From: a virus | Length of the DNA stretch: 64,000 bases | Virus record (IMG/VR): IMGVR_UViG_3300027908_000023 | Span: 1-64,000 of that record | Reading direction: 5' to 3' (one strand) | Shown: in pieces, positions 1 to 64,000 of the stretch | Layout of the letters: each line of letters starts with the position of its first letter | Numbering within the stretch: the stretch's first letter is position 1 | Made by a program: the position numbers and the translations under genes | Notes under the pieces: generated by a model | Database searches by the model: none | What the model was told of the DNA's origin: nothing | Seen by the model: only the letters and a program-made list of their open reading frames with translations

Positions 1-405
1 CGGGCGTATGCGAGCGAAGAGAATTTCCAGACGATGGAGGACATCAAGGCGCAGGCATTCTTCGCGTTCAAGTCGAACACGACTGGCGGCATCGGCGGCC
101 TGTTCGAGAAAGCGTTCCACTATTTCTGCCTCAACCGTGAGGAGTTTCTGAAACACTACCATAAGAGATCGAATGTAGAGTCTACCTTCTCTGCCGTCAA
201 GAGGAAGTTTGGCGATAGCGTTAGGTCGAAAACCGAACTGGCGATGAAAAATGAGACGCTGGCCAAGTTCGTCTGCAACAATATCTGCTGTCTCATCTCG
301 GCATGGTATGAGTTGGGAATCGAGCCGGTCTTCTCCAAGCTGGACGGAGCGGACAAGGTTGTCTATGATGAACCGGCTATCCTGAAGTTTCGGATTCCCG
401 GATAG
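1..405 (+). pseudogene. 3' fragment of DDE transposase gene
   Basis: The frame is open at the left edge and stops with TAG at 403-405, giving about 134 residues. It aligns by eye with the C-terminal third of the complete transposase at 18796-20118: both have TGG(I/V)GG(L/M)FEK, then FLKHYH and RSNVESTFS, which carries the last catalytic Glu. The two proteins are clearly diverged, so this is a relative rather than a copy. The N-terminal part, if present, lies outside the window. Its last 29 bases overlap the end of the convergent gene at 377-1075. Confidence 0.85.
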
Positions 406-1075
406 GCAACTCGGCTTCACCGTTGGCGGTGAAAATGATTCCGCCATCTAGCTGAGGAACGATGTAGACCCAGCGATAGGCAGCAATCGATGGCTCGCCG
501 TTCGTAACAACAGGATAAACGCACAATTGAAACTCGTACCGGCCGCCTCGCTGGATCATCACTGAAGATGGCGGAAGATGGGCAGCGCGAAGTTCGAGAG
601 AACCCGTGCGGCCGTGATCGGTAAAAACTCCAACACGATGAGCGCCCCCACCAGCAACTTCGGCAATGTCACTCATGGCGTCAGCATGCGTCGGTTGCAA
701 TATGATGGGAAGCGGATGGTCGATTGACGGTCTTATTTCAACCAGACTGGTCCGAAATCGAATGACCTTCATCGACAGGTTGCGCACCACGACTCGATAG
801 GTGTCCGAGCCGGCGCGCTCTACGCCTTCAATCCGCAGTTTCGTCTCCAGAGTCTTGAGAATATCCTGCTTGGCTCGATAGCTTTTCCGCCAGACACGAA
901 ACGAACAGATAAGAAAGCAGACAACGGCCGCAATCCAGATCCCGCGAGACGCCCACTCGTTCGGGATGGGGAAGATCGCGGGAATCAAGGCAAGAATCAG
1001 AGAAGCAATTCCGGTCATGAGCGTCACCCATTCACTCCAGATATCCGCCAGAAACTCTCTGATTTCGGCCAGCAT
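377..1075 (-). CDS. Two-helix membrane protein with soluble C-terminal domain
   Basis: A 232-residue protein; ATG at 1075 is chosen because a GGGAGG ribosome site sits 7 bases upstream. Two hydrophobic helices at about residues 16-35 and 45-62 precede a 170-residue beta-rich domain. I recognise no family. It lies at the end of the leftward gene train, convergent with the transposase fragment, and ends in TAG. It could belong to sequence flanking the phage-like region rather than to the phage itself. Confidence 0.7.
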   Translation of the reverse strand: MLAEIREFLADIWSEWVTLMTGIASLILALIPAIFPIPNEWASRGIWIAAVVCFLICSFRVWRKSYRAKQDILKTLETKLRIEGVERAGSDTYRVVVRNLSMKVIRFRTSLVEIRPSIDHPLPIILQPTHADAMSDIAEVAGGGAHRVGVFTDHGRTGSLELRAAHLPPSSVMIQRGGRYEFQLCVYPVVTNGEPSIAAYRWVYIVPQLDGGIIFTANGEAELPIRESETSG

Positions 1076-1145
1076 GGCATACCCTCCCGTTTCCGAGAGG
1101 TTATGGCGAGCCGACCCAATCGTCAATCGCCATCTGCACAAAAAG

Positions 1146-1310
1146 TCACCAGCCTGCACAAATACTAGGATTTATGAGATAGTAATTGTGCAAAGCCAGA
1201 GCGGAGCGCAAACCACCTTTGCCGCCAGCCACGTCGGCGATCCGGGCAGCGGGACTGGACAGGCAGCGTATTACCTTGGCGAACTCGCGGAAGCGTGCCG
1301 GATCACCCAT
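1146..1310 (-). CDS. Small hypothetical protein
   Basis: A 54-residue ORF whose ATG at 1310 is preceded by AAGGAG at good spacing, just after the stop of the gene at 1315-1473. No family is recognised. The tail (LHNYYLINPSICAGW) is uncharged. Accepted mainly because of its ribosome site and its tight packing into the operon. Confidence 0.5.
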   Translation of the reverse strand: MGDPARFREFAKVIRCLSSPAARIADVAGGKGGLRSALALHNYYLINPSICAGW

Positions 1311-1314
1311 CAGG

Positions 1315-1473
1315 CTACTCCTTCTCATAGGTAAACCAGGCGTATTCCTCGAGCTGGACAGGATTCTCCTTGCTCGGCCTACACCAGATGATGCGGAATC
1401 CTCTGAAGTCGGCAGCGAACGGCTCGAAGAATTGACGGAGGCGATGGCCCCCTGGAACGGCAAAAATAGCCAT
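1315..1473 (-). CDS. Small hypothetical protein
   Basis: A 52-residue protein rich in aromatic residues (FEPF, FRIIWC, YAWFTYEKE). Start at 1473 follows AAAGGAAT; the frame is open further upstream but without a ribosome site. It starts a few bases after the stop of 1479-2207 and ends in TAG. No family recognised. Confidence 0.6.
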   Translation of the reverse strand: MAIFAVPGGHRLRQFFEPFAADFRGFRIIWCRPSKENPVQLEEYAWFTYEKE

Positions 1474-1478
1474 CGGAG

Positions 1479-2207
1479 TTATTCCTTTCCCAAGATCAGA
1501 TCCAACGCCCAGCAACCGCGAACGTGAGGACCGCGAAGAGGCGACCAGACGCAGGGCTCGCGCGATACCAGCCCGCCAGACAGGACAGCGTGGCGATGTT
1601 CCAGCCCTCTCAGGTGCGCCAGCAACTCCGCGTTATCACACCCCGCCTCCTCCAGTGCATCGGCCAGGATGGCGAGCCTCACGGGCTCCAGGGTGCCGTC
1701 GGGGTTGCGCTCGTCGTAGACGGACTCAGCCAGGAGAGTGACGATGCCAGCGTTCCAGGTCAGAACGCTACGAGGAAGATAGCTCGCTTTCGGCTCACGG
1801 CGCGATTCGCGGAAGAGAATGTCCAACGCCTTGAAAGCGTCACCAGGCTCTTCCGGTGCAAGCGCAACGGGGCACCACGGATTGCCGATGATGTCGCGGA
1901 GGACGCAAGCGAGCCGGATGAGCGATTTCTCGTTCCGCGATGCGGTTATGACACAGCGAGCGCCGTCAAGCGGATCGGCGTCAGTCGGCCACCACCGCCC
2001 GTCAGGCGGGATTGATCGATCATCAGCCATCAACTCGACCTGGGGAATCAACTTGCTCTCCGGCAGCACAATTCGCATTCCCGCAGCAATGAGCAGCCTC
2101 AGCTTACGGTCGCTGCCGATCCGCGTCCCGGCCGAATCGATGCCGCTGGCCATGACGTGGAGCATGGCAGCCGGATCTTCTGAGGACAGCCATTCGGATT
2201 CGGTCAT
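1479..2207 (-). CDS. Gemmataceae-type TIGR02996-like repeat-family protein
   Basis: A 242-residue protein opening MTESEWLSSEDP and closing with LADALEEAGCDNAELLAHLR ... GPHVRGCW and LDLILGKE. I recall this opening, the central DIIGNPWCPV block and this ending as hallmarks of a large paralogous family abundant in planctomycete Gemmataceae; function unknown. It is the main clue to the host. The start at 2207 overlaps the upstream stop (TGATG), and GGAGAG lies 8 bases upstream. Confidence 0.75.
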   Translation of the reverse strand: MTESEWLSSEDPAAMLHVMASGIDSAGTRIGSDRKLRLLIAAGMRIVLPESKLIPQVELMADDRSIPPDGRWWPTDADPLDGARCVITASRNEKSLIRLACVLRDIIGNPWCPVALAPEEPGDAFKALDILFRESRREPKASYLPRSVLTWNAGIVTLLAESVYDERNPDGTLEPVRLAILADALEEAGCDNAELLAHLRGLEHRHAVLSGGLVSREPCVWSPLRGPHVRGCWALDLILGKE

Positions 2208-2515
2208 CACATCTCTCCCCAGCAGATCACCTTGTCCTCATATCGGGTCCAGTGGCAACACAGGTTCTCGTCGCAGATCCGCTGTGCCTCCTCGTCGCTG
2301 GTGTCGGCTGGCAATACCTTGCCGGGTACGTGGACGAGGCACTTGCGGTCGCGGTGGCGCTGCTGGATCTCGACGAGGCGATCGCGGCGCCGCTGGTGGC
2401 GTTCCTCCGCTTCACGGTCGCAGCATTCCTGGCATTGCCAGTCGCCGCGGACCCTGCCGGGGATTACGTGTGGCTGCTTGCAAGTGCAGCAGTGGATGGC
2501 GTTTGGTTCGCTCAT
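2207..2515 (-). CDS. Small zinc-ribbon protein
   Basis: A 102-residue protein with two CxxC pairs near the N-terminus (CCTCKQ and CQECC), suggesting a zinc ribbon, followed by an Arg- and Glu-rich helical stretch. Start 2515 follows AGGGCAGGG. Its stop overlaps the start of the next gene, so the two are probably translationally coupled. Function unknown. Confidence 0.65.
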   Translation of the reverse strand: MSEPNAIHCCTCKQPHVIPGRVRGDWQCQECCDREAEERHQRRRDRLVEIQQRHRDRKCLVHVPGKVLPADTSDEEAQRICDENLCCHWTRYEDKVICWGEM

Positions 2516-2925
2516 TGCCCTGCCCTCTCGACTCGTCCCCAACCGTTGCATCCGTTGATGCGCCACACGAACCTGTCATCTTCACCGAGAAGTTCCGCCA
2601 TCTGGTTCACCTGGCCAACAATGTACTCCATCCATTCGTCGGTGTTCTCCCGACTACAGGTCAGGATACTCTCGCAGAGGAGTTTGAGGCCGGCGCGCAA
2701 CTGCTCCGCGCTGGCAGTGGAATCCTCTGGCGTGATGGGGCCGAGCCACTCGCCGCCAATCTCCGATGGACGCATGAGTGTCTCGCGATAGCGTGTGATC
2801 GATACGTGAATCATCAAGCGTTCCCTGTCGCCATAATCAGAAACCAGTATGGGCCTCGGCTCGTGGTCCCTGTCGCGCCACCAGTACCAGCCTGTAATTG
2901 TCGGTGCCTCGGCTGTCCACGTCAT
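2512..2925 (-). CDS. Hypothetical protein (ITGWYWWRD type)
   Basis: A 137-residue protein starting MTWTAEAP with AGGAGG well placed upstream; its stop overlaps the next start (ATGA). The N-terminal ITGWYWWRDRD reads like small proteins annotated in phages and plasmids that open with a G-WYW motif, but I cannot name a family. The C-terminal half is helical. Confidence 0.65.
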   Translation of the reverse strand: MTWTAEAPTITGWYWWRDRDHEPRPILVSDYGDRERLMIHVSITRYRETLMRPSEIGGEWLGPITPEDSTASAEQLRAGLKLLCESILTCSRENTDEWMEYIVGQVNQMAELLGEDDRFVWRINGCNGWGRVERAGQ

Positions 2926-3155
2926 ACATCGTCCTCCTTGTTGATGGTTGACGGTTCCGCACCATGTTTTCTCCGCGTCAACAGTTCCGCCGTGATGTTG
3001 CCCAGATACCATGCGACGAAGAGTGTAGCCATCAGTATGTGTGGCGGGTGCCGACAATCCTCGCATGCCGCTGCTGTTGCGAGGAACCCAACGATCGCGG
3101 TTGTTCCCAGGAAGAAACCTATCCACAACAACCATCGCGGAAACAGATGACACAT
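2922..3155 (-). CDS. Small membrane protein, two helices
   Basis: A 77-residue protein with hydrophobic stretches at about residues 8-28 and 40-60 and a charged C-terminal tail. GAGAGG precedes the ATG. The stop overlaps the downstream start by four bases. No family recognised. Confidence 0.65.
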   Translation of the reverse strand: MCHLFPRWLLWIGFFLGTTAIVGFLATAAACEDCRHPPHILMATLFVAWYLGNITAELLTRRKHGAEPSTINKEDDV

Positions 3156-3157
3156 GG

Positions 3158-3349
3158 TTAATTCCTCTCAACAAGCCTTGATCTCAATGAGCGCCTTAAC
3201 TCCTCGATATTCTCGAAGGATTCCTTGAACTTGCCGACAGAATCAACGTCCTCGATCATCTGGACCTTGCCGTTGCTGCGAAGGCGTATCTCGATCATCG
3301 AGCCTCTCAGGAATTCAATGTCGCGCATCATCTGGAGGAGTTCTTTCAT
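3158..3349 (-). CDS. Small charged helical protein
   Basis: A 63-residue, highly charged protein likely to be mostly helical. The start at 3349 overlaps the stop of the gene before it. No recognisable motif. Supported by operon packing and ordinary codon use. Confidence 0.55.
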   Translation of the reverse strand: MKELLQMMRDIEFLRGSMIEIRLRSNGKVQMIEDVDSVGKFKESFENIEELRRSLRSRLVERN

Positions 3350-3564
3350 GGAGATTCACCTTTATTCTCCACCGACGCCAGGAACATCTGCGTGAAGGCC
3401 AGTTGTGCGAACCGGCTCATGACCTCCATCGCCGGATCGTTGTAGTGCGTCTGAATGATGGACCATACCGTATTCTTGGCTTCGTCGCTGGCCGTCATCC
3501 ACCATTCCTGGCAAGCGGCGAGGTCCTGGTCGTTATCGGAGATGAGTCGCATCGTGTAGTTCAC
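3346..3564 (-). CDS. Small hypothetical protein, GTG start
   Basis: A 72-residue protein read from GTG at 3564 because AAGGAG lies 8 bases upstream and the GTG overlaps the stop of the upstream gene (GTGA). An internal ATG at 3552 has no ribosome site. Function unknown. Confidence 0.6.
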   Translation of the reverse strand: MNYTMRLISDNDQDLAACQEWWMTASDEAKNTVWSIIQTHYNDPAMEVMSRFAQLAFTQMFLASVENKGESP

Positions 3565-4004
3565 GGGGTCGGCTCCTTCTCGACACTGGCCAACCGCTCC
3601 CGCAAGTGCCGCGACTGCTCCAGGTTCCACTTGACGACACGCATGTCGGCCGGATCTCCCCACTCAGTTCTCCGGTAGAAATCCATGACACCCGGGGCGC
3701 AGTCCCAACCCCAGCGCAACAGTGCCTCAGCAAGATGCTGATTCCCAACCGCCTCAACAATCACCATGTCGTATTTGCCAGTGTCAAGCAGATGGTTGAG
3801 GAACGCCCGACACTCACCCTGCCGGCGATAGGCTTCTTCGACCTCGATGGATTCCACGGCCAGCGCGTGAATGGTCGGTTCCGTGGTCCAATCCGGCTTG
3901 GTTCCAGACAGGCGCTTGTTGCTCTTCAACACCCAACACTCGCGAACCGTGGCCGTGAGATGGAGGAACTTGACCTTTTGGGTAGTCCGTTGATGATGGT
4001 TCAC
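3561..4004 (-). CDS. GNAT-like protein, GTG start
   Basis: A 147-residue protein. The middle (VESIEVEEAYRRQGECRAFL, then VEAVGNQHLAEALLRWGW and FYRR) has the layout of a GNAT N-acetyltransferase: a V.E..RRQG acetyl-CoA loop and a late N..a...l...G segment. Substrate unknown. GTG at 4004 follows GGAGGG and overlaps the upstream stop. The assignment is by pattern only. Confidence 0.5.
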   Translation of the reverse strand: MNHHQRTTQKVKFLHLTATVRECWVLKSNKRLSGTKPDWTTEPTIHALAVESIEVEEAYRRQGECRAFLNHLLDTGKYDMVIVEAVGNQHLAEALLRWGWDCAPGVMDFYRRTEWGDPADMRVVKWNLEQSRHLRERLASVEKEPTP

Positions 4005-4303
4005 GGTTTGCCCTCCGGTTCTTCCATCGGCTCTTCTATCGGTCGCCATTCGCCGCACCAGAATTCAGCTACCACGATCGGAACATCCCATACATCGACG
4101 TTTCTAACAGCCATCTCGCATGCCTCAACCTCGTCATGTGTCACGTCACAAGCGAGGAGTTCACGCGCCAGCGCGCGGCTATAAGCGATATTGATAACTG
4201 GTGGATAACGCTGACAGCGGCCGGTTCCAATAACAGAATCAACGGAATCCCTCTTGTCGATCTCTTCCCAGAACCGACAGGTCTTGCAGGTCTTTTCCCT
4301 CAT
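4001..4303 (-). CDS. Cysteine-motif hypothetical protein
   Basis: A 100-residue protein opening MREKTCKTCRFWEEI with a further Cys at GRCQRYPP, a CxxC...C arrangement seen in many small phage and plasmid proteins that may bind zinc. ATG at 4303 follows AGGAGGG and overlaps the previous stop. No enzyme motif visible. Confidence 0.65.
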   Translation of the reverse strand: MREKTCKTCRFWEEIDKRDSVDSVIGTGRCQRYPPVINIAYSRALARELLACDVTHDEVEACEMAVRNVDVWDVPIVVAEFWCGEWRPIEEPMEEPEGKP

Positions 4304-4686
4304 CACCAACCCTCCTGTTCCTCGATCATCTTCCCGGCACGGTCATAGAGCCACCACAACGGCCACGACGTTTCGCAACCAGCCTCTTTACAGCCACGAA
4401 CGAGAAAATAACCGTCCTCCGGAGACATCAACACGGCGTCTTGCCAATCGCGCACTCGATCAACCCAGGCATCGGCAGCCTTCTCCTCATCGGGAGAAAG
4501 CCCCTCTGCACACTCCGGATCAGGATTCGGCGTCGGCCGATCCGGAAAGAACAACAACTCATATCCCTGGTGCCCATGTGCGGCCATGACGGCATACCGG
4601 TCGCCGTTGCGCATCAGCCAACCGCCGGGGAAGATTTCGCCATACTCGACGGCATCCGGATAGCAGAGGTTACAGACCATCTCCAT
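4303..4686 (-). CDS. Hypothetical protein with CNLC motif
   Basis: A 127-residue protein. Start 4686 (MEMVCNLC) lies 2 bases after the upstream stop and has CGGAG upstream; an alternative ATG at 4704 would overlap that gene. Cysteines cluster at both ends (CNLC; C..AGC). Acidic middle. Function unknown. Confidence 0.6.
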   Translation of the reverse strand: MEMVCNLCYPDAVEYGEIFPGGWLMRNGDRYAVMAAHGHQGYELLFFPDRPTPNPDPECAEGLSPDEEKAADAWVDRVRDWQDAVLMSPEDGYFLVRGCKEAGCETSWPLWWLYDRAGKMIEEQEGW

Positions 4687-4687
4687 G

Positions 4688-5113
4688 TCAGCTCCGGTCT
4701 TCATCGACAGCCTTCTTTCGTCGTTTCCGCCACCAGCCAACCCGACACCTGCCGCTACACGCAATGGCATCGGCACGCTTCTCCTGTCCTCTTCCGGCAA
4801 TGAACCATCGACCACAATGCTGGCATATCTTGCCCTCTGAAGGATGGAGCAACTGGCAAATGTCCTGGATGAACGTCTCCTCGCCGTCACGGCCCAGCAA
4901 GTTGCTGGCTCGATAAGCGACATGGAGAACTTCATGGAGCGCATAATCGATTGGCCTCTTGCCCGTCCAGCCATAGATGACCGCCGCCTTAATGTCCGAG
5001 CCAACGCTGCACTGGCCTTTGTATTCGGCCTCCTCATCGACCTCGACCGTCCAGTCTTTCAGACAGCGGAAACCGGCAACGAGACGGCGAACCTCTTGCT
5101 CAAGGTTGCTCAT
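4688..5113 (-). CDS. HExxH metallopeptidase-like protein with zinc ribbon
   Basis: A 141-residue protein with a helix ALHEVLHVAYR carrying HEVLH, the zinc-binding signature of metallopeptidases, then a CQHC...CSGRC ribbon. It is far shorter than most proteases. In phages such domains are often ImmA- or SprT-like; the third zinc ligand is not obvious. Start 5113 is MSNLEQEVRRL. The peptidase role is inferred from one motif. Confidence 0.55.
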   Translation of the reverse strand: MSNLEQEVRRLVAGFRCLKDWTVEVDEEAEYKGQCSVGSDIKAAVIYGWTGKRPIDYALHEVLHVAYRASNLLGRDGEETFIQDICQLLHPSEGKICQHCGRWFIAGRGQEKRADAIACSGRCRVGWWRKRRKKAVDEDRS

Positions 5114-5306
5114 CGACGACCTCCTGACCGGCCGGCGTGACGATCCACGACAGCGAGCGCATGCCGGACAGCACGCCTTGATTGCTCTGGAGCCAGCCAT
5201 AGGCCACGAACCTCTTGAGTGCATCGGCGCTGACCTTGGCATGGCGCAAACCAGCCTGACGCCAATGGCGGAACAGGTCGCGGTCTGACTCGGTTGCCTG
5301 GCTCAT
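5100..5306 (-). CDS. Small hypothetical protein
   Basis: A 68-residue protein starting MSQATESD with GGAGAGG upstream. Its stop lies inside the next gene's start region. The layout (DALKRFVAYGWL ... SWIVTPAGQEVV) resembles a small winged-helix, but this is only an impression. Confidence 0.5.
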   Translation of the reverse strand: MSQATESDRDLFRHWRQAGLRHAKVSADALKRFVAYGWLQSNQGVLSGMRSLSWIVTPAGQEVVDEQP

Positions 5307-5491
5307 CTGTTGATCCTCTCCTGATATTGCCTGACCGAAATCACCTTCTCGGCGTCCTGGCGCTGCTGATGAGTCATCCGTCCCCACACCAAATCCATTT
5401 CAGCCACCAACTTGATCCTGGCACCGTCCCACCACGGCTCACGGTCGATCAGGGCATGATAGCGCAGGAGAAGCGGTTCGTATGGATTCAT
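5303..5491 (-). CDS. Small hypothetical protein
   Basis: A 62-residue protein, MNPYEPLLLRYHAL, predicted helical. CGGAG precedes the ATG; its stop overlaps the next start. No family recognised. Confidence 0.5.
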   Translation of the reverse strand: MNPYEPLLLRYHALIDREPWWDGARIKLVAEMDLVWGRMTHQQRQDAEKVISVRQYQERINR

Positions 5492-5502
5492 GGATGCTCC
5501 GG

Positions 5503-5739
5503 TTACTGGTAGCCTCTGGATTCTTCATGAATGTCAAGCGGGCAATGCCTGCCACTGGCCAACGGTTCGTTGTCTCTGTTCTGGGGACAGTGCTGCCAGA
5601 TACAGTCACCGTCTCTCTGGGCGTGGCAGTATTCTCCCCAGAGATGTTCCGGCAGGCCGCACTTCTTGCCGGTCTCCATGATCTCTCGCCTCATGGCCTG
5701 TTCCAGCTTTATCACCCTCTTCCCCACCGTGTCGTCCAT
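5503..5739 (-). CDS. Small cysteine- and histidine-containing protein
   Basis: A 78-residue protein with His/Cys spacing (YCHAQRDGDC ... QHCP ... RHCP) compatible with metal binding. Of two tandem ATGs the second (5739) has the better distance to GGAGG. Function unknown. Confidence 0.55.
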   Translation of the reverse strand: MDDTVGKRVIKLEQAMRREIMETGKKCGLPEHLWGEYCHAQRDGDCIWQHCPQNRDNEPLASGRHCPLDIHEESRGYQ

Positions 5740-5960
5740 CATAACTCCTCCACGCTGAACGTGATCCCATAGGGCGGCGTCTTGTTGCCGTGGTGCTGAA
5801 TCACGAAACGCATCCAGCCATCCAGGTGATGATAGATCGCCACCGTATCCTCATCCTGAAATGCCGGAACTTCCACAGGATGGGCTTGAGGGGCGTATAC
5901 CTTGATGAGCCGACACCGTGCCACCACGCGGCCGTCCGATGCGAAGGCGCTAATCTTCAT
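5739..5960 (-). CDS. Small hypothetical protein
   Basis: A 73-residue, probably beta-rich protein starting MKISAFASDG after a GGAGAG site; it overlaps both neighbours by a few bases. No family recognised. Confidence 0.5.
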   Translation of the reverse strand: MKISAFASDGRVVARCRLIKVYAPQAHPVEVPAFQDEDTVAIYHHLDGWMRFVIQHHGNKTPPYGITFSVEEL

Positions 5961-6343
5961 CGGCACTCTCCCCGTGGCATCTTGAGCCTCTCCGGCCTGT
6001 CCAGCCTCACCAGATAACCGACATGGTAGCCCTCGGTGCGTCCCTGCCAACCGTCACCATCTCTCGCCAACTCAACGCTCCAGGTCATCATCCGCCCGTC
6101 TGGATTGCTTCGGGCACGCTCCGAGACGGTTAGCTTGTTTCCCGATACCTGCCAGGTGCCATCGTAGATCATGTTGTTGAGACGACAGCAACACTTGCCA
6201 TCTCGCGATAATGTTATCAGGCCGACCTCATGTTGCCAGGCGAGTGACCATGTGCCGACCGGGAAGCGCTGATGCGGCAGGTAGGGCGCGGCGGTCGCAA
6301 GCGATGCCAGGGCAAGCCAACTGAGAATCGTCAAACGCTTCAT
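5957..6343 (-). CDS. Secreted hypothetical protein with signal peptide
   Basis: A 128-residue protein with a classical signal peptide: MKRLTILSWLALASLATA with likely cleavage after ATA-A. The mature part is beta-rich (GTWSLAW..., ITLSRDG, GTWQVSG). GGAGGAAGC precedes the ATG. Likely periplasmic or surface-exposed; function unknown. The GTW repeats recall lipocalin-like small domains, which is weak evidence. Confidence 0.65.
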   Translation of the reverse strand: MKRLTILSWLALASLATAAPYLPHQRFPVGTWSLAWQHEVGLITLSRDGKCCCRLNNMIYDGTWQVSGNKLTVSERARSNPDGRMMTWSVELARDGDGWQGRTEGYHVGYLVRLDRPERLKMPRGECR

Positions 6344-6666
6344 GCTTCCTCCGTTTTGTGGACAAGGATCATGCCACCATCAGGGTTTTCACGAAGATCC
6401 AGGTTGTCGGTTGCCCATTGCTCCAAGACATCCTCGACAGCATCCAGGCATTCCAGAAACGTCCCATAACCGTTGCGAAATGGCGTTACGCTGTCTTCAG
6501 GGAAATGCACGCTCCATACATGGTCATCCGATCCTTGCGCAGCACCAACCGCCGTGCCAAGACTCCCACGAGGGGAGATGTTTCTGTGGTGGCCAGCCAA
6601 TTCCCACCATTTGCCATTCGACTTCCACACGCATCCCGCCAGGAAGTGAACCGCGACCTCGTTCAT
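6340..6666 (-). CDS. Hypothetical protein
   Basis: A 108-residue protein; start overlaps the upstream stop and end overlaps the next start. Trp/Gly-rich beta segments (WKSNGKWWELAGHH, DHVWSVHF) precede a helical C-terminus. No family recognised. Confidence 0.55.
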   Translation of the reverse strand: MNEVAVHFLAGCVWKSNGKWWELAGHHRNISPRGSLGTAVGAAQGSDDHVWSVHFPEDSVTPFRNGYGTFLECLDAVEDVLEQWATDNLDLRENPDGGMILVHKTEEA

Positions 6667-6893
6667 GGCGACTCCTCAGGTTTCGCCAACGACCCTCCGG
6701 CAAACCGCCTTGCCAGCACGCCGATAAGCCAGGTCATCTCCTCGCTTGGCGAGCAACCTGTCTCCTTCTCGCAATCGGCACGAAGCCACTGCGTCAGTCT
6801 GTTGACACGCTCATCGATGTCCTGGCAACGGCAAGGACCGTCGCAGCGTGAGGCAGCACAACCCGGCCAATGAGTATCCATCGGATTTTTCAT
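6663..6893 (-). CDS. Small cysteine-rich protein
   Basis: A 76-residue protein with six cysteines, five of them in the first half (GCAASRCDGPCRC). Possible small zinc-binding protein. Overlapping starts and stops on both sides show operon membership. Confidence 0.55.
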   Translation of the reverse strand: MKNPMDTHWPGCAASRCDGPCRCQDIDERVNRLTQWLRADCEKETGCSPSEEMTWLIGVLARRFAGGSLAKPEESP

Positions 6894-7105
6894 CGCGATT
6901 CCTCTGGCTGTTTGGCTTCAATGGTGTTACGCTGAACTTCGGTCAAGAGATCAATTACCTTCTGGGCGTCCTCCCATGAGATGACACCGGTATACATCAG
7001 GGCTCCGAACCTCTTGGCTGGTCTGGCATCCACTCCGATGCAGACGAGAACCTTACCATCTCGCGCGGCCTTGTCATGCTGCTCTTTGGTGTTCTGCAAC
7101 TTCAC
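6890..7105 (-). CDS. Small hypothetical protein, GTG start
   Basis: A 71-residue protein. The start is GTG at 7105, overlapping the stop of the preceding 20-residue ORF (GTGA). The N-terminal half is Lys/Asp-rich, the C-terminal half helical. No family recognised. Confidence 0.5.
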   Translation of the reverse strand: MKLQNTKEQHDKAARDGKVLVCIGVDARPAKRFGALMYTGVISWEDAQKVIDLLTEVQRNTIEAKQPEESR

Positions 7106-7164
7106 GTCTTGTCCTCCTTTCCTTCACGGATCAGATCCCCATAGCCGTCGCGCGCCTCACTCAT
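7102..7164 (-). CDS. Possible 20-residue leader or small protein
   Basis: ATG at 7164 has TGGAG upstream, opens 5 bases after the stop of 7169-7369 and ends overlapping the next GTG. Composition is charged (MSEARDGYGDLIREG...). It fits the packing of the operon but is very short. Confidence 0.35.
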   Translation of the reverse strand: MSEARDGYGDLIREGKEDKT

Positions 7165-7168
7165 GGCA

Positions 7169-7369
7169 TCAATCTCCAGTTTTCATGAAGCGCCGCAAGA
7201 CATTTTCGGCAACTCGATTATGGATGTCATCAACCTCCTTGCACAGCCGATCCGCCTCCGCTCCGTCGATGTGAGACAGCAGATTTCCGGCCCGCCATAG
7301 ATAATCCATCGCCCGGCAGGCAAGGAGAATCGGCGAGGAGACGGCAACTGGCTCGACAGGATCAGGCAT
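7169..7369 (-). CDS. Small helical protein
   Basis: A 66-residue protein starting MPDPVEPV (7369, after GGAAG), with an amphipathic helical C-terminal half (DRLCKEVDDIHNRVAENVL). No family recognised. Confidence 0.5.
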   Translation of the reverse strand: MPDPVEPVAVSSPILLACRAMDYLWRAGNLLSHIDGAEADRLCKEVDDIHNRVAENVLRRFMKTGD

Positions 7370-7425
7370 CAATTATCTTCCCGTGTTTGTGACCAAGTTC
7401 CCGAGCCAGTGATCATCCATCAGGT

Positions 7426-7656
7426 TCACTCCTGCGTCTCGCGCTCGGCACGCAACGCCGCGTTCAGTGTCACAACCTCGCGCTCCATGTGGGCGATGCG
7501 CTTGCGCTTCATCTCCCCGAGAAGTCCAGGCAGAGCGTGCAGGAGTTGCCTGGCATCGTCGCGCTCCAGATAGACGGTCGCCGTTGAATACGTGCCAATG
7601 ATCTTCAGCGTGCCGTCATCATCCACGACAACCACCATGCCTTTGGAATCACTCAT
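7426..7656 (-). CDS. Small hypothetical protein
   Basis: A 76-residue protein; start MSDSKG at 7656 is 6 bases from GGGAGG and overlaps the stop of the next upstream ORF (ATGA). A beta-hairpin-like start (MVVVVDDDGTLKIIG) is followed by two helices. Function unknown. Confidence 0.55.
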   Translation of the reverse strand: MSDSKGMVVVVDDDGTLKIIGTYSTATVYLERDDARQLLHALPGLLGEMKRKRIAHMEREVVTLNAALRAERETQE

Positions 7657-7796
7657 CGCCATCCTCCCTTGTCTTTTCTCTGACCCAGCCTATCCAGATA
7701 GTGCTGAAACTCATCCTCGAACCAGACATAACCGATGGCCGGGAAGTACCAGGCGCCACAACCACGCTGATAGTTGCAATCTTCCTGCCATTGCAC
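7653..7796 (-). CDS. Short aromatic protein, possible GTG start
   Basis: A 47-residue frame rich in Trp, Tyr, Phe and Cys (WQEDCNYQRGCGAWYF, YVWFEDEF) ends exactly over the next ATG (ATGA), the coupling seen throughout this train. GTG at 7796 lacks a clear ribosome site. A competing 37-residue frame from ATG 7824 does have one, so the true start or a frame change is uncertain. Confidence 0.4.
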   Translation of the reverse strand: MQWQEDCNYQRGCGAWYFPAIGYVWFEDEFQHYLDRLGQRKDKGGWR

Positions 7797-7827
7797 TGGC
7801 TGTTGTTACTTTGAGTAGGATCATGGT

Positions 7828-8073
7828 TCACACTCCTCCCGTCGCAACACTCGAAAACTTGGCCGTCCAATCCTCGCCGTGTTGAAGCTCCACGATGACA
7901 GGTCCAGCCTCGATGGCTCTCACAAGGTCCACCAAGTCCCCGGTTTTGCCGTCAAGATTCCATCCGGCATCAATCAGGTATTCAGCACCCAGCGCGTTGG
8001 CAAGCTGCACCGAGATCCGGCCAGACCCGGCGATGATCGTCGTACTGCTCAACGTGCCCTTGATTGGACTCAT
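7828..8073 (-). CDS. Small hypothetical protein
   Basis: An 81-residue protein starting MSPIKG (8073), overlapping the upstream stop (TGATG). It reads as an alternating beta-alpha fold with ISVQLANALGAEYLIDAGW. No family recognised. Confidence 0.55.
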   Translation of the reverse strand: MSPIKGTLSSTTIIAGSGRISVQLANALGAEYLIDAGWNLDGKTGDLVDLVRAIEAGPVIVELQHGEDWTAKFSSVATGGV

Positions 8074-8273
8074 CAATCACCATTACCTTTATCTTGCTTC
8101 ATTTTTTCGTCGTAGCGAATCTGCATGTCGTTGCGGAGATAATCGTATAGCGCCACGAATTGCTGCTTGTGGTCGTTGATCTGCTGTTGCAGCCTGACGA
8201 TGGCGGCGGTGACCGCCAAGACTCCTATGACGGCCAGAATGAAGATTAAGGTCAGGATTTCCACCATCGTCAT
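8073..8273 (-). CDS. Single-helix membrane protein with coiled coil
   Basis: A 66-residue protein: one hydrophobic helix at about residues 3-26, then a charged helical tail (RLQQQINDHKQQF...). Start 8273 (MTMVEIL) follows GTGAGG. Membrane helix plus coiled coil next to a lipoprotein gene recalls phage lysis (Rz/Rz1-like) pairs, but no holin or endolysin is nearby. Confidence 0.5.
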   Translation of the reverse strand: MTMVEILTLIFILAVIGVLAVTAAIVRLQQQINDHKQQFVALYDYLRNDMQIRYDEKMKQDKGNGD

Positions 8274-8280
8274 TACTGCC

Positions 8281-8766
8281 TCACTTGGGAAACTCGATCT
8301 CGAACTTCGAGAAGGCGTCTCGGATGAGATCGTTGTCCTTGTAATCGTACTTGTAGACACCGGGAACCTTGTCCTTCCACGCTTTCTCAAGCTTGTCGCT
8401 TGGAATGGATTGCGCCTCCTTGCCCCAGGTGAACCAGCCTGGCAGGATGACCTTCTTGCCGGCCTCCATCCACATCAGCTTCGGATTATCGGTCTGGCCA
8501 TCCCACCATTGATCGGTCGTCATCAGGACAACATCCGGCGTGCCGTCCCGCTTGAGCGAGTAGGCGGCAACCCACATCCATCGCAGTCCTTCGATCCTCC
8601 GCGTTTTTCTCCACAGGTCACGAGTTCGCTGCTGCGTTGGCCACTCGTTTACGTGGATCTTGTCTGCGGAGTCATTTTTCGGTTCAGGAGAAGGCGATTG
8701 CGGCGATTCGCGCCGACAACCGACCAACGCGAACACGAACAAGACTGACATCACGATTTGTCTCAT
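8281..8766 (-). CDS. Lipoprotein
   Basis: A 161-residue protein with a short signal peptide and a lipobox (VFALVGC), Cys 17 being the predicted lipidated residue. Start 8766 (MRQIVMS) follows GGAGTAG. It is the first gene after promoter copy 8821-8881. The mature part contains W-rich segments (WMWVAAY, TTDQWWDG). Function unknown; membrane-anchored outside the cytoplasm. Confidence 0.6.
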   Translation of the reverse strand: MRQIVMSVLFVFALVGCRRESPQSPSPEPKNDSADKIHVNEWPTQQRTRDLWRKTRRIEGLRWMWVAAYSLKRDGTPDVVLMTTDQWWDGQTDNPKLMWMEAGKKVILPGWFTWGKEAQSIPSDKLEKAWKDKVPGVYKYDYKDNDLIRDAFSKFEIEFPK

Positions 8767-8820
8767 CGCTACTCCGATACTTGGGGTTTGAGCCACGGTT
8801 TCCGCGTGTCAACGTCGGCC

Positions 8821-8881
8821 TCTCTATCTACCATCTTGTTCGCTCGCTGTCTAGCGACATTTAACCGTCACCGAAGATTTT
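8821..8881 (-). promoter_or_regulatory. Repeated promoter-like element, leftmost copy
   Basis: Core GCGAACAAG, TTAAAT loop and ATAGAGA end. The TAA inside the loop is the stop codon of the upstream gene (8861-9124). Confidence 0.6.
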
Positions 8882-9124
8882 CCACGCGGCAAGATGCTCA
8901 GCGTCGGCACTGTCCATCGTCGTGACACCATGACGCTCCTGCCAGACACCGCAGCAGGCTGACCAGCAAACACAATCCTTGACCTCGCCATAGCGGCAAT
9001 CGCGAACATCCCGGCATCCATCACACCTGCCAGCCACGATGGCAGTACCGTCCGGCATGTGGAGATGACCTCCATAGACGGTCGGCGGATGACCACAGTG
9101 TATGCAGTTGCGCGTGACGGTCAT
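8861..9124 (-). CDS. Zinc-ribbon protein
   Basis: An 87-residue protein with CIHCGH ... CDGCRD ... C..C, a double zinc ribbon, followed by a C-terminal helix. It resembles the zinc-ribbon part of 62662-63123 (CIHCGAAP ... CQAC). Start 9124 is MTVTRNCIHCG. Its stop TAA lies in the promoter element. Confidence 0.6.
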   Translation of the reverse strand: MTVTRNCIHCGHPPTVYGGHLHMPDGTAIVAGRCDGCRDVRDCRYGEVKDCVCWSACCGVWQERHGVTTMDSADAEHLAAWKIFGDG

Positions 9125-9315
9125 TCGCCCCTCGCTCGTATCAAGGCGGCTATCTCCAGCGCTACCGCCTGCTTGGCTTTGCATTCCATGAGCCTCAGCG
9201 TGTTGCATTGGCCGGTCAGCCGTCTCTCGTTCTCGACATCGCGCAAGTAGACAAGATTGGCCTCATGGGCGCACAAGTCGCGCTCTTCCGCAACTGCCTG
9301 TTCTGATGGCGTCAT
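9121..9315 (-). CDS. Small helical protein
   Basis: A 64-residue protein, MTPSEQAVAEERDL, almost wholly helical; GGGGAG precedes the ATG and the start overlaps the upstream stop. No family recognised. Confidence 0.55.
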   Translation of the reverse strand: MTPSEQAVAEERDLCAHEANLVYLRDVENERRLTGQCNTLRLMECKAKQAVALEIAALIRARGE

Positions 9316-9563
9316 CACGCAACTCCCCTTCGACGAATCGCGGACGCGATGTCGTACTTGGTTCCGTAGAGTTCTCCGTCCCGACCGCAGTTGGAGCATG
9401 TCGGCCAGGCATCGCAGTAGACCTTGTGGCTCTCTGCCAGGCTGGCGCATGCCTCGCGTTCCTCCGCGATGGCTGCCTCCACGATGCCGATGATGGTTTC
9501 CTCGCCGGGCTTCTCGCAGCCATACTCGTCGAACAACATCGTGACACGTTCTCGGGCTGTCAT
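9315..9563 (-). CDS. Small protein of the REAC-helix type
   Basis: An 82-residue protein with the helix IAEEREACASLAE followed by CSNCG and a final ASAIRRRG. Small phage and plasmid proteins often carry this EREACA...IRxRG layout; their function is unknown. Confidence 0.6.
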   Translation of the reverse strand: MTARERVTMLFDEYGCEKPGEETIIGIVEAAIAEEREACASLAESHKVYCDAWPTCSNCGRDGELYGTKYDIASAIRRRGVA

Positions 9564-9961
9564 TGCTTGTCCTCCACACCGTTGACCAGCCGTGCCAACT
9601 CGTCGCGATAGGCGATGGCGTCAGCCTCAGTGTCGAAGCGGATCGGCTTGGTCCGCGTATCGTCCAGCCTCACGTCAACCTCATAGTAGGTCGGCCCCGG
9701 CAATCCTTCTGAGTCATCTATGCTGATCGTGCGGACATCCTCCGGCCGTATCCAGTCGCCGTTCCGTAACTGGATGAGCCGCGCCGGATTCTCTTTCGGC
9801 CGATTGAGCAATCCCTTGACGACCTCGACCTGGCTCGCTAAGAGTTCTTGAGGGGCGTCGTTGCCATGCTTGCCGAAATATTCCCTGATCAGTCCGTAGG
9901 CCGCGAAGTCTCTCAGGTAGGCCAGCAGGGTGTTGATCTCGTTTCTTTCATGGCTGTTCAT
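9560..9961 (-). CDS. Hypothetical protein
   Basis: A 133-residue protein: helical N-terminal half, then a beta segment (IQLRNGDWIRPEDVRTISI, YYEVDVRLDD) recalling a small strand-rich domain, then a helix. Start and stop overlap the neighbours. Confidence 0.55.
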   Translation of the reverse strand: MNSHERNEINTLLAYLRDFAAYGLIREYFGKHGNDAPQELLASQVEVVKGLLNRPKENPARLIQLRNGDWIRPEDVRTISIDDSEGLPGPTYYEVDVRLDDTRTKPIRFDTEADAIAYRDELARLVNGVEDKQ

Positions 9962-10142
9962 CGACTTCCACCTCCTCGTACACCTTCACGATCGCCTTGC
10001 GTTTCTGCTCCGCTTCCCATACTGCCGCAATGCCGAAAATCTCCTGCCCGGGATAGATCCTGCCCGTGGCATCGCGCGGATAATACCACCAGCCAAGATG
10101 CTGTCGCCAGCCTCTATCACGGAGAATCTTCTGCCTGGTCAC
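9948..10142 (-). CDS. Small hypothetical protein, GTG start
   Basis: A 64-residue protein; GTG 10142 overlaps the upstream stop (GTGA). WWYYPRDATGRIYPGQEI suggests a compact aromatic-cored domain. An in-frame extension exists but would overlap the upstream gene. Confidence 0.5.
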   Translation of the reverse strand: MTRQKILRDRGWRQHLGWWYYPRDATGRIYPGQEIFGIAAVWEAEQKRKAIVKVYEEVEVDEQP

Positions 10143-10366
10143 GGGTTGTTTCCCGGCGACTTCACCTGATCGGCCAGATTGGAAGCTCCAATCAACAAGT
10201 GGGCAAGTTCCCACCAGTCACGCCAGGCTTCGTTGTGTTCAGCGGCAAGACATTCCTGCTGCCATTGAACCATGTAGGTCAGCGAATCGAGGACAGCCGG
10301 CAAGCCGAAATCGCGAACCAAAGGGCTGAGCCTTCTGGTCAAGTCAGGATTGTTGTCATGAGCCAT
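10139..10366 (-). CDS. Small helical protein
   Basis: A 75-residue protein starting MAHDNNPD after GAGGAGGAAG; helices with DSLTYMVQWQQECLAAEHNEAW. Overlaps both neighbours. No family recognised. Confidence 0.55.
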   Translation of the reverse strand: MAHDNNPDLTRRLSPLVRDFGLPAVLDSLTYMVQWQQECLAAEHNEAWRDWWELAHLLIGASNLADQVKSPGNNP

Positions 10367-10854
10367 CACGCTTCCTCCTCGACCCCGCAATGAATGCCAC
10401 ACCCCGTATCCCGACAGCCACCCTGACCACCGACGGCACGCGCCGCCTCGGAGGCACGCAGCGCGGCAGCATCGCTGATCTGGCTGAGTTCATGGAACCC
10501 ATGCACAGAGTAACCGATGAGTTGCGCGAACTGTTCCTGATCGGCCTGGGGGAACTTGAGCCGATGCGCCGCGATGGCCAGCGTATTGAGATCGCATTGC
10601 CAACCGTTACAGGCACAGTGGAAAAGGTGCCGAACCACCGCGTTGCAGCGCTCGGGATGATCTAGATCCGCACCGATCAAGGCACGAAACTGCACCGAGT
10701 CCTCATCCGGGAAGTAGAGGCGTGCAATGTCACCGAGATCGCACTTGCGACCCGCGCTGGCCTCCTCGACGACATGCTGAACAATGGCATTGCCACGGAA
10801 GCGGGCACGGCCGTTGGCGTCGAGGTAGACTGGTTGCATGGGATGCTTCGTCAT
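10366..10854 (-). CDS. Hypothetical protein
   Basis: A 162-residue protein starting MTKHPMQPVYLD after AAGGA. It has several Cys/His near the centre (LFHCACNGWQCDL) and C-terminus (CRDTGCGIHC). If the UAG ending 10881-11207 were read through, that gene would end exactly over this ATG. Confidence 0.6.
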   Translation of the reverse strand: MTKHPMQPVYLDANGRARFRGNAIVQHVVEEASAGRKCDLGDIARLYFPDEDSVQFRALIGADLDHPERCNAVVRHLFHCACNGWQCDLNTLAIAAHRLKFPQADQEQFAQLIGYSVHGFHELSQISDAAALRASEAARAVGGQGGCRDTGCGIHCGVEEEA

Positions 10855-10880
10855 CGGGTATTTTCCTTGGTAATTGTAGG

Positions 10881-11207
10881 CTACACATGCCGTTGCGTGA
10901 TCTCGCGCACCCGCCGGCACGTCGGGCAACTGGCCTCAAAGGTCAGCTCGTCGATCTTGTCCAGCGCCTCGCGCGCCTCGAACAGTCGCGGCTTCTCGTC
11001 GCGCTTGGATGTCGAGAAGAACTCCTCGACATCCTCGGCGGTCTTGCCTGTCCGCTCCGCTTCGGCGGCGCACAGGCGAGCGAATGCCTCGGTGTCCAGC
11101 ATGTGGTGTCGCAGGTCGGCATCGAGCGGGATGCGCTTGAGCACGTAGAGCACGGCGGATTGCGCCGTGGTCAGGGTAGGCGGAATGATGATTTCTTCGT
11201 CACGCAT
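10881..11207 (-). CDS. Acidic helical protein with CPTC pair
   Basis: A 108-residue protein, MRDEEIIIPP start, with acidic helices and a C-terminal CPTCRR. It ends in UAG; reading through UAG would add 9 residues and a UGA overlapping the next ATG, the usual coupling pattern here. Confidence 0.6.
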   Translation of the reverse strand: MRDEEIIIPPTLTTAQSAVLYVLKRIPLDADLRHHMLDTEAFARLCAAEAERTGKTAEDVEEFFSTSKRDEKPRLFEAREALDKIDELTFEASCPTCRRVREITQRHV

Positions 11208-11212
11208 GATTG

Positions 11213-11425
11213 TTACTCCTGTACTTTCTTTCTGCCCCCAACGGGCTTCCTCAACCGATAACCGAAACTGACGTGAAAGCACACCCGGCACGCCTCGCAG
11301 CGGAGACTGCCACGCACCCGCGCCGCCGGTCCACCGCAGTAGGGGCAGAACGCCACCTTGCCAGGTGGAGTCAGGAACAGAGGGCGGTCTGTGGTAGGCG
11401 TCAACTCATGTTGCTGCTCAGTCAT
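11213..11425 (-). CDS. Zinc-ribbon protein
   Basis: A 70-residue protein with CPYCGGPA ... CEACRVCF, a classical zinc ribbon, after a Pro/Thr-rich N-terminus. First gene after promoter copy 11431-11488. Confidence 0.6.
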   Translation of the reverse strand: MTEQQHELTPTTDRPLFLTPPGKVAFCPYCGGPAARVRGSLRCEACRVCFHVSFGYRLRKPVGGRKKVQE

Positions 11426-11430
11426 GCTTT

Positions 11431-11488
11431 GCCTCCACGGAGTTATTCGTCGCTCGCCGGCCGGGATTTAATCCGCGCCTTGATTTTG
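11431..11488 (-). promoter_or_regulatory. Repeated promoter-like element
   Basis: ACGAATAAC core with ATTAAAT loop, between 11490-11759 and 11213-11425. Confidence 0.6.
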
Positions 11489-11489
11489 C

Positions 11490-11759
11490 TCACCACTCCT
11501 TGTATGCCGGTGGAAGGTTCGCCTTGAGCCATTCGTCATCAACCTCCCAACCGTCATCATCCAGCGTGAACGGGATGCCGGCCAGCCTGAGAATCGTCGG
11601 TGTATCGCTGCTGGTCGTCGGATGACTGCCATCGGTCAACACGGCCAGCAATGCCCTGATCTGCCCGCTGACGTGGTTGATGTGGAAACTGTTACAGGAG
11701 TCCGTACAGGCGATGATTCTGGCGACGAGCAGCGCCTTGATCTGTGGTTCGGTCAGCAT
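11490..11759 (-). CDS. Hypothetical protein
   Basis: An 89-residue protein starting MLTEPQIK after GGGAG. Helical N-terminus, then IPFTLDDDGWEVDDEWL. It stops just before the promoter element. No family recognised. Confidence 0.55.
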   Translation of the reverse strand: MLTEPQIKALLVARIIACTDSCNSFHINHVSGQIRALLAVLTDGSHPTTSSDTPTILRLAGIPFTLDDDGWEVDDEWLKANLPPAYKEW

Positions 11760-11761
11760 GG

Positions 11762-12007
11762 TTACTCCCACTCCTCTCCATCAGCACGCCGTTCCGCCAT
11801 GAGATACACGGCCAACCTGGCATCCTCGTTGAGATCCGTCCACAATTCCCGTAACTCATGCGGCACATGGTTGCGCCAGTCATGGACGCGGCTCGTGGTC
11901 CTCCAATCGGGACGGAGGATGTCCTCCACGGCATCGCGGTCGAGACTGATCGCGCTGACGGAGCCGTCATCGTCTGCCAGGCGTTCCAGGAAGTCGCGTG
12001 CCGTCAT
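11762..12007 (-). CDS. Acidic hypothetical protein
   Basis: An 81-residue protein. Start 12007 (MTARDFLERL) has GAGGGCG upstream; ATG 12070 in the same frame would overlap the upstream gene and is the alternative. Contains LRELWTDLNEDARLAVYLMAERRAD, clearly helical. Confidence 0.5.
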   Translation of the reverse strand: MTARDFLERLADDDGSVSAISLDRDAVEDILRPDWRTTSRVHDWRNHVPHELRELWTDLNEDARLAVYLMAERRADGEEWE

Positions 12008-12059
12008 GCCTACGCCCTCTCGTTGTTCCGATGGGTCAGCAACTGTTGACCGTACCACC

Positions 12060-12563
12060 TCATCGTCCATCACCGCTGCCATACTTCGTCTCAAACCTGT
12101 TCTCCCTGCCCTTGCCGGCCGCAATCGCCCGCGCGATCCGCAGACGGCTAATCTCCTGGCTCGACAGTCCGGGCGGCAACTTCGCTTTCCAGGCCAGATA
12201 GACACGGTTCTCACAGAGTACGCAGCGGGCATGCTGAGCGCGGCGCCAACCCTGGCAGTCGGGACAGATCGGCAGCGTAGCAACCAGGACCGCCAGCGCG
12301 TCTTGCACGATGCTGAGAGGCAGCAGATCGCCAGCCTTTGGTTGCCAGGATGCGACGGCCTCTGACCACGGCACGACCCTCCACTTGCCGGCCCTGGGAA
12401 GCGCGCTGGCAAGTTGCGCGGAGATTGTCAGGCGCTGGATACTCTGCTGAGAGTCAGCATGTGCCAACTCAGGCGGCGTGGCCTGTCTGGGATGGAGCAA
12501 CCTCGTATGCTGGGCCTTGATGTCGTTGGGCGACAGACGGGCGACGATGTAGATGGCTTCCAT
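12060..12563 (-). CDS. Hypothetical protein with CPDC/CVLC zinc site
   Basis: A 167-residue protein starting MEAIYIVARLS after AGGAGG. Two cysteine pairs (CPDC ... CVLC) about 15 residues apart suggest a zinc ribbon, followed by a basic C-terminus (SRLRIARAIAAGKGRENRF). Could bind nucleic acid; not assignable further. Confidence 0.6.
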   Translation of the reverse strand: MEAIYIVARLSPNDIKAQHTRLLHPRQATPPELAHADSQQSIQRLTISAQLASALPRAGKWRVVPWSEAVASWQPKAGDLLPLSIVQDALAVLVATLPICPDCQGWRRAQHARCVLCENRVYLAWKAKLPPGLSSQEISRLRIARAIAAGKGRENRFETKYGSGDGR

Positions 12564-12574
12564 ACTCTGGCCTC

Positions 12575-13018
12575 CTAGCGCTTTTTGAGATCGAAGGATT
12601 CCATCGTCTGCCGGCCGGACTTTAGAGCATCGCCGATCATGGCGAGCCTGGCCTCGTACATGATCTCGAACAGGGTTCTTGCCTTGGCACCGTTTTTCTT
12701 GGCCTTGTGCCAGGCAAGCAACATCTCCTGTTCGCAAAAACGCCGGCCGTCCCAATCCTGGCAGTAGCGAAACTCTGGATGGTCGCTGAACAAGGCATAC
12801 AGATCGATGCGCGGGAAGCCTTCCACCTTCATGCCGTCGAACTGAGGTTCGGCTTCGCCCGTCTCAACGATGCGATAACTGACAACCTTCTGCGACTCCT
12901 CATCGTTGGCATGGTAGACACCGCAATAGTCGCAGGCCCAGCCGGTCTGAATCTTAACGGACGGCATCGGTTTGCCGGTCCGGGGATGGAATCGTGGCTC
13001 CTGGCCGAAGACTTTCAT
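12575..13018 (-). CDS. Hypothetical protein
   Basis: A 147-residue protein, MKVFGQEPRFH, with CDYCG...C early and a helical C-terminus. CGGAGG precedes the ATG. The terminal UAG is immediately followed by the ribosome site of the next gene, so here UAG looks like a genuine stop. Confidence 0.6.
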   Translation of the reverse strand: MKVFGQEPRFHPRTGKPMPSVKIQTGWACDYCGVYHANDEESQKVVSYRIVETGEAEPQFDGMKVEGFPRIDLYALFSDHPEFRYCQDWDGRRFCEQEMLLAWHKAKKNGAKARTLFEIMYEARLAMIGDALKSGRQTMESFDLKKR

Positions 13019-13100
13019 GTCAGATCCTCCGTGAGAAAAGCATGGCCGCGCCGTGACTCGTCCGGGTTATCATCCACGTTACGTACCATGATGAGCCCTC

Positions 13101-13160
13101 GCCTCTTACTGCACGCGGCCATGTCTCCTGTCGCCAGACATTTAACCTGTCACCGGGAAA
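13101..13160 (-). promoter_or_regulatory. Degenerate copy of the promoter-like element
   Basis: The TTAAAT loop with flanking stem (GACAGGTTAAATGTC) is kept, but the GCGAATAAC core is not recognisable. Confidence 0.3.
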
Positions 13161-13169
13161 GAATCAAGG

Positions 13170-13397
13170 TCAGTTGCCCGTCTCTATCCATGCCGCAGCC
13201 AGGGCACGGATGCATGCCTGGCAGTGCGGGCAATTCACACGCGCAAGATCGGTGGTCTTCAGCACCTTGCGGATGCAGTCAGTTCCTACCTCGCATGCAT
13301 CTGCCCTGATGATGACGCGGCGAATCGCGCCGCAGATGGTGGTTCGACCAGCCGGCTGGTAGTGCCTGAACGTCATATCTTCTTCATGGGTCGGCAT
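13170..13397 (-). CDS. Small CPHC protein
   Basis: A 75-residue protein starting MPTHEEDM after AGAGGATC. C-terminal CPHCQACIRALAAAW, with earlier ICGAIRR and CEV. Likely metal-binding; function unknown. Confidence 0.5.
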   Translation of the reverse strand: MPTHEEDMTFRHYQPAGRTTICGAIRRVIIRADACEVGTDCIRKVLKTTDLARVNCPHCQACIRALAAAWIETGN

Positions 13398-13408
13398 CGG
13401 TTGATCCT

Positions 13409-13612
13409 CTAGGGCTTGTCCTCGCGGCGTTCATCGTCCTGCGCCTCGATCTCCAGCGCCTCTTGAGCCGTGTAGGATCGGCCGTCCCGGCTAGTGATGA
13501 TGCTGGGCGCCAGTGGTCGATACCAGGCACCGAACAGGCCGCGCCGCCAGCCTCTCGCGAGCAGGAAATCGGTGCATTGTTGCCATTCGCGGTCAAGAGC
13601 TTCGTCGATCAT
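13409..13612 (-). CDS. Small hypothetical protein
   Basis: A 67-residue protein, MIDEALDREWQQC, with GWRRGLFGAWYRPLAP and YTAQEALEIE. The ending resembles short ORFs where a Q-A-L-E helix closes the protein. UAG stop overlapping the next ribosome site. Confidence 0.55.
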   Translation of the reverse strand: MIDEALDREWQQCTDFLLARGWRRGLFGAWYRPLAPSIITSRDGRSYTAQEALEIEAQDDERREDKP

Positions 13613-13615
13613 GGG

Positions 13616-13777
13616 TCACTCGGCCTCATCTAGTCGCCTGCGAAACTCATCCACGCTCTCCGGCTGCTGCATCACCGCCACGTCGATCCAGCAGCGGTAT
13701 CCGAGCCACTCCGCGATGGCGTTTCCGGCGGCGTAGATCCGCTCCGCTGTCGTCTCTCCCCTGAAGTGCGACCGCAC
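13616..13777 (-). CDS. Small hypothetical protein, probable GTG start
   Basis: A 53-residue frame (AERIYAAGNAIAEWLGYRCWIDV ... ESVDEFRRLDEAE) with normal composition, ending just before 13612. The only start is GTG 13777, without a clear ribosome site, 15 bases after the stop of 13793-13900. Confidence 0.45.
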   Translation of the reverse strand: MRSHFRGETTAERIYAAGNAIAEWLGYRCWIDVAVMQQPESVDEFRRRLDEAE

Positions 13778-13792
13778 GACAGTGGAGATTAT

Positions 13793-13900
13793 TCAGAGCG
13801 TTCCGTCCCGTCTGATGATACCCTGGTCAGAATCCAGCCAGGCTTTCTTTGCCGCCCGTTTGTCGGCGGCAGTCAGCACAATGGTAGCCTCACGGTTCAT
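13793..13900 (-). CDS. Microprotein
   Basis: A 35-residue ORF, MNREATIVLTAADKRAA, with GGGAGAG at good spacing; it starts right after the stop of 13904-14332. Normal composition suggests it is a real short gene. Confidence 0.5.
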   Translation of the reverse strand: MNREATIVLTAADKRAAKKAWLDSDQGIIRRDGTL

Positions 13901-13903
13901 GTC

Positions 13904-14332
13904 TCAACTCTCCCTCTTGTCCTTCGTCGGGTTCTCTACAACCGTCGCGCCATGCCGAGCCTGACTCTGGCCCTCCGTGGTCTGCGCCTGCGCTTCTTCG
14001 TCCGCGAACGCGAAGCAGTGCGTGACCGCTCCATCGTCGCGCACGATGCCGACCGGCGAAACCCTGATCAGCCCATACCCCGCATAGTCGCATGGCTTCG
14101 GCACGTCGGCGCGTTCGCCGAACGCCTGCCTGACCTTTTCGCGCGGCATGTAACGACCGATGCACTCGCACAGCGCCCGGTCCGGCGTTGCGCCCTGGTC
14201 CTGGTAGGGCCGAAAATCCTCCGGGGTGGCCACATTGCCGCAGATCGGGCACGCGAAGCGCCAGGTCATGCGGTCGGGGCCGAAAAGCCGCTCCCCTGCC
14301 TGGTTCCATTCCGCTTCCGTGATGGTCTTCAT
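13904..14332 (-). CDS. VVA0879-family-like protein
   Basis: A 142-residue protein with ITEAEWNQAGERLFGPD, WRFACPICGNVA, CECIGRYM and CDYAGYGLIRVSPV followed by a C-terminal CFAFADEE. This order (W..E...FG.d...W.F.CP.CG....C.G...C.YAG.GL....PV) fits phage proteins I recall as the VVA0879 family, of unknown function. Zinc-ribbon cysteines are intact. Confidence 0.6.
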   Translation of the reverse strand: MKTITEAEWNQAGERLFGPDRMTWRFACPICGNVATPEDFRPYQDQGATPDRALCECIGRYMPREKVRQAFGERADVPKPCDYAGYGLIRVSPVGIVRDDGAVTHCFAFADEEAQAQTTEGQSQARHGATVVENPTKDKRES

Positions 14333-14333
14333 G

Positions 14334-14663
14334 TCACGTCTCCTTTACGGGGTCCTGAACCACGGTCGGCTCCATGCCGACCTTGACCCGCGCCTGATTC
14401 CACGCCTCATCTGTTGGTGCCTCGATCACACCCAACGCACAGAACGCCTGCAACTGTACGTCACGCGCGCCACGGCACAGATGCGCCGGCAAGCCAGTGC
14501 GGCGGTTGATCGCGTTGTCTTGGCCGGTCGAATGGCAGATACGACTGCTATGATTGAGAGCGCTCTCGGCCAGACCATCGGCCAGGTAGGCATAGGGGCT
14601 TCCCGGGCGAAACGGGCAGGTCCCGCACATGGTTGCACGCAGGGGTATGTTGCCGATGGTCAT
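14334..14663 (-). CDS. CPFRPGSP-type phage protein
   Basis: A 109-residue protein with CGTCPFRPGSP followed by ICHST and further cysteines (HLCRGARD, FCAL). The Cys-x2-Cys-Pro-[FW]-R start and His/Cys pattern recall small proteins common in phages (similar to DUF6283); function unknown. Start 14663 follows GAAAGGAA. Confidence 0.6.
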   Translation of the reverse strand: MTIGNIPLRATMCGTCPFRPGSPYAYLADGLAESALNHSSRICHSTGQDNAINRRTGLPAHLCRGARDVQLQAFCALGVIEAPTDEAWNQARVKVGMEPTVVQDPVKET

Positions 14664-14685
14664 GTCTGGATTCCTTTCTGGCGAT

Positions 14686-14716
14686 GGCAACTATTCGGCC
14701 GTTCCGAATAGTTGCC
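14686..14716. repeat. 13-bp perfect inverted repeat
   Basis: GGCAACTATTCGG and CCGAATAGTTGCC separated by 5 bases, in the leader of 14334-14663. Could be an attenuator or protein-binding site; no T-run follows on either strand. Confidence 0.7.
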
Positions 14717-14726
14717 CTTACCATTC

Positions 14727-15080
14727 TCACACGCTGGCAATCAACCGCGTGACGGCCACGACCTGTCCGTCCTTCCTGATGGCGCCATCGTTGGGACCGG
14801 TTCCCGGAGCGAACACGTCGGAACGTGTCACGCGCGCCAAGACCAGCGCGCTGACAAGGTAAACCGTGCCCTCATCGGCGGCCGGTATGCCCTCCACGTC
14901 GCCGTATTGGGTCGGTCCAGCAACCGGGATACTGACACCTGACGGCGTCAGGGATCGCAGCGTGACGGCACCCGGGATGCTGGCCACGCGGGCAACCTGT
15001 CCGCTCGGCGGAATCACCATCTCCTGCCCGCTCGGGAACCGCAACGTAATGGCGTGCGGCATGAGGTTGATGATGTTCAT
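14727..15080 (-). CDS. Phage protein of the MNIINLTPHAI type
   Basis: A 117-residue protein opening MNIINLMPHAITLRFPSGQ, then IPPSG, IPAADEGTVYLVSALVL and APGTGPNDG. This layout is common in phage and prophage genes of unknown function (usual opening M.I.NLTPH.I). Start overlaps the previous stop. Confidence 0.65.
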   Translation of the reverse strand: MNIINLMPHAITLRFPSGQEMVIPPSGQVARVASIPGAVTLRSLTPSGVSIPVAGPTQYGDVEGIPAADEGTVYLVSALVLARVTRSDVFAPGTGPNDGAIRKDGQVVAVTRLIASV

Positions 15081-15544
15081 GGGACTTTTCCTTTCAGGTC
15101 CGGCAACCGGCCGGAGCGGTCAGAGGAGTTGTGTTCCCTCTGGAGAGTAATTCGTCGCTCGCGAGCCGTCATTTTGACCAGCCGGAAAAATATGCCTGGC
15201 GATAGCGCTCGCGCAGGCCGATGTCCTTCATCGTCTGCCTCCAACGGCATCGTTGTCATATAGATCCGCCCCGCCACGGAGGCGAGGTAATCCTCTGCCA
15301 TCTTCCGATCCGCCGCGTAGGCTTGCGCGGCCAGGCTGGCATCGCGGGCCACTTCTAGCCGATAGTCACGGCTAAAGAGCATCTCCACCATCGTCAGGTC
15401 AATGCCGGCCTGGCTGTCCTCCAGCCACGCCTCCAGAAGTCGCCTGAACAACCCTGGCGGGACAAAGTGAAGGCGCTTCGTTGATCGGCCATAGCCGACG
15501 ACGAACGTGATGGTCTTTCTGGTTGTGTCCTTGATGCGCAGCAT
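15077..15544 (-). CDS. Hypothetical protein overlapping a promoter element
   Basis: A 155-residue protein (MLRIKDTTRKT) after AAGGGACG. The frame has no stop at the usual loop TAA, because this copy reads CAAAATGA there, and runs through the element to the next ATG. The N-terminal 110 residues look like a normal domain; the tail after about residue 125 may be incidental. Confidence 0.55.
   Translation of the reverse strand: MLRIKDTTRKTITFVVGYGRSTKRLHFVPPGLFRRLLEAWLEDSQAGIDLTMVEMLFSRDYRLEVARDASLAAQAYAADRKMAEDYLASVAGRIYMTTMPLEADDEGHRPARALSPGIFFRLVKMTARERRITLQREHNSSDRSGRLPDLKGKVP
15139..15190 (-). promoter_or_regulatory. Repeated promoter-like element inside a reading frame
   Basis: Variant core ACGAATTAC, lying within the 3' part of 15077-15544 and upstream of 14727-15080. 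Confidence 0.45.
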
Positions 15545-15706
15545 CATCGTCCCTTCCGCTTGCTCTTGTGGTGGTCCGACTTCGGCCGCCGCGATGCGTT
15601 GCATCCCGAGTGCGGCGGGCAGCGGTCGCACTTCAGGTGCCCCAGGCTTTCAGCGACGCGCTTGCGTGCCGCCTTGACCAGCCTCGATTCTGCGCTGGCT
15701 CCCATC
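15544..15706 (-). CDS. Small basic protein
   Basis: A 53-residue protein, MGASAESRLVKAARKR, with CDRCPPHSGC and a basic tail (KSDHHKSKRKGR); may bind nucleic acid. AAAGGACGG lies upstream. The 4.4 kb transposon is inserted about 35 bases before its start codon. Confidence 0.6.
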
Positions 15707-15730
15707 TGCCACCGTCCTTTCACCAGGTAT

Positions 15731-15739
15731 ACGCGGGCT
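15731..15739. repeat. Target site duplication, left copy
   Basis: ACGCGGGCT, identical to 20179-20187, directly outside the terminal inverted repeat. Confidence 0.85.
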
Positions 15740-15810
15740 GGCTTTGCAACGGAATGGGCTTTGCAACGGAATGTCGCCGCGCAACGGAATGCGGCGGGGC
15801 GCAACGAAAT
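15740..15810. repeat. Left terminal repeat with iterated GCAACGGAAT
   Basis: The 16-base terminal repeat is followed by a second full copy at 15757-15772 and shorter copies at 15781-15790 and 15801-15810 (one mismatch). Confidence 0.8.
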
Positions 15811-15831
15811 GCGGAAGCCATCCGGTTCACC

Positions 15832-18447
15832 TCAGAAGTGCATGGTAGCGAGATAGCGGTCGAGCATGTCATCCAGCTTCTTCTTTGCCTGTTCCAGCTG
15901 CTCCCTCTTCTCCAGGAACGTTGTGAATCGCTCGGCTGTGGCCTTCTGTGCCTGGACATCAAAACTCCCATCCGGCTTGACCGGAATCGGCACGGCAAGA
16001 ACCCTCATCTTCGCCAGGGAGGCGCGGAAAGCCCGGTTGAAACTCGATTCAAAGCGCAGGACATACAGCGCGTGAAGCATGTATTCCGGGACGATCGCGG
16101 GGTCTATGATCTGAATCACCCCGCAATGATCGGTGGTGGCGAAGGGAGTTTCGGGCTGGATCAGTTTGTAGTTGAAGAGGCTATTGTCGATACTCCAGAG
16201 GATGGCAGGATGGCTGAATTCCTCGATATTGCTCTCCTCTACATACCCCATCGGCGCAACGGCATTAGCGCTGTAGAGCGGAATTTTCGTGTCGTCGTCG
16301 GTCACGTCCTTTTTCAAGACTCGCTTGCCGATGAACAGATTGAAGAAATCCTGATCGCTCAGCTTCACTTCCCTGGTTGGCCTCTGCCGCAGAGGATTAG
16401 CGGATACGAATGATCCGTAATCGGCCAACAGCGTGTTGAATTCGGTCAGCAAGGAAGTTACCTGATCCGAGTCGGCATATTCGGCAGACTCTTCCGCGCC
16501 GGCAGCGATCCGCTCAGCGCGGGTCCACCAGCGATCAACGACCCAATGATCTTCATCTCGAAATCGCTGGATGTCTTGAATCTTGCATCGTCCCGTCCCG
16601 CTTTCAAGCAATTCCTTGGCAGCCGCGCCGACTGCGGAAAAAATCTTGTACCGCCCTTCCATCTCGGGCAAGTCGTCTTCTTCTATGTCCTCTCTCTTTA
16701 CACTCCTCAATCGCTCGCCGATGTTCGTGATTAGGTAGGTGAAAACCGGCCGAGTCTGAACGTCGGCAGCATCCTGCTTCTTGGTCAATGCAAGGATATA
16801 GGTATGCTCGTTATTGGCGTAGAAGGTCTTGAGTGGAAGGGTAATGATGGCGTCAAGGTAGCACTCTCGGAGCATGTGGTTCCGCAGCTTCTTCCCGCCG
16901 ACCCGTCCGAGGATGCCGTCAGGAACGATGATAAACGCGCGGCCTCCCTGTTTGAGAGACTTGATGATCCACTCAACAGACAACCCCTCAAGCCCCAGCG
17001 CGTTGATCGGGTATTCGTTCATCGTGCGTGCGGATCGCTTGATCTCCTCCTTGATGATGCTCGACCCACGGGTGACATAGGGCGGGTTGCTCAAAATCAG
17101 ATCGTACTTCTGTTCTTCGTCCTTGATGATATGCCCGAAGGTCCCGAGGTTGTCCTTGAAGAGGGTGAACGTCTCGTTGAATGCCCGCGCGAATTCCTGG
17201 GAGCATTGTGGGTTGGCGAAGAGGAGTTCTGCCAGATAGATCAGCATGTTCGCCTTGGCGAGGATTATGGTCCGCTCCTCATCTCTCTCAAACCCCTTGT
17301 CGAATCCGTTCAAGACGAAAGGCGGAGAAATCACGCCACGATTACCGGGCTTATAGCAGGCGTGCATACTCTCATTCATGTTGAGTATTTCGAGCGGGAA
17401 GCCACCAACCCCGCAATAGGGATCGCAGATCCGCTTGCCGGCGTACTGGAATGTCGGAAGATCGATACCGGCCATGCGAATAATCGACTGGATGACCTTG
17501 CGAGGCGTGAAATACTGCCCCAATGCCTCAACTTCTTGGTTAAGAAAACTCTCGTAAATCCTCGTTTTGAACTGCTTGTCGATCTTCGTCAGCCCGCCGA
17601 ACTCTTCGGCGTACTTATGAAGGTGCTCCAGCGAGCGGCGGAACAAGACGGCTTGAGAGAGATTCGCCTCGCCGTTCTCGGCGACAAAAATGGTCCCGTT
17701 TATGATAGTCGTGCCGTCTTGTGCCGGAGGGAAGAGTTTATAGATCCTCTCCCGCGAGTTCCGCGCATAAAAATCAAGGGCATCTTCGGGGTCCGCCACC
17801 GCCTTCTGGCGAATGCGGTTGAACGCGATGTCTTCTGGCAGAACCTTCAAGTCGCTCAGAAACTTGAAGATGAACAACTCGACCACGTTGTACAGGCACT
17901 TGACGGGAGATTTCCCGGTCGCCACCCAGATCGTTTGCCATAGCCGGGTCGCCAGCGGCATCGGGTCGATAAGTTTCGGTTGCCGAACGGTGGAATTCGT
18001 CGCTGTGATCGAGGCGTCTACTTCGTCAAGCAGGTGCTCAAGCGCCGTCGCGTTCTTCACACCGAAGGCATGAAAGACTGTCCGCAACTCGTTGCCACTG
18101 ATGTCCCGAATACGCTCGCCGTTCATGGCGTTGATCCAGAACGTCTTCGTGGAATCCGTCACGATGAAAATCTTCGACAGCGCGCGGGCAACGTCGATTT
18201 CTTGAGTGATCGCCTTCTGTATCGCCTTCTCCGAGCCGAGTTCCTTCGGCTGCTTGTACTCGACAACCGCCTTAATCTTGCCGTGATGGACGACCAGGCC
18301 ATCGGGCTTCTTGGCCTCAATCTTCGAGTAATCCTTTTTGGGAATGATTCCGGCGTCCTTGAGTTGCCCGAGGGTGGTGCTGCCCAGCCTGTAGTAGGTG
18401 TACTTGCCAAGCTGGAACGGGATGGTCTGAAGCAACTCTTCGCTCAT
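15832..18447 (-). CDS. Single-polypeptide restriction-modification enzyme, type IIG-like
   Basis: An 871-residue protein. Residues about 45-66 hold KPDGLVV ... VVEYKQ, a PD-(D/E)xK nuclease core like HsdR N-termini. Motif I DPYCGVGGF (about 341) and motif IV NPPYV (about 454) mark a gamma-class N6-adenine methyltransferase. The last 180 residues (KIPLYSANAVAPMGYVEE ... FNRAFRASLAKM ... LEKREQLEQAKKKLD) resemble one HsdS target-recognition domain with its coiled coil. Nuclease, methylase and specificity in one chain fit type IIG enzymes that cut beside the recognition site. ATG overlaps the regulator's stop. Recognition site unknown. Confidence 0.85.
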   Translation of the reverse strand: MSEELLQTIPFQLGKYTYYRLGSTTLGQLKDAGIIPKKDYSKIEAKKPDGLVVHHGKIKAVVEYKQPKELGSEKAIQKAITQEIDVARALSKIFIVTDSTKTFWINAMNGERIRDISGNELRTVFHAFGVKNATALEHLLDEVDASITATNSTVRQPKLIDPMPLATRLWQTIWVATGKSPVKCLYNVVELFIFKFLSDLKVLPEDIAFNRIRQKAVADPEDALDFYARNSRERIYKLFPPAQDGTTIINGTIFVAENGEANLSQAVLFRRSLEHLHKYAEEFGGLTKIDKQFKTRIYESFLNQEVEALGQYFTPRKVIQSIIRMAGIDLPTFQYAGKRICDPYCGVGGFPLEILNMNESMHACYKPGNRGVISPPFVLNGFDKGFERDEERTIILAKANMLIYLAELLFANPQCSQEFARAFNETFTLFKDNLGTFGHIIKDEEQKYDLILSNPPYVTRGSSIIKEEIKRSARTMNEYPINALGLEGLSVEWIIKSLKQGGRAFIIVPDGILGRVGGKKLRNHMLRECYLDAIITLPLKTFYANNEHTYILALTKKQDAADVQTRPVFTYLITNIGERLRSVKREDIEEDDLPEMEGRYKIFSAVGAAAKELLESGTGRCKIQDIQRFRDEDHWVVDRWWTRAERIAAGAEESAEYADSDQVTSLLTEFNTLLADYGSFVSANPLRQRPTREVKLSDQDFFNLFIGKRVLKKDVTDDDTKIPLYSANAVAPMGYVEESNIEEFSHPAILWSIDNSLFNYKLIQPETPFATTDHCGVIQIIDPAIVPEYMLHALYVLRFESSFNRAFRASLAKMRVLAVPIPVKPDGSFDVQAQKATAERFTTFLEKREQLEQAKKKLDDMLDRYLATMHF

Positions 18448-18650
18448 TTGTCATTTCCCCGTTTTTCGGCATAGTCGTCACGATGCCGTTCCACATATTC
18501 CGCCAATGCCGCGTCTATCAGCTGCGCCCGCGTCGGTTTCGGCCGCATCCCCTCGCGGATCGCGTCCAGCGCGGCTACGGTAACAGGATCAATCCTCGTG
18601 TAGATCACGATTTTGGCGTCGGATTGCGGACGCTCCTTTGGCTTGCTCAT
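18444..18650 (-). CDS. Ribbon-helix-helix regulator of the restriction-modification operon
   Basis: A 68-residue protein starting MSKPKERPQ, with a beta strand (IVIYTRIDP) and two helices (TVAALDAIREGM; TRAQLIDAALAEYVERH), the MetJ/Arc fold. It overlaps the enzyme gene by ATGA, so it is likely an autoregulator controlling enzyme dosage. A promoter (18657-18684) places the transcription start at or next to the ATG, suggesting a leaderless mRNA. Confidence 0.75.
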   Translation of the reverse strand: MSKPKERPQSDAKIVIYTRIDPVTVAALDAIREGMRPKPTRAQLIDAALAEYVERHRDDYAEKRGNDK

Positions 18651-18656
18651 GCCAGC

Positions 18657-18684
18657 AGTGTAAAGGAATGTCAAGCGCTGTCAA
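18657..18684 (-). promoter_or_regulatory. Promoter and direct-repeat operator of the regulator
   Basis: On the minus strand TTGACA (18684-18679), 16 bases, TACACT (18662-18657). TTGACA is repeated 10 bases on, forming a direct repeat that overlaps the -35 region, a likely operator. Confidence 0.6.
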
Positions 18685-18723
18685 GAAAAAACTCCTGAGA
18701 AATCCAACCTACCAACCTGTACG

Positions 18724-18773
18724 TTTCTTAACGACTCTGTACAATGTAGGCCGCGTTAAGAGACGTTAAGAAA
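18724..18773. repeat. Inverted CGTTAAGAAA repeats before the transposase
   Basis: TTTCTTAACG (18724-18733) faces CGTTAAGAAA (18764-18773), with an extra CGTTAAG at 18754-18760. TACAAT at 18740-18745 between them could be the transposase -10. Likely a regulatory site. Confidence 0.5.
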
Positions 18774-18795
18774 ACACCAGCAACAGGAGCCTATC

Positions 18796-20118
18796 ATGAA
18801 TGCACGCGAAGAGCGCGGACTGGTCATCGCGGCGGTCTGCAAACTCAACCCCACTCCCGAAGGTTGGCTTGTCCCCTCGCAGTCCGGCGAGCGCATCTAC
18901 ACGGTCGATGTCAAGAAGCAGACCTGCACTTGCCCGGACCATGAGGCGGGGCACAAGTGCAAGCATATCTACGCCGTGGAATTCACCCTCAAGCGCGAGG
19001 TAAACAGCGACGGCACGATAACCGACACGAAGAGCATGACCTTCACCGAGAAGGTAACATACCGCCAGGACTGGCCTGCCTACAATCTCGCGCAGAGCAT
19101 CGAGAAAGACCGTCTTCAGGAACTCCTGCGCGACCTTTGCCGGGGAATCGAGGAGCCGGCGCACGACGGCATGGGCCGCAAGCCGCATCTGGTCAAGGAT
19201 TGCATCTTCGCGATGGTGTTCAAGGTCTATTGCACGCTGAGCAGTCGGCGCTTCTCCAGCGACCTCCGGGAGGCGCACGCACGCGGGTACGTCAGCAAGG
19301 AGATCCCTGGCGTGAAGGTGTGTGCCTTCATGGAGAACGCGGCCTTCACGCCGCTGCTCAAGAGCCTGATCTACCAGAGCAGCTTGCCGCTCCGCATCGT
19401 CGAGACGAAGTTCAGCATCGACAGCAGCGGTTTCTCGACCAACAAGTTCATGCGCTGGTATGACGAGAAGTACGGCGTCACCCGGCAGAAACACGCCTGG
19501 GTCAAGACGCATATCATGTGCGGGGTCAAGACCAACATCGTGACGGCTGTTCGCATCCTGGACAAGGACGCGGGAGACTCTCCGCAGTTCATCCCTCTCT
19601 TGAAGGACACCCGCAAGGGTTTCACGATCGGGGAAGTCAGCGCGGACAAGGCATATGCGAGCCTGGACAACTTCGAGGCGGTCGCGGAGTGTGGCGGGAC
19701 TGGCTTCATGGCCTTCAAGAAGGACGCAACGGGTGGCGTGGGCGGCATGTTCGAGAAGATGTTCCACTATTTCCAGTTCCGCAAGGACGACTTCCTGAAG
19801 CACTACCACCTTCGCTCCAACGTCGAATCCACCTTCAGCATGGTCAAGCGAAAGTTCGGGGACCACGTTCGCAGTAAGGGCGAAGTCGCAATGACGAACG
19901 AGGCACTGTGCAAGTTCGTCTGCCATAATCTCTGCTGTCTGATTCAGGAGCAATGCGAACTCGGCATCGAGCCGATCTTCTGGACGGACGGGCAATCGGT
20001 TAAGCTGGTCGCTGGCGATGGGGAGGCTGCGTTGCCGGCGCGGCTGGCGTTGCCCGCGCCGAAAAAGCCGGACCCGCCGCCGCCCCCGTCGTTCGGGAAT
20101 GTGATCTATGTCGGTTGA
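18796..20118 (+). CDS. DDE transposase with SWIM zinc finger
   Basis: A 440-residue transposase of the 4.4 kb element. N-terminal SWIM finger CTCPDHEAGHKCKH (about 49-62), then an RNase H-like core with Asp in FSIDSSG (about 208), Asp in SADKAY (about 283) and Glu in RSNVEST (about 344). The C-terminal tail is Pro-rich. The family resembles IS4/IS5-superfamily transposases with an added SWIM domain. Upstream AGGAG supports the start. Confidence 0.85.
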   Translation: MNAREERGLVIAAVCKLNPTPEGWLVPSQSGERIYTVDVKKQTCTCPDHEAGHKCKHIYAVEFTLKREVNSDGTITDTKSMTFTEKVTYRQDWPAYNLAQSIEKDRLQELLRDLCRGIEEPAHDGMGRKPHLVKDCIFAMVFKVYCTLSSRRFSSDLREAHARGYVSKEIPGVKVCAFMENAAFTPLLKSLIYQSSLPLRIVETKFSIDSSGFSTNKFMRWYDEKYGVTRQKHAWVKTHIMCGVKTNIVTAVRILDKDAGDSPQFIPLLKDTRKGFTIGEVSADKAYASLDNFEAVAECGGTGFMAFKKDATGGVGGMFEKMFHYFQFRKDDFLKHYHLRSNVESTFSMVKRKFGDHVRSKGEVAMTNEALCKFVCHNLCCLIQEQCELGIEPIFWTDGQSVKLVAGDGEAALPARLALPAPKKPDPPPPPSFGNVIYVG

Positions 20119-20136
20119 AACGGAACTTGTTGCGGC

Positions 20137-20178
20137 GCAACGGAATATGTTGATTTTGGCATATTCCGTTGCAAAGCC
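20137..20178. repeat. Right terminal repeat
   Basis: The complement of the 16-base terminal repeat at 20163-20178, plus GCAACGGAATATG (20137-20149) facing CATATTCCGTTGC (20160-20172), so the end can itself form a hairpin. Confidence 0.8.
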
Positions 20179-20187
20179 ACGCGGGCT
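20179..20187. repeat. Target site duplication, right copy
   Basis: ACGCGGGCT, matching 15731-15739. Confidence 0.85.
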
Positions 20188-20209
20188 GGACACCGTTCTT
20201 GACACGAAA

Positions 20210-20600
20210 AAGAAAAACAAGCCGGCGGGGGTCGAACCCGCATCCGCTCACTTAGAGTCAGCGGATAAACCCAGACGCTTCGGCCGTGGCAGGCGGCCAT
20301 CGCCCAGGAGAACCGCGATAGGCGGTTCGCCCTTCCTCTGCCAGTCGCTCATGATTTGGAGATCGCACGGGGCGTCGAACCCCTCAGCTCAGGTTACCAT
20401 CACGGCCAGCCTTCGTGCCCCCAGGTGCCCCTGGGGGGTTGCGAGAGGCATCGCAAGCCTCTCTGGCCGACCGTTACTCTACCCTCACCTAGCCGGCTGG
20501 CGCGGATGCGATTCCGCTTTTAGCCGGCGGGAACCTTGCGGGTTCCCACCCATCCACGCATGGGCATGATGCGACCGTTTGTTTCCTCCGGGCGATTGCT
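20210..20600 (-). ncRNA. Structured non-coding RNA, tRNA/tmRNA-like 3' end
   Basis: About 390 bases without a coding frame, starting at promoter copy 20600-20656 and ending in a T-rich run (TTGTTTTTCTTTTTC) at 20206-20220. Stems seen: GCCGGCT/AGCCGGC around GCGGA/TCCGC; GAGAGGC/GCCTCTC with a 7-base loop; CCCCCAGG/CCTGGGGG; GAACCGC/GCGGTTC. The 3' end has a T-arm-like hairpin GCGGG-TTCGACC-CCCGC preceded by a helix with loop CTCTAAG, which would put CUA at the anticodon position. A second TTCGACG hairpin lies near 20375. It may be a tmRNA, a tRNA with an odd fold, or a new RNA. Confidence 0.55.
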
Positions 20601-20656
20601 CCTACCTTAGTTATTCGCTGCTCACGAGCGAATCTTTGGGCGATGGTTGTTTTTTC
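20600..20656 (-). promoter_or_regulatory. Repeated promoter-like element driving the ncRNA
   Basis: AGCGAATAAC core with a TTCGCT/AGCGAA stem; no protein gene follows, only the structured RNA. Confidence 0.55.
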
Positions 20657-21038
20657 ATCTCGCCAGCAACGCAACCCCATCAGCAGATCCAAGTACGGCC
20701 GGACGGTTGCGATGGTCCACGGTCAGCCGCGCCTCGGGAAACTTTTCCACGAAGTCCGCGACGGCAAGCCACTTCGCCTTGACTCGCCCGCACTCGTCTT
20801 CCGTGAACGTCTCAACTTGTTTCCATCTGCTTCCTGCCAGCCGTGGCAGCACCTCGAAGCGCTCCACCTTGGCTCGCTTGGCCTCCTGATAGGCCGCGAT
20901 GCTGGCGTCCAGGTCGGCCTGCGCTTTTGCATCGCGCTAGGCCTGTCCGGCCGCATTGCCGCTTGGCCGATCTGTTCCGTCATCGCGCGCCTGGGCGTCC
21001 GCCGCGATGCTACGCTGTCCGCCGATTCCGAGAGACAT
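20655..21038 (-). CDS. Ala/Gln-rich protein interrupted by one in-frame UAG
   Basis: A frame from ATG 21038 (MSLGIGGQRSI) meets UAG at codon 34 (20937-20939) and continues in the same frame for 93 more codons to 20655. Composition is continuous over the stop: ...NAAGQA, UAG, RDAKAQADLDASIAAYQEAK. The second part has no good start and ribosome site at its beginning. Either recoded UAG, a recent nonsense mutation, or a sequence error. Confidence 0.55.
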
Positions 21039-21067
21039 GATTTGCTCCTCTGGTTGCTGGTCTTGGC

Positions 21068-21123
21068 CTCTGTAGAGTAGTTCGCTGGCCGGGAGTCTCC
21101 ATTTGATCAGCCAGCGAATTTCC
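21068..21123 (-). promoter_or_regulatory. Repeated promoter-like element
   Basis: Core GCGAACTAC; 9-bp stem TTCGCTGGC/GCCAGCGAA. Confidence 0.6.
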
Positions 21124-21390
21124 TCAACACCAGTGCCCACACTTTCCGCACTTCGGCACCATGAGAGACAGCAGAGAATAGTCATGGCTGCCGCATCGCG
21201 AACAGGTGAACGGTGAAGGTATCTCCTCCACTTCGACACGGTATTGCCCGGCAAGCTGCCGCGCCAGGTCGCGATCAACGGCGACGCGCCGGCCTTGATC
21301 GCGACTCCACATCGGCTCGCCCTCGTAATCCTTGCCGGCGTACCAAATCCGTCCCTCGGGAAATTCCCGCCAGACATAGTATCGGTCCAT
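21124..21390 (-). CDS. Zinc-ribbon protein
   Basis: An 88-residue protein starting MDRYYVWREF after GGAGG, with C-terminal CSRCG ... CGKCGHWC zinc ribbon. The N-terminal aromatic segment FPEGRIWYAGKDYEGEPMW looks like a small beta sheet. Function unknown. Confidence 0.6.
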   Translation of the reverse strand: MDRYYVWREFPEGRIWYAGKDYEGEPMWSRDQGRRVAVDRDLARQLAGQYRVEVEEIPSPFTCSRCGSHDYSLLSLMVPKCGKCGHWC

Positions 21391-21403
21391 AGCCTGGCCT
21401 CCA

Positions 21404-21901
21404 TTAGACGCACTCGCAAGCATGGGCCGCCTCATCGCCACGACAGTAGCGGCACGGTTGCTGGATCGGCCGCGCCAGAGCATGCGCGGCCCAGAATTCC
21501 GCGCTGCGTTCCCGATCTGCTGGCGTTGCCAGCGCCAACGATGGGTCGTTGACCTCTTTCGGACTGGCATGCCCGCCGAACACCGTATGGAGAATGCAGG
21601 CGTGCTCCTCGTGCGGCACGGCAATCACGGTGAGCAGGTTCGTCGGCCTCGGTTCGAGGTCGATCAGGCGCGACGGCCGTTCCCTGCCGATCAGGCAGGC
21701 GTAATACACCATGTCATCCGTCACGGGCGGATCGCCGCACATCGGCCCATAGAGAGCACTCGTCAGGCCGACGGCCAAATCGGGCGGCAGCATGATGCAC
21801 TCGACGAAGAAGCCTTGACGGTCGCGGAACCTGCTCTCCACATAGGCAAGCAACGCCTCAGAAACATGGTCGCAATGGCTCAGGCCACGAATGATTTTCA
21901 T
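21404..21901 (-). CDS. Hypothetical protein with C-terminal CRYC motif
   Basis: A 165-residue protein starting MKIIRGLSHCDH. It contains HACILHTVFGGHASPKEVND, which resembles the HxxIxTxFGG-containing proteins of phages, and CRYCRGDEAAHACEC at the C-terminus. Function unknown. Confidence 0.6.
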   Translation of the reverse strand: MKIIRGLSHCDHVSEALLAYVESRFRDRQGFFVECIMLPPDLAVGLTSALYGPMCGDPPVTDDMVYYACLIGRERPSRLIDLEPRPTNLLTVIAVPHEEHACILHTVFGGHASPKEVNDPSLALATPADRERSAEFWAAHALARPIQQPCRYCRGDEAAHACECV

Positions 21902-21973
21902 AGGGCTTTCCCTCTGGGTTGCAGGCGACATGGACTATTAACGGCGGGGCGGCCGATCTGTCCGGGTTTGCTG

Positions 21974-22192
21974 TTACCTTGGCTCGGTTTCCTGATGAGC
22001 AGCCATCGCAAAACCAGCCATCGTGCGGGCGCGCTCAAGGCTCTGGTGATAAAGTCCTCGCGCGGCCAATTCGCCAAGGCGTTCCGTCAGGCGAGCCAGC
22101 GCGGCCCAATCGCCGGCCTCGACGGCGCCAAGGATGCGAACCGTGACGAGTTGGCTGGCTTCGGCCTGGATGGATTGGCTGGCAGTGGTCAT
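21974..22192 (-). CDS. Small helical protein
   Basis: A 72-residue protein, MTTASQSIQAEAS, wholly helical; AAAGGAGCC upstream. First gene after promoter copy 22212-22269. Confidence 0.55.
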   Translation of the reverse strand: MTTASQSIQAEASQLVTVRILGAVEAGDWAALARLTERLGELAARGLYHQSLERARTMAGFAMAAHQETEPR

Positions 22193-22211
22193 CGTGGCTC
22201 CTTTGGGGATG

Positions 22212-22269
22212 GATCTACCATGTAATTCGCCGGCCAACCGTGGATATTTAACCACTCTCGGAAAATTTC
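22212..22269 (-). promoter_or_regulatory. Repeated promoter-like element
   Basis: Core GCGAATTAC; the loop TAA is the stop of 22248-22457. Confidence 0.6.
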
Positions 22270-22457
22270 CGCACTGCCTCCTTGCCGGCCTCCGTCAGTT
22301 CATGCTCCCACGTCAGCAACCCGCGCTTGACCAGCGCCCGCACGGTGCCGTCCAGCCCGCCATAGTCGCTTTGACTCCGGCAATGGTAACTGATCGATCG
22401 TCCCTTGAAGACGTTCACCAGCGCTCGCAACATGGAGGGAGAGAGCTTGTTGGCCAT
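22248..22457 (-). CDS. Small winged-helix-like protein
   Basis: A 69-residue protein with RALVNVFKGRSISYH ... VRALVKRGLLTWEHELTEAGKEAVRKF. The ending 'LTEAGKEAV' after a beta turn is typical of winged helices in small phage proteins. CGGAG precedes the ATG. Confidence 0.55.
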   Translation of the reverse strand: MANKLSPSMLRALVNVFKGRSISYHCRSQSDYGGLDGTVRALVKRGLLTWEHELTEAGKEAVRKFSESG

Positions 22458-22663
22458 TAGTAGTCTCCGGGTTGTTCGTCTACCTTCATGACCAGCGGAT
22501 AGAAGCGCGTCGGCACGCTTGCCAGCGCGGCCGTCGCCTCGGCCTCCGTCTCGAACCTCCGGGCTTCCCTGATGTTCGCCGTCCAGGTCATGAGGAAGCA
22601 TGCCTCGGGCGCTTGCTTCACCCATGCGGCACAGCCATCGCGACGGCCGTAGATCACCCACAT
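22457..22663 (-). CDS. Small hypothetical protein
   Basis: A 68-residue protein, MWVIYGRRDGCAAWV, with REARRFETEAEATAALA: a strand-strand-helix layout common in small phage proteins (an A.rF.t..EA..al pattern). Function unknown. Confidence 0.55.
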   Translation of the reverse strand: MWVIYGRRDGCAAWVKQAPEACFLMTWTANIREARRFETEAEATAALASVPTRFYPLVMKVDEQPGDY

Positions 22664-22679
22664 GATACGTTCCTCCCAT

Positions 22680-22868
22680 TCACGCCTCCACCCATGCCAC
22701 CGATTCCCCGGGCTTCACCCACACCAGCCGGCCGGCGCGATAGACATACGCCGTCGGATCTCCCTTCATGGCCGCGCCCATATAGGCGAACACCGGATAG
22801 TTGCCGTGCGTGCCATCGGCGAACCGGACAAGCTGCTTGTTCATGGTGCCCTGATAGACTGCGTTCAT
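22680..22868 (-). CDS. Small hypothetical protein
   Basis: A 62-residue, aromatic and beta-rich protein; start overlaps the previous stop. No family recognised. Confidence 0.5.
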   Translation of the reverse strand: MNAVYQGTMNKQLVRFADGTHGNYPVFAYMGAAMKGDPTAYVYRAGRLVWVKPGESVAWVEA

Positions 22869-23104
22869 CGGTTACTCCCCTTCAGATGGCCGATCAACTC
22901 CGCCACGCTACGAAACTCTCCCAGCTCCCAGGACGCCTCATCCTCCTCGACCCACTGATTGAGAATCAGTCGCCGGCCAGCAATCTGCACATCGCGATTG
23001 CCGCTGAGGAACACGCCGGCATCCGCCGCATCATCGCGTTCCGAATGGCTCAACACAGCGATTCCGGCAGCGGATAGGCAAGCGGCGAGGTTCTTGGCGG
23101 TCAT
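22865..23104 (-). CDS. Small hypothetical protein
   Basis: A 79-residue protein starting MTAKNLAACL after AAGGGAG; ends SVAELIGHLKGSNR. First gene after promoter copy 23139-23193. No family recognised. Confidence 0.55.
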   Translation of the reverse strand: MTAKNLAACLSAAGIAVLSHSERDDAADAGVFLSGNRDVQIAGRRLILNQWVEEDEASWELGEFRSVAELIGHLKGSNR

Positions 23105-23138
23105 GATCGAGGCTCCCTTGTGGTTTGCTTTCATCCCG

Positions 23139-23193
23139 TCCATCGTTATTCGCTGCTCACGTCCCGGCATTTAACCCGGCACCGATTATTTTT
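23139..23193 (-). promoter_or_regulatory. Repeated promoter-like element
   Basis: AGCGAATAAC core and GTTAAATG loop. Confidence 0.65.
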
Positions 23194-23387
23194 CAAGGCA
23201 AAATGAACAACCAAAAGAGCAAGAGAGCCACAAGCGCGACACCGAGCAAGCGAAGTTCCATCGTCTTGTCTTCCGGCACGGGAGAATCCAGACAATCACG
23301 GCAGACACGGGCACCATCGTCACTCTCGTAAAGCTCATCGCTGTCAAGACCGCAGATGTCGCAGCTGGCTCGATAGGGAGTTGTCAT
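23193..23387 (-). CDS. Zinc-ribbon protein with C-terminal membrane helix
   Basis: A 64-residue protein with CDICG ... CRDC zinc ribbon, then a C-terminal hydrophobic helix (LLGVALVALLLFWLFIL): a tail-anchored layout. Start 23387 follows GGAGAATCC. Confidence 0.6.
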   Translation of the reverse strand: MTTPYRASCDICGLDSDELYESDDGARVCRDCLDSPVPEDKTMELRLLGVALVALLLFWLFILP

Positions 23388-23401
23388 GATTGGATTCTCC
23401 T

Positions 23402-23611
23402 TCACGCTGGCCGATAAACCCGTGCCGATACGCCGGTCATCACGATACGATCCGTCTCCCGGATCGGCTCCGCTGCCAGGTCACGCTTGCCGCGCGGTCG
23501 TTCTGTAACGTGCCGGCCGTCGTCTGTCCAGCCCAGGAAGTGCGGGCACGGCACCTGGGCGTCGGCCGGGCAGAACGGACACTGGAAGCCAGTGACATAC
23601 AGGTCGCTCAT
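23402..23611 (-). CDS. Small CPFC protein
   Basis: A 69-residue protein, MSDLYVTGFQCPFC, with ...CPHF; possible zinc site. C-terminal half basic. No family recognised. Confidence 0.55.
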   Translation of the reverse strand: MSDLYVTGFQCPFCPADAQVPCPHFLGWTDDGRHVTERPRGKRDLAAEPIRETDRIVMTGVSARVYRPA

Positions 23612-23805
23612 CTGTTTGCCTCGCTTTCGTGGGCGGTTCTTGCGCCGGCGATGGCCTCACCTGAGCGCCTCACGTTCGGCTCGTCGTCGCCTTCCACGTC
23701 GCGCATTGATGCTCCAAACGCAGCGAACAACAGCCCCAGCAGCATGGCAATCACCAGAACAACTGCCATGCCGATATACCAGACGACAATCAGTTTCTTG
23801 AGCAT
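23608..23805 (-). CDS. Small membrane protein
   Basis: A 65-residue protein with one N-terminal hydrophobic helix (MLKKLIVVWYIGMAVVLVIA, about residues 4-30) and an acidic cytoplasmic tail. AGAGAGG upstream. Confidence 0.6.
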   Translation of the reverse strand: MLKKLIVVWYIGMAVVLVIAMLLGLLFAAFGASMRDVEGDDEPNVRRSGEAIAGARTAHESEANR

Positions 23806-23863
23806 GATTCCTCTCTGGGCCGATGATAGCCTGCCGCACCGTGCAGCAGACACATTAACTATC

Positions 23864-24001
23864 CTACGCCATGTGCCACGCCATCTCCTGCTCTGCGGGC
23901 GTCAACACGGCCCACAGAGCGTCAAGCTCATCAATCCACGCTTGATTGTGGCCGATGAAGTTGTGCTGCATCCACAGATAGGTCAAGAGGTTGTCGGACA
24001 T
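23864..24001 (-). CDS. Small acidic helical protein
   Basis: A 45-residue protein, MSDNLLTYLWMQHN, after GGAGAACG. The same frame continues upstream through promoter copy 24028-24088 to ATG 24136, so a 90-residue form is possible. Confidence 0.5.
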   Translation of the reverse strand: MSDNLLTYLWMQHNFIGHNQAWIDELDALWAVLTPAEQEMAWHMA

Positions 24002-24027
24002 GGTTCGTTCTCCGTTGGGGTTGCTCG

Positions 24028-24088
24028 TCTCTCCAGAGAGTATTTCGTCGCTCGCGCCGGCTCCTTTGAACGAAATCGAGAAATCTTT
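24028..24088 (-). promoter_or_regulatory. Repeated promoter-like element, variant
   Basis: Core GACGAAATAC; loop changed to CAAAGG, so the reading frame passes through. Confidence 0.5.
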
Positions 24089-24165
24089 CGTGATCGCTAC
24101 CACGCTGGTGCCGTGGCTGTTGTGCAGGGTCGGCATGGGGGACTCTTGGGTTGAGATTGTGCCAA

Positions 24166-24187
24166 CCGGCCGCAACGTTGCGGCCGG
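24166..24187. repeat. 22-bp perfect palindrome
   Basis: CCGGCCGCAAC followed by GTTGCGGCCGG without a spacer, between 24203-24373 and ATG 24136; a likely protein-binding site. Confidence 0.7.
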
Positions 24188-24202
24188 CATTGTGATTGAC
24201 GC

Positions 24203-24373
24203 TCACGAGCCAGCCGGCATCAGGCTTCGTGCGGCCTCATGCATCGCAACGGCACGGTCATGGTAGAGCCAATAGAGACGCGATTCGTATTCCTCAGCGT
24301 CGCGCTTGGCCTCCCATGTGCTCGCCAGGTCGATCAGTTGCTTGATCTGAAAATCCACGGTTGCTTGTGTCAT
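24203..24373 (-). CDS. Small helical protein
   Basis: A 56-residue protein, MTQATVDFQIKQL, with TGGAGATTC upstream; one long helix (WEAKRDAEEYESRLYWLYHDRA). First gene after copy 24404-24464. Confidence 0.5.
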   Translation of the reverse strand: MTQATVDFQIKQLIDLASTWEAKRDAEEYESRLYWLYHDRAVAMHEAARSLMPAGS

Positions 24374-24403
24374 CTGAATCTCCACAAGTGGTTCCATCGG
24401 TTC

Positions 24404-24464
24404 TGTCTACAGTGTTATTCGCTGGTGCCGACCCGATATTTAGATCGGCACCAGGATTATTTCC
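24404..24464 (-). promoter_or_regulatory. Repeated promoter-like element
   Basis: GCGAATAAC core; perfect 9-bp stem TGGTGCCGA/TCGGCACCA around a CTAAAT loop. Confidence 0.65.
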
Positions 24465-24468
24465 GCCA

Positions 24469-24765
24469 TCATCGCGCCGCCTTGGCCTCTTCATACTGCC
24501 GGCGGAACTCTTCTGGCAGCGGATAGCAGGCGATGCGTGCCTGCCGGCGTCCGTGATAACCGTTGACGTTCTTGCGTACCTCGACCTGGCTTCCGCTGCC
24601 GTAGTGAGCGATGTAGACGCCCGCGTAGGCGTTCCCGAGCCGGCGCCGAGCCAGTGCCTTCAGCTCTCCGAGCGTGATCTGTGCCGGGTAGTCGCCGCCA
24701 GGCCGGCCATTGTCGGCGGTCAACAGGGTCGTGTCGGGAACCTGAATCTGGATTGTGGTGGCCAT
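24469..24765 (-). CDS. Hypothetical protein
   Basis: A 98-residue protein, MATTIQIQVPDTTLL, with LGELKALARRRLG and a basic C-terminus (RRQARIACYPLPEEFRRQ). No family recognised. Confidence 0.55.
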   Translation of the reverse strand: MATTIQIQVPDTTLLTADNGRPGGDYPAQITLGELKALARRRLGNAYAGVYIAHYGSGSQVEVRKNVNGYHGRRQARIACYPLPEEFRRQYEEAKAAR

Positions 24766-24794
24766 TGCGATTCCTCTTGCGGGGTTGTGGTTGT

Positions 24795-24856
24795 GTCTCT
24801 GTATGGTTATTCGCCGGCCGGACCGGCGGATTTAACCGCCGGGCGAAGAATTTCCT
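24795..24856 (-). promoter_or_regulatory. Repeated promoter-like element
   Basis: GCGAATAACCATACAGAGA end; CGGCGG/CCGCCG stem around TTAAAT. Confidence 0.65.
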
Positions 24857-24859
24857 CCA

Positions 24860-25054
24860 TCAATGCATTTCATATAACTGCCGGCCAGCATCCCAGGTCC
24901 AGCAGCCGTCGCGGGTCCAGAGCGGTTGGAACCATTCCCATTCGCTCACCAGCCCGAGCGGATTGGACTCGCAGGGTTCCGGCCAGGCGAAGCCACGCTT
25001 GAGATTCCAGTTCATCTGGGCGTCTGTCATGGTTCGGGTGCTGGTTGCCGGCAT
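24860..25054 (-). CDS. Small tryptophan-rich protein
   Basis: A 64-residue protein with seven Trp in a region WPEP...WEWFQPLWTRDGCWTWDAG; GGGAG precedes ATG 25054. No family recognised. Confidence 0.5.
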   Translation of the reverse strand: MPATSTRTMTDAQMNWNLKRGFAWPEPCESNPLGLVSEWEWFQPLWTRDGCWTWDAGRQLYEMH

Positions 25055-25081
25055 GGTTTCTCTCCCGTGTGGTTGTGTCTG

Positions 25082-25143
25082 TCTCATCTATAGTATACTT
25101 CGTTGGCTGTCTACCGACATTTGAACCGCCGCTCACTTTTTCT
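25082..25143 (-). promoter_or_regulatory. Repeated promoter-like element, variant
   Basis: ACGAAGTATACTATAGATGAGA; the core is replaced by TATACT, which looks like a sigma70 -10. Confidence 0.5.
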
Positions 25144-25363
25144 CGAAAAGATTCCGCCCTCCGGCCTCTTGACCGGCCGCAAGAAACAACTCGCACAGTT
25201 CCATCCTGACCGCCTGCGCGGCCATCACGGATAGCTTGCCACGGTCCGGCGGGTTGCTACCGCTGTCGTCTCCACCGACCGCAAGCCAGGCCGCGTAACG
25301 GACCGCGTAGGCTTGCTTCTTGGCATTGCGGATGCGGGCGATGTAGCCTGTGATGGTGGTCAT
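25133..25363 (-). CDS. Small hypothetical protein
   Basis: A 76-residue basic helical protein, MTTITGYIARIRNAKKQ. Start overlaps the preceding stop. Contains GGDDSGSNPPDRGKLS and a final helix. Confidence 0.5.
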   Translation of the reverse strand: MTTITGYIARIRNAKKQAYAVRYAAWLAVGGDDSGSNPPDRGKLSVMAAQAVRMELCELFLAAGQEAGGRNLFEKK

Positions 25364-25554
25364 GAGTCTTTTCTCCCGTGTTCTATCTCCAGCGTGATGA
25401 ACGCCCAGCACACGACCAGCATGCCGGCCTCGTCCAGCCAACCGCATGACCAGCGCTTCGCCGGAGCGAGCGTAACGCTCAGGCGCGGTGTTACCAGCGA
25501 GAGCGTGAGGAGCGGGCCATACCAGCGAATCGCGTTTGCCAGGGTGGTCAGCAT
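25360..25554 (-). CDS. Small membrane protein
   Basis: A 64-residue protein with hydrophobic segments at about residues 8-28 and 42-57; first gene after copy 25579-25637. Confidence 0.55.
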   Translation of the reverse strand: MLTTLANAIRWYGPLLTLSLVTPRLSVTLAPAKRWSCGWLDEAGMLVVCWAFITLEIEHGRKDS

Positions 25555-25578
25555 GGGTGGTTCTCCGGGGCGGTTGTG

Positions 25579-25637
25579 TTCTCTACTAGGTTATTCGCTG
25601 CCGGCGCGGCCTTATTTGAACCGCGCCGGGATTTTCC
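25579..25637 (-). promoter_or_regulatory. Repeated promoter-like element
   Basis: GCGAATAACC core; 9-bp stem CCGGCGCGG/CCGCGCCGG. Confidence 0.65.
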
Positions 25638-25646
25638 TCCCGTTTC

Positions 25647-25844
25647 TCAATACTGATCCTTCAGCATGTCGGCCGCACTCTCCCTTGTGTTCACAGCATA
25701 AAGTTTCGCGCCGTATGGCGTGGTTGCTTGCCAGCGCGGCCCAGCATGCTTCGGGTCGCATGCGGCCAGATCAGTTACCAGCCCGATGAATCTACCGTAC
25801 ACCGATACGCTGTACACGCCCGCACTGCGATAGTTGATACTCAT
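25647..25844 (-). CDS. Small hypothetical protein
   Basis: A 65-residue protein, MSINYRSAGVYSVSVYG, beta-rich, ending in a helix. First gene after copy 25871-25931. Confidence 0.5.
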   Translation of the reverse strand: MSINYRSAGVYSVSVYGRFIGLVTDLAACDPKHAGPRWQATTPYGAKLYAVNTRESAADMLKDQY

Positions 25845-25870
25845 GCCTGTCTCCCGTGATGGTTGTGGTT

Positions 25871-25931
25871 ACTTCTACTAGGTAATTCGCTGGCCGAAAG
25901 CCGGGATTTGATTCGCTGGCAAGGAATTCGG
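25871..25931 (-). promoter_or_regulatory. Repeated promoter-like element
   Basis: GCGAATTACC core, CAAATC loop. Last copy before the plus-strand island. Confidence 0.6.
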
Positions 25932-26401
25932 GAGATTCCATGCGCGCCGGTTTGACCGATTGGGGAGAGATGGGGTAGAAAGCAGATCAGCTAGAGCCGA
26001 TTGGCCCTAGCTGAAATGTCCCGAGCTGGTCACAACTCCACCCGGGAAGTCTGTACGGTGTTGCCGGCCGAACAGCGAAGGCCACTTTAGCAAGCCACTT
26101 CGCAGCCGTCAACCCCAATCCAGACAAACAACCTAGTCAACCAAATCAGCGATGCGGCAACCGCTGACCAAAGAACAGCCGCTAGATACTGACAGCCAGG
26201 CGATCTAATCCACCGACTGGCCGTAGGTATCGGGGAGCAACGGAAGTATAGAGCGGAGAACAAGTACCCTCCGAGCCGACATGAGTTTCTGTCAGGGGTC
26301 GTAAAACCGGACACTCGCGGGGAATGCCGATCGAAGCGTATGGCCCATGCACAGCAGCCAAGCCATAACCCTTCCAGCAACGTGAGGCAGACCAGCGCAG
26401 T

Positions 26402-26514
26402 TCTGACCGGATCTAGCCCGGTCAGATCACGAAGGGCGACCGTGAAGGAAACGATTGAAAGCTGCGACGCAATCCCGGTGCAACCGCCAGCAGGACGGGC
26501 GATGATCTGACCGG
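26402..26514 (+). ncRNA. HEARO/IscB guide-RNA-like structured RNA
   Basis: A perfect 12-bp closing stem, CCGGTCAGATCA (26418-26429) with TGATCTGACCGG (26503-26514), encloses CGAAGGGCGACC, GGAAACG, GAAAGCTGCGACG and CGCCAGCAGGACGGG. These blocks match my memory of the HEARO RNA family, now known as the guide RNA of IscB nucleases. TCTGACCGG occurs at 26402-26410 and again in the 3' strand, so the 5' strand can pair with either: a switch-like arrangement. No IscB gene follows. A covariance-model search would settle it. Confidence 0.45.
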
Positions 26515-26572
26515 TTGATCCATGCGTGCGAGGTTTCAGTACCCAACCTGTACAATTGCACCCTCAAAGGAG

Positions 26573-26587
26573 GTAATACCTCCGGGG
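26573..26587 (+). promoter_or_regulatory. Hairpin covering a ribosome site
   Basis: AAAGGAGG is embedded in GGAGGTAATACCTCC, which folds on itself about 8 bases before ATG 26593 and could sequester it. Confidence 0.5.
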
Positions 26588-26592
26588 AATAG

Positions 26593-26706
26593 ATGGCCTA
26601 CGCCTACGCCTACGCCTACGCCTACGCCTACGCCTACGCTATTAGGTCCAATGGGTCGATGCCCCTTGTGTTGGCCTCCCTAGAGGAAGAAGCATGCACG
26701 CCGTGA
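26593..26706 (+). CDS. Microprotein with Ala-Tyr repeat
   Basis: A 37-residue ORF whose residues 2-15 are seven Ala-Tyr pairs encoded by GCCTAC repeats, followed by IRSNGSMPLVLASLEEE. The next gene starts inside its 3' end. Repeat expansion could vary its length. It may be a leader rather than a functional protein. Confidence 0.4.
   Translation: MAYAYAYAYAYAYAYAIRSNGSMPLVLASLEEEACTP
26596..26637 (+). repeat. GCCTAC microsatellite, seven units
   Basis: Seven perfect tandem hexamers inside the microprotein ORF. Confidence 0.9.
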
Positions 26707-27146
26707 ACTGGTGCCAGGCCAACGGATGCCGGAACAACGCCAAAGCGGGACAGACCTATTGCCGACTCTGTGCCAGGAAGCACCGGCCAGCCGGTAAGGT
26801 GCCGGCTCCCATGCCAGCAAAGAAGCAATCACCAAAGAAAGCACCAGCAAAGCCACGCCCGTCAAGCAAGCGGAATCGTCTTGTATCGTCCAAAGGCGCC
26901 CATCCCTACCTCACGTCCGGCATCTGGGCCTACACTCCGTTGCCACTGATACCCGGCGAATATCTCGACTCGCTCGTCAAAGGCCGTCTCGTCAACGATC
27001 AGGCATGCGAACGCCTCACGGCCGAAATCAACCGTCGCCGGAAACTCGTCAAGGACATCATGCCTCGGACCGATCCGCGCTCCCTTGACCTACTCCGTCT
27101 GATTCAAACAAGCATGCCGGAACATCATGAACTAGCCTTGACATGA
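26694..27146 (+). CDS. Zinc-finger protein with Lys/Pro linker
   Basis: A 150-residue plus-strand protein: N-terminal WCQANGCRNNAKAGQTYCRLCARKH zinc finger, a long Lys/Pro/Ala linker (about 35-65) and a helical C-terminal domain (LTAEINRRRKLVKDIMPR...). AGAGGAAG precedes the ATG. Opposite to the general direction and downstream of the HEARO-like RNA. Function unknown; probably nucleic-acid binding. Confidence 0.6.
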   Translation: MHAVNWCQANGCRNNAKAGQTYCRLCARKHRPAGKVPAPMPAKKQSPKKAPAKPRPSSKRNRLVSSKGAHPYLTSGIWAYTPLPLIPGEYLDSLVKGRLVNDQACERLTAEINRRRKLVKDIMPRTDPRSLDLLRLIQTSMPEHHELALT

Positions 27147-27211
27147 GAAAATTCCAAGCGCCCGCAAATTCCTACATGCTTTCCATTTTTCCCACTTCCG
27201 AGAATCCATTC

Positions 27212-27382
27212 TCAATTCTGAGAATTATTCTTCTCCGCGTAGGCTTCCACGAGCGAAACGAGCCGATCCCGCGCCGCATCAAATCGCGCAAGCAACCTAA
27301 CGGCAACATCTTCCGGCACGCAGGCGGTTGCATCCTGGCGGACCTCTGCATAATCAATCGCGACCTATAGAATCTCATCCAC
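27212..27382 (-). CDS. Small protein with in-frame UAG at codon 6
   Basis: GTG 27382 has AAGGAG 7 bases upstream and overlaps the previous gene's end. The frame reads VDEIL, UAG (27365-27367), then VAIDYAEVRQDATACV ... LARFDAARDRLVSLVEAYAEKNNSQN. The part after UAG has normal coding composition and no usable start near its beginning. The alternative frame from ATG 27378 (MRFYRSRLIMQ) is Arg/Met-rich and looks out of frame. Confidence 0.5.
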
Positions 27383-27743
27383 GTTCCTTCTCCTTCAGAT
27401 CCAGTTCTGCCTTGCACCACATAGCGCGAAGCGTCTCGATCACGCTCATAAAAGATTCATAGAGCAATGTCCACTGGAGATACCCTTCAGAAAGAACTAG
27501 CCAGCAGGGAACGCCAGATGCGATCCAGCGATGCACGAACGAAGATTCAGCGACAAATCGCGCGTAGCGGCAATACGGAATCGTCAGGGTGCCTTCGGCC
27601 GTGCCATCGTGTGAGCGATAGCTGATACGAAGATGAAGTCCGGCCGGATCGTGACGAGTATCGACGACCATTTCCAGGGACGTGATAACGCCAGGCCGTG
27701 CCTCGCCGCCGTTGGCCGTCCAATAATCGAGGGATTCTTTCAC
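27375..27743 (-). CDS. Hypothetical protein, GTG start
   Basis: A 122-residue protein; GTG 27743 overlaps the upstream stop (GTGA). Reads as a beta-rich N-terminal half (LHLRISYRSHDGTAEGTLTI) and hydrophobic-aromatic C-terminal half. No family recognised. Confidence 0.6.
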   Translation of the reverse strand: MKESLDYWTANGGEARPGVITSLEMVVDTRHDPAGLHLRISYRSHDGTAEGTLTIPYCRYARFVAESSFVHRWIASGVPCWLVLSEGYLQWTLLYESFMSVIETLRAMWCKAELDLKEKERG

Positions 27744-28048
27744 GTGCCGGACTCCATCCGATCCAGTTCACGCGAAATAGCGTCCAGCACGGCAGACCAG
27801 CATGCCGGAACCAGACGCCATTCCGAAGGATGCCGAACGATCCAGCACGGGATATTGACCAAAAAAGGATGCTTCATCCGGCGAACGATCGACTGGCAAC
27901 AAATGGCAATGTTGAACCTGCTTCCATCCGGCGCGTGTGCGATGGTGCAAACGATCCAACCATCGGTGATCGACAGACCGACGGCAGTGATGCGTGCCTG
28001 TTCGACGCGGTGTCCTGAACTGATCAGGGTATCGAGCACGTCTTTCAC
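27740..28048 (-). CDS. Hypothetical protein, GTG start
   Basis: A 102-residue protein; GTG 28048 overlaps the upstream stop. Contains CCQSIVRRMKHPFLVNIPCW and two other Trp/Cys segments. No family recognised. Confidence 0.55.
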   Translation of the reverse strand: MKDVLDTLISSGHRVEQARITAVGLSITDGWIVCTIAHAPDGSRFNIAICCQSIVRRMKHPFLVNIPCWIVRHPSEWRLVPACWSAVLDAISRELDRMESGT

Positions 28049-28278
28049 GGCTTGGCCTCCCCACGGATGGCATCGCGCGTGCCCTGGCGGATGGCCTCAA
28101 AAACTTCAGCGCGGCGGAATTCTTGCCGGCTTCCGAGTGCGTCCGCGATCGCGTCACGGATACCGTGGCGGATGGCTTCGAGCAGGTCGGCGGATGAGAC
28201 AGCGGGGAGCGATTGGATGACGCCCTCGCGTATGGCGTCCAGCAGTTCGGTTGCCGTGATTCGTGGTAGGTCGGGCAT
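28045..28278 (-). CDS. Protein built of three short repeats
   Basis: A 77-residue protein in which a helix of the form LL(D/E)AIRxGxxxxI occurs three times (LLDAIREGVIQSL, LLEAIRHGIRDAI, VFEAIRQGTRDAI) spaced about 25 residues, suggesting internal duplication and a coiled or solenoid structure. Function unknown. Confidence 0.6.
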   Translation of the reverse strand: MPDLPRITATELLDAIREGVIQSLPAVSSADLLEAIRHGIRDAIADALGSRQEFRRAEVFEAIRQGTRDAIRGEAKP

Positions 28279-28516
28279 CGTCGGGGTACTCCAGAGGCGA
28301 ATGGGTGGGTGGAATTAGCCAAAAATGTTCCGTTGCAGGCCCGGGAGCGGGTGATTCACCCACGAGTGTTCGCCAGCATGGCCGGCACGGCTCGCTGCCG
28401 GGAATCGATCCGTCCTGGCATTCTTCCCACGAATGCGGGCAACGATGACCATTGCCACGAAACCCGCTCGGACCGCGAGCATCGCACCATTCAAAGACGC
28501 TCTGGTTAATCGCCAT
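28154..28516 (-). CDS. Cys/His-containing hypothetical protein
   Basis: A 120-residue frame, MAINQSVFEWCDARG, with HRCPHSWEEC ... EPCRPCW that may bind zinc. The last 40 residues lie over the start of 28045-28278 and are Arg/Pro-rich, so the functional part probably ends near residue 80. Confidence 0.45.
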   Translation of the reverse strand: MAINQSVFEWCDARGPSGFRGNGHRCPHSWEECQDGSIPGSEPCRPCWRTLVGESPAPGPATEHFWLIPPTHSPLEYPDDARPTTNHGNRTAGRHTRGRHPIAPRCLIRRPARSHPPRYP

Positions 28517-28721
28517 CTCTGCAATCCTCCAGTGGCGACGGCCTTGCGAAGCCGTGAGTTAACGGGTCCGCGTAGAAAACCTGGCCTCGTTCGGCCATCC
28601 GGTGCTCTCCCGCCGGATCGCCCGGGTGATAGTCAGAAATCCAAAATTTTGTGAAGCAACACCGGCCCAGATTATCAGTGCCGCTATGGTATTCGATCCG
28701 CATAGCTCGCCTAGCTCGCAT
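28506..28721 (-). CDS. Small hypothetical protein
   Basis: A 71-residue protein with GGAGGATC upstream of ATG 28721; an internal ATG at 28703 is the alternative start. GRCCFTKFWISDYHPGDPAGEH looks beta-rich. Function unknown. Confidence 0.5.
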   Translation of the reverse strand: MRARRAMRIEYHSGTDNLGRCCFTKFWISDYHPGDPAGEHRMAERGQVFYADPLTHGFARPSPLEDCRDGD

Positions 28722-28763
28722 CTGCTCAGATCCTCCAGAGGGGCGACAGTGGGCGAATGGTGG

Positions 28764-29108
28764 TTAGCGGGGGAATCCTAGCGCCGATGCTAGCTCCTTG
28801 GCCGCATCTACAGCACTCACGAAGACGCAGCCACCGTGCGTATAGCGATAGTCGTCCTCTGGCAGTCTGGAATCAGCCGTATGGCCGTCACCCGCCCCTA
28901 CGGGGATCAGATGCACCCCCGAATGCCCGCGAGGGTCGTAATCGTCCTCGCCACATGTTGGAAGCTCAATCACGTACTTCGCGCGGTGAGTTCCGCCGCA
29001 GCAGTAATCGCCGGATTGGCCGCCGCAGGCAATCACCACGGTCAGGCCATCACAGCGGCTGCCCATTTTGGCCAGCCGCTCAAGCTGGCTCGTCGAGAAA
29101 CCTGTCAT
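28764..29108 (-). CDS. Gly/Cys-rich hypothetical protein
   Basis: A 114-residue protein, MTGFSTSQLERLAK, with cysteines in CDGLTVVIACGGQSGDYCCGG and PTCGEDDYD. First gene after copy 29161-29220. No family recognised. Confidence 0.55.
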   Translation of the reverse strand: MTGFSTSQLERLAKMGSRCDGLTVVIACGGQSGDYCCGGTHRAKYVIELPTCGEDDYDPRGHSGVHLIPVGAGDGHTADSRLPEDDYRYTHGGCVFVSAVDAAKELASALGFPR

Positions 29109-29160
29109 CGTCTCGATCTCCTCTTTGTGTCGCCGGCACGCGGCCGGGACTGGTCTTGGA

Positions 29161-29220
29161 TCTCTGTAATGTTATTCGCCGGACCGGAGGCGGGATTTAA
29201 TCCACCTCCGGATTTTCTTC
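29161..29220 (-). promoter_or_regulatory. Repeated promoter-like element
   Basis: GCGAATAAC core, stem CCGGAGG/CCTCCGG around ATTAAAT. Confidence 0.65.
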
Positions 29221-29223
29221 TCG

Positions 29224-29292
29224 TCATGCCGCCATCGCATCCGCCAGGAGGCGTTCCGCCGTCGCGTTGCGGCTGGCACCTCCTCCCATCAT
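29224..29292 (-). CDS. Possible 22-residue ORF
   Basis: MMGGGASRNATAERLLADAMAA lies between the endonuclease gene and the promoter element. No ribosome site; the frame is open for some codons upstream, so it may be the 3' part of a longer or frame-shifted gene. Confidence 0.25.
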   Translation of the reverse strand: MMGGGASRNATAERLLADAMAA

Positions 29293-29312
29293 GGCCCAGC
29301 AATCGGGGCCGA

Positions 29313-30098
29313 CTATTTCCGCATCTTGCCTTGAAGGTATCGGATAGCCATTCGCAAGAGAGCGGGATTATCGCGAAAATGGCCAATAGCCTGATTGCAT
29401 GGTGTGCAAAGAATGCCGCGAAGCTCGCCGGTCTGATGGTCATGATCGACGGCAAGAGCCCGCTTGCCAGGCGGCGCGCCGCAAATCTGACATTTATGCC
29501 GGCCGTTCCTCTCGATAAAGCGCTCAACTTCATCCGGGTCGATACCCTTGGCTTTCCAGCCTGACCGCAATGCCCAACGCTTGGCGCGATCAGGATTCCG
29601 CTTGTTGTATTCCTTCTTCTTCCTTGATCGCTCCTTCACGCGCTCAATCGGCGATGTCTCGCGATCCAGTTTTGCAGCCGCACAATCGCACTCTTTGCAG
29701 CGAGACCGTCTCTTTGACTTTCCGTGCGAACCAGGACGCCAACCATAGGCGTCAATCGGATAAAGAGTATTGCATCCGCGACAAATCTTCTCGCTCGGTT
29801 CAATGTCGCGACAGGCTCGACACTGAACCGAGCGCTGATCCTTCAAACCGCCGCACCCACAAAGGCTTTTCGTCTTAAGACTGCTGGAGCAGGCGCGGCA
29901 AAACTGCTTCATCACGAATTTGTAGTTGCCGCAATCGCAACGATTCTTCTCCGTCGCGCATGCCCGGCACATCAGCGATTTCCGCCACTTCTCCCGTCCA
30001 CATTTCGGGCACGGATTGGCGGCGGGTTCTCGGCCAAGAGGAGGAAAAACCGGATGCGGCGGGAACAATAGTTTTTGGGTAGGAATCTCATCGCTCAT
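29313..30098 (-). CDS. Recombination endonuclease VII-like nuclease with zinc fingers
   Basis: A 261-residue protein. The C-terminal 55 residues carry CQICG, LAVDHDHQTGELRG, LCTPCN and RMAIRYL, the beta-beta-alpha-metal fold of phage T4 endonuclease VII, which resolves branched DNA during packaging and recombination. The N-terminal 130 residues contain many Cys pairs (CPKCG, CRAC, CDCG, CGCGG), probable zinc fingers for DNA or RNA binding. Start 30098 is MSDEIPTQKLL. Ends in UAG; read-through would end over the next ATG. Confidence 0.8.
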   Translation of the reverse strand: MSDEIPTQKLLFPPHPVFPPLGREPAANPCPKCGREKWRKSLMCRACATEKNRCDCGNYKFVMKQFCRACSSSLKTKSLCGCGGLKDQRSVQCRACRDIEPSEKICRGCNTLYPIDAYGWRPGSHGKSKRRSRCKECDCAAAKLDRETSPIERVKERSRKKKEYNKRNPDRAKRWALRSGWKAKGIDPDEVERFIERNGRHKCQICGAPPGKRALAVDHDHQTGELRGILCTPCNQAIGHFRDNPALLRMAIRYLQGKMRK

Positions 30099-30184
30099 GA
30101 TACACTCCGAAAAATGCCAGACGGTGAATCTCTTCATCGTATGGTATCACGCAGAGTGTTAGCATGCAAGCATGGTAGGCCGCA

Positions 30185-30397
30185 TCATTTCGAGTCATCT
30201 GCAAGCAAAGAATCGACGCTGGCCGACATGATCGAGCACAGGCGATGCACAATCGCCAATGGTGGCGATCGCGTGCCCTGCTCGTATGCCCGCAATGACC
30301 GGAGGGAGATCATTGCCAGACTTGCAAGCCCGGATTGCGTCAGGTCGCGGCTTTCCCGCAATCGCTTGAGAGCCGATCCGAACGCTTGTTGCGTCAT
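30185..30397 (-). CDS. Cro/CI-type helix-turn-helix regulator
   Basis: A 70-residue protein with the HTH_3/XRE pattern: LKRLRESRDLTQSGLASLAMISLRSLRAYEQGTRSPPLAIVHRLCSIM, start MTQQAFGSAL (30397). It sits just upstream of the endonuclease gene and may regulate it or this segment of the train. Confidence 0.7.
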   Translation of the reverse strand: MTQQAFGSALKRLRESRDLTQSGLASLAMISLRSLRAYEQGTRSPPLAIVHRLCSIMSASVDSLLADDSK

Positions 30398-30445
30398 GAT
30401 GAGATTCACAGTCTGGGCGACTTGATAATCATAGGCTTGCCGTCA

Positions 30446-30913
30446 TTATGCCGCAAGGCCCATTGACTGCAAGCAATCTTCGCCGAATCCGCTCTCGATC
30501 GAGCTAGGCACCGTGAGCGTTCTGCCGCATTTTCCGCATCGTCCCTCATGGTGGACCTTCCAGCCAGCTGCCTCGATCTTGTGGCCTTCTCCGGCCATCA
30601 GGCAGGCCAGGATACGCTTGAGGATTACAATGGGCTGGCTCTCGTCGTGTGGGCTCTTGCGCGTCAGGACAAGCTGGCCCGTCTTGGCATCCAGAAGGCC
30701 GACGTAGGCGTAATCCTTCGTGTTCTGGGGGCCGACCAACAGCGAGACGAACCAGTTCTCGCGATAGCCGTTCTGGGCCGGTTTGTGCTGGATTCTGAAC
30801 GTGTAGTGAGGTTTCACCTCCACGTCACGCCGGAGATTGGCCTCAATGTAGTTTGAGGCGGGTTCCACGGTGAAGATCGCGTTGCCGGCGGTCAGGAATT
30901 CGCGTCCGATCAT
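30446..30913 (-). CDS. DUF6011-like protein
   Basis: A 155-residue protein. C-terminal GWKVHHEGRCGKCGRTLTVPSSIESGFGEDCL matches the small zinc-binding CG.CGR.LT.P.S...G.G..C motif I associate with DUF6011, frequent in phages and plasmids. The N-terminal part has RENWFVSLLVGPQNTKDYAYVG, a beta sheet. Function unknown. Start 30913 is MIGREFL. Confidence 0.65.
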   Translation of the reverse strand: MIGREFLTAGNAIFTVEPASNYIEANLRRDVEVKPHYTFRIQHKPAQNGYRENWFVSLLVGPQNTKDYAYVGLLDAKTGQLVLTRKSPHDESQPIVILKRILACLMAGEGHKIEAAGWKVHHEGRCGKCGRTLTVPSSIESGFGEDCLQSMGLAA

Positions 30914-30945
30914 GGTGATTGCCCTCTTGTGGTTGTGATTGGCCT

Positions 30946-31003
30946 TACACAAGAGTATTCGCCGGAGCGGTCCCGGCATTTAATCGGAACCATTGTTTTT
31001 TCC
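30946..31003 (-). promoter_or_regulatory. Repeated promoter-like element
   Basis: GCGAATACTC core and GATTAAATG loop. Confidence 0.6.
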
Positions 31004-31004
31004 A

Positions 31005-31289
31005 TCAATCGCGCAGGAACTTTTCCGCTGCCCGCCTGGCACCGCTGTAGGTTCGGTACGCCGCGCTGCACGTCCGGCATCCTCGGAACCACATTGCCGG
31101 GCTGTCCTGGTCGCTCGGATCGCTCGGGCTCATATAGCCGACCCAGACGTGAAAGCAACCATCGTAATGGCTGATGATCGCCTTGCGGCAATTGCAGGTC
31201 AGTTCGACCGATCCAGAGCCGAGAACCGATGTTGCGATCTTCGCCGTGTTCGCCTTGCGAGCGACGGCCAGCAATTCCAGGTCATCCAT
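31005..31289 (-). CDS. Cysteine-containing hypothetical protein
   Basis: A 94-residue protein, MDDLELLAVARK, with CNCRKAIISHYDGC and CRTCSAAYRTYSGARRAAEKF. Second ATG is chosen as it is 6 bases from GGGAGGG. Function unknown. Confidence 0.55.
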   Translation of the reverse strand: MDDLELLAVARKANTAKIATSVLGSGSVELTCNCRKAIISHYDGCFHVWVGYMSPSDPSDQDSPAMWFRGCRTCSAAYRTYSGARRAAEKFLRD

Positions 31290-31851
31290 CGTCATTCCCT
31301 CCCATGCCTGGCGCGGCCAATTGTTGATTGATGCTCAGGATTGCCAGCAGACAATTCCGACCCGGGCCAATGATTCCCAGCAAGGCTTTATCCGGCGCCG
31401 ATTCCAGCAGAGCCGTTAACCGGCCGATGGCCGATAGCGGAATCGTTGACATGCTGGCAAACATGGTGGTGATTTCGTCCAGCTTGCTCAAGATGGCTGC
31501 GTTCATGTGGTGGTCCTCGGTCTGGGGATGGGGGCGATTCGTGGTTGTTACGCGCTCGCCGGCCAGCGCGGCCTGCCAGGCATCCTCGCTACTGTCCGTG
31601 TTGCCCTGTGCGCCCATCTGGATCGCCAGGGCTTCCAGGTAGCCCATACTCCAGCCGGTTGCGTAGACGGAATCGAAGTGTTGCGCCGACACGTCTTCCG
31701 GACAGGTTAGCGTCATGGTGCCGTGAGCGAAGCCGAAGTTGTACTCCGCGTTGTCACAGCCCTCGCGGGCCGTCTTGGCCGCATCGTGGTAGCCCCAATT
31801 GAAACGGACGCGCGGCTCAGTCTTGTGGATCGTTTCCTTCATGGTCTTCAT
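31282..31851 (-). CDS. Hypothetical protein (FNWGYHDA type)
   Basis: A 189-residue protein starting MKTMKETIHKTEP. The N-terminal domain has FNWGYHDAAKTAREG ... HFDSVYATGWSMGYLEAL, a pattern of small phage proteins with WGYHD and HFD.VY..G motifs. The C-terminal part (MNAAILSKLDEITT...) is helical and could be a separate gene from ATG 31506. First gene after copy 31881-31945. Confidence 0.55.
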   Translation of the reverse strand: MKTMKETIHKTEPRVRFNWGYHDAAKTAREGCDNAEYNFGFAHGTMTLTCPEDVSAQHFDSVYATGWSMGYLEALAIQMGAQGNTDSSEDAWQAALAGERVTTTNRPHPQTEDHHMNAAILSKLDEITTMFASMSTIPLSAIGRLTALLESAPDKALLGIIGPGRNCLLAILSINQQLAAPGMGGNDDG

Positions 31852-31880
31852 CGGCTGGATTCCTTGGAGGTTGTTTGCTC

Positions 31881-31945
31881 GTCTCATCACAATAGGTAAT
31901 TCGCCATCCATCCGGCACCATTTAAGCGCCGGATGGATTTTGTTG
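31881..31945 (-). promoter_or_regulatory. Repeated promoter-like element
   Basis: GCGAATTACC core; 11-bp stem ATCCATCCGGC/GCCGGATGGAT around TTAAAT. Confidence 0.65.
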
Positions 31946-31948
31946 AGA

Positions 31949-32482
31949 TTAGACCAGAGCCAGCGTCGTCTCATCGGCACGAATGCCAGCATCAATCCGC
32001 GCGATCAGTTCCGGAGTCGCTGGGTTGCGAAGCGCGTAGGAATGTTACTGGTCGCGACTGTATCCCAGATCGCGAGCAACCCCGAAGCGCTTGCCGGTCG
32101 CCAGATAGCTGATCCATTCGGAGCGCTCTTCCCGTTTCGTCAGGAAGGCCGGGCAGTCCTCTGGCGTGTCGGTCGTCCAATCCATGCCGTTTTGTGCCAT
32201 GTGATGCCGCGCCGCCCGCAAGGCGTCCTCTTCCGCGTCATAGGCGCCATTGCCCCATACCTTGCCTTCCGTGACACCGTGTTCCGGACTCACGATACCG
32301 CGATAGTGCCAGCCGGACGGCTCCCGGTAGATCAGCATCGACCAGCCGCGCCAGCTGATGATGGTCGGCGTGTAGTGGCCTTTCAGCGCTGATTCGATCT
32401 TGCTGCCGGCATCGCGCTTGGCCTCCGTGACGGTCCGGCCTTCGCCCGACATGCCAAAATACTCGATTGTGACTTTTGACAT
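31949..32482 (-). pseudogene. Gene with one in-frame UAA near its 3' end
   Basis: The frame from MSKVTIEYFGM (32482) runs 145 codons to UAA at 32045-32047 and then continues in frame for 32 coding-like codons (HSYALRNPATPELIARIDAG ... LALV) to UAA 31949-31951, directly next to the promoter hairpin, where upstream genes usually end. The extension has no start of its own. The N-terminal domain is GKVW- and W-rich with AEEDALRAARHH. Likely a nonsense mutation or a sequencing difference. Confidence 0.55.
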
Positions 32483-32516
32483 TGGTGAATCTCCTGTCAG
32501 CGGGGTTTGTTGATTG

Positions 32517-32578
32517 CTCTCTGACAGGTTGTTCGCCGGTTGTCGGCGGACATTTAATCGGTCTGTTGTTTTCTCTCG
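32517..32578 (-). promoter_or_regulatory. Repeated promoter-like element
   Basis: GCGAACAACC core; the loop TAA is the stop of 32554-32721. Confidence 0.6.
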
Positions 32579-32721
32579 AAATCGCTCACGCGCCGGATCA
32601 CCCAGCCACGGACACAATCCCGCCGCGCGGCCCGCTGGGTCGCGTAGCGCTTGGCCTCCGCGATGTCATGGGTGAATCCACCAGAGCGGATTAACAGGCC
32701 AAGGCATTCCAGGACGTACAT
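32554..32721 (-). CDS. Small basic protein
   Basis: A 55-residue protein, MYVLECLGLLIRSGG, with basic helices (AKRYATQRAARRDCVRGW) and GAGGAACC upstream. Its stop lies in the promoter element. Confidence 0.55.
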   Translation of the reverse strand: MYVLECLGLLIRSGGFTHDIAEAKRYATQRAARRDCVRGWVIRRVSDFERKQQTD

Positions 32722-32733
32722 GGGTGGGGTTCC

Positions 32734-32931
32734 TCATGATGGTTTTTTCGGGAATAGCTTGGCCAACTTTCGATCCAGTCCACCCAGCGTATCGGCCTTC
32801 GCCAGATCGACGACAGGCTCGCCGGTTCCGTTGCCACCCAGAAAGGCGTGGTACTTGCGGTCATGCCGGCCATAGCCGGTGCGGATGATGTTGACGTTAT
32901 GCTTCTTCTGGAGTTGCTCTCTGGTCATCAT
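32734..32931 (-). CDS. Small basic protein
   Basis: A 65-residue protein, MMTREQLQKKHNVNI, with ADTLGGLDRKLAKLFPKK; positively charged throughout. AGGAACC upstream. No family recognised. Confidence 0.5.
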   Translation of the reverse strand: MMTREQLQKKHNVNIIRTGYGRHDRKYHAFLGGNGTGEPVVDLAKADTLGGLDRKLAKLFPKKPS

Positions 32932-32940
32932 CGTGGTTCC

Positions 32941-33174
32941 TCAATGGGACTTGCCGTCGTCCACAATATCGTATTCGTCTTCCGCTTCCTCTTCCGCCCG
33001 GCATTCATCGCAGCCATGCCGAGCATGTTCCGGATGGTCTGGACAGATTTCCTCGATGGTCAGGCCGTCCTCTGGATCATAGTGCGTGTCGATTGCCATG
33101 CGGGCAAGCTCCCGGTCGTAGAAGCCGCCCTCGACAAGTCCCTCATCGTTGAATAGGCCGTATTCGATGCTCAT
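32941..33174 (-). CDS. Small acidic protein with Cys/His
   Basis: A 77-residue protein with CPDHPEHARHGCDEC in an acidic C-terminal half; possible zinc site. N-terminus MSIEYGLFNDEGLVEGGFYDRE has a typical short-phage-protein layout. Confidence 0.55.
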   Translation of the reverse strand: MSIEYGLFNDEGLVEGGFYDRELARMAIDTHYDPEDGLTIEEICPDHPEHARHGCDECRAEEEAEDEYDIVDDGKSH

Positions 33175-33383
33175 GGTTGCTGCCTCCCCGGTTCGGCTCG
33201 CTGGTCGCGCCGGCTGGCCTCGTCGCGCTGCTGTTGATTGATGCTCTGGTCGATGGCGGCATACCAGGCGTCTTGAGCTACCCGGCGATGCCGGGCGATG
33301 CGTTCATGGCCTTCGCGGAACAACTCACCATCTGGCCGGCAGGTCTTGGCACGGTAGGCTTCCCACCATTCATTGAACGTCAT
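33171..33383 (-). CDS. Small hypothetical protein
   Basis: A 70-residue protein starting MTFNEWWEAYRAKTC; the opening FNEWW..Y and the following AQDAWYAA are common in small phage proteins of unknown function. First gene after copy 33414-33472. Confidence 0.6.
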   Translation of the reverse strand: MTFNEWWEAYRAKTCRPDGELFREGHERIARHRRVAQDAWYAAIDQSINQQQRDEASRRDQRAEPGRQQP

Positions 33384-33413
33384 TGCTTGGCCTCCATCAC
33401 TGGTTCCTTGATC

Positions 33414-33472
33414 CGTCTCTACCATGTTGTTCGCTGGCCGATCAATGGCATTTAACCCGCGCCAGGATCATC
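33414..33472 (-). promoter_or_regulatory. Repeated promoter-like element
   Basis: GCGAACAACA core, GTTAAATG loop. Confidence 0.6.
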
Positions 33473-33797
33473 CCTTGGATTCTCTCCAGTTGAGCCATTG
33501 CTCCATCCAGTCCGCCATCAGCCTGACCTCGTTGCGGACAATCTCCGCTGGCGCGCCCAGCGCCATTAACCTCACCATGCGCACCAGCCCATCGCCGATC
33601 TTCTGTACCAGATCATCAGCGCGGATGCCAGCAACCGATTCCTCGACCGGTTCACCGAAGTATTCTTCGTCCATCTGGCCCAGAGTCAGCAGCGATAGCG
33701 CTTCCTCTGGGTTCTCTGCTTCGACGTGATTGGTTCCGTCAGAGGCAACCCAGACGTTGCCCTGACGGGTCACCGTGTAGTGATCGGGTTCGCTCAT
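33468..33797 (-). CDS. Hypothetical protein
   Basis: A 109-residue protein with a beta-hairpin start (YTVTRQGNVWVASDGTNHVEA) then helices ending MADWMEQWLNWRESKG. No family recognised. Confidence 0.55.
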   Translation of the reverse strand: MSEPDHYTVTRQGNVWVASDGTNHVEAENPEEALSLLTLGQMDEEYFGEPVEESVAGIRADDLVQKIGDGLVRMVRLMALGAPAEIVRNEVRLMADWMEQWLNWRESKG

Positions 33798-33799
33798 GG

Positions 33800-34327
33800 T
33801 TAGTCATCCTCCACGCTGGCCGGTTCGCACGAGCATTCCTCCGACTGGCACTCCGCACACCAGTTATCGGGCTGGTGGTACTCCACGGTGTCATGCTCGC
33901 CGGGGTTGCGCTGGCTCCCCGTGGTGTGCTCAGTCCGGTGAAGGCCGCACAGACGACAGTGAGAGCAAAACGTCATGGAGGTTCCGCCGGTTGACCAGAC
34001 GCCCGGGTTCTGGTCGCAACCGCCCTCGCCCTCGCTGGTCCAGTCGTGGTCGCACTCCGTATCACCGCCGGCCGCACTGATGAGCGCGTCGTGGTCGGGT
34101 TCGATCTCGACCGTGACGCTTCCCCGGTCCAGTTCGTCGCCGTCCTCATCGGAGATGATGTACCATGCGTCGATGCGGGCACCATCGTCGCCCCAGGAGC
34201 CGCCGGCAACCCATTCAGCAGTCTCGTCGCTGGCTTCTTGCCGGCACTCCTGGAGGCTATCCGCCTCAATCGTGATCGTCTCGCCGCCCTGGCACTCGTC
34301 TCTCATCTCGACCGTGTAGCTTGGCAT
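33800..34327 (-). CDS. Acidic protein with zinc-binding C-terminus
   Basis: A 175-residue, strongly acidic protein: N-terminal strands and helix (SYTVEMRDECQGGE ... EADSLQECRQEA), then CDHDW, FCSHCRLCGLHR and CAECQSEECSC, which could hold two zinc ions. First gene after copy 34363-34422. Function unknown. Confidence 0.6.
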   Translation of the reverse strand: MPSYTVEMRDECQGGETITIEADSLQECRQEASDETAEWVAGGSWGDDGARIDAWYIISDEDGDELDRGSVTVEIEPDHDALISAAGGDTECDHDWTSEGEGGCDQNPGVWSTGGTSMTFCSHCRLCGLHRTEHTTGSQRNPGEHDTVEYHQPDNWCAECQSEECSCEPASVEDD

Positions 34328-34362
34328 CGTGGAATCTCCATCGTCGGGGTTAGTGGTTGGCC

Positions 34363-34422
34363 TGTCTGTAGAGTAGTTCGTCGGTTGTCGCCGGACATTT
34401 TACCGGCCAGCAGATTTTTTCC
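34363..34422 (-). promoter_or_regulatory. Repeated promoter-like element
   Basis: ACGAACTAC core, TAAAAT loop. Confidence 0.55.
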
Positions 34423-34610
34423 TAGCCCGCCAGCGCGGCCCGGTATCTCGCGATCCTGTAAGCAAGCCTCTCGGCCAGTTGCTCGCGCCAGAGATGCCAG
34501 GCAGAGCGCTCCGGATGGTCCAGGTATCCGGCCAACAGGGCTTCTGCTTCATCGGCATGGCCTCTGGTGAGGCGTTCGTCGGCACTGGCAAGGAGTAGGT
34601 CAAGGCTCAT
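34422..34610 (-). CDS. Small helical protein
   Basis: A 62-residue Leu/Ala-rich helical protein (ADERLTRGHADEAEALLAGYL). Overlaps the previous stop; ends in UAG directly at the promoter element. Confidence 0.5.
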   Translation of the reverse strand: MSLDLLLASADERLTRGHADEAEALLAGYLDHPERSAWHLWREQLAERLAYRIARYRAALAG

Positions 34611-35065
34611 GATCGGGGTTCCTGAGCGATCCTGGACGATTCCGACAGCGGATGAACCGTTTCCGGCTCGCCGTCCGGTCCCTCGCGCAGATGCTCCGTC
34701 TGACAGACCGGGCAGACCGGGTTGCTGATCTCCTGCCCGCGATCCCAGAAGGACGGTATCCAGTCGGCCTCAATGGCGGCTTCCACGCCGGGCATCGTGG
34801 CATCGCAGAAGCAACACTCAATCAGGCCGTCCGGGATCGGTTGCGATGCGGCCGGTTCTGGCGCGAAATCTTCTGGTTCGTGATAGAGCCTCTTGACCAT
34901 CGCTTCCGCCTCTTCCCGGCCGACTAGCGCGACCAGATTACTCCACGCCTGACGGCGCAGCTCAATCTGCGACAACGCAATCTCTCGTCCGCCCTGAAGA
35001 TCGCGGATCAAACTCGCCAGCGTCAGCGGACTCGCGCTGGCAAAGAAGGTTGCGAGGTTCGACAT
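34607..35065 (-). CDS. Hypothetical protein with CCFC...CPVC zinc site
   Basis: A 152-residue protein, MSNLATFFASASP: helical N-terminal half, then ECCFCDATMPG ... NPVCPVCQTEHL, a probable zinc ribbon. First gene after copy 35099-35158. Confidence 0.6.
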   Translation of the reverse strand: MSNLATFFASASPLTLASLIRDLQGGREIALSQIELRRQAWSNLVALVGREEAEAMVKRLYHEPEDFAPEPAASQPIPDGLIECCFCDATMPGVEAAIEADWIPSFWDRGQEISNPVCPVCQTEHLREGPDGEPETVHPLSESSRIAQEPRS

Positions 35066-35098
35066 GGTCGGGATTCCTTTTGGCGAAGGTGTGGTTAT

Positions 35099-35158
35099 CA
35101 TCTCAATTGGTTATTCGCTGCCCGGTTCGTAAGATTTAATCCACCATTGAGATTTCGC
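35099..35158 (-). promoter_or_regulatory. Repeated promoter-like element
   Basis: GCGAATAACC core; loop TAA is the stop of 35136-35438. Confidence 0.65.
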
Positions 35159-35438
35159 CGACGGTTTCCCGATGGATAAACTCCGCGCACGATTCCGCGA
35201 CATACTTCCCCAGATCGGTGGCGCCGTTGCGGTCGAGCAAGCCCTTGACGGTCAGGGAATCGATGGTTCGGCAGGCGACCTTTGCTGTCGCGGTTCTCCA
35301 GGCACCCGGACCGCCAAGATGATAGAGCCGCATGGCATCAGCCTCTTTGCGCGTGAGGCGCAGCATGCCAGGCCAGCCGAACAGTTTGGTTTCAAGAACG
35401 GGAATCAGGATCACGACGGCGGACTTATTGGCTTTCAT
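35136..35438 (-). CDS. Small hypothetical protein
   Basis: A 100-residue protein, MKANKSAVVILIPVL, with TRKEADAMRLYHLGG and RTIDSLTVKGLLDRNG, the latter resembling a winged-helix wing ('L..kGLl'). Possibly a small DNA-binding fold. Confidence 0.55.
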   Translation of the reverse strand: MKANKSAVVILIPVLETKLFGWPGMLRLTRKEADAMRLYHLGGPGAWRTATAKVACRTIDSLTVKGLLDRNGATDLGKYVAESCAEFIHRETVGEISMVD

Positions 35439-35467
35439 GGAGGAAACTCCGGGCGAAGGTTGTGGGT

Positions 35468-35526
35468 TGTCTATGGAGTAATTCGCTGGCCGATCCGGGA
35501 GATTTGATCGGCCAGCGAAAAATCTC
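35468..35526 (-). promoter_or_regulatory. Repeated promoter-like element
   Basis: GCGAATTAC core; perfect 12-bp stem CGCTGGCCGATC/GATCGGCCAGCG. Confidence 0.65.
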
Positions 35527-35806
35527 AATAGCCGCCGACCGGCTCGACGCGATTGCGGCACGACCAGCCCTTGTAATCCTTGATTCTCGGGACGATGATT
35601 TCCCGACCGGCCGCATAGGGGTATTCCGGTTGGCCGGTCGGCACATTCTCGCTCAGCATGACACGGATCGATTTGCCGTTGATCTTCGCGACCGTGCCGA
35701 TGCCATCATAGCCGGTTCCGCAATTCGTCCAGACAACCCGAACCGGTTGGCCGATCACAAGAGTTGTCTCGAAGTCTACAACGGTTCGATATTGTTCGCC
35801 GGTCAT
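35525..35806 (-). CDS. Small beta-rich protein
   Basis: A 93-residue protein starting MTGEQYRTVVDFETT: strands (PVRVVWTNCGTGYDGIGTVAKING) suggest an SH3-like barrel. First gene after copy 35829-35888. Confidence 0.55.
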   Translation of the reverse strand: MTGEQYRTVVDFETTLVIGQPVRVVWTNCGTGYDGIGTVAKINGKSIRVMLSENVPTGQPEYPYAAGREIIVPRIKDYKGWSCRNRVEPVGGY

Positions 35807-35828
35807 TGTTCTATTCCTCTGCTGTCGG

Positions 35829-35888
35829 GCGACAAGAGGTAATTCGCTCGCGGCCGGTTGGCATTTAGACCGCGAGCGAATAATCTCC
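35829..35888 (-). promoter_or_regulatory. Repeated promoter-like element
   Basis: GCGAATTACC core; 12-bp stem ATTCGCTCGCGG/CCGCGAGCGAAT. Confidence 0.65.
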
Positions 35889-35892
35889 GTCA

Positions 35893-36285
35893 TCAATCCT
35901 CATCGGGAAGCATGATGGTAATAACCGGCTCGGCATCGTCGCCAGGTCCACAAATCGACTTGAGCCGAACCAGCGGCGGCGTTCCGCGCCGATTCGTGTT
36001 CCGCACATGGAGACTGTACAGAACCGTATCGGTGCCGTCCTTGCTCCGCGCGATGGCGCACTTCAACATCCAAAGAATGTCCCACAAGCGCCCGGCCTCA
36101 TCCTGGCACTGGACACCTTCGGGCACCGTCACGTAGCGGGCGTGAACCGCGCTGGTCAGCGCTATCGGGAACTTGAACCCGGCCTCGCGCGCCATCTCCG
36201 ATACATCAACAAGCGTGCCATCCTCGATGGCCTGCGCTCTGGTGTAGCGGGAGATGATCTCCGCGCCGTCGAAAAGATTGCTCAT
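35893..36285 (-). CDS. DUF6573-like protein
   Basis: A 130-residue protein: ISRYTRAQAIEDGTLVDVSEMAREAGF, FPIALTSAVHARYV, CQDEAGRLWDILWM and a closing CGPGDDAEPVITIMLPDED. This is the full pattern of proteins I know as DUF6573, common in planctomycete and phage-borne contigs; function unknown. First gene after copy 36315-36374. Confidence 0.75.
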   Translation of the reverse strand: MSNLFDGAEIISRYTRAQAIEDGTLVDVSEMAREAGFKFPIALTSAVHARYVTVPEGVQCQDEAGRLWDILWMLKCAIARSKDGTDTVLYSLHVRNTNRRGTPPLVRLKSICGPGDDAEPVITIMLPDED

Positions 36286-36314
36286 GGGACTTTCTCCGAT
36301 ACAGGGTTGGTTGA

Positions 36315-36374
36315 TCTCTATGGTGTTATTCGCTCCCTGTCGCCGGACATTTAGACCAGCAACTATTATTTTTC
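36315..36374 (-). promoter_or_regulatory. Repeated promoter-like element
   Basis: GCGAATAAC core, CTAAATG loop. Confidence 0.6.
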
Positions 36375-36674
36375 GTTGGCATTATGGCCGACGCATCCCG
36401 ACACTTGCCGGAGGATTTCCGCCATGTATCGCCTCTCGTCGAAGTCGGCCAGAACATCGGGCCGCGTCCAGAAGCGTCCGCCGACCTGGACGAACATGGA
36501 GGCCACCTCCCGCCCATCGTCCAGAGAGCACAATAGTTCACCCAGCGCGAAGGCTTGGCCGTGCCAGCGTAAGGGCGGGACGGCTCCAAGCATGGCATGG
36601 TATCTGGATTCCGCGATCTCTTCCCACGGGTTAGCGGCCAGTTCTTCAACGGTGTGGGGATATTGAATCTTCAT
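36366..36674 (-). CDS. DUF1419-like hypothetical protein
   Basis: A 102-residue protein with SRYHAMLGAVPPLRWHGQAFALGE and FVQVGGRFWTRPDVLADFDE, a layout I associate with DUF1419-like plasmid and phage proteins (Y..ML.v.PP......F...E....G...F...g..f). Assignment tentative. Confidence 0.5.
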   Translation of the reverse strand: MKIQYPHTVEELAANPWEEIAESRYHAMLGAVPPLRWHGQAFALGELLCSLDDGREVASMFVQVGGRFWTRPDVLADFDERRYMAEILRQVSGCVGHNANEK

Positions 36675-36696
36675 CGGTCTGACTCCTCAATGGTGA

Positions 36697-37023
36697 TTAG
36701 GATTTACCTTTGGCCTTCGCCACAATCGCCCGCGCCGCAGCGATAGCCGGCGCATCCCGAAGCAGGTCAAGCGCTCCAAGGCATACGCATTCCTCCAGAA
36801 CGGCGAGCATCTCCGGTGCCAACGCCATCAAGCGAGCGTTCGCCTCTGCTTCGATGGAGGAGATTCGTCCCGCGTAGCTCACGTCTTCATGGTCGCAGTA
36901 GGCCGTTGCGATCAGCTTTGGGTTTTCTGCTTCCGGCATCTGATAGGCAAGCGCGATGTCATGGAGCGCTTCGGAGGTTGCTGATTCAACGGTCCACGGG
37001 CCGGGAGTATGACTATTGCTCAC
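36697..37023 (-). CDS. HTPGPW-family phage protein, GTG start
   Basis: A 108-residue protein with NSHTPGPWTVE at the N-terminus and a helical EANARLMALAPEMLAVLEECV near the end, the signature of a widespread phage family (HTPGPW...N..LI..APELL). GTG 37023 follows AAAGGGGGAA and overlaps the upstream stop. It forms a tandem pair with 37020-37322. Function unknown. Confidence 0.7.
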   Translation of the reverse strand: MSNSHTPGPWTVESATSEALHDIALAYQMPEAENPKLIATAYCDHEDVSYAGRISSIEAEANARLMALAPEMLAVLEECVCLGALDLLRDAPAIAAARAIVAKAKGKS

Positions 37024-37322
37024 GAATGTTCCCCCTTTGCTTTGGCGATAGCCTCTTTCATGGCGACGATTCGCTTGCGCATAATCGCAGAGCCGACATA
37101 GCCATCCGTCTCGACAACGGCGATGCACGCGGCCAGCAAGTCCGGCGCGGCAGCGATCAGGTCAGCATCGGCGCGGGCTTGATCGCAAGTGTCGGTTTCC
37201 AGGTTCTCCGTCAGCACCAGCGCGACTTGCGGTCCGCAACTTCCATCATCGTCCCGCATATAGATGCCGATGGACTTGGCATCCTCGTAAGGCATCCACG
37301 GTCCAGGAGTGTGATTGCCCAT
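37020..37322 (-). CDS. HTPGPW-family phage protein
   Basis: A 100-residue paralogue of the next gene: NHTPGPWMPYEDAKS, then ARADADLIAAAPDLLAACIAVVE. The two are similar in order but not in the middle, so duplication is old. Confidence 0.7.
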   Translation of the reverse strand: MGNHTPGPWMPYEDAKSIGIYMRDDDGSCGPQVALVLTENLETDTCDQARADADLIAAAPDLLAACIAVVETDGYVGSAIMRKRIVAMKEAIAKAKGEHS

Positions 37323-37324
37323 GG

Positions 37325-37531
37325 TTAGTTCTCCTCTCCGGCCAGCCTCTTGGCTTCCGGATACTGGTGTCCCAGGTTCATGTATTCAACAGCAGACAGC
37401 GGGCGATAGAGGGCAATGGACCGTAACGCGCTCATGCGCTGCTCGCGCCAGTAGGCGAACTCGGGAAGCCCGCTCGTCCGGGCGCACCAGTCATTGAGTT
37501 GCTCAAGGCGCGATTCCAGTTGCTCCGGCAT
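37325..37531 (-). CDS. Small helical protein
   Basis: A 68-residue protein, MPEQLESRLEQLNDW. Helical. First gene after copy 37560-37618. No family recognised. Confidence 0.5.
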   Translation of the reverse strand: MPEQLESRLEQLNDWCARTSGLPEFAYWREQRMSALRSIALYRPLSAVEYMNLGHQYPEAKRLAGEEN

Positions 37532-37559
37532 GGCGTTGGCTCCTTTGGGGCGACGGGTT

Positions 37560-37618
37560 GCTCTGTAGTGTTATTCGTCGGCATCGTGCCGGCATTTAAC
37601 CGCGTCCACCGATTCTCC
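37560..37618 (-). promoter_or_regulatory. Repeated promoter-like element
   Basis: ACGAATAAC core; the TAA within the core is the stop of 37571-38032. Confidence 0.6.
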
Positions 37619-38032
37619 GATCTGAGGCGGACAGGTCGGGCAATAATGCCTGTCGCCGATATGGACATAGGAGTATGGGTCGCGCGTCCATGAATTCGGC
37701 AGCGTCGCGCCGCAGCCGGCGCACAACTCCGCTCTCATCATCGGGCCGATAGTCACGCCCGCAACCAGATATTGAGGATCGCCATAGCTTTCCTCATGCT
37801 TGCCCGTGAAGGCGTAGAGTTGTCCAGGCTGGCCGTTCGTGACATAGCGAATCGCCGACAGGCCGGTTACTTCTTCGACGAACGCCATTGCCATCTGAAG
37901 CGTTTCGCGGCGGACAAACAGCGGGTTGCGGCTGGTCTTGCTGCGATGGATGATGACGATGAAAGGGCAGTAGTTCGGATGGGTGTCTTGCTTCTGGAGG
38001 CGCTGAGCCTCATTGTCGATGTTGATGATCAT
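37571..38032 (-). CDS. Hypothetical protein with zinc ribbon
   Basis: A 153-residue protein, MIINIDNEAQRLQ; C-terminal CAGCGATLPNSW ... HYCPTCP zinc ribbon. First gene after copy 38060-38115. The last 15 residues are encoded within the next promoter element. Confidence 0.6.
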   Translation of the reverse strand: MIINIDNEAQRLQKQDTHPNYCPFIVIIHRSKTSRNPLFVRRETLQMAMAFVEEVTGLSAIRYVTNGQPGQLYAFTGKHEESYGDPQYLVAGVTIGPMMRAELCAGCGATLPNSWTRDPYSYVHIGDRHYCPTCPPQIGESVDAVKCRHDADE

Positions 38033-38059
38033 GGCTTTTTTCCGTATGGTTGTCGGTTG

Positions 38060-38115
38060 TCTCTGTATGGTTATTCGCTCCCCATCCACGGATATTTACC
38101 GGTGATACTTCAGAA
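38060..38115 (-). promoter_or_regulatory. Repeated promoter-like element
   Basis: GCGAATAACCATACAGAGA end; loop TAA is the stop of 38096-38314. Confidence 0.65.
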
Positions 38116-38314
38116 GCGATCCGTCCGCCAGCGTGATCTGCGTTCCACGGCGAATCATCTCCTGCCCGTCCGATCCGGCCAGCACATAATAGGTCGGCTC
38201 CCAGGTGGCGGACTTCTGCTGAACCTCCACGATCTCATAGATTTCGCTGCTGATGACCAGGGCACCGGATCGCAGCTTTACCTTGTCGCCGACGCCATAG
38301 AGGCCAAGTGTCAT
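38096..38314 (-). CDS. Small beta-rich protein
   Basis: A 72-residue protein, MTLGLYGVGDKVKLRSGALVIS, with an SH3/KOW-like opening (GDKVKLRSG) and YEIVEVQQ strands. First gene after copy 38343-38401. Function unknown. Confidence 0.55.
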   Translation of the reverse strand: MTLGLYGVGDKVKLRSGALVISSEIYEIVEVQQKSATWEPTYYVLAGSDGQEMIRRGTQITLADGSLLKYHR

Positions 38315-38342
38315 GGCTGAATCTCCTGATGATTGTTTCGTG

Positions 38343-38401
38343 TTCTCTACATGGTTATTCGCTCGCCATCCATCCGCATTTAACCCGGTCGCAGTTTTTC
38401 C
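38343..38401 (-). promoter_or_regulatory. Repeated promoter-like element
   Basis: GCGAATAACCATGTAGAGA end; loop TAA is the stop of 38380-38592. Confidence 0.65.
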
Positions 38402-38592
38402 ATTGAGCGCTTCCAATCCCTGAAGCAATCCTGCCAGCTATCCGCCTCATACCCGGGCGGTTGCCGGTCGATCCAGGCGACCCAGCGGGCTCGCGCTTCG
38501 GCGATCTCTGCATAGCTATCGGTGCCGAACAGCCGGGCTTCTGTGCTACCGGCAAGCGTGATGGCCTCGTTGATGAGGCGTAGTTTTGTCAT
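38380..38592 (-). CDS. Small helical protein
   Basis: A 70-residue protein, MTKLRLINEAITLAG, with SYAEIAEARARWVAWIDRQ. Start overlaps the upstream stop. No family recognised. Confidence 0.5.
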   Translation of the reverse strand: MTKLRLINEAITLAGSTEARLFGTDSYAEIAEARARWVAWIDRQPPGYEADSWQDCFRDWKRSMEKLRPG

Positions 38593-38864
38593 GGTTGTTC
38601 TCTGTTGTCGGCCAGAATCGAGCCGGCCGCAAGCGATTGCTCTTCAGCCGCCATGTATTCAGCTTCATTCGCATCATAGGTCACGTACAGAGCGACACGC
38701 TTGAGGAAATCGCCATCTCCCCACATCCAGGCCGTCGTCTCTTCATCTGCCTCATCTTCGACGTGATTGCGGATCTTGCAGGCGCGTTGAAACGCCGCCA
38801 GATCGACCGCGTTCGCGTTATCGCCCAGATCAGAAATATCCATCGTGCGGAACGTGGTTGGCAT
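38589..38864 (-). CDS. Acidic hypothetical protein
   Basis: A 91-residue protein starting MPTTFRTMDISDLG after GGGAGAATC; acidic helices. The IS607-like element lies immediately upstream and separates it from promoter copy 40640-40696. Confidence 0.55.
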   Translation of the reverse strand: MPTTFRTMDISDLGDNANAVDLAAFQRACKIRNHVEDEADEETTAWMWGDGDFLKRVALYVTYDANEAEYMAAEEQSLAAGSILADNREQP

Positions 38865-38950
38865 CGCGATTCTCCCGGTTATGGTTGTTCCCGTCATCCG
38901 ATACCTTTCTCGCTACTCTTTGTTACCAAATCATAGCGGCATGCACCGCA

Positions 38951-40066
38951 CTATGCGGCGGGGGTATCTCCCAAAGCACGCAGGTAGATCCCGCGTGCGC
39001 CGTTGATGTCTCGATCCATCGAGACGCCATCCGAACCGTTGATCACCCGCCGACCTCCAAGGTTAGCGATGATCTCTCCCGACCAGCTACAGGTCTTCGA
39101 CGTGTAGGCTTCGTTGATGATCCGCACCGTCTTACCCTCCTGATCCGCCTTGGCTATCAACCGCATGCGGAACCGAGAATGGGCCAATCCCAACATGCTC
39201 CGCACCGACTTCTTGCGAAGCCGGCGCTTGGCACGACAGGACATTTCCTTGGCCGAGAAGGCCGGTATACAGATCACGTCGAAGTTGTCGAGCAAGAACC
39301 GGATCGACTTCCAGTGAAGCTCGTCGATCAGGTTGTTGATCTTTCGGCGCAGCCGATTGATCCCCAGCGTGAGCCGGCGCTTGCCACGGCCGTCCGCCTT
39401 GGCGCGCCGACCCATCAGACGATCCAGGTGGAACAACAACCGCACAATCCTTTGCTGCGACTGATCGCCGATCTTGCCGACAAGCGCGGGCGAATAGAAG
39501 GTCAGGAAGGTTCGGACGCCGGGGTCCAGCGCGACCATGCGACCTTGGTTCTCGGTCGTTTTGTGCATGGTCACGCTGAACGATACCGACAGATACCATG
39601 CGCCATTGTCCCAGACGAGTCGGGAATCCCGATGCTGCTGGGGGACGGGTTCTGCGGCCCACAAATCCCCGGCGATTCGTGGATAGATGCCGATGGAACG
39701 ATCTCCGGTCGGCTTGATCGCACTATGAGGAATAAAACAACTCTGCGTCGGATTACGCCGGCTGCGAAAATGCATCTCGAAACTCGGGATAATACCCTGC
39801 TTTACTCTGAGTTTCTGCGCCGTGAAGGCCAGGCAGGCATCCTTGACCGCAATGGATTTTACCTGAAACGGTACGTCGCGAAACCATGCCGGCGTGCCGG
39901 ACAGGATCATCTTCTTGACCTGCATCCAATGCGGCCGCGATCCATCAATACCATTGAGATACTCAATCGTCTGATTGTATGCCCAACGGCTACCGGCCAT
40001 CCAGTGCCGGAACGTCTTGGCCTGCTCCGGCGTCGGCGAGAGTTTGATCCGCCGCGATTTCGTCAC
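38951..40066 (-). CDS. tnpB: TnpB with rearranged RuvC-II site
   Basis: A 371-residue RNA-guided nuclease family protein. RuvC-I is VALDPGVRTF (Asp about 181). At the RuvC-II position the usual Glu is replaced by Pro-Ala (CIPAFSAKEM, about 268), and a Glu lies about 51 residues on in INEAYTSKTC, the alternative-Glu arrangement described for Fanzors and their IS607 TnpB relatives. RuvC-III is MDRDING (about 351). The zinc-finger cysteines are mostly lost (CSWSGE, NGSDG). GTG 40066 overlaps tnpA; a frame upstream is open but lies inside tnpA. Confidence 0.8.
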   Translation of the reverse strand: MTKSRRIKLSPTPEQAKTFRHWMAGSRWAYNQTIEYLNGIDGSRPHWMQVKKMILSGTPAWFRDVPFQVKSIAVKDACLAFTAQKLRVKQGIIPSFEMHFRSRRNPTQSCFIPHSAIKPTGDRSIGIYPRIAGDLWAAEPVPQQHRDSRLVWDNGAWYLSVSFSVTMHKTTENQGRMVALDPGVRTFLTFYSPALVGKIGDQSQQRIVRLLFHLDRLMGRRAKADGRGKRRLTLGINRLRRKINNLIDELHWKSIRFLLDNFDVICIPAFSAKEMSCRAKRRLRKKSVRSMLGLAHSRFRMRLIAKADQEGKTVRIINEAYTSKTCSWSGEIIANLGGRRVINGSDGVSMDRDINGARGIYLRALGDTPAA

Positions 40067-40598
40067 GGTACTTGCGGAGGCCGTGCATCCGGGCTCCAAA
40101 GACAGTGAGGATGGCAAGCAAGTCTCCGACAAGTTCATCGTAGGGGCCGGCATGATCGCGCTTACCGAGAACCACGATCTCGCCTCCGGCACGGCGGATC
40201 TGGTGATCGATAAGCTCGAAGCCGAACCGAGCCAATCGGTCGCGGTGGGCAACCACAACCCGCAACTTAGCGCCGCGTGCCGCGCGGTCCAGTAGGGCGA
40301 GCAATCCTTTTCGCTTGAAGTTGAGCCCGCTGCCGATGTCGCTGACGATCTCTGCGTCATGATACTTGCTCTTGAGGTATTCCACCTGTCTGGCCAGGTC
40401 GTCCTTCTGCCTGTGACTACTCACCCGGGCATACAGAATCGTGATCGTCTCGCCACTCAGGAAACTCGATATGTCAAAATGCCTTGCTCCGTTCGGCATC
40501 CGGATGCACGGTATCGTACCGTTATCCGCATACTTGCGGAGCGTGTTGGGGTGAAGTCCGGTTGCCAGCACGGCCTTTCGTAGCGGAACGTAACTCAT
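39990..40598 (-). CDS. tnpA: IS607-family serine recombinase (TnpA)
   Basis: A 202-residue protein: N-terminal MerR-like helix-turn-helix (LRKAVLATGLHPNTLRKYADNGTI), then resolvase catalytic domain ILYARVSSHRQKDDLARQVEYL with the nucleophilic Ser, and AHRDRLARFGFELIDH. IS607 recombinases insert with little target preference. ATG follows a weak site. The last 77 bases overlap tnpB, which is read in another frame. Confidence 0.85.
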   Translation of the reverse strand: MSYVPLRKAVLATGLHPNTLRKYADNGTIPCIRMPNGARHFDISSFLSGETITILYARVSSHRQKDDLARQVEYLKSKYHDAEIVSDIGSGLNFKRKGLLALLDRAARGAKLRVVVAHRDRLARFGFELIDHQIRRAGGEIVVLGKRDHAGPYDELVGDLLAILTVFGARMHGLRKYRDEIAADQTLADAGAGQDVPALDGR

Positions 40599-40639
40599 GT
40601 CAGGTAATGGTAGCGGAAAAGCTAACGGTTGTCAACCTC

Positions 40640-40696
40640 CGACACAGAGCTATTCGCTGCCGGTCGGAGGATCTTTGCGCCGGTAGGATTTTTCTC
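40640..40696 (-). promoter_or_regulatory. Repeated promoter-like element
   Basis: GCGAATAGC core, weak loop. It lies upstream of tnpA; before insertion it would have driven 38589-38864. Confidence 0.55.
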
Positions 40697-41522
40697 ATGC
40701 GGCCAGTGCGGTTTCCGCCGGCACTTCTGATGTTTCCGGTTCGCTGTCGGCCATGCGCCGCAACTCTTCCCCGAACTCGATCTCTCTCCGCCATTCGTCC
40801 CATCCGGTCAGATTCTCAACGGCCTTCTCGCCGCGCTGCCGTGCTGCCAGGGCATCGACACCAGCGCCAACCGGAGCCGCGTCATCGTTGGCGCGCCAGG
40901 CATAAGGCATCAGCGCTGCAACGGCGCGTTGCGTCCCGTTCGTGGCACGAACCACCATCGGCGCACCGTTGGCGTGAATCTCAATCGTCACTGCCGTGCC
41001 GTCGCCGGAGAAGTGCTTCAGAACCTCCAGCAGTTCGGCCAGCAGATCGGCGCTGACGTGCTGCGCGGCGACCGGTTCGCCTTTGGGCAGGACGTGATCC
41101 GTGTTCGGATAGCGCCCGTCCACGTTGCGCGGTTGTCGGACAAGGTTTGATTCCAGATCCGTGGTTGCCAGGGTTGAGACTGCTTCTCCCATGACGCAAG
41201 CCACGCTCTGGAGCGCCGGCTTGCCCTTCTTCGGGCATTCCTTGAAGGCGCGCTCGAATTCCTTTCCGGGAATTAGTGCGGTTGTCTGCCCGTTCGGCGC
41301 GGCATCCAGAGCCGGGATGGAGGGATACTCGGCAGGGTTATCGACGTTGGGCCCGGATACCCTGATGAGCCTCTTGCCGTCCGTCGCTTCGACCACATAG
41401 CCGGCCGGTTGGGTTTCCGTGGCGGGTGTCTCGGAAACCTTTACACCCGTCAAGGCGAAACGTGCCGATTCGCTGGCCGTGATCTTGACCAGGGAAGCGA
41501 GATTGCGAGGAAGAAGAAGCAT
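40695..41522 (-). CDS. Sliding-clamp-like protein (DNA polymerase III beta-like)
   Basis: A 275-residue protein. FALTGVKVSE ... VVEATDGKRLIRVSG, VDNPAEYPSIPALD and IPGKEFERAFKEC read like domains of the beta clamp, and LAELLEVLKHF with APMVVRATNGTQRAVAALMPYA fits the last domain. It is about 100 residues shorter than bacterial DnaN. Phage clamps tether the replicative polymerase to DNA. Identification is by motif order, not by a strict signature. First gene after copy 41557-41617. Confidence 0.65.
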   Translation of the reverse strand: MLLLPRNLASLVKITASESARFALTGVKVSETPATETQPAGYVVEATDGKRLIRVSGPNVDNPAEYPSIPALDAAPNGQTTALIPGKEFERAFKECPKKGKPALQSVACVMGEAVSTLATTDLESNLVRQPRNVDGRYPNTDHVLPKGEPVAAQHVSADLLAELLEVLKHFSGDGTAVTIEIHANGAPMVVRATNGTQRAVAALMPYAWRANDDAAPVGAGVDALAARQRGEKAVENLTGWDEWRREIEFGEELRRMADSEPETSEVPAETALAA

Positions 41523-41556
41523 GGTCGTGGTCCTTTCGAGCGATGGTTGTGAAAGC

Positions 41557-41617
41557 TGTCTGTATGGTTATTCGTTGGCGGGCGATTGATATTTAGATCA
41601 CATGGGGATTTTTCTCC
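41557..41617 (-). promoter_or_regulatory. Repeated promoter-like element
   Basis: ACGAATAACCATACAGACA end, CTAAAT loop. Confidence 0.6.
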
Positions 41618-41624
41618 TGCCCGG

Positions 41625-42338
41625 TCAGGCTCCCAGCAATACCGCGCATTGATGCGCCATCTCGGCAGCGTGCGCCATGCCACGAAAGGTCTTGCCCAGA
41701 GCCAGGCGAACAATCTTCATCAGGCCGTGTTTATGCCCGGCAAGAGGCAGCGTTTTGGTCTTGCGGCCGAAGTCGTGCTGTTCCTCGATGACTTCAACAT
41801 CACGGACGGGCACCTGGAATTCCACATGGACATAATGACCCTCCGAGCCGCCAGTGACCGGCCAGGCCGCGATTCGCCAGTAGTCGTGCGGAACAATGGT
41901 GGTTTCCTTGTCGTAGGTATCCGGACCGCCGAAATACTCATCGATGAACGAGTAGAATTCGCCGCCGCAATCGGCTCCCTGTTCTGGCGGAACATGGTGG
42001 GTCAGGTCGCGGTAACAGTCATCTTCCTTGACCTTGCGCGCACCGCACTTGTCGCATACCAGATAGTCCAGGGCATCGCGCAGGTCGGCGTGAACCTCCG
42101 AGAGCGTGCGCATCTTGACGCGCTTGAGATGGCCGGTCTTCTCTTTTGTCTCTGGGTCCAGGACATAGGCCCATACGTCCAGCGGAATGGACTCCGTGCC
42201 GATGGGGATAACCTTGCCGGATGCGTCAAGCATGGCATGCCGGGCATAGGTGCGCGGCGCGGGTGGGACGATCTCGCCCATGATGCCGCGCCGGATCTCA
42301 TCGGGCGTGAAGGCGTAACGGTCGATTGTGGCTGGCAT
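41625..42338 (-). CDS. Hypothetical protein with CDKCG zinc site
   Basis: A 237-residue protein starting MPATIDRYAFTPDE. An internal VCDKCGARK ... DCGGEF suggests zinc binding; the C-terminal part is helical with LAGHKHGLMKIVRLALGK. GAAAGG precedes the ATG. First gene after copy 42372-42431. Function unknown. Confidence 0.6.
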   Translation of the reverse strand: MPATIDRYAFTPDEIRRGIMGEIVPPAPRTYARHAMLDASGKVIPIGTESIPLDVWAYVLDPETKEKTGHLKRVKMRTLSEVHADLRDALDYLVCDKCGARKVKEDDCYRDLTHHVPPEQGADCGGEFYSFIDEYFGGPDTYDKETTIVPHDYWRIAAWPVTGGSEGHYVHVEFQVPVRDVEVIEEQHDFGRKTKTLPLAGHKHGLMKIVRLALGKTFRGMAHAAEMAHQCAVLLGA

Positions 42339-42371
42339 GGAGGCTTTCCTTTCAGTGTGGTTGGCTCTGGT

Positions 42372-42431
42372 TGTCTGTATGGTTGTTCGCCGGCTGTCCC
42401 GCGACATTTAGACGCGGGACGGGATTTTTCT
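42372..42431 (-). promoter_or_regulatory. Repeated promoter-like element
   Basis: GCGAACAACC core; perfect 8-bp stem GTCCCGCG/CGCGGGAC around CTAAATG. Confidence 0.65.
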
Positions 42432-42434
42432 AGA

Positions 42435-42866
42435 TCAATCACGCATGGAATCAATCCAGGCTTCATGCGCCTCTTCTTGATCCCGTTCGATCCTCTCCGC
42501 TTCCTCGCAAGCCGGGTGATAATGCTCCTGGCCGGCGCGAAGGCGCTTTTCGCAACGGAGACACTTGCCGGCATGCCTGGCGCGAACCCGCGCCATTGCC
42601 TCATCGGTGCAAACGTGCCCCGGCAACTTGTTGCCGTCCGGGTCGGTATTCCAGTCGCCGCACATCGGGCAGCGCATGCGGTCTTCGATCACCTTGTTGA
42701 CGGCGCGAAAAAGGCAGAGTTGCACAAACCTTCCACCGGCTTCGCTGGCTTCGCGAAGCGATCCGTATCCGGTATCGGAAGTGTAGATCACTTCGCGATT
42801 CAGCAACACGGAGAAGAGATAGTAGGGCGATTCATGATCGCCGAAGGCGTCGATTGAAATGTCCAT
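42435..42866 (-). CDS. Hypothetical protein with two zinc sites
   Basis: A 143-residue protein, MDISIDAFGDHESP, with RCPMCGD ... HVC and CLRCEKRL ... HPAC; the last recalls the Cys/His ending of DUF6011-like domains. Helical acidic C-terminus. Confidence 0.6.
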   Translation of the reverse strand: MDISIDAFGDHESPYYLFSVLLNREVIYTSDTGYGSLREASEAGGRFVQLCLFRAVNKVIEDRMRCPMCGDWNTDPDGNKLPGHVCTDEAMARVRARHAGKCLRCEKRLRAGQEHYHPACEEAERIERDQEEAHEAWIDSMRD

Positions 42867-42882
42867 TGAGGCTTTCCTTTCA

Positions 42883-42966
42883 CTAGAGATTGATTCTGAA
42901 CGCTCCGCGATGGTGCATGGCTTCCAGGGCAATCAGGATGGCGATTGAGACTAGTATGGTCAGCAT
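42883..42966 (-). CDS. 27-residue membrane microprotein
   Basis: MLTILVSIAILIALEAMHHRG... with one hydrophobic helix; GAAAGGAATC at good distance and a UAG-UGA double stop. Plausible small membrane regulator. Confidence 0.45.
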   Translation of the reverse strand: MLTILVSIAILIALEAMHHRGAFRINL

Positions 42967-42990
42967 GGCTGATTCCTTTCGCATGGTGTT

Positions 42991-43050
42991 TTGTCTGACC
43001 ATTGTTATTCGCTGACCATCCAGGATTATTGAGACGAGAGACGAAAAATC
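42991..43050 (-). promoter_or_regulatory. Repeated promoter-like element
   Basis: AGCGAATAAC core, TCAATAAT loop. Confidence 0.55.
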
Positions 43051-43093
43051 CCAGCGGCTTCCTTTCCGCCGGGATCGCGCTGGTATTCAAGTC

Positions 43094-43753
43094 TCAGTTC
43101 CCGGTTCGGCAAACCGCCTTCGTCTGAGCGAATTCTGCCTTGTTGTGGATCTCGCCGAATGCCGCAAGCCCGAGGCTCAATCTTGCTTCGTGACAGCCCG
43201 CGCCGACGAAACCAGTCGTCTCGCAGACTCCCTCTTTCGAGAGCGTCAATACTCCGCCATCTGGATGGTATACGGTAATCCCTTGCGGCGTGCGTTCCGC
43301 TTGCCAGCCCAGCAGTTCTGCCTGTCGGAGCGTGTGTTGAATCGTGTATTCTTCCTTGAGCAACGGCAGTTGCGACTGATCGCCCCAGTAACCACCATAG
43401 GCGTCGAAGGCCAGCTCACCATCGGGGCGCAAAACCAACGGGTGATACCAGTAATGCTTGCCCTCATGCTCATGGTAGCCGTTGGCCATCGGCAGGCGAA
43501 AGCCCCAGCCCGATTGAACCGTATCGCCCAGGCTATGAGTATCCGCCCAACCGTACCAGATGCCGCCCATCGCCAGGACGGCCGCGCGAAGCGTTTCCGG
43601 GTCGCGATACTCCACCTTCACCGTGACGGTATGGCTGGTCACAACAGCCGGTCCAAGCGTATTCAGAATCGGACCGAACCGGCAGAAGAACCGGCCGCCC
43701 TGTGCCCTCTCGAAAGAGGGACAGGTTCGCGGGCAAGAGAAACTATGCAACAT
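43094..43753 (-). CDS. DUF1257/Ycf35-like protein
   Basis: A 219-residue protein. SHTVTVKVEYRDPETLRAAVLAMGG matches the opening of DUF1257 (SH...i...i.d...l..AL..lG), and LLKEEYTIQHTLRQAELLGW ... TVYHPDGGVLTL matches its ending (Y....v...a...G.....dG...l). Bacterial and phage members often sit beside AAA+ ATPase genes, as here. ATG 43753 follows CGGAGAC; GTG 43642 would start directly at the domain. Confidence 0.6.
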   Translation of the reverse strand: MLHSFSCPRTCPSFERAQGGRFFCRFGPILNTLGPAVVTSHTVTVKVEYRDPETLRAAVLAMGGIWYGWADTHSLGDTVQSGWGFRLPMANGYHEHEGKHYWYHPLVLRPDGELAFDAYGGYWGDQSQLPLLKEEYTIQHTLRQAELLGWQAERTPQGITVYHPDGGVLTLSKEGVCETTGFVGAGCHEARLSLGLAAFGEIHNKAEFAQTKAVCRTGN

Positions 43754-44864
43754 GACTTGTCTCCGGGACGTTGTTGGTGTTGATGCTGGCCTCTTCCTCG
43801 AATGGAAGTTCCATCATCTGGAAAGTAGTTCGTCGCGGGGCGATGTATATTGCTTCCTCTTCGTGGATTTCTTCTGGATTGTTGCTTGTGGCCTCCATGC
43901 TGGCCGGAGTGCTCACGGCCGGTTCCTCGCTCGCCAGTTCCGCGCCGTCGTCGAAGCTGATTCTTCGCTTCGGTGCCGTCACGATGTTCTGGTCAATCTG
44001 CTGCGAGAGCGTCTCAATACCGGCCTTGATGTCCTGGCGGAGTTGCTCGTTGGTTCGCAGCGCCTGCGAAGTGACACCAGAAACCAGCCCTTCCGCTTGC
44101 TTCACCAGCGCATCCAGTTCGGGATTTGAACGCACCGAAAGACTCTGGAATCTCCCGAAGAATTCCCGGAAATTATCAATAGCGGTTGAAGAGAGAATCT
44201 TCCGCCCCTCCGGCCCATCGGTGAGCCTCTCCTGAAGATGGTTGACCAGCTTGGCGAATTCTTCCGCGAACATACTCTCTGCCATCTGTACGGCCTGATC
44301 GAAGCGTGCCGCGATGCGCTGGCGCTCCTGCTCGTAAAGAGCCGGATTGAGGTTCTTGAGGTAATCCGGTGGCTCGACGCTGGGGTATTCCCATTCGATG
44401 GCGAAAAGATTGCTCACGGTTTCCGGGTAATCCTTGGCATCAAAGAGCCGACCGAGACGGACGGCGGCTTGCTCTCTGACCGTGGCATAGTGGTCCGCGA
44501 AGTCGGCAACCGCGCCGGCCAGTTGAGAGCGAAACTCCGTCATCTGGGCATCGAATTCGGCGACTTGCTGCTGACGCAAGAGCCGGATGCCAGGTTCCGG
44601 GAAGGGCAGCGTAGAGTCTTTCCAGAAGGTCCGGATTCTGGAGCGGAGCGTGGTCAAGACCTTGTATACCTTGTCCTTGGTATTGATGAGCTTCTTCGAT
44701 GCGCTGATGGCATCATCACTGGCCCCGAAGGTATCGGCGGCTTCATGGGCATGGTCAGCAGAAAGGCGCTTCGTGGTCCCCATCCACGTAAAGCTGATCC
44801 TCACCGCTGCCGCGTTGACGCGAAGTTCCTGCGCGGCATTGTTGTTCGTGGTGTTCTCGGACAT
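43743..44864 (-). CDS. ATPase-associated helical protein, DUF3150-like
   Basis: A 373-residue protein: after a short disordered start, ISFTWMGTTKRLSADHAHEAADTF, ASKKLINTKDKVYKVL, then a long helical region with FRSQLAGAVADFADHYATVREQ and EWEYPSVEPPDYL, and an acidic disordered tail. This resembles DUF3150 proteins, which pair with AAA+ ATPases in phages and plasmids; the ATPase gene is directly upstream. Function unknown. Confidence 0.55.
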   Translation of the reverse strand: MSENTTNNNAAQELRVNAAAVRISFTWMGTTKRLSADHAHEAADTFGASDDAISASKKLINTKDKVYKVLTTLRSRIRTFWKDSTLPFPEPGIRLLRQQQVAEFDAQMTEFRSQLAGAVADFADHYATVREQAAVRLGRLFDAKDYPETVSNLFAIEWEYPSVEPPDYLKNLNPALYEQERQRIAARFDQAVQMAESMFAEEFAKLVNHLQERLTDGPEGRKILSSTAIDNFREFFGRFQSLSVRSNPELDALVKQAEGLVSGVTSQALRTNEQLRQDIKAGIETLSQQIDQNIVTAPKRRISFDDGAELASEEPAVSTPASMEATSNNPEEIHEEEAIYIAPRRTTFQMMELPFEEEASINTNNVPETSHVA

Positions 44865-44900
44865 GGTTGATTCCCCCTTGCATTGATGTTTTCGGTTTCT

Positions 44901-44940
44901 TGTCCCCACAAGAAGTATTTCGCTGGCGAGTTAGCAATAT
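44901..44940 (-). promoter_or_regulatory. Repeated promoter-like element
   Basis: GCGAAATAC core; its stem merges with the hairpin at 44941-44976. Confidence 0.5.
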
Positions 44941-44976
44941 TGAGGAAATCCAGAACAACTATTCTGGATTTCCTCA
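44941..44976 (-). terminator. 15-bp perfect hairpin after the AAA+ gene
   Basis: TGAGGAAATCCAGAA and TTCTGGATTTCCTCA with a 6-base loop, directly downstream of the AAA+ ATPase stop. No T-run follows, so it may stabilise the 3' end rather than terminate. Confidence 0.5.
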
Positions 44977-44986
44977 ATGGTAACTT

Positions 44987-46492
44987 TCACGCATCACCGG
45001 CGATGCGCCGGCCCGACGGCCGATGAGATTCGGCGGGATCGTTGGCCCTTCTCAAACTGCTGGCCGCGTGCCGCATGGCGTCCAGTTGCGCGGTCTGCGT
45101 CCGGCTTGCCGGCGAGTAACCCTCGCAAACCTCCATGATGCTATCGGAGGTCGGCTTGCGCTTGGTGCGCCGGGCAACGGACGGGCAAAGGTATTCGGCG
45201 ATCTCGCGGGAAGACCAGCCTTCCGTCGCCTGCGCGGCCGCGAGAGCGGCTTCCTCGATATTGTCACAACCGAGCCTTGTGAAGTGGATGCGTGCCACGT
45301 CTCGACGCTCGGAAAGTCCGCCCAAATCGTAAAAGAATCTGGCCTGAAACCGACTCTCAAGGGCCGCGTCCAGCTTGTCGAGCCTATTGAGAGTCGCGAC
45401 CACAAGCGCCATACTCTTGCTTTCCTGAAGCCAGGTCAGCAACTCGGCGAACATGCCGGAAGAGGTTCCACCGTCAAGCCCTTCCCTGGCAATGGTGTCG
45501 ATTTCATCAATCACCACGACCAGCGGGCATTCCATTGACAGCGAATCAATGGTCGAAAGCGCCCGTCTCAATGCCTGTTCGGAGGCGCCAACAATGCCGG
45601 CCTTGAGGCCAGAGATGGAGAGGCGCACCGTTTCCGTATTGAGTTGCTGGCCGATCCAGCGGGCGCCATAGCTCTTCCCCGTCCCCGGCAAACCAGCGCA
45701 GAGGATGCGCCGCACGGCCAATTGCGGATCACGTACCCACGGCACAACCTCTTGCGTGACATAATCGCGGAACCCAGACAACCCACCCAGATCCGCAACA
45801 GAAGGCCAGAGTTCCAGCCCGGCAGAGCGCAGTAGCCTTGCTCGCTCACCACGCAAGTAAGCCGGGTCCCAGGTGCCCTTGCGCGCCGCCAGGCACTCAG
45901 CGGCTGCTTGCTCTGCGACATCGCTATCCAGTCCGCCCAGAGCGTCAAGGACCGCCTCCGCATCGCCGTTGAGCGTATGCAGACTGGCCGCAATGGCTCG
46001 CAACGATTCCCGGCCGATGGCGGGAAGTCTCAATACCGGGATCGCGCCCCGCAGCGGGTTGGCCGGAGTCAGTTCCCACGAAGGTCCGACGAAGACCACC
46101 AGCGAGGCGGGATCGCTTGCCCCTGCGCCTTTGGGGCTGCGCAGGCCAGGCAGGGCATCGATCAGTTTCCGCCAATGGCCGGCCGAATTGATGAGCGTGT
46201 GGAAGTCATAGACCAGAAGCAACCTTCCCGGCGCTGCCTGTGCCCATGAGATACCACCAGCCAGGCCGGTAACGCCGTTCTCCGGTCTTCCCGTCCTGGC
46301 ATCCTTGACGGCCTCGCTTGGCGCCGCCACGGTGCAGACCTGCGCGGCAGATGGTAGTTCGCTCAATATCTGGCGAAGGAGCCGGGACTCTTCTCGTGTC
46401 TCGACCAGCACGGCACCGGTGCCGGCACGGTAGTGGCTGAGAATGAGCGGAGTTGGCTTCTGGCTGGTCTTGTTCTGAGTCGTGGTCGTCAT
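44987..46492 (-). CDS. AAA+ ATPase
   Basis: A 501-residue protein. Residues about 1-230 form a less conserved domain with VLVETREESRLLRQIL and LLLVYDFHTLINSAGHW, which reads like a degenerate ATPase-like half. The C-terminal half has Walker A GLPGTGKS (about 267), Walker B VVVIDEID, sensor 1 VVATLNRLDKLDAAL and an ESRF arginine-finger region, as in FtsH/Cdc48-type AAA proteins. Such proteins remodel protein complexes; the substrate here is unknown. GTCATGG start with GGAG upstream. Confidence 0.8.
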   Translation of the reverse strand: MTTTTQNKTSQKPTPLILSHYRAGTGAVLVETREESRLLRQILSELPSAAQVCTVAAPSEAVKDARTGRPENGVTGLAGGISWAQAAPGRLLLVYDFHTLINSAGHWRKLIDALPGLRSPKGAGASDPASLVVFVGPSWELTPANPLRGAIPVLRLPAIGRESLRAIAASLHTLNGDAEAVLDALGGLDSDVAEQAAAECLAARKGTWDPAYLRGERARLLRSAGLELWPSVADLGGLSGFRDYVTQEVVPWVRDPQLAVRRILCAGLPGTGKSYGARWIGQQLNTETVRLSISGLKAGIVGASEQALRRALSTIDSLSMECPLVVVIDEIDTIAREGLDGGTSSGMFAELLTWLQESKSMALVVATLNRLDKLDAALESRFQARFFYDLGGLSERRDVARIHFTRLGCDNIEEAALAAAQATEGWSSREIAEYLCPSVARRTKRKPTSDSIMEVCEGYSPASRTQTAQLDAMRHAASSLRRANDPAESHRPSGRRIAGDA

Positions 46493-46534
46493 GGCTTTCT
46501 CCCTGGATCTTGCCGTCTTGCGGCGTGGTTGATT

Positions 46535-46592
46535 GTTCTATAGATGTATTCGCTGGCTGTCCGCCGACATTTAAGCGATAGAGCGAAATATC
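46535..46592 (-). promoter_or_regulatory. Repeated promoter-like element
   Basis: GCGAATACATCTATAGA end, TTAAATG loop. Confidence 0.6.
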
Positions 46593-46995
46593 ATATTTTG
46601 CCGGCGCGAACAAGGGCAGTTGTGGCGCTGATATGCTTGCAATGTCCGTGAGCCTCGAAGCCCTTGCAGTCGCAGCACGCCGGCCCCTCATCGACGATGG
46701 TTTCTCCTTCCGGGCTGGTCATCACCGTGCCACCCGGACCGCCGATGTTGGTGTGATAGACCTCGCCACCCTGGGCGAAGAACTTCGTCCAGCGCACGGC
46801 GAAGCCCCAATCGCTGGGGATGACGCAAAGCCAGTAGAGCGTAGACTTCTCGGAGCGCGGTCCGCGCTCCAGGATCTCGACCATGCACTCCTGGCCGCGC
46901 GAACGGCGCGTCAAGAGGCGGATCACGCGGGATTTCGGCTTGCGGCCGGACTTGGCCTTGACGGGATGGGTGTCGGAACCGTAGGTTACGGTCAT
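46591..46995 (-). CDS. SWIM-like zinc-finger protein
   Basis: A 134-residue protein with C-terminal CCDCKGFEAHGHCKHISA, the CxC...CxH SWIM signature, which binds DNA or protein. The N-terminal half is basic (KAKSGRKPKSRVIRLLTRRSRG). First gene after copy 47068-47127. Confidence 0.65.
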   Translation of the reverse strand: MTVTYGSDTHPVKAKSGRKPKSRVIRLLTRRSRGQECMVEILERGPRSEKSTLYWLCVIPSDWGFAVRWTKFFAQGGEVYHTNIGGPGGTVMTSPEGETIVDEGPACCDCKGFEAHGHCKHISATTALVRAGKI

Positions 46996-47067
46996 GGTGA
47001 ACGAGCCTCCAAGAAGGTTGGTTTACCGATCCGGCCGGTGTTACGAGCACTGGCCGGATCATTGTTT

Positions 47068-47127
47068 TCTCTACATGGTTATTCGCTGGCCGGTAGCGAT
47101 TATTTAATCCAGCCAGTAGCTTTTCTC
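47068..47127 (-). promoter_or_regulatory. Repeated promoter-like element
   Basis: GCGAATAACCATGTAGAGA end, ATTAAAT loop; a good reference copy. Confidence 0.7.
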
Positions 47128-47276
47128 AGATTTCCTCATCGTTCGCCGGCCTGCCGAATACCCATCTCTCCACACACGTACAGACAATCAGCGTGCCGAA
47201 CGGCAGCCAGGCCCACGGCGATACCGTGAGTGCCAGCGCGGCCAGGGCAGCCAGAGTACAGATACGAATGGTGGAC
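47126..47276 (-). pseudogene. Membrane microprotein split by TnpB element
   Basis: The frame has no start but, joined to AT at 48599-48600 across the element, gives ATG and a 50-residue protein: MSTIRICTLAALAALALTV, a second hydrophobic run and an ERWVFGRPANDEEI tail. A GGGAGG site at 48607-48612 (minus) would have served it. Its stop abuts the promoter element, as usual here. Confidence 0.75.
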
Positions 47277-47280
47277 GTGA

Positions 47281-48450
47281 CTACTCCACCGCGTTAACGC
47301 GGCGGCTTCTTGGCGGACGCTTGGCCCGTTGGCCTACGTTGACCGCCACTGGCGCAGTCCGCGCCAGTCCTCTTGCGAGGATGTTTCGAGCAGCATTGAT
47401 GTCCCGATCAAGAGAGAGCCCGCAGTGATGACAGTGGTGCCATCTTACCGTGAGATCCTTGACCACCAGCGCGCCGCATTCGGAGCAGCGCTGCGTGGTT
47501 CCACGGGGATCAACCTCCACGAACCGCACTCCGGCTTTTTCAGCCTGGCAGCGCAGAACGCTCAGGAAGCCGGCCCAGCCGGCGTCACTGATCGACCGGG
47601 TGTACCTGCCGGTCGCCAACATCCCCTTGATGTCGAGCGCTTCGGCAGCGATAAACCCGGACGAGAGCACCAAACGACGGGCGACCTGAAGGTGATGCTC
47701 GCGCCTGAGATTCTTCACGCGAGCGTGAAGTTTCTGCAAGCGCTTCACGGCCTTGCGGCGGTTCTTGCCGCCCTTCTGTTTGCGGACCATCGAGCGACCG
47801 GCGCGGCGCAGTTCAGGCAGGGCGGTCTTGAGGTAACGCGGGTTGGCTTCCGTGGTCCCCTCGCTGGTGGTCAGGAAGTGGGTCAGGCCAACGTCGATAC
47901 CCACGGCAGGCAAACCGTTATCGACAATCACCACGTCGGGCAACTCACAGGAGAAGACCACGAACCACTTGCCCGCTTCGCGCTTAATGGTGACGGTCTT
48001 GATCGTGCCTTCAACGGGCCGATGCAGCTTGACGCGAATCGTGCCGACGTGCTGGACATAGAGTTTGTTGCCGGTCAACCTGGTGCCGTCGCGGTAGGCT
48101 GGGAACTCGAAACTGTCGAAGCGGTCGCGTCCCTTGAATCGCGGAAAGCCGGCCTTGCCCGTGCCCTGGCTGACACGACGGAAGAAGTTGGCGTAGGACT
48201 TGTCGAGACGGCGCATCGTGGCTTGCGCACTGGAGAAGTTCAGGCGGGCGAAAAAGGGATTGGTGGCCCTCTGTCCCTTGAACCATCCCGATTGATCAGC
48301 ATACTTCACCGAAATCCCGGTGGATTCGTAGCCGATGATTCGCTGCTCCAGACAGGCGTTGTACAGCCTGCGATGAGTTTCTAGGCAGGTAGCGAGTTCG
48401 CGCTCCTGGTTGGCGTTGGCGAACAGACGGTAGCGGAAGGCGCGGCGCAT
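47281..48450 (-). CDS. tnpB: TnpB RNA-guided nuclease
   Basis: A 389-residue protein with an intact canonical site: RuvC-I GIDVGLTHF (Asp about 185), RuvC-II IAAEALDIKGM (Glu about 268), zinc finger CSECG ... CHHCG, RuvC-III DRDINAARNI (Asp about 347). N-terminal RAFRYRLFANANQE is typical. TnpB cuts DNA guided by an RNA from its own 3' end, helping the element persist. Start MRRAFRYRLF. Confidence 0.9.
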   Translation of the reverse strand: MRRAFRYRLFANANQERELATCLETHRRLYNACLEQRIIGYESTGISVKYADQSGWFKGQRATNPFFARLNFSSAQATMRRLDKSYANFFRRVSQGTGKAGFPRFKGRDRFDSFEFPAYRDGTRLTGNKLYVQHVGTIRVKLHRPVEGTIKTVTIKREAGKWFVVFSCELPDVVIVDNGLPAVGIDVGLTHFLTTSEGTTEANPRYLKTALPELRRAGRSMVRKQKGGKNRRKAVKRLQKLHARVKNLRREHHLQVARRLVLSSGFIAAEALDIKGMLATGRYTRSISDAGWAGFLSVLRCQAEKAGVRFVEVDPRGTTQRCSECGALVVKDLTVRWHHCHHCGLSLDRDINAARNILARGLARTAPVAVNVGQRAKRPPRSRRVNAVE

Positions 48451-48488
48451 CGATTCTCTCGCGTCAGTAAACGGGCGTCCATGATGTC

Positions 48489-48516
48489 ATCATATCCCTG
48501 GCAGACAGCGAGTCAA
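48489..48516 (-). promoter_or_regulatory. tnpB promoter
   Basis: TTGACT (48516-48511), 16 bases, TATGAT (48494-48489) on the minus strand, upstream of tnpB: a good sigma70-type match. Confidence 0.65.
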
Positions 48517-48548
48517 GAGTTGTTGGCGGATTTTATTTGAAGCGATGT

Positions 48549-48592
48549 CCGGCAATGGGACCGTCGCGTGAACGCGACGGTCCCATTGCCGG
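48549..48592. repeat. 20-bp perfect hairpin at the TnpB element end
   Basis: CCGGCAATGGGACCGTCGCG faces its complement across a TGAA loop, 6 bases from the inferred element end. Confidence 0.85.
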
Positions 48593-48628
48593 GAATTTAT
48601 GGTGATTCCTCCCGCGCCGGTTGCCAGA

Positions 48629-48832
48629 TCACGCCCAGCAGATCCCCTGCGCCAGCATGTAGGCTTCGCGTGCTTTCTTGACAGCATCAATCTCAGCGTT
48701 GATCTTGCGAACCTCCGGCCAGTTGAGGCTCTTGCGCGCCCGGTAGAGGCGCTTGCCCAAAGCGAACAACTTGTCGCTCAGACGGTTGATCTCGGCTTCT
48801 TGTTCGGGCGTCCAGACGGCAGTGACGAGCAT
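48629..48832 (-). CDS. Small helical protein
   Basis: A 67-residue protein, MLVTAVWTPEQEAEINRLSDKLFALGKRL: two long helices, a likely coiled coil. First gene after copy 48859-48915. Confidence 0.55.
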   Translation of the reverse strand: MLVTAVWTPEQEAEINRLSDKLFALGKRLYRARKSLNWPEVRKINAEIDAVKKAREAYMLAQGICWA

Positions 48833-48858
48833 GGTTGTTTTCCTGATCTCAAAAGCGG

Positions 48859-48915
48859 CGACATGAGGTTATTCGCCGCACCGCCATTTAGATTTAAGCG
48901 CCGGTACGGTTTTTC
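48859..48915 (-). promoter_or_regulatory. Repeated promoter-like element
   Basis: GCGAATAACC core; loop TAA is the stop of 48894-49136. Confidence 0.6.
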
Positions 48916-49136
48916 TTTCGCCGGCATGGATGCGGATAGCTTCCCGGCTCGAAGACATCCACCTCCTGGATCGGCCGCAACAGCGCGGCCGAATCGCAAT
49001 GACACGGTTGCCCGGCCAGATTATTACCGCCGAAACTCTCCTGGCAACCGCAACGGTCGCAGAAAAACACCCGAGCCGAGAATTCAGCCCACTCTTCCGC
49101 GAAGGTCCTCGGGACAACAATGTGGTCGTCTTCCAT
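48894..49136 (-). CDS. Small zinc-binding protein
   Basis: An 80-residue protein with FFCDRCGCQESFGGNNL ... QPCHC, a plausible zinc site, and a basic C-terminus. No family recognised. Confidence 0.55.
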   Translation of the reverse strand: MEDDHIVVPRTFAEEWAEFSARVFFCDRCGCQESFGGNNLAGQPCHCDSAALLRPIQEVDVFEPGSYPHPCRRKKNRTGA

Positions 49137-49152
49137 GTTCGCTCTCCCTCTC

Positions 49153-49953
49153 TCAGATCAACCCGCCAGCCCGCATCGCCCGGCGGATCAACTCCGCCAT
49201 CGTGGTATCGTTGTCGAGTGCCCGTCTCTTCAATGCTCGGTGTTCCGTCTCGCTGACCTTCAGCGCCATGGTGACCAGTTGCTCTTCCGTCGCCGGTTGC
49301 TCGCCATCCTCCACCAATCCGCCCAGCGCGGCCAGTACGTCACTCTGTTTGATAAATGTGCGCCCCACCACCAACCCGCCGCGTTCGCGGTCCGGCCTCA
49401 CGCGACCCTGCGCCGGTTGCTTCTTGTGATGACCAGTACCGTTTTTCATCGCCCGGGATTCCAGCCAAAGAATCTGCTCCTCTTTGGATCGCTTGTGGTC
49501 ATTGGCAAAGACCTGGAGTCTTTGGCTGTTATCCAGCTTCGTCGGATCGTGCTGCCGGTCAGTCCACACATCGCCCTGGCGTACCACCAGCGTGACCGTC
49601 TCGCCGCGCGCAAGCGCCTGCTGATCGGTCAGCGGCAGACCAGCCACTTTCGAGATGAGCGGCGGATATTCGGCGAACCGCGCCACGACCGGAGGCCAGA
49701 GCCTGCCGCTGGCGATCTGCCGGAGGTAGGTGAGCAGCGGCAATCTCAATTCCGAGATGTCCTCGCCGCGCTCTTCCAGGGTTCGCACGATCAGCGCCAA
49801 CCTCAAGAGACTTGCGGCCGTGATACTGAGACTATCGGCCAGTGCCTGGCGCAGCTCTTGCGTCGAGAGGGCGACAATGCGCTCTTCCTCCCCGCTAGGT
49901 AGCAATTCCTGCATCGGCAGGGCGCGCAAGACAAGGGTTCCGTTGGTGTTCAT
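49153..49953 (-). CDS. Ribbon-helix-helix-ending protein
   Basis: A 266-residue protein. The N-terminal 130 residues are helical (LSTQELRQALADSLSIT ...). The C-terminal 45 residues, VTMALKVSETEHRALKRRALDNDTTMAELIRRAM, form a ribbon-helix-helix of the Arc type, so DNA binding is likely. Contains VVGRTFIKQSDVLAALGGL between them. Probably a regulator or DNA-organising protein. Confidence 0.6.
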   Translation of the reverse strand: MNTNGTLVLRALPMQELLPSGEEERIVALSTQELRQALADSLSITAASLLRLALIVRTLEERGEDISELRLPLLTYLRQIASGRLWPPVVARFAEYPPLISKVAGLPLTDQQALARGETVTLVVRQGDVWTDRQHDPTKLDNSQRLQVFANDHKRSKEEQILWLESRAMKNGTGHHKKQPAQGRVRPDRERGGLVVGRTFIKQSDVLAALGGLVEDGEQPATEEQLVTMALKVSETEHRALKRRALDNDTTMAELIRRAMRAGGLI

Positions 49954-50633
49954 TGGGTTTGTTTCTCCTCAATGTTAGTTATCTCATCCAGTTGCTTCCC
50001 GAGCCGCGCCGCATAGACGATCTGCCGGCGCTTCTTATTGATCTCGTTGCTGTTGCGCCGCACCGCTTCGTACTGGCAATGCGGCTTGTTGCATGTCTTG
50101 CGGAAGTTATGGCCGACAAAAGGCTCCTGGCAGATCGAGCAAACAATCTCCACCTTGCGCTCCGCAGCGCGTGCCCGGTTGCGCGCCAGGGATCTGCGCA
50201 TCATCTCCTCGCGGTATTCATCGCTCTTGGCGTTCCAGCGCTCCAGCGCCAACCTCCGCCTCCGCTCCATGTCGCAATCCGTGCTACAGGTGCGCGAACC
50301 GTGGTAACCGTTCCAGCCGCGCCCGCAAATCTCACAGATGTTGAGGCGCTCTTCCCGGTACGCCTGCACCCATTCCTCGATGGCAGGCTTGCCCCAGCGC
50401 CGCCAGCGCTCATTGTGCATGTGGCAGAGTCCAGAGCGAGCCACGGCCTTCAGGCAACATACCAGACATTTCCTCTCCGGTACGCGATACGCTGGGATGC
50501 CGAGCCGCTGCCGGCGACGGTTCAGCGTCGTCTCATTCATGCCGATGCGCCGGGCCAGCACGGCATCCGGCATGGTGCCCAGCAGCGGCAGGATCTCCGG
50601 CCAGCGGTCCTCTGGGGGCTTGGCTTCGCTCAT
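49950..50633 (-). CDS. Helix-turn-helix protein with several zinc fingers
   Basis: A 227-residue protein. LLGTMPDAVLARRIGMNETTLNRRRQRLGI is a helix-turn-helix of the type in small phage DNA-binding proteins; then CLVCCLKAVARSGLC, CEICGRGW ... CSTDC and CSICQEPF ... CNKPHC mark three zinc sites. Overlaps the next gene by ATGA. Function unknown, DNA binding likely. Confidence 0.65.
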   Translation of the reverse strand: MSEAKPPEDRWPEILPLLGTMPDAVLARRIGMNETTLNRRRQRLGIPAYRVPERKCLVCCLKAVARSGLCHMHNERWRRWGKPAIEEWVQAYREERLNICEICGRGWNGYHGSRTCSTDCDMERRRRLALERWNAKSDEYREEMMRRSLARNRARAAERKVEIVCSICQEPFVGHNFRKTCNKPHCQYEAVRRNSNEINKKRRQIVYAARLGKQLDEITNIEEKQTQ

Positions 50634-50638
50634 TGCCG

Positions 50639-51238
50639 TTACTCCTTGACGACCAGCGGCTTCGCGGCCGGTTCCGGCCCGTTCCAGTTGCACGGTTGAT
50701 TGCTGTTTCCCTCAGACAACGGCACGCCGCCGCAATCGCTGTTGCACTGGTAGACTCCGGCATCCAGGTCATAGCCGAACGCCCAGCCACCACATTGAGG
50801 GCAGCGAAACTCACCGGTAGTGGTTTCTTCGGCGTCCAGGTCTTCCGCAAACGCCGGATCGGATGCCAGCACTTCGCTGACCTGCGCGGCGAAGCATCTA
50901 CGTATGTCGGCCAGCAGGCGTCCCTGGCGCTCCCGGTAGTGCTCGCCGGTCGGCCAACCGCCGACGTGCCGGCAAGGATCATAGGCCGACAGGGCACCGG
51001 CCAGTTCCACCGCGCTGGCGAACCACTCGGCGTGGTTGTGCCCTGGCTCTCCCTGATATTGCGAGCGGTAGGTGATGCACAGAACCCAGAGATTGTTGTC
51101 GGTCGTATAGATCGACACATCATGCCAGCGCGACTGCTCCTTGCCGAGCAAGCGACGGCCCTCGGATTCGCTTACCAGTTCGCCCGTAAAGCGCAGCGGC
51201 GCTCTGCCGCTGCGCGAGAGAATGAATGACTCAGACAT
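50639..51238 (-). CDS. Hypothetical protein with C-terminal zinc ribbon
   Basis: A 199-residue protein starting MSESFILSRSGRAP: beta-rich N-terminal half with FTGELVSESEGR and SIYTTDNNLWVLCITYRSQYQGEPGHN, then FRCPQCGGW ... CNSDCGG. The central segment recalls small phage proteins with HN.HAEWF. Function unknown. Confidence 0.6.
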   Translation of the reverse strand: MSESFILSRSGRAPLRFTGELVSESEGRRLLGKEQSRWHDVSIYTTDNNLWVLCITYRSQYQGEPGHNHAEWFASAVELAGALSAYDPCRHVGGWPTGEHYRERQGRLLADIRRCFAAQVSEVLASDPAFAEDLDAEETTTGEFRCPQCGGWAFGYDLDAGVYQCNSDCGGVPLSEGNSNQPCNWNGPEPAAKPLVVKE

Positions 51239-51260
51239 TGAGATTGCTCCTCTTGATGGA

Positions 51261-52361
51261 TCAGACAACAGAAATAGCCGCATCGACCACCGCGCCGCCG
51301 TGCTCTCTCCTGCCAGCATCGCACAGCGCATCAAGGATAATTGCCATCTCAGTATTTGCCTTGAGGCCAACCGAGCCAGCCAGATCCTTCCGGCTCAGCA
51401 CCTTCTCGCCCTTGGCCAGATCGCGATACTCGCCATCAACCTCCACAACCATGACCTTATGCGTGCCGATGCCGGTTCCGCGCTCCTGCCGGACGGCGAT
51501 CAGGTCCAGAACCTCGGAACCGTCCTCCAGATAACCGGCCGGTTCCGCGTCCAGCACAACCTCATCCCGGTAGGTGTCCAACGAGCGAGCGCTCACGGTA
51601 TCCATCCAGTCGCGCCTTACGGTCATGGTGTGGACGCTCTCCTGTTTGCGGAACGTGCAGCGTGAGGAGTATTGCTCGCCCTTGCTCATGTGCGAAGTTG
51701 CGCCGGGCGCAACTTCCGTGCCGGGCGGAAGGACCACCACGCGAACCGCATGCCCCTGCTTGGCCGTGCGATAATCGCAAGAGTCATAGGCAGCCCGGAC
51801 ACCGCTCCGCGCCGGCTTCTCCAGTTCGCGCTGACGGTCATAAGCTTTCCGGCGACGCGCTTCCTCGCGGGCAGCCAGACGGCGTTCTTCCGCGACCTCA
51901 ACGGCCAGAACCGCGACGGCTTCTTGCACGACCGCTTTTCGCTCGTATTGAAGCAACTCCTGCGTGTAGGTCTTGTTCGCCCGCGCTGCCATCAATGCCA
52001 GCGTGTGGAAGCCAGGATCGGCCAACAACTCCGTTGCCGTCATGGGCCGGCGATCGCGGATGCGTGCGGCCAGCGCTTCGGCCGACAACTTGGCCGGGCA
52101 GCGGTCCGCGTTGCGGTCCGTGATCCGCCAGTATTCCTTCCTGATGGCCTGGCGAACCGCGCCGGGAGCATCAGAGGCAGGACTCATGCCGTGGAAAAAG
52201 TTGTGGTTGGTAAATTGCTCAATGCTCACCGACAACTCGGTATAGCCGCGAACGCGCACCAGTGCGTCGGCCGGCATCGGCAACGGGAAGTCCGGGCAAA
52301 GGTCGGACAAGAGGTAGACGGTATCGGTGTAGGTGCTGGCGCTGACGGAAGAAGTGCTCAT
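51261..52361 (-). CDS. Hypothetical protein, 366 residues
   Basis: Start MSTSSVSAS (52361) after promoter copy 52435-52495. N-terminal half: LLSDLCPDFPLPMPADALVRVRG; middle: a charged helix (VAVEVAEERRLAAREEARRRKAYDRQ), probable coiled coil; C-terminal half beta-rich with MVVEVDGEYRDLAKGEKVL. No family recognised. Confidence 0.6.
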   Translation of the reverse strand: MSTSSVSASTYTDTVYLLSDLCPDFPLPMPADALVRVRGYTELSVSIEQFTNHNFFHGMSPASDAPGAVRQAIRKEYWRITDRNADRCPAKLSAEALAARIRDRRPMTATELLADPGFHTLALMAARANKTYTQELLQYERKAVVQEAVAVLAVEVAEERRLAAREEARRRKAYDRQRELEKPARSGVRAAYDSCDYRTAKQGHAVRVVVLPPGTEVAPGATSHMSKGEQYSSRCTFRKQESVHTMTVRRDWMDTVSARSLDTYRDEVVLDAEPAGYLEDGSEVLDLIAVRQERGTGIGTHKVMVVEVDGEYRDLAKGEKVLSRKDLAGSVGLKANTEMAIILDALCDAGRREHGGAVVDAAISVV

Positions 52362-52434
52362 CTGAAGATCCCTTAGCCAAGTTCTGCGTTGGCTTCGCAT
52401 TGCCAGACAAGGCGGCTGGCTCGCTTCGTTTGTC

Positions 52435-52495
52435 TTTCTATCAAGCTATTCGCTGGTCGTCAAGGGAGATTTGAGCGGAAGAGGAGATTTTTCAG
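52435..52495 (-). promoter_or_regulatory. Repeated promoter-like element
   Basis: GCGAATAGC core, TCAAAT loop; marks the boundary between the portal cluster and the accessory train. Confidence 0.55.
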
Positions 52496-52523
52496 AAAAG
52501 CGCTGGTTCGTCTTTGCGAACTT

Positions 52524-52552
52524 GAAGCGACGAAATTCGTCGTTTCAAGACG
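52524..52552. repeat. Near-perfect 29-base palindrome downstream of the portal cluster
   Basis: CTTGAAGCGACGAA facing TTCGTCGTTTCAAG with one G-T pair. It lies after the last gene of the portal cluster and could act as a 3'-end hairpin. Confidence 0.6.
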
Positions 52553-52567
52553 TGGCCGGTTGGCCTA

Positions 52568-52936
52568 TCAATACTTCCGTTTCCAGATCGGGAAGTAATC
52601 CAGGCCGGCGCGGCGCAGATGTTGCCAGCACCATTTCCCTTTGCTGCCGGCACTTAGGAATGATTCGTACATGCCAACCGTCACGCCAACATACTGGTAT
52701 TCGCTGCCAGCGCCAGTCTTCGCCCGGTTGAGGAACCGTACTCGCAAGATCCCCGCCGTGCCCGGTACACCGCCGCCATAGAAGGCGAACGAATGCACGT
52801 TGCTGGATACAACCTTGATCCATGCTTCTGATGTCGCGAAATACTCGCCGGGCGTGTATTCAATAACCTGAAGCCGCGCCAGATCGATTTCCTTGGCACG
52901 GCCGAACAGGCGACGAAAGGTGTCGCGAATGGACAT
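52568..52936 (-). CDS. KTSC-domain-like protein
   Basis: A 122-residue protein. VVSSNVHSFAFYGG ... LRVRFLNRAKTGAGSEYQYVGVTVGMYESFLSAGSKGKWCW fits the KTSC domain (vxSSn....Y......L.v.F..G..Y.Y..V....y..f..A.SkG..f). KTSC is a small domain of unknown function found in phages. Start 52936 is MSIRDTFRRLFG. Encoded just after the portal. Confidence 0.65.
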   Translation of the reverse strand: MSIRDTFRRLFGRAKEIDLARLQVIEYTPGEYFATSEAWIKVVSSNVHSFAFYGGGVPGTAGILRVRFLNRAKTGAGSEYQYVGVTVGMYESFLSAGSKGKWCWQHLRRAGLDYFPIWKRKY

Positions 52937-52938
52937 GA

Positions 52939-53193
52939 TTAATCTTCGCTCGGCAGGGTCGCTTCGGCGCGCTGCCAGATCGCCAGCGCGACGGCGTTCT
53001 GTGGCCGGTTCAGGTCTTTGCGGTCCTGGCAATCATAAAGCGCCATGCGCAATACAGACTCTTCGGTTTGTAGCACTGGAGTGTTTGCGTTGAAGTACGG
53101 AGCGTTAAGGATCAAGGTCGCCTGCGCCTGAAATGCTGGCGTCATCACCAGATCCGGGTCGGCCGGGAAATGGTTGCCGGTTGAATTATTCAT
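52939..53193 (-). CDS. Small hypothetical protein in the portal cluster
   Basis: An 84-residue protein, MNNSTGNHFPADP, helical; overlaps the portal stop. In other phages head-completion proteins often lie here, but no signature is seen. Confidence 0.5.
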   Translation of the reverse strand: MNNSTGNHFPADPDLVMTPAFQAQATLILNAPYFNANTPVLQTEESVLRMALYDCQDRKDLNRPQNAVALAIWQRAEATLPSED

Positions 53194-55583
53194 TGAGATT
53201 CCCCGTCGCGGCGCTCCATCGATCCGCCATCTGGGAACCCAGGCTCACCGTGCGCCTGGCCGTTCGCCGGCTGAATCCCATCAGGCAGCGCCGGTTGCGT
53301 CACGGCAAAAGGCAGTGATGACGGCAGTTCTCCATTAAGGCGTTTCTCGATAATCTCCGGGATGCTGACCGGCTGCTCTGGTGCCTGCGCCGGTTGGCTG
53401 TCTGACTCTGGTGCCTTGGCCGGTTGCTCTTTTGTCTCCAGCGGCAAGCTATGCTTCACCTTGTCGCGATTCGAGAAGATCACCCGCCGGACCGCGAGAC
53501 TCTCCCCCTCCAGCCCGGATGGTCCAACATATTTTTCCGCCGTGCCGGCGCGCAAATAGCCAAGCGTGATATGCGGCGCATAGCGATCCTGTGTCTGTAC
53601 GTGCGGCAGATGATCCGCCAGGTAGGCATGGAGCGCATGCAGATCGTCTCCGCCAACGTCCACCTTCACGACTTCACCATCACCAGTATCCGGGAAGATG
53701 GAGATACTTCCGAGCGTGAAGCTGATCGGACCAACGCCCAGAACCGTCTTGCGCACCACGTCAACGTCGTCATCGATCAAGCCATGAAGCACCGTCAGGT
53801 GATAGTCCGATCCCGCTTGTCGGCCCTTGTCGGCCAGTTCCTCATCGGGCAGCGCATCACTGAGGAGTTTGAGCTTGGAGGCTAACGGCTCACCGATGGG
53901 TAGCATTAGGCAGCCATAGCGTTTCTTGCGCTCCTCGGCCAGTTGCTTGGCTCTTTCGGGCAGTGTGAGTGTAACGCCCTGGCTCCAACTCCTGATGGGC
54001 TTGGCCTCTGGCGGCAACCACTTGAGCGGCATCGGTTGCGACGGCGAAGAGATCGGCGTGCCAGGACCACCACCACCCGGATGGCCACCCGGTTCTGGTG
54101 GCATGCCGGGCAGCGCCGCGCCGGGTCCGACCGGCGAACCAATCGCTGATGGAGCGCCAGGCCCAGCAGCAGCCATCGGCGCGCCCGGACCACCACCACC
54201 CGGTTGCGGCGGTTGCTCTTTCATGAGTTTCGAGTAGAGTTTCTTTTCCTCTTCACTCATGGGTTCGTTGTCGAACTCGACTCTCGCTTCATCATCAGTG
54301 AGCAAACCATATTTGAACTGCTGCTCCCTGTCAGCGCGCCGCTGTTCCGGCGAGCTATCCACCGGGTTGGGCCACCATACCCTGAGTCTTTCATCCCAGA
54401 GTGTTGCTACTTTGGTTGTCACAACCGCGCCGATGTACTGGAGCTTTGGCTTGATACACTGTTCGTGGAACTGTGTCAGTGGCCCCCACATCGCTATCTG
54501 ACTGCCGGCATCCTGAAGACCCGCTATCTGTTTTGGCACTCTGAAAGTGGCCAGAATGGAGTCTCTGAGTTGATCGAAACTGCCCGTGAAATCACACTCG
54601 CTGGGCATGATCTTGAGCGGCGTGAACTTGGACCCAGATGAGAGCAAGAGCGGTTTGCCGTGGTTAAATTCTCCCTGGAACCTGGCATAGAACTTCTCAT
54701 AGTAGCGCTCCAGCACGTCATCCGATGGGTCCTGATTGCCCTCCGGCATCTCGATCACGCCCAACGGTGCCAGGACGTTCTTCATGCTCCAGAATCGCGA
54801 TTGGTCGATGCTCTCGCCAACATCGATCCACTCGCTGATAGCCCGTTGAGGGCTCCAACCGCCGATCTTGGAGAGCGGGCTCGGCAACTGGAAATAGACG
54901 ATCTGTTCCCACGGGATAAAGAGCGTGCCGGCGCTGGTTGGGAAGGGCCGAACCACTACTTGCAGGATGTCGTTCTGCCCGGTCTGAATCCAACACCAAT
55001 GAGAGGGCACGGTCCAGAGTTCTGAGATTTGCCCCGTGTGCGGATCGGGAATCATCCACCAGAACGCTTCTCCAGACAGGCAAAGGAACTGTATCGTCTG
55101 TGCCAGGATGTCTGAGAAGCCCGCCGTGTCCCAGGTGTTTGGGCGCTTGAAGAGCCGCATCAGCGGATGGTTCGGCGGGACGTGCGTTACCTTCTCGTGT
55201 GGCTTGATCGTGTTGTTGGTCTTGACGTAGCGCCTGATGCGCATCGCCTTATGAATCTTCGATCCGTGATTCAGCGAATTGCCGTCGTGCTCGACCCAGG
55301 CAACCTCGGGCTCTCTTCCCCGGATGTCATCCATGATGGCGTTGACCGCAACATAGGTCCAGTGCTTGAAGTGCTGCGGAAACTCAAGCCGCTCCCGCGA
55401 CCACATGCCGGGCCAGCCCCAGCCACCCGTGGCACTGGCGAGGATGCGCGAGAAGAAGGATTCTCCAACGCTGGTTTTTGGCCGGTTGCTGGCGCGGCTG
55501 GTGATCTGGCGCTGGTGACGCCACTGGTTGGCAGCACGGCCGGCGCGTTCGACGAGAGACAGCGTGGTATCGAGGAAGCCCAT
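53190..55583 (-). CDS. Portal protein fused to a 2H phosphoesterase domain
   Basis: A 797-residue protein. Residues 1-450 are a phage portal: HWTYVAVNAIMDDIRGR, FLCLSGEAFWWMI, VWWPNPVDSSPEQRRADREQQFKYGLLTDDEARVEF. A Pro/Gly-rich linker follows (about 455-535), then a domain with YHLTVLHG (about 596) and APHITLGY (about 670), the paired HxTx motifs of 2H phosphoesterases (2'-5' RNA ligase-like). Portals are usually 400-600 residues. The last 80 residues are disordered and Pro-rich. Confidence 0.85.
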   Translation of the reverse strand: MGFLDTTLSLVERAGRAANQWRHQRQITSRASNRPKTSVGESFFSRILASATGGWGWPGMWSRERLEFPQHFKHWTYVAVNAIMDDIRGREPEVAWVEHDGNSLNHGSKIHKAMRIRRYVKTNNTIKPHEKVTHVPPNHPLMRLFKRPNTWDTAGFSDILAQTIQFLCLSGEAFWWMIPDPHTGQISELWTVPSHWCWIQTGQNDILQVVVRPFPTSAGTLFIPWEQIVYFQLPSPLSKIGGWSPQRAISEWIDVGESIDQSRFWSMKNVLAPLGVIEMPEGNQDPSDDVLERYYEKFYARFQGEFNHGKPLLLSSGSKFTPLKIMPSECDFTGSFDQLRDSILATFRVPKQIAGLQDAGSQIAMWGPLTQFHEQCIKPKLQYIGAVVTTKVATLWDERLRVWWPNPVDSSPEQRRADREQQFKYGLLTDDEARVEFDNEPMSEEEKKLYSKLMKEQPPQPGGGGPGAPMAAAGPGAPSAIGSPVGPGAALPGMPPEPGGHPGGGGPGTPISSPSQPMPLKWLPPEAKPIRSWSQGVTLTLPERAKQLAEERKKRYGCLMLPIGEPLASKLKLLSDALPDEELADKGRQAGSDYHLTVLHGLIDDDVDVVRKTVLGVGPISFTLGSISIFPDTGDGEVVKVDVGGDDLHALHAYLADHLPHVQTQDRYAPHITLGYLRAGTAEKYVGPSGLEGESLAVRRVIFSNRDKVKHSLPLETKEQPAKAPESDSQPAQAPEQPVSIPEIIEKRLNGELPSSLPFAVTQPALPDGIQPANGQAHGEPGFPDGGSMERRDGESQ

Positions 55584-55591
55584 GAGGGGAG

Positions 55592-55621
55592 ATTATGCGA
55601 AAGAGTTTGACAAGGGAGCAA
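55592..55621 (-). promoter_or_regulatory. Possible portal promoter
   Basis: TTGCTC, 18 bases, CATAAT ending 8 bases before the portal ATG; there is no ribosome site, so a leaderless message is conceivable. Weak -35. Confidence 0.3.
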
Positions 55622-55713
55622 CTTATAGCGCAGGCAGCAGCGGAACCGATCTGTTTCGGATCGGTGCCAACAGTTATGATAGCGCACCGACAACCTCATA
55701 GGAGATGACCGGC

Positions 55714-56043
55714 ATGAACGATGATAAATCCACCAATCACGCCAGAGCCATTCGCCGATTTTCATTCCTCAAGAAGTTGAAATCGGCAAGAGAAGTGTGC
55801 AGTTTTTTCTACAGTCTCAACAACAGAATCGCTACATGGAAGCCAGACGAATATCCTATTGGCAAGATTGATAAAATGCTCCACTATTTTGGCATGGCAG
55901 CCGAAGTCAGCCCGGTAGAACTGACTCGTCTCGATGGCTTCTATCGGCGAGTCAAGGCAAGTCTTAATGATCGCATGGGAAAAGAATGGACGGCGAGATT
56001 CCTAGCGAAACATCCATTCGGCAAGCCAGTTAAAACCAGTTGA
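55714..56043 (+). CDS. Lone plus-strand cargo-like gene
   Basis: A 109-residue basic protein, MNDDKSTNHARAIRRFSF, placed against the direction of all neighbours between portal and terminase and overlapping the terminase stop. Its base composition is visibly more AT-rich than around it. AGGAG lies upstream, TATGAT at 55675-55680 and the palindrome CCGATC-7-GATCGG at 55647-55665 in front. Helical; a moron-type gene of unknown function. Confidence 0.6.
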   Translation: MNDDKSTNHARAIRRFSFLKKLKSAREVCSFFYSLNNRIATWKPDEYPIGKIDKMLHYFGMAAEVSPVELTRLDGFYRRVKASLNDRMGKEWTARFLAKHPFGKPVKTS

Positions 56044-57592
56044 AGACTTTCTTCCGCACCGGATAGAAGGCCAGACATAATGCATCCGCATAGTCTGGTG
56101 AACGGACGCCGCGCTTGCGCATGTCTGGTTTGCTCTCGACTTGAATCTTACCGTTGTTGAGACGCTTGTGCAGCGGCATGCTCAGTTGTGCGATCAACTG
56201 ATGACAGTTCGGGATGCTGATACACTCATCATCGGGATGGGCAACACCCTGAGTCACGCGCTCATGCGTCTTCTCGAAACGTCTCCGCAACGTCCACCAC
56301 ATTTCATCTCTCAATCGTGCGAATAGTTCCTTCGCCTTGCGATTGTTGGCCTCCGGCCAGATGCTTTCGCTCGGGCTTGAGCCGGCCTGCACGGCGACAA
56401 CCTCGAAGGAGAGTTTTGTCTCCATGTTGTTCCACACGCCCTTGACGCCGGAACCGACTCCACCCACGTCATAATAGACGACCGATACACCGTTCTTTTC
56501 GGCATGGTCGCGAGCCTTGTAGGAAGTCTGAGTTGTATCCAGGTGATTCCAGGCGATGGGGTCTTTGACGACCGGTCCGGCACGCCAGATAAAGACACTC
56601 TCGTTATCGCCTTCATCGGCAACGTCCAGACCGGCTGACTTCTGTGCGCTCTCTTCCAGCGGCAGATTGATAGCGGAGCGAACCCATGCGGCCGGGATCG
56701 TGATGCCCTGTACGGATGCCGTATAGTCGATGTCGATGTTGCTCGCTACCGTCACTTCATCATAGGTATCCCGCATGTGTTGATACCAGGCAGCATCCTT
56801 TCTCGGATCATCGGTCCATTTCAGAGTAAAAATACGCTCATGTGCAAAAGAGAATCGCTTGCGCGCGAACGAGTTACCTAGACCATTAGGGGTTGAGACA
56901 TTGACTCTCAATAGGGCATTGCTAAGAAGCGAACTGTCCACCAGATCAGGATGCGGGATGAAGGCGGCTTCGTCGATAAAATAAACTCCGGTACGCCCGC
57001 CGCGCCCTATACCGTCACCACCTTCGCCGCGAATCGTGGCATCATTGGTCGGATTGATCAGTTTGCCTTCGGCGGAGTGTTTCTGAAAGCTGAACCGGCG
57101 CGGCCATAGCCAGAGCGGTAAGCCACGGATCAGCATTCTGAGCTTCTCAAAAATGCTGTCCGGGTCGCCGATGGTATCGACCAGTTCCAGAATTCTACTG
57201 CCAAAGCCAACCGAGTATCCAGGTCGGAACAACCAGCCATGAATCGCATAGAGACAACACAGCCACGTAGCGCCCATCTCGCGGGATTTCTCAACGATGA
57301 CTTCTTGATCGTGTCGCGTCTCCACTGCCTGGCGCTCGTGCATGGCCAGCCAACGGAGGAACTCCCGTTGCTTGGGAAACAGGTTGAACGGGATAACTTT
57401 CTCGACACCCTTGGGATCGTAGGTGTTGACCCAATGATCCGCGAACCACTCGATGGAGGCTTCGCAATAGGCGCGCTCCAGAACGTAGCTGCCTTCCTTC
57501 TCCACCTTGTTCGCATAGGCCCAGCGCTCATCAACATTGAATCCATGAGGCGCTGTCACAGGAGTTTTCTCGGTTGATCGCATGTCGCTCAT
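56030..57592 (-). CDS. Terminase large subunit
   Basis: A 520-residue packaging motor. The N-terminal ATPase has a Walker A variant VEKSREMGATW (about 100) and Walker B VYFIDEAAF (about 207). The nuclease half has VVYYDVGGVGSGVKG and SPDYADALCLAFYP, typical acidic residues of terminase nucleases. It pumps DNA through the portal and cuts concatemers. Overlaps the small-subunit stop. Confidence 0.9.
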   Translation of the reverse strand: MSDMRSTEKTPVTAPHGFNVDERWAYANKVEKEGSYVLERAYCEASIEWFADHWVNTYDPKGVEKVIPFNLFPKQREFLRWLAMHERQAVETRHDQEVIVEKSREMGATWLCCLYAIHGWLFRPGYSVGFGSRILELVDTIGDPDSIFEKLRMLIRGLPLWLWPRRFSFQKHSAEGKLINPTNDATIRGEGGDGIGRGGRTGVYFIDEAAFIPHPDLVDSSLLSNALLRVNVSTPNGLGNSFARKRFSFAHERIFTLKWTDDPRKDAAWYQHMRDTYDEVTVASNIDIDYTASVQGITIPAAWVRSAINLPLEESAQKSAGLDVADEGDNESVFIWRAGPVVKDPIAWNHLDTTQTSYKARDHAEKNGVSVVYYDVGGVGSGVKGVWNNMETKLSFEVVAVQAGSSPSESIWPEANNRKAKELFARLRDEMWWTLRRRFEKTHERVTQGVAHPDDECISIPNCHQLIAQLSMPLHKRLNNGKIQVESKPDMRKRGVRSPDYADALCLAFYPVRKKVFNWF

Positions 57593-58227
57593 CAGTTGTT
57601 TCCAGTGCCAGCCGTGCCGCCGTCTACCTTCCAGTTCGCATTCCTCTCTCTCAATACCCGCATCTTCTCCTCCTGAGACAGCGCGCTGAACTGTTCCGCC
57701 GTCATGCCGTTGTGCTTGACGTTGATATCTCCACCCTCAGCGCCGGTGTGCTCGATCCTCATATTTTCCCTGAACTCGCCTGGCTTGTGCGCCTTGAGCA
57801 AGAACATCAACAGCGCATCGGAAAATCTCCTCTGCATGATCGGGATGAACTTGGCACCACCAGCGCCTGGACGAACCTGATTGCCGTCCTGATCAACCCA
57901 GAAGCCAACAATCTGCCCCTTGTACAGAATCGGCTCCTCAACGCCTTCAAAGGCGCGCCGTCGCGCTTCCAGTTTCAACTTGTCGATGGAGTCTTCCAGC
58001 GCGTCCTTGCAGTCCTGCTCAAACGCTGGATCGAGCTTGCGGGCACGGTAATAGGTGCCGCGCTTGACACCAACCTTGGTCAGCGCCGCCCAGGTGTTGG
58101 CCGTCTTGCGCAACTCTTCCAGAAAGATCGGCTTCCAGTCCACGTCCTTGGGAAGCCTGACGCGCACATAGGTTTCGCCCGCGCAGTATTCGGCAATGTT
58201 GATGTCGTAGGGGTGTTTCTTGGACAT
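57592..58227 (-). CDS. Terminase small subunit
   Basis: A 211-residue protein: HTH-like VGVKRGTYYRARKLDPAFEQDCKDAL, the REAF-like RRRAFEGVEEPILYKGQIVGFWVD and FSDALLMFLLKAHKPGEFRENMRIEHTG, the characteristic small-terminase ending. It recognises the packaging site and recruits the large subunit. Confidence 0.85.
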   Translation of the reverse strand: MSKKHPYDINIAEYCAGETYVRVRLPKDVDWKPIFLEELRKTANTWAALTKVGVKRGTYYRARKLDPAFEQDCKDALEDSIDKLKLEARRRAFEGVEEPILYKGQIVGFWVDQDGNQVRPGAGGAKFIPIMQRRFSDALLMFLLKAHKPGEFRENMRIEHTGAEGGDINVKHNGMTAEQFSALSQEEKMRVLRERNANWKVDGGTAGTGNN

Positions 58228-58302
58228 GGCCTGGACTCCTGGGAAACTATGTTTCCAGATTGTCGGCTATGATTTGCCTCTTCGCAAATCGCTTCACTTC
58301 CC

Positions 58303-59073
58303 CTACTCGCCAGCCTCTTGTCCTCGGCGCGCGGCCATCTCCTTGAGGAGCTTGGCATGGATGCTGGCGACTTGCTTCTGGATCTGCTCCAGCGACCAGC
58401 CGTCATTGACGAGCCAGCGGCAGGCTGTGTTGATGTGGTTGTTGGCGCTTTCGAGCTTCTTGGCACGGTCTTCCTTGGCCTCGCGGTTCTCGCGGGCTTT
58501 CTCGCGGGCACGAGCCTTGGCCGCGTCCTCGCGCGAGATGGTCGCCATCAGGGTTGGGTCGAGCTGGTCCATGAGCTTTGAGGTTTCGCGCACCGATGCG
58601 GGATCTTCGGAGGCTTCACGCACGGAGTCAACCGCTTCGCTGACGGTTTCTGCCGTCATGGTCTGGCCTGGTGGCGTGGCCGCGTGAGCGATATCGAGAA
58701 CCTCTTCGCGCTGGTCATCGTTCAGAGCGATCAGTTCGCGCATGAGCGTTTCCGGCAACGGCGAATAAGTGTCTCCTATAGGAGACACTTTTATCTCGCG
58801 GTCGAGCCTGGCGGCGTCGAGCAACCGGTAGATATGCCCGCGAGACGTGTCGAATTCCTCGATACAGCACTGGCGGAAACCTTTGTAGCCCAGCGCCTTC
58901 CAGCCCTGTGCCTCGTAGAAGCGCAACAACTCTGCCCGCGCGCTGTCGATCTGATCGCCGGCCTGTGCGATGTGGTGCTTGATCTGCTGAATGCTCTGCT
59001 GCGCCTGACTGGTCGTCATCTCGGCTGGGAGAACCATCGACGCCACGGGTTGCTCTAGGATGCCAACGGACAT
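58303..59073 (-). CDS. DNA-binding protein with GWKALGY-type domain
   Basis: A 256-residue protein. GWKALGYKGFRQCCIEEFDTSRGHIYRLLDAARL matches the helix-turn-helix region found in phage and plasmid proteins and at N-termini of some ParB-like or methylase proteins. The middle is acidic; the C-terminal half is Lys/Glu-rich coiled coil (REKARENREAKEDRAKKLE). Possibly a regulator. Ends in UAG, followed two codons later by UGA. Confidence 0.6.
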   Translation of the reverse strand: MSVGILEQPVASMVLPAEMTTSQAQQSIQQIKHHIAQAGDQIDSARAELLRFYEAQGWKALGYKGFRQCCIEEFDTSRGHIYRLLDAARLDREIKVSPIGDTYSPLPETLMRELIALNDDQREEVLDIAHAATPPGQTMTAETVSEAVDSVREASEDPASVRETSKLMDQLDPTLMATISREDAAKARAREKARENREAKEDRAKKLESANNHINTACRWLVNDGWSLEQIQKQVASIHAKLLKEMAARRGQEAGE

Positions 59074-59753
59074 GGAATTTGCTCTTTTGGTTGTTGGAGT
59101 GATACAGGGAACGGTTTGATTTGTGGAACCTGACCGCTTTTCTCAAGGATTGGTTCCATGCGTTTGCGGAACGCTTGAAGTTTTGCGCGCTTCCGGATCG
59201 GCATTTGTTCAACGAGGTCAACGAGCCACTGATGAACCGATAGGGTCTTCTTCATCCGACTAGCGCGCTCTTGTTCTTCCGTCATCGGTTCGCCACACTC
59301 CTTGCGATATTCAGCGCGCACCACCAATTTATTGTTGCGCAAAATCCAGTCCTTGGGATGCCAGAGACAACACTGCCTTGATTCGCGCTCGATCAAGGCT
59401 ATGGCACGATCACTCTGGCTCAATGCCGTCAACGGGATATGATCCTCGGGTGGGTCCAGGTACAGTTCCGGCGCTGCTTTGCCGGCAACGACGGTCCACA
59501 CTTGCAGATAGTCTTTCAGGTCCTGTTGTGACCACTCCTCCACGTTTTTGAAACGCTTGAGCCGTTTGCCGCGCAGCTTCCATTGCTCCAACTTGATGAG
59601 GAATTTCTTTTGCCGGCGCCTCTCCTCTTTAGTCTCTTGCTTCTGCCGGCGTTCGATCTGCGCTGGCGTCGGTTCTGGCCTGGGACGCGGTGGCGCTGGT
59701 GCGCGTCGTGACGGCGGTTGAGGCAGTAACGTGACAGCCGATGTTTCGGACAT
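59055..59753 (-). CDS. Pro/Lys-rich hypothetical protein
   Basis: A 232-residue protein with a Pro/Arg-rich disordered N-terminus, a basic helix (QKQETKEERRRQKKFLIKLEQW) and a W-containing domain (SRQCCLWHPKDWILRNNKLVVRAEYRKEC). Overlaps the next start by 19 bases. Function unknown. Confidence 0.6.
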   Translation of the reverse strand: MSETSAVTLLPQPPSRRAPAPPRPRPEPTPAQIERRQKQETKEERRRQKKFLIKLEQWKLRGKRLKRFKNVEEWSQQDLKDYLQVWTVVAGKAAPELYLDPPEDHIPLTALSQSDRAIALIERESRQCCLWHPKDWILRNNKLVVRAEYRKECGEPMTEEQERASRMKKTLSVHQWLVDLVEQMPIRKRAKLQAFRKRMEPILEKSGQVPQIKPFPVSLQQPKEQIPCPLAS

Positions 59754-59759
59754 TGATGC

Positions 59760-60062
59760 TCAGGAAGCGAGTGCCTCCAACCTCCGTTCATGCTCATCGT
59801 CTTCGCCGTCCAGCGCTACCGTGGCGCACTCTTGATGCTGCCTGGCCCAACCGGCAAACAGGCATCGACCATCCGCGAGCCATCTCCTTGATTGCCTGGT
59901 ATGGCCGACCATGCCCTCTAGCGTCACACTTGCCAGGTGATAACCGAGCGGTGTGGTCGAGAGGATGAGCCAGACGAACGGCAGGTCGCCGAAGTGCGCC
60001 ACGGCCAGCCGGCGCAGGGCTGGTTGAGCGTTGTTGAAGTCGGTGGCAGTGAGATCGTGCAT
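59760..60062 (-). CDS. Hypothetical protein
   Basis: A 100-residue protein; MHDLTATDF (60062) is preferred over a TTG three codons earlier. Hydrophobic start of the core (GDLPFVWLILSTTPLGYHLASV) then an acidic helix. No family recognised. The 160 bases upstream are AT-rich and hold no gene. Confidence 0.5.
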   Translation of the reverse strand: MHDLTATDFNNAQPALRRLAVAHFGDLPFVWLILSTTPLGYHLASVTLEGMVGHTRQSRRWLADGRCLFAGWARQHQECATVALDGEDDEHERRLEALAS

Positions 60063-60221
60063 GGCGGACAATCACAGTGAAACTAATTTGCGTTTTACGC
60101 GCCATCGGCGCAATAGCTTGTTCTGATTGTCTGGGAAGAAGTGGGGCGATAAAAGATAAAATGTGATCAAAACGTGGTAGTGATATGTCGGAAAGGTTGG
60201 ATTGTAGCGGATGGGCAAAGT

Positions 60222-60500
60222 TTAACGCTGGTCTGCGTTGAAATCAGGCCACAGCGATTCGAGCCGGCCTTCATTCTCGCGCTGCTTGAGTTCCTCCAGC
60301 ATGCGCTGTTCCTGTTCCTTCATGGCGCGAATGATCTCATCAGGCACCAGGGTCGTGATGTCGATCATCTGATGAAGGACTTCACGCATCTCGCGATTGC
60401 GAGTCTGCACGGCTGTAAAGTATTCCGGTCTGGTGGCTTCAAGGACAAGCAAGCGCTCCCGGCGGCGCCGCCAGGCGGTGTTGATTTCGTCTCTGGTCAT
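60222..60500 (-). CDS. Small helical protein
   Basis: A 92-residue protein, MTRDEINTAWRRRRERL, wholly helical and charged, with AAGGAG upstream of 60500. Probable coiled coil (RAMKEQEQRMLEELKQRE). Confidence 0.6.
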   Translation of the reverse strand: MTRDEINTAWRRRRERLLVLEATRPEYFTAVQTRNREMREVLHQMIDITTLVPDEIIRAMKEQEQRMLEELKQRENEGRLESLWPDFNADQR

Positions 60501-60516
60501 GGTATCATCTCCTTGA

Positions 60517-60810
60517 TCAACCGGGCAGCACACCATGATACTCGTCCCGCCACTTCTTGCTGAGCTTCTCGCGAATCAGATACAGGTCATCGAAAATCCC
60601 TCGCAATCGCTCCAGGTATTCGCGCTGGCTCGGCTCGCCATAACCCGTCTTGATCAGCAGTTCAAGCAACGGGTCATGGCCGCCTTCAAGGCGAACAAGA
60701 AACTGCGCGAAGGTTTCATCGGCTCTCGGCCTGGGATGCGCCGGCGCTTCCTGATAGGCATCGTACACGACTCGCGGCTTGGCCTTGCGGCCACGTCCGG
60801 TCTTCGGCAT
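60517..60810 (-). CDS. Small hypothetical protein
   Basis: A 97-residue protein, MPKTGRGRKAKPRVV: basic start, then helices ending in REKLSKKWRDEYHGVLPG. AGGAG upstream of 60810. Confidence 0.55.
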   Translation of the reverse strand: MPKTGRGRKAKPRVVYDAYQEAPAHPRPRADETFAQFLVRLEGGHDPLLELLIKTGYGEPSQREYLERLRGIFDDLYLIREKLSKKWRDEYHGVLPG

Positions 60811-60844
60811 GGCTGTTTCTCCTGAATGACGATTACTATATGGT

Positions 60845-61075
60845 TCAACATTCAGACTCACGATGCATCGCGGCATCGAGCAACGCTTTCCCGTGGCGCT
60901 TGTGGCAGCCGTCGATGTACCGGTGGATCATCCCGCGAAGCGTGTTGACCTCAACCTCCGTCAGTTCGCCAATCGCGTCCGCCGCGCTATCGTGGCTTGG
61001 CCGCAATTTACTGTAGTGACCGGCGGCGAAACTGATGTAGACATTGACACGTCCAGTCTGAGTATGAGATTTCAT
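60845..61075 (-). CDS. Small hypothetical protein
   Basis: A 76-residue protein starting MKSHTQTGRVNVYISF after GGGAG; a helical end, LRGMIHRYIDGCHKRHGKALLDAAMH. No family recognised. Confidence 0.55.
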   Translation of the reverse strand: MKSHTQTGRVNVYISFAAGHYSKLRPSHDSAADAIGELTEVEVNTLRGMIHRYIDGCHKRHGKALLDAAMHRESEC

Positions 61076-61113
61076 CGAGACTACTCCCGGGCGAAACAGG
61101 GGCGACTTCTTGG

Positions 61114-61959
61114 TTACACTCCTACTAGCTCCATCTCTTCTACCACGACCGGCAGCTTCCCCACTTGCAAGGTCACGACTTCGTAATCCGCCAGCGTCAA
61201 CTGCTCCAGCGACTTCACATGATGGAGATCGCATACCCGGCTGATGCTGATTTTCCGCGTCTGGCACAACCGCTTGATAAAGTGTACCTGATCGTCCGTG
61301 ATAATGCTTGCCGGATCGGGCTTCGCTTCCACGGCATGACCGTTGCCATTGTGGCCGTTCGTGCCGTTGGCATGGTGCCCGTTGCCGGTTCCGGAAAGCC
61401 TCGGTGTCTGGCTAAACTGCCGCTTCCTCGGATCGTAGTCGTACCAGTCTGCCTTGATCCGGTAGAGATAGCGGCCGATGCCGAACTTCACGGCCGCGCG
61501 TTTGTGGGCATCGGAGAACGCTGCCTTGCGGCGGTCCCCCTCATCGTCCTGCTGGGAAGGGCTACCGACATCCTGCTTCTCGATCCATTCTCCACCGATG
61601 CGCACCCGCAATCGGCAGATCACGCTGCCCATGATGACCTCTTCTCCAAGGATCATCTCGTCGCAATCGTTGCCGTCCTTGTCCTTGACTGTCCTGCCAG
61701 TCTTCTGCATGGCCGGCACGCGAGCATCGGGAAGAACCTCATATGAGGTTTCCCAGCCGCCAATGCCGAGAACTTCGTCAAGGCGATCCTCAACGGTGCG
61801 GACATCTACATAGGCAAAAGCGAGAGCGCGATTGCCAACGGTCTTGCCGGGAAGAAACTTCACGTCCTCAATGTCGAACGGTGCGGCCAGCGCGGCAGCG
61901 ATGGCCTGGACATCAATGGTGGTCTGCGTTGCAGTAGTCCCGGTGGTTGCTGTCGTCAT
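61114..61959 (-). CDS. Rad52-like single-strand annealing protein
   Basis: A 281-residue protein. YVDVRTVEDRLDEVLGIGGWETSYEV, CRLRVRIGGEWIEKQDVG and AFSDAHKRAAVKFGIGRYLYRI are the core motifs of the Rad52/22 family of annealing proteins. These pair complementary DNA strands in phage recombination. A Gly/Asn/His-rich linker (about 195-215) follows, then a C-terminal helical domain. First gene after copy 61990-62050. Confidence 0.85.
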   Translation of the reverse strand: MTTATTGTTATQTTIDVQAIAAALAAPFDIEDVKFLPGKTVGNRALAFAYVDVRTVEDRLDEVLGIGGWETSYEVLPDARVPAMQKTGRTVKDKDGNDCDEMILGEEVIMGSVICRLRVRIGGEWIEKQDVGSPSQQDDEGDRRKAAFSDAHKRAAVKFGIGRYLYRIKADWYDYDPRKRQFSQTPRLSGTGNGHHANGTNGHNGNGHAVEAKPDPASIITDDQVHFIKRLCQTRKISISRVCDLHHVKSLEQLTLADYEVVTLQVGKLPVVVEEMELVGV

Positions 61960-61989
61960 GGCGTTTATCCCCTGGAAGGCGATGCTTCA

Positions 61990-62050
61990 TCTCTTCACAG
62001 GGTTATTCGCCGTTAGCCGACCGGGATTTAATCCGCCAGGAAGTTTTTGT
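61990..62050 (-). promoter_or_regulatory. Repeated promoter-like element, rightmost copy
   Basis: GCGAATAACC core; the loop TAA is the stop of 62028-62237. Confidence 0.65.
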
Positions 62051-62237
62051 CGATTTTCAAGATCCTCTGGTGCATCCGCTCGATGACCTCGAAGAACAGA
62101 ACATCATCGTAGGCCAGCGCATGCCCGCGAGCCTTCCGCTCATGGTTGGCTGCTTCCATCGCCATTGCCTCAATCCTGGCAGCGACGATGGCTTCCTCGA
62201 TGGCCAGTTCCTTCATACGCTGATCATGGTCGCTCAT
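62028..62237 (-). CDS. Small helical protein
   Basis: A 69-residue protein, MSDHDQRMKELAIEE, nearly all helix. Function unknown. Confidence 0.55.
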   Translation of the reverse strand: MSDHDQRMKELAIEEAIVAARIEAMAMEAANHERKARGHALAYDDVLFFEVIERMHQRILKIDKNFLAD

Positions 62238-62264
62238 CGTCTTTCTCCGCCTTCATGGTTACCT

Positions 62265-62465
62265 CTACCAGCGCCACGTCCTTGAGGTAAAACCATACCT
62301 TCCCGTCTCCGGGCGCGCCGTTATCTGCTGCCGTGCCCGTTCAACGACCTCAGAGAATGTATCCGTGCCAAAGGCTCGCTCATAGCCGTGGCCGACAAGT
62401 TCCTGATTCACGGCAGCCAGCGCAGACATCTCAATGCAGGCCAACAATATGAGCGAATGCATCAT
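62265..62465 (-). CDS. Hypothetical protein, possible frame change
   Basis: A 66-residue frame with GYERAFGTDTFSEVVERARQQI. A second frame over 62224-62340 reads GDGKVWFYLKDVALVEVTMKAEKDD, which looks like a genuine protein end but lacks its own start. A single frame change near 62330 would join them. Confidence 0.4.
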   Translation of the reverse strand: MMHSLILLACIEMSALAAVNQELVGHGYERAFGTDTFSEVVERARQQITARPETGRYGFTSRTWRW

Positions 62466-62659
62466 CTCAGCAACTCATCTATGCTCATCTGCTCCAGCAC
62501 AGCGATTCTCCGTTGCCGGATGAGATCAGCCGCAAAGGCCAACAGAACAGCGCCGGGAACCTCGAACGACTCATCGCAGCGCAGGTCGGAAATCTCGACC
62601 GTGCCCGAATAGTCGCCGTTGGATGTGAAGGTAAAGTCACCGTAGGTCCTGGTGTGCAT
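62462..62659 (-). CDS. Small beta-rich protein
   Basis: A 65-residue protein, MHTRTYGDFTFTSNGDYSG: strands (GTVEISDL) then helices (EVPGAVLLAFAADLIRQRR). GGGGG upstream. Function unknown. Confidence 0.55.
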   Translation of the reverse strand: MHTRTYGDFTFTSNGDYSGTVEISDLRCDESFEVPGAVLLAFAADLIRQRRIAVLEQMSIDELLR

Positions 62660-62661
62660 TG

Positions 62662-63123
62662 TTACTTCGCCCCCTTCATTGGCTTGAGGCCATCGCGTTC
62701 TTTCCACGGTCCGAAACAACCCTGGCAGGCTGGGTATTTTTCTTGGCCGACCAATCCCTTATCCCGGCATGCCTGGCAATGCCCGGCGATCACCTTCTGA
62801 TCTTGGCAATGGACATGGCCAGTCCAGATCACCGGCGCAGCGCCGCAATGAATGCAGGTAGCCGTCTGGAGGAATAACGGCCCGGCCGGCTCTCTGGCTT
62901 CCTCCAAGGCGTTGACACGCTTCTGTAAATCCTGCGCTGCGCTTTGGAGTTGTTGAACTTCTACGATGCTTGGCTTGGGCTCCAGTGTAAACAACAGATC
63001 AGCATGCCGCTTCTCGATCCTGGACATGTGATCCCGGAGATACCTCGCATCATTAGCCAGCGCGCCGATGAGAACAAACACGGTCAGGAACACGAACGAG
63101 ACTACCAGATTACGCATAGACAT
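62662..63123 (-). CDS. Membrane-anchored protein with zinc ribbon
   Basis: A 153-residue protein: N-terminal membrane helix (LVVSFVFLTVFVLIGALA), coiled coil (VEVQQLQSAAQDLQKRVNALEE), then CIHCGAAP ... CQACRDKG ... CQGCFG, a zinc ribbon resembling that of 8861-9124. Confidence 0.65.
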   Translation of the reverse strand: MSMRNLVVSFVFLTVFVLIGALANDARYLRDHMSRIEKRHADLLFTLEPKPSIVEVQQLQSAAQDLQKRVNALEEAREPAGPLFLQTATCIHCGAAPVIWTGHVHCQDQKVIAGHCQACRDKGLVGQEKYPACQGCFGPWKERDGLKPMKGAK

Positions 63124-63132
63124 CCCTCCTGA

Positions 63133-63789
63133 TTACAGCATCACCGATACCTTGTTTTTGCCACGACCTATCTCTAAGTAGAGACAAGACTCCCTTCCGA
63201 CCAGCTTCGGTTTCTTGCCGCTCTGAAGCGTCTCCTTGACGGCCTGCAAGGTTTCCGGGTCGCGCCATCTCAGCGCCCGCGCAATCGCGCCGGGGATCTG
63301 CTCGCGAATTGGCGCTTCCACGAGGTCAGCGATCTCGGCAGCCAAGGCGTTCTTGAGTTTCTTCACTCCCTCATCGGGAGCGTTCTTGATCTGACACTCT
63401 CCCCAGGCTTCATAGCCCATCCATATCAGCATCGGCACGCGCTTGTCGGCCTTCATCTTCTCCAGCAACAGAGAGTAGAACTCCCTGATCTGCCGGATCG
63501 GCGCGGCCAACAAGGGGCCAAGCAACTCATCGGCCTTGGCATCGGCCGCATCGTAACTGTCCTTGTCGTGGGCAAGAACCATTCCGACAATGGCCTCGAT
63601 CCAGGCATCGGCAAGAGCCGGAACATTCATGGAGATTCTCCTTTTCGTGGAAGCGTGGCCGTCCAGTGCATAGCGTAACAGCGTGCCAAGAAATTTCGCC
63701 CGCGCGACCGGGCTGTTGCGCTTCATCGACACGGCAAATTTGCCGGCCTCCAGAGAGGCCATGACGGCGGTGCGGATGCCAATTGGCAT
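63133..63789 (-). CDS. Hypothetical protein
   Basis: A 218-residue frame. ATG 63630 (MNVPALADAWIE) has AAGGAG and may be the real start of a 165-residue protein; the 53 residues before it (MPIGIRTAVMASLEAGKFAV) also look coding. Mostly helical, ending YLEIGRGKNKVSVML. Confidence 0.55.
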   Translation of the reverse strand: MPIGIRTAVMASLEAGKFAVSMKRNSPVARAKFLGTLLRYALDGHASTKRRISMNVPALADAWIEAIVGMVLAHDKDSYDAADAKADELLGPLLAAPIRQIREFYSLLLEKMKADKRVPMLIWMGYEAWGECQIKNAPDEGVKKLKNALAAEIADLVEAPIREQIPGAIARALRWRDPETLQAVKETLQSGKKPKLVGRESCLYLEIGRGKNKVSVML

Positions 63790-63791
63790 GG

Positions 63792-63992
63792 TTACTTCTT
63801 CTTTCTCTTCTTGACCTTCTCAAGTGGCAACTGCCATTTTCCGGCCAGGATCAGGTTGACGATGGCTTGCAGGGCTTCACGCTCTGATGGAAAATAAGTG
63901 TTGATGCCGTCGTTGCTGTCCGCTGCATAGCGCCCGTTGACTCGCGGAAACAGCATGTCGCGCGGCATCAACTCCGGCCGGTAATGGCGCAT
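63792..63992 (-). CDS. Small hypothetical protein
   Basis: A 66-residue protein, MRHYRPELMPRDML, with YFPSEREALQAIVNLILAGKW and a poly-Lys end (KVKKRKKK). The upstream region lies outside the window. Confidence 0.5.
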   Translation of the reverse strand: MRHYRPELMPRDMLFPRVNGRYAADSNDGINTYFPSEREALQAIVNLILAGKWQLPLEKVKKRKKK

Positions 63993-64000
63993 GGCAATCC

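Follow-up and report, generated by a model that had tools for sequence, protein, structure and literature searches.

A rigidly spaced, promoter-like element repeated 36 times on one strand of an uncultured phage

What is the short element that recurs ahead of one gene after another on the minus strand of an uncultured phage, and what would read it? Here the window is the whole stretch of DNA that was analysed, 64,000 nucleotides comprising positions 1 to 64,000 of IMG/VR record IMGVR_UViG_3300027908_000023, whose full length is 98.5 kb. The original prediction described about 36 recurrent elements from 8.8 to 62 kb in a single orientation, and this description stands: the minus strand carries 36 copies of a 59-nt element over that span, and the plus strand carries none. 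The locations first given are borne out as well, with copies at 24404-24462, 25580-25638, 31886-31944, 35468-35526, 35829-35887, 42372-42430 and 61992-62050.

In a MAFFT alignment, all 36 copies occupy the same 59 columns with zero gaps. The spacers are variable and four blocks keep exact spacing. Read in gene sense, the consensus consists of an A-tract, GGnTTAAAT, 15 bases, GCGAATAAC, 4 bases and TAGAGA; then follow a leader that is A/C-rich and T-poor, a Shine-Dalgarno sequence and the start codon. The distance from TTAAAT to AATAAC is 18 bp in every one of the 36 copies. TTAAAT is conserved as strongly as the core block, the longest unbroken conserved stretch, of about 22 bp, extends from CCA through TAGAGA and includes a conserved purine start, and the A-tract block is 70% A+T, compared with 58% GC for the window. 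Leave-one-out PWM scores range from 11.9 to 52.4 over the 36 copies, the highest belonging to the copy at 29161-29219, whereas the top score is 5.9 in 20 dinucleotide-shuffled genomes and 0.9 on the phage's own plus strand. The family stands far above what shuffled sequence gives.

Distances to genes are measured from an assumed transcription start at the G of TAGAGA. On this scale a plausible start codon is 23-77 nt away for 31 copies, the median distance being 36 nt (35 copies), and a Shine-Dalgarno sequence is present at nearly all. The predicted placement upstream of minus-strand genes holds for nearly the entire family. As exceptions, the weak copy 20618 (20600-20658) has no clear gene downstream, and the downstream genes are atypical or doubtful for copies 11450 (11432-11490, whose nearest start codon is atypically close), 21085 (21067-21125, gene unclear), 40657 (40639-40697, upstream of a TnpB gene and with a sigma-70-like TTGACA-17-TACCAT just downstream of the element) and 43012 (42994-43052, gene doubtful). 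Elsewhere, the copy at 61992 precedes a Rad52-like gene (61114-61959), that at 52435-52493 the gene 51261-52361, that at 47068-47126 the gene 46591-46995, that at 46535-46593 an AAA ATPase (44987-46492), a weak copy at 44905-44963 the gene 43743-44864, the copy at 42372 the gene 41625-42338, that at 41557-41615 a RusA-like/processivity-factor-like gene (40695-41522), that at 24030-24088 a 45-codon ORF, that at 15137-15195 the gene 14727-15080, and that at 8825-8883 the gene 8281-8766. Further copies lie at 36315-36373, 34363-34421, 33416-33474, 30944-31002, 25872-25930, 25085-25143 and 23135-23193.

Some copies also overlap the gene upstream. In ten of them the left arm lies within the coding part of that gene. 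The TAA of TTAAAT in the copy at 61992 is the stop codon of ORF 62028-62237, and the TAA is likewise common to the upstream ORF at 48858-48916 (where the hairpin is imperfect), 38344-38402, 38060-38118 (which has no A-tract), 35100-35158 (among the least foldable copies), 32518-32576, 22212-22270 and 8825-8883; at 37560-37618 the end of the upstream ORF falls within the GCGAATAAC block. The copies lie in a region of small, mostly unknown genes, and the element is absent from the right part of the record. It is literally true, as predicted, that the packaging and portal genes lack it; however, these genes lie leftward and downstream of copy 62010, and so could be read from that copy.

Promoter function is supported indirectly, because the copies share one orientation, stand ahead of genes, keep their spacing rigid, lead into an A/C-rich leader with a Shine-Dalgarno sequence, and have a layout like that of UP, -35 and -10 elements. 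The gapless alignment together with variable spacers is what a protein-DNA contact surface would produce. The element is most likely a private promoter that co-activates genes read in one direction, and we favor, with moderate confidence, a family of sigma-dependent promoters with non-standard boxes as the best explanation. Promoter activity, start site, polymerase type, timing and the hairpin's role are here what we infer from the sequence. Each copy would act as a leftward promoter for a bacterial-type, sigma-dependent RNA polymerase of non-standard specificity, most likely the host core polymerase with an alternative sigma that is phage-supplied or phage-altered. The A-tract would act as a UP-like element, TTAAAT as the -35 box, and (CCA)GCGAATAAC, in which AATAAC stands 18 bp downstream of TTAAAT, as an extended -10 box. 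Transcription would start in or adjoining TAGAGA and produce an A/C-rich leader of about 30-40 nt with a Shine-Dalgarno sequence, and the many copies would jointly turn on the region of small genes, acting as a single regulon. In roughly one copy in four, the sequence surrounding the -35 box would additionally form a strong hairpin.

The sigma-70 holoenzyme recognizes UP (-40 to -60), -35, TGn (-15 to -13) and -10 elements (PMC2988021). Relative to the assumed start, the blocks of our element occupy roughly -56 to -49 (UP-like), -36 to -31 and -15 to -7, the start site and boxes being our own choice, made partly because the geometry then fits. The boxes, so chosen, are 18 bp apart, within the roughly 16-18 bp of sigma-dependent promoters, and, given the assumed start, the A/T-rich block falls inside the UP interval. 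TTAAAT and AATAAC agree poorly with the TTGACA and TATAAT of housekeeping sigma-70. The conservation of TAGAGA around the assumed start argues against a sigma factor, being more typical of single-subunit polymerases. In the left part of the record the element occupies 29 of 54 gaps, with 4 sigma-70-like matches, whereas in the right part 5 of the 12 larger gaps have sigma-70-like matches and none has the element. This contrast fits two promoter classes; L005 as a whole has 11 sigma-70-like matches against a shuffle mean of 7.8 (sd 3.3), which is near chance.

The original prediction placed a hairpin at the center of the element, with stems that remain paired in many copies. Only nine of the 36 copies reach a stem length of 7 bp, where 1.7 would be expected from swapped arms: those starting at 42372 (8 bp), 35829 (9-11 bp), 35468 (10-12 bp), 31886 (11 bp), 29161 (7 bp), 25580 (9 bp), 24404 (10 bp) and 21067 (7-9 bp), and that at 24796-24854 (7 bp, around TTAAAT). 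The six copies cited for the claim all fall within these nine. Moreover, the stem registers slide, with pair sums from -29 to -37 and none common to the family. RNAalifold returns 0 consensus pairs on the 36 aligned copies, no register covaries across the family, and covariation was not significant in the two named stems that were tested. The arm-swap, register, RNAalifold and pair-count tests together rule out the hairpin as the defining feature: it is not the core of the family, and an obligatory hairpin is absent. Where hairpins do form, their loops are of at least 6 nt and are centred 14-18 nt upstream of GCGAATAAC. The strong stems may be a secondary addition, perhaps a hairpin at the 3' end of the transcript from the upstream gene.

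Could a phage-encoded single-subunit (T7-type) RNA polymerase read the element instead, with its specificity in GCGAATAACC, melting at NTA, a start at GAGA, and the upstream blocks as accessories? We consider this unlikely, although the many copies in one orientation and the long contiguous stretch with its purine start are what it predicts. Such promoters are marked by a single contiguous block of about 23 bp ending at the start; here CCAGCGAATAAC-N4-TAGAGA is conserved, but so are two further blocks upstream: TTAAAT and the A-tract are conserved at fixed distances beyond the region read by T7 RNAP (-17 to +6; PMC4496689). Nearly all ORFs called in the 98.5-kb record, a fragment, went through family scans, in which no sigma, anti-sigma or polymerase gene was recognized, and targeted PF00940 and PF04542 searches of this fragmentary record found no RNA polymerase or sigma, the PF00940 search having no working control. 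Capsid, tail and DNA polymerase genes were likewise not recognized in it.

A rather unlikely variant is a promoter class whose reader would be an unrecognized phage transcription factor or polymerase. Its -35 region would supply the upstream gene's stop codon in some copies and, in a quarter, an RNA hairpin that ends the transcript of that gene, making the 59 bases a cassette that both closes one gene and opens the following one. Quite unlikely, in turn, is an element acting at the level of RNA, in the leaders or intergenic regions of polycistronic transcripts, as a processing site, a regulator of translation or a 3'-end hairpin. Given read-through, every copy would be transcribed. The sense strand folds slightly better than the antisense strand over all copies (paired p=0.012; post hoc, nominal), and stems occur only where the left arm is non-coding (0/10 coding versus 9/26 non-coding, p=0.039; post hoc, nominal). 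Indel-free spacing over 59 nt without a common fold would, however, be unusual for an RNA element, and the A-tract is equally strong in hairpin and stemless copies (4.4 versus 4.3 A of 8, p=0.87). No Rfam family matches anywhere in the record.

The same equality of A-tracts makes it very improbable that the element is a promoter joined to an antisense terminator, in which a plus-strand hairpin followed by a T-run would stop rightward transcription; hairpin copies 25598, 29179 and 42390 do show stem-GGATTTT, or something close to it, on the plus strand, but copy 35486 has an A in place of a T. An N4-type promoter, whose hairpin is extruded in supercoiled DNA and recognized by a virion RNA polymerase, was the original analogy and could draw on the nine long stems. 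It is already largely refuted, and its chances are slimmer still: 27 of 36 copies are stemless, the stems slide and do not covary, ten left arms are coding, and the loops are larger and lie further upstream than in N4, whose hairpins have a 3-base loop and their centre near -11 (PMC4496689). Finally, a mobile repeat of the MITE or REP-like kind, dispersed by resident IS605/TnpB elements, is scarcely credible, for although the record encodes four TnpB/OrfB-like proteins and one DDE transposase, and some copies are palindromic, the copies keep one orientation throughout, nearly all precede start codons, and their four blocks hold exact spacing while the spacers vary.

Searches of phages, plasmids, viral contigs and Planctomycetota gave no related set of elements. 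By blastn, the consensus has four weak matches in phages (E 2-7) and none in plasmids. Two pattern scans of the viral contigs, with an N15 spacer, gave single matches only; the patterns cover just 4/36 and 10/36 of the phage's own copies, and a divergent relative could therefore be missed. On PWM rescoring of the viral-contig matches every locus fell short of a convincing set; the top result was one 33.2-point match, in L215. Relatives of the terminase in the viral contigs reach at most 42% identity, and the AAA ATPase, a 366-aa ORF and the portal have no protein relatives there. The idea of a host promoter was set aside, the exact motif having 0 matches in 294 Planctomycetota genomes; the window's DDE transposase is 71% identical to a transposase from a Planctomycetota MAG.

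If the sigma-dependent reading is true, one phage fragment would contain a regulon comprising 36 or more promoters whose boxes are unfamiliar, and the set would reveal in one step what its transcription machinery recognizes. It would also provide a handle with which to seek the sigma factor or polymerase that is missing, as well as metagenomic relatives, and would show a compact phage using a single stretch of DNA as both a stop codon and the next gene's promoter.

How does the element compare with known systems? Sigma-28 (FliA) promoters have the consensus TAAAGTTT-N11-GCCGATAA. The element resembles them, and only resembles them, in its TAAA box, near-equal spacing and -10 block of GC followed by ATAA; it is one base longer and has GCGAATAAC in place of GCCGATAA, and TAAAGTTT-N11-GCCGATAA has 0 matches in the window at up to 3 mismatches. 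The early promoters of T4 are likewise numerous, alike and strong, and combine UP and -35 blocks with an extended -10; they match the host sigma-70 consensus well (PMC2988021), but the boxes described here do not. A comparison with 'PeSL' elements of T4-like phages was dropped, the term being absent from the paper checked and from the literature searched. With N4 vRNAP promoters (PMC4496689), some copies share inverted repeats of variable stem sequence; the hairpin here is optional, differs in position and loop, and has no common register. Cluster O mycobacteriophages carry more than 30 copies of a 17-bp repeat per genome (PMC4351075), a similar abundance across one phage genome, but there the repeat is a near-invariant symmetric palindrome, in many cases intragenic, whose orientation is meaningless (PMC4351075).

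The ESAS of cluster K mycobacteriophages is also multi-copy, measures about 46-50 bp and precedes some of the non-structural genes; it is read as containing a promoter (-35/-10, 17-18 bp apart) with an overlapping imperfect inverted repeat; its repeat sequence is conserved, its boxes are SigA-like, seven promoter-bearing copies occur in Adephagia, and most are linked to a 13-bp SAS (PMC3203893, PMC11373665). The SAS sequence GGGATAGGAGCCC has 0 matches in the window at up to 2 mismatches, and a conserved 17-bp inverted repeat of the ESAS type is missing from the family, which has no conserved arms and no consensus fold. The present element differs further in its 36 copies, in boxes that are not SigA-like, and in stems that are optional and free in sequence and register. 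What it shares with ESAS is its multi-copy nature, its place before non-structural phage genes, its reading as a promoter, and an inverted repeat that overlaps it.

We seeded a PWM with the GCGAA-type block and the AAA box upstream of it, and the converged matrix gave 39 matches on the minus strand and none on the plus strand, in keeping with the single orientation proposed in the original prediction. From these matches we dropped an overlapping register (38057), a weak match (43833) and a match in the right part of the record, that is, the fetched remainder to the right of the window (72407), and we retain 36 copies, spread from 8.8 to 62 kb. In leave-one-out scoring these copies range from 11.9 to 52.4, compared with a best score of 5.9 in 20 dinucleotide-shuffled genomes and 0.9 on the record's own plus strand; the repeat family thus stands above shuffled sequence, as had been proposed. 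Three low-scoring matches beyond the 36, at L005:7362 (record 71362) and L005:8407 (record 72407) in the right part and at window 43833, are possibly decayed copies or chance.

MAFFT aligns all 36 copies over 59 columns without a single gap. Numbered so that the GCGAA block begins at position 0, the element consists of an A-tract (about -41 to -34), a conserved G (-23), TTAAAT (-21 to -16), CC(A/G) (-3 to -1), GCGAATAAC (0 to 8) and TAGAGA (13 to 18). The AA of TTAAAT and CGAA are invariant across the alignment, and there is almost free variation between the blocks.

If we assume a reference start site at position 15, the G of TAGAGA, the median distance from start site to start codon is 36 nt over the 35 copies that have a candidate ORF downstream, which bears out the proposed location upstream of minus-strand genes. 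Most copies lie at 23-46 nt, and the outliers fall at 10 and 56-87 nt; a Shine-Dalgarno sequence follows nearly all copies, and the leaders consist of 38% A, 36% C, 17% G and 9% T. On the upstream side, the preceding ORF ends in 8 copies with the TAA within TTAAAT as its stop codon, and in 2 further copies that ORF also enters the left arm. The packaging and portal genes had been said to lack the element; the terminase-portal cluster indeed has no copy of its own, yet it lies downstream of copy 62010 on the same strand.

With its rigid short blocks, free spacers, one orientation and position tens of bases before the ribosome-binding site, the element looks like a promoter, and to this extent the predicted function fits, although the hairpin assigned to it is not obligatory. 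Given a start at position 15, the blocks would fall at about -56 to -49, -36 to -31 and -15 to -7, and TTAAAT would be separated from AATAAC by 18 bp. The UP, -35, extended -10 and -10 elements of sigma-70-type holoenzymes lie at such places (PMC2988021). This match is suggestive and does not constitute a test, because the start site was of our own choosing. A T7-type promoter is possible as well, since no contiguous conserved block is longer than that from CCA to TAGAGA, but TTAAAT, further upstream, is conserved equally. Promoter activity and its timing, the start site, the type of polymerase, the sigma-70-type geometry and any role of the hairpin are what we infer from sequence.

The hairpin itself had been described as having a TTAAAT-type loop and stems that vary but stay paired in many copies, the latter being compared with the hairpin promoters of N4-like phages. 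Exact stems of at least 7 bp between the arms occur in 9 of 36 copies, compared with an expectation of 1.7 from arm swaps between copies, and the longest stem in the other 27 is at most 6 bp. When own-arm pairing is examined by register, none is clearly above swapped arms (top z of 2.4 among 31 registers), and RNAalifold predicts 0 pairs on the element alignment. Covariation is not significant against shuffles for either of two stems named, the one centred on TTAAAT and the one pairing with CCAGCGAA. Long stems are found in none of the 10 copies with a coding left arm and in 9 of the 26 with a free left arm (Fisher p=0.039, post hoc). We therefore conclude that the hairpin is real yet optional, confined to a subset of copies. 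The whole-element RNA folding energy (-12.3 kcal/mol, versus -10.1 in chimeras; 1 of 10,000 permutations) owes its advantage to about nine copies. Folding is slightly better for the sense than for the antisense strand (paired p=0.012, uncorrected for number of tests), which is weak evidence for what may be a hairpin within the upstream gene's transcript.

The window covers bases 1-64000 of the virus record, which is itself a fragment. Of the 199 ORFs that our custom gene caller places on the record, 191 run leftward. The genes recognised encode terminase subunits, portal, DnaB, a RecE-like/YqaJ nuclease, a replication initiation protein and Rad52; no capsid, tail or DNA polymerase genes are recognised in these 98,536 bp; the majority of the small proteins have no assigned function. 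A stretch of some 850 bp in a very dense region (window 25900-26690) has no called leftward gene and no Rfam match.

Pfam searches covered nearly all of the called ORFs, and PHROGs searches covered alignments A2-A4 and some larger ORFs (for A3, among 25 of 37 families listed) but not the 43 proteins of A1; terminase, portal and two of the TnpB genes were seen by PHROGs only, and some ten ORFs, very short or on the plus strand, by neither. Within this scope, we recognised neither a polymerase nor a sigma factor; a PF04542 search with working controls (sigma factor) and a PF00940 search without one (RNA polymerase) likewise recognised none in the incomplete record. Because the record is incomplete, the absence of such genes does not follow.

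Among the 54 larger gaps of the left 64 kb, 29 contain the element and 4 a sigma-70-like match; among the 12 of the right part, the corresponding numbers are 0 and 5. The top matches are TTGACA-17-TATCAT and TTGACA-16-TAGGAT. Two promoter classes, left versus right, would be only a hint, because the count over all of L005 is close to that of shuffles (11 versus 7.8, sd 3.3; not clearly higher).

The record has further repeats and mobile genes. A CRISPR-like array at L006:15067-15536 (record 98067-98536), in the right part, reaches past the record end; its seven direct repeats (GTTGCAACCTTCAAGCCGTTGCACCGGCCATTGTTAC and two variants), each about 37 nt long, recur at 71-77 nt spacing, with outliers of one or two repeats at record 91029-91140 and 95053-95096 and window 7773-7809, and no cas gene was recognised in the record. 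Four TnpB/OrfB-IS605 proteins occur in this one phage record (window 38951-40360 and 47281-48450; L005:10076-11353; L006:1018-2400), and that at L005:10076-11353 scores best with a Cas12f1-like TNB domain. A plus-strand DDE transposase with a SWIM finger (window 18796-20118) is accompanied by a second, partial plus-strand copy at the record's left end (window 34-405); the former shares 71% identity with a transposase from a groundwater Planctomycetota MAG, a weak hint that may point to the host or a common environment. Intergenic gaps of the right part contain two A/T-rich segments that are related to each other, at record 87811-87911 (L006:4811-4911) and 94873-94977 (L006:11873-11977); each spans about 100 bp and is strongly self-complementary (TTTGCAGTTTGCATTTTAG type).

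No second sequence with a set of elements was found among viral contigs, phages, plasmids and Planctomycetota. Viral contigs were scanned with two patterns of correct spacing, which returned isolated single matches only, and PWM rescoring of the fetched loci gave no convincing set; a lone match at one viral-contig locus, L215, scores 33.2, within the range of our own copies. No match of weight to the consensus turned up in phages or plasmids, and the exact motif has 0 matches in 294 Planctomycetota genomes. These results are limited evidence, because the collections may omit records very close to the window's own and the exact patterns recover just 4 and 10 of its 36 copies.

A promoter consensus of their own is common among phage lineages, and we therefore regard the element as a putative promoter of a known kind. 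Among described systems, the one closest in anatomy comes from cluster K mycobacteriophages, whose multi-copy ESAS motif of 46-50 bp has putative -35/-10 boxes with an inverted repeat lying across them (PMC3203893, PMC11373665). The ESAS repeat, however, is conserved in sequence, and the SAS linked to it is absent from the window, and so we reject identity with ESAS. In working, the nearest to our element would be the T4 early promoters (PMC2988021).

What the first reader, a model, noticed from the sequence alone, without database searches (positions are those of the whole stretch)
20210..20656. Promoter-driven, roughly 390-base structured RNA with a tRNA- or tmRNA-like 3' end
A promoter-family copy faces a gene-free stretch full of strong hairpins that ends in a T-rich run, the layout of an RNA gene. 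The 3' end (GCGGATGCGGG TTCGACC CCCGCCGGC) closely resembles tmRNA 3' domains and has a perfect T-arm. The helix before it carries loop CTCTAAG, with CUA at the anticodon position. Whole-length folding does not fit a plain tRNA.
Basis: partly seen in the sequence, partly recalled or inferred. Interest (0 to 1): 0.76.

Follow-up and report, generated by a model that had tools for sequence, protein, structure and literature searches.

The report
Orphan folded RNA before phage mini-gene
A phage promoter makes a short RNA in which an unusually strongly folded 220-base block, with ends resembling a transfer RNA, sits between the ribosome-binding site and the start of a tiny gene; it is not a real tRNA or tmRNA, no relative is known, and its role is untested.

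Summary
The promoter copy belongs to a family of about 35, all on the minus strand; this copy is among the weakest. Every other copy I examined leads within 24-91 bases into a Shine-Dalgarno (SD) site and start codon. Here the SD (20589-20585) is in place but no start follows. Instead comes a GC-rich 220-base block (20576-20357) folding as a compact multi-branched structure (z = -5.1; third most structured locus of the phage), then ATG and a 34-codon ORF (20352-20248). ARAGORN defaults and Rfam find no tRNA or tmRNA, and the phage uses the standard code. A better tRNA-like format frames the block itself: 7-bp acceptor-like helix, T-arm, CCA, once in the genome against 0.024 expected. No homologue was found, so there is no covariation. 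Best reading: a structured leader or insertion separating SD from AUG, like T4 gene 25/38 "split" ribosome-binding sites but ten times longer. Decayed DNA is the main rival.

The parts
20599..20640 (-). Copy of the phage promoter family (consensus TTAAAT-N15-GCGAATAACC.TA.AGAGA); core GCGAATAAC at 20618-20610, degraded -35-like box CCAAAG
   Evidence: PWM of 27 copies: this copy 18.4 bits, best + strand site 5.8; about 35 copies, all minus strand
20585..20589 (-). Shine-Dalgarno GGAGG at the position usual for this family, but with no start codon at the usual distance
   Evidence: Comparison of 35 leaders
20357..20576 (-). Folded block of 220 nt, 66% GC (genome 57.8%): closing helix, four further arms and a T-arm-like hairpin with almost no linkers; ends in NCCA
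   Evidence: z = -5.13; nearly all helices of 5 bp or more have mean pair probability 0.94-1.0; single copy, no homologue
20570..20576 (-). 5' strand of acceptor-like helix GGTCGCA (partner TGCGATC 20367-20361)
   Evidence: 7 pairs including one G-U
20357..20384 (-). T-arm-like hairpin AGGGG-TTCGACG-CCCCG (4 of 5 pairs, A-G mismatch), acceptor 3' strand TGCGATC, discriminator T, CCA
   Evidence: T-arm + 7-bp acceptor + NCCA: once in the genome, mean 0.024 in 2123 shuffles, 0 in 0.5 Mb of other phage DNA
20402..20474 (-). Longest arm: ACGGTCGGCC/GGCTGGCCGT stem carrying two hairpins (GAGAGGC/GCCTCTC and CCCCCAGG/CCTGGGGG)
   Evidence: pair probabilities 0.99-1.0
20248..20352 (-).
   Evidence: coding score 3.8, inside the range of real genes; no homologue
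20207..20241 (-).
   Evidence: consensus scan (2 found, 1.1 expected, so weak on its own)
20655..21038 (-). Gene just upstream, with its own family promoter at 21084 and SD; interrupted by an in-frame TAG at 20939-20937

Best explanation
The locus is a short phage transcription unit read on the minus strand: promoter (core 20618-20610), SD (20589-20585), a 220-nt folded block (20576-20357), a 34-codon gene (ATG 20352, stop 20248) and a terminator-like hairpin with U-tract (20241-20207). The block lies between the SD and the start codon. Its closing 7-8-bp helix shortens the SD-to-AUG path from 232 nt to about 16 nt, so translation of the mini-gene most likely depends on whether the block is folded: a split ribosome-binding site, with possible extra control by pairing of UCUCC (just 3' of the helix) with the SD. 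Shown: the order of parts, the unusual fold strength, the standard leader that appears when the block is left out, and the tRNA-like format of the block's ends. Inferred: that it is transcribed, that the ORF is translated, that the block arose by insertion, and that it regulates translation.
For: 33 of 34 other promoter copies lead to SD + start at 24-91 nt (usually 43-53) with SD-start spacing 6-11; the 34th (62009) also shows an ATG about 48 nt on behind a GGGGAT motif that the scan did not list. This copy alone has the SD without a start. Leaving out the block gives GGAGGAAACAAA|TCATGAGC: core-to-ATG 42, SD-to-ATG 9, the family norm. Block fold z = -5.1, main helices at or above 0.94 probability; GC in the top 2% of genome windows. 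The ORF scores like real genes. T4 genes 38 and 25 are precedents: intervening RNA structure cuts SD-AUG spacing from 22 to 5 nt and from 27 to 11 nt (PMC3014915).
Against: No homologue anywhere, hence no covariation and no test of conservation. The promoter copy is among the weakest of the family. The ORF is short and orphan. The folded SD-AUG distance (about 16 nt) is longer than the family's 6-11, and bridging 220 nt has no precedent known to me. Pairing of UCUCC with the SD would lower, not raise, initiation. No expression data.
Confidence: 0.42

Rival explanations
1. The region is neutral or decaying DNA: debris left beside a mobile module (type I methyltransferase + IS5-like transposase, about 15.74-20.19 kb), with a GC-rich palindrome-rich stretch that folds well but does nothing.
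For: Weak promoter copy; direct neighbour of a module flanked by GCAACGGAAT repeats; upstream gene carries an in-frame TAG; no homologue.
Against: Fold strength is 3rd of the whole genome, and the two stronger loci are simple long inverted repeats; helices are intact with few mismatches; SD, ATG and the tRNA-like format coincide with the block's ends.
Confidence: 0.28
2. An independent small structured RNA with a tRNA-like acceptor/T-arm domain, cut out of the transcript by RNase P (5' end at 20576) and 3' trimming to CCA (20357), acting in trans; the downstream ORF is incidental.
For: Acceptor-like 7 bp + T-arm + NCCA once in the genome, expected 0.024; acceptor/T-arm minihelix with CCA is the minimal RNase P substrate (established knowledge); compact multi-branched fold.
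Against: Discriminator U, one T-stem mismatch, no canonical D or anticodon arm, no Rfam or ARAGORN support; format was looked for after the fact.
Confidence: 0.2
3. A genuine tRNA, amber-suppressor tRNA or tmRNA.
For: Perfect T-arm at 20241-20225; CUA triplet; sub-threshold ARAGORN tRNA-Pyl at 90% of the cut-off; the gene just upstream has one in-frame TAG.
Against: No default ARAGORN or Rfam hit; no CCA; acceptor of the called tRNA has two mismatches and a weak D-stem; chance gives similar calls; TAG ends 15 of 81 coding-like ORFs, so the code is standard; the ARAGORN 'tag' AESHPRQPAR lies inside strong hairpins and does not end like a proteolysis tag.
Confidence: 0.05

Closest known systems
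Split ribosome-binding sites of phage T4 genes 38 and 25 (PMC3014915)
   Same: RNA structure lies between SD and AUG and shortens their distance when folded
   Different: T4 spacers are 22-27 nt with one hairpin; here 232 nt with a multi-branched block; no experimental support here
tmRNA (RF00023) and permuted tmRNA (RF04321)
   Same: acceptor-like helix, T-arm and CCA around a large insert instead of an anticodon arm
   Different: no covariance-model match, no tag-like reading frame in a free loop, no pseudoknots, no tmRNA D-domain consensus
GOLLD, ROOL and OLE large structured RNAs (PMC12286853)
   Same: GOLLD and ROOL are large elaborately folded RNAs of phages and prophages without known function, often near tRNA islands
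   Different: no Rfam match; much shorter; no tRNA genes in this phage
Translational riboswitches (SD-occluding leaders)
   Same: multi-helix junction in a 5' leader whose closing region can pair with the SD (GGAG/CUCC)
   Different: here the SD lies upstream of the junction; no known aptamer matched

Membership tests
tRNA | recognised by tRNA models at their normal cut-offs | tested here: not met
   ARAGORN default 0 in the whole contig, including intron settings on 20001-20700; RF00005 absent
   after 20225: CGGCTTG TTTTT, no CCA; only full partner TGAGCTG with three G-U pairs
tRNA | anticodon arm not part of a coding sequence | tested here: inconclusive
   the CUA loop is inside a coding-like 34-codon ORF, whose translation is unproven
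tmRNA / permuted tmRNA | covariance-model match | tested here: not met
   RF00023 none at E up to 1 in G000 and 22 related records; RF04321 10.2 bits against 47
tmRNA / permuted tmRNA | acceptor helix + T-arm + CCA | tested here: inconclusive
   present around 20576-20357 with one T-stem mismatch and a U discriminator; expected by chance 0.024 per genome
tmRNA / permuted tmRNA | tag reading frame with hydrophobic C-terminus in an open loop | tested here: not met
   only candidate AESHPRQPAR, buried in helices
GOLLD / ROOL / OLE | match to the Rfam covariance model | tested here: not met
   no gathering-level match and none up to E = 1 in the window
Split ribosome-binding site (T4 gene 25/38 type) | SD and AUG too far apart in sequence, with stable structure between them | tested here: met
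   SD 20589-20585, ATG 20352, spacing 232 nt; closing helix probability 0.94
Split ribosome-binding site (T4 gene 25/38 type) | folded distance in the functional range | tested here: inconclusive
   about 16 nt folded; family norm 6-11 nt; T4 cases 5 and 11 nt
Split ribosome-binding site (T4 gene 25/38 type) | breaking the structure lowers translation | not testable with these tools
   needs a reporter assay
Phage attachment site in a tRNA/tmRNA 3' end | integrase gene in the same phage and identity to a host tRNA/tmRNA end | tested here: not met
   no Phage_integrase (PF00589) in the contig; the 3' end matches no genome contig at 27-28 nt; serine recombinases not tested

The most novel reading that the evidence does not exclude
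A tRNA-mimicking, multi-branched RNA block of 220 nt has been inserted between the Shine-Dalgarno sequence and the start codon of a phage gene, and initiation either bridges the folded block or is switched by RNase P-type recognition of its tRNA-like ends.
Probability: 0.13. Interest if true: 0.7.

Novelty: new variant of a known kind. Interest (0 to 1): 0.36.

Why it matters
If the block really sits in a working gene leader, it would be an extreme case of ribosomes starting translation across a large folded insert, or of a tRNA-like domain built into an mRNA leader. Either can be tested directly with one reporter construct. If it is debris, the case still shows how easily T-arm-like terminator hairpins and codon triplets imitate tRNA features in GC-rich phage DNA.

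Tried and rejected
Amber recoding with a suppressor tRNA: rejected, TAG ends 15 of 81 coding-like ORFs and only one in-frame TAG on the gene strand was found by the survey. Attachment-site remnant of a host tmRNA: no tyrosine integrase and no exact 27-28-nt match in genome contigs. The 91% match in Methanoculleus viruses is just the T-arm of a tRNA-Thr. Homologue hunts without result: phages, plasmids and E. coli BLAST, pattern scans of IMG/VR, a covariance model of the single sequence over 27 virus records, neighbouring proteins. The promoter pattern gave 4 IMG/VR contigs, about the number I estimate by chance; they were not followed beyond the model search. The 89-kb contig G001 is not a close relative. 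MAFFT of the region against L005 is meaningless. Several low-cut-off ARAGORN models discarded as chance.

Full report
Setting. The window is part of a 98,536-base virus record, a tailed phage by its terminase, portal, DnaB and endonuclease VII genes. Nearly all coding-like ORFs are on the minus strand, and the finding is on that strand too. The code is standard: among 81 coding-like ORFs, 47 end in TGA, 19 in TAA and 15 in TAG. No tRNA or tmRNA gene is found anywhere in the contig.

Promoter. A weight matrix from 27 copies (TTAAAT-N15-GCGAATAACC.TA.AGAGA) finds about 35 sites between 8.8 and 72 kb, all on the minus strand; the best + strand site scores 5.8. The copy at 20617 scores 18.4: clearly a member, but among the weakest, with an intact core and a degraded -35-like box (CCAAAG).

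What normally follows. In 33 of 34 other copies a Shine-Dalgarno sequence and a start codon follow 24-91 nt (usually 43-53) after the core, with 6-11 nt between SD and start. The one that the scan missed (62009) has GGGGATAAACGCC-ATG at about 48 nt (sequence). At 20617 the SD GGAGG is where it should be (20589-20585), but the start codon is missing.

The block. Instead there is a 220-nt stretch, 66% GC against 57.8% for the genome (top 2% of windows), that folds alone with z = -5.1. In a scan of 894 minus-strand windows it is the third most structured locus; the two stronger ones are simple long inverted repeats. The predicted fold is a closing 7-8-bp helix holding four arms and a T-arm-like hairpin with almost no linkers; nearly all helices of 5 bp or more have mean pair probabilities of 0.94-1.0.

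The mini-gene. Eight bases after the closing helix comes AAATC-ATG and an ORF of 34 codons (20352-20248). Its codon score (3.8) lies in the range of known genes of this phage (0.9-10.3) and above same-strand wrong frames. Leaving out the block joins GGAGGAAACAAA to TCATGAGC, giving core-to-ATG 42 and SD-to-ATG 9, the family standard. The flanks share CAAA, which would fit an insertion with a short target duplication, but this is weak evidence because I chose the boundaries.

'CTCTAAG with CUA' is the end of the ORF: GAC TCT AAG TGA. 'GCGGG TTCGACC CCCGC' is a hairpin 7 nt before a T-rich tract, thus terminator-like (weak by itself). T-arm-like hairpins with G53-C61 occur 6 times in the genome against 5.2 in shuffles. 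There is no CCA, and the only full acceptor partner uses three G-U pairs. ARAGORN reports a tRNA-Pyl(CUA) only at 90% of its cut-off, with two mismatches in the acceptor and a poor D-stem; at that setting the genome gives 7 tRNA calls and shuffles about 2. Low-cut-off tmRNA calls are at chance level (290 in the genome, 348 in shuffles at 70%).

A better tRNA-like format. The block itself begins GGTCGCA and ends AGGGG-TTCGACG-CCCCG-TGCGATC-T-CCA: acceptor-like helix, T-arm and CCA in the right order and spacing. This combination occurs once in the genome, 0.024 times per shuffled genome (2123 shuffles) and not at all in 0.5 Mb of other phage DNA. This is suggestive, not proof: I searched for it after seeing it, the T-stem has an A-G mismatch, and the middle is nothing like a tRNA.

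Homologues. None: BLAST in phages, plasmids and E. coli, IMG/VR patterns, genome contigs for the 3' end, and a covariance model of the single sequence over 27 virus records. The only hit (Methanoculleus viruses) is the T-arm of a normal tRNA-Thr. Without relatives, covariation cannot be tested, and the fold rests on thermodynamics alone.

Interpretation. The best-supported reading is a short mRNA with a large structured element between SD and AUG. Folding reduces the gap from 232 to about 16 nt, as smaller structures do in T4 genes 38 and 25 (PMC3014915). The UCUCC next to the closing helix can pair with the SD (mean probability 0.59), so the element could also switch initiation off. Rivals are neutral debris beside the mobile methyltransferase/transposase module, an RNase P-processed tRNA-like RNA, and, with little support, a true tRNA or tmRNA. 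I place 0.42 on the leader model.

Verdict. Interest is moderate: a clean, testable oddity with no relatives.

Noticed in passing
window 20937-20939 (minus strand): The gene just upstream (21038-20655), with its own family promoter and SD, has an in-frame TAG after 33 codons followed by 93 strongly coding codons; nonsense mutation, sequencing error or readthrough.
   Followed up: partly
window 15740-20190: Apparent mobile module: N6-DNA methyltransferase gene (15832-18447, minus), IS5-like DDE transposase with SWIM domain (18796-20118, plus), bounded by several GCAACGGAAT repeats, including a perfect 13-bp inverted pair at 20137-20172.
   Followed up: partly
L004 14374-14477 (contig about 94873-94976): 47-base inverted repeat (94% complementary, 10-base loop) of TTTTGCATTTTAGATTTTGC type, the strongest hairpin of the phage; a related stretch lies near contig 87870.
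   Followed up: no
L003 13310-14125 (contig 76809-77624): tRNA-His guanylyltransferase (Thg1) gene in a phage that has no detectable tRNA gene.
   Followed up: no
window 8842-64000 and on to contig 72406, minus strand: Family of about 35 phage promoters with a -35-like TTAAAT and an extended GCGAATAAC core, each in front of a gene; a ready set for defining a phage-specific transcription factor or polymerase.
   Followed up: partly
L004 3519-4937 (contig 84018-85436): IS605-type OrfB/TnpB gene whose 3' end coincides with a strongly folded window (84261-84480, z = -4.7), probably its guide RNA.
   Followed up: no
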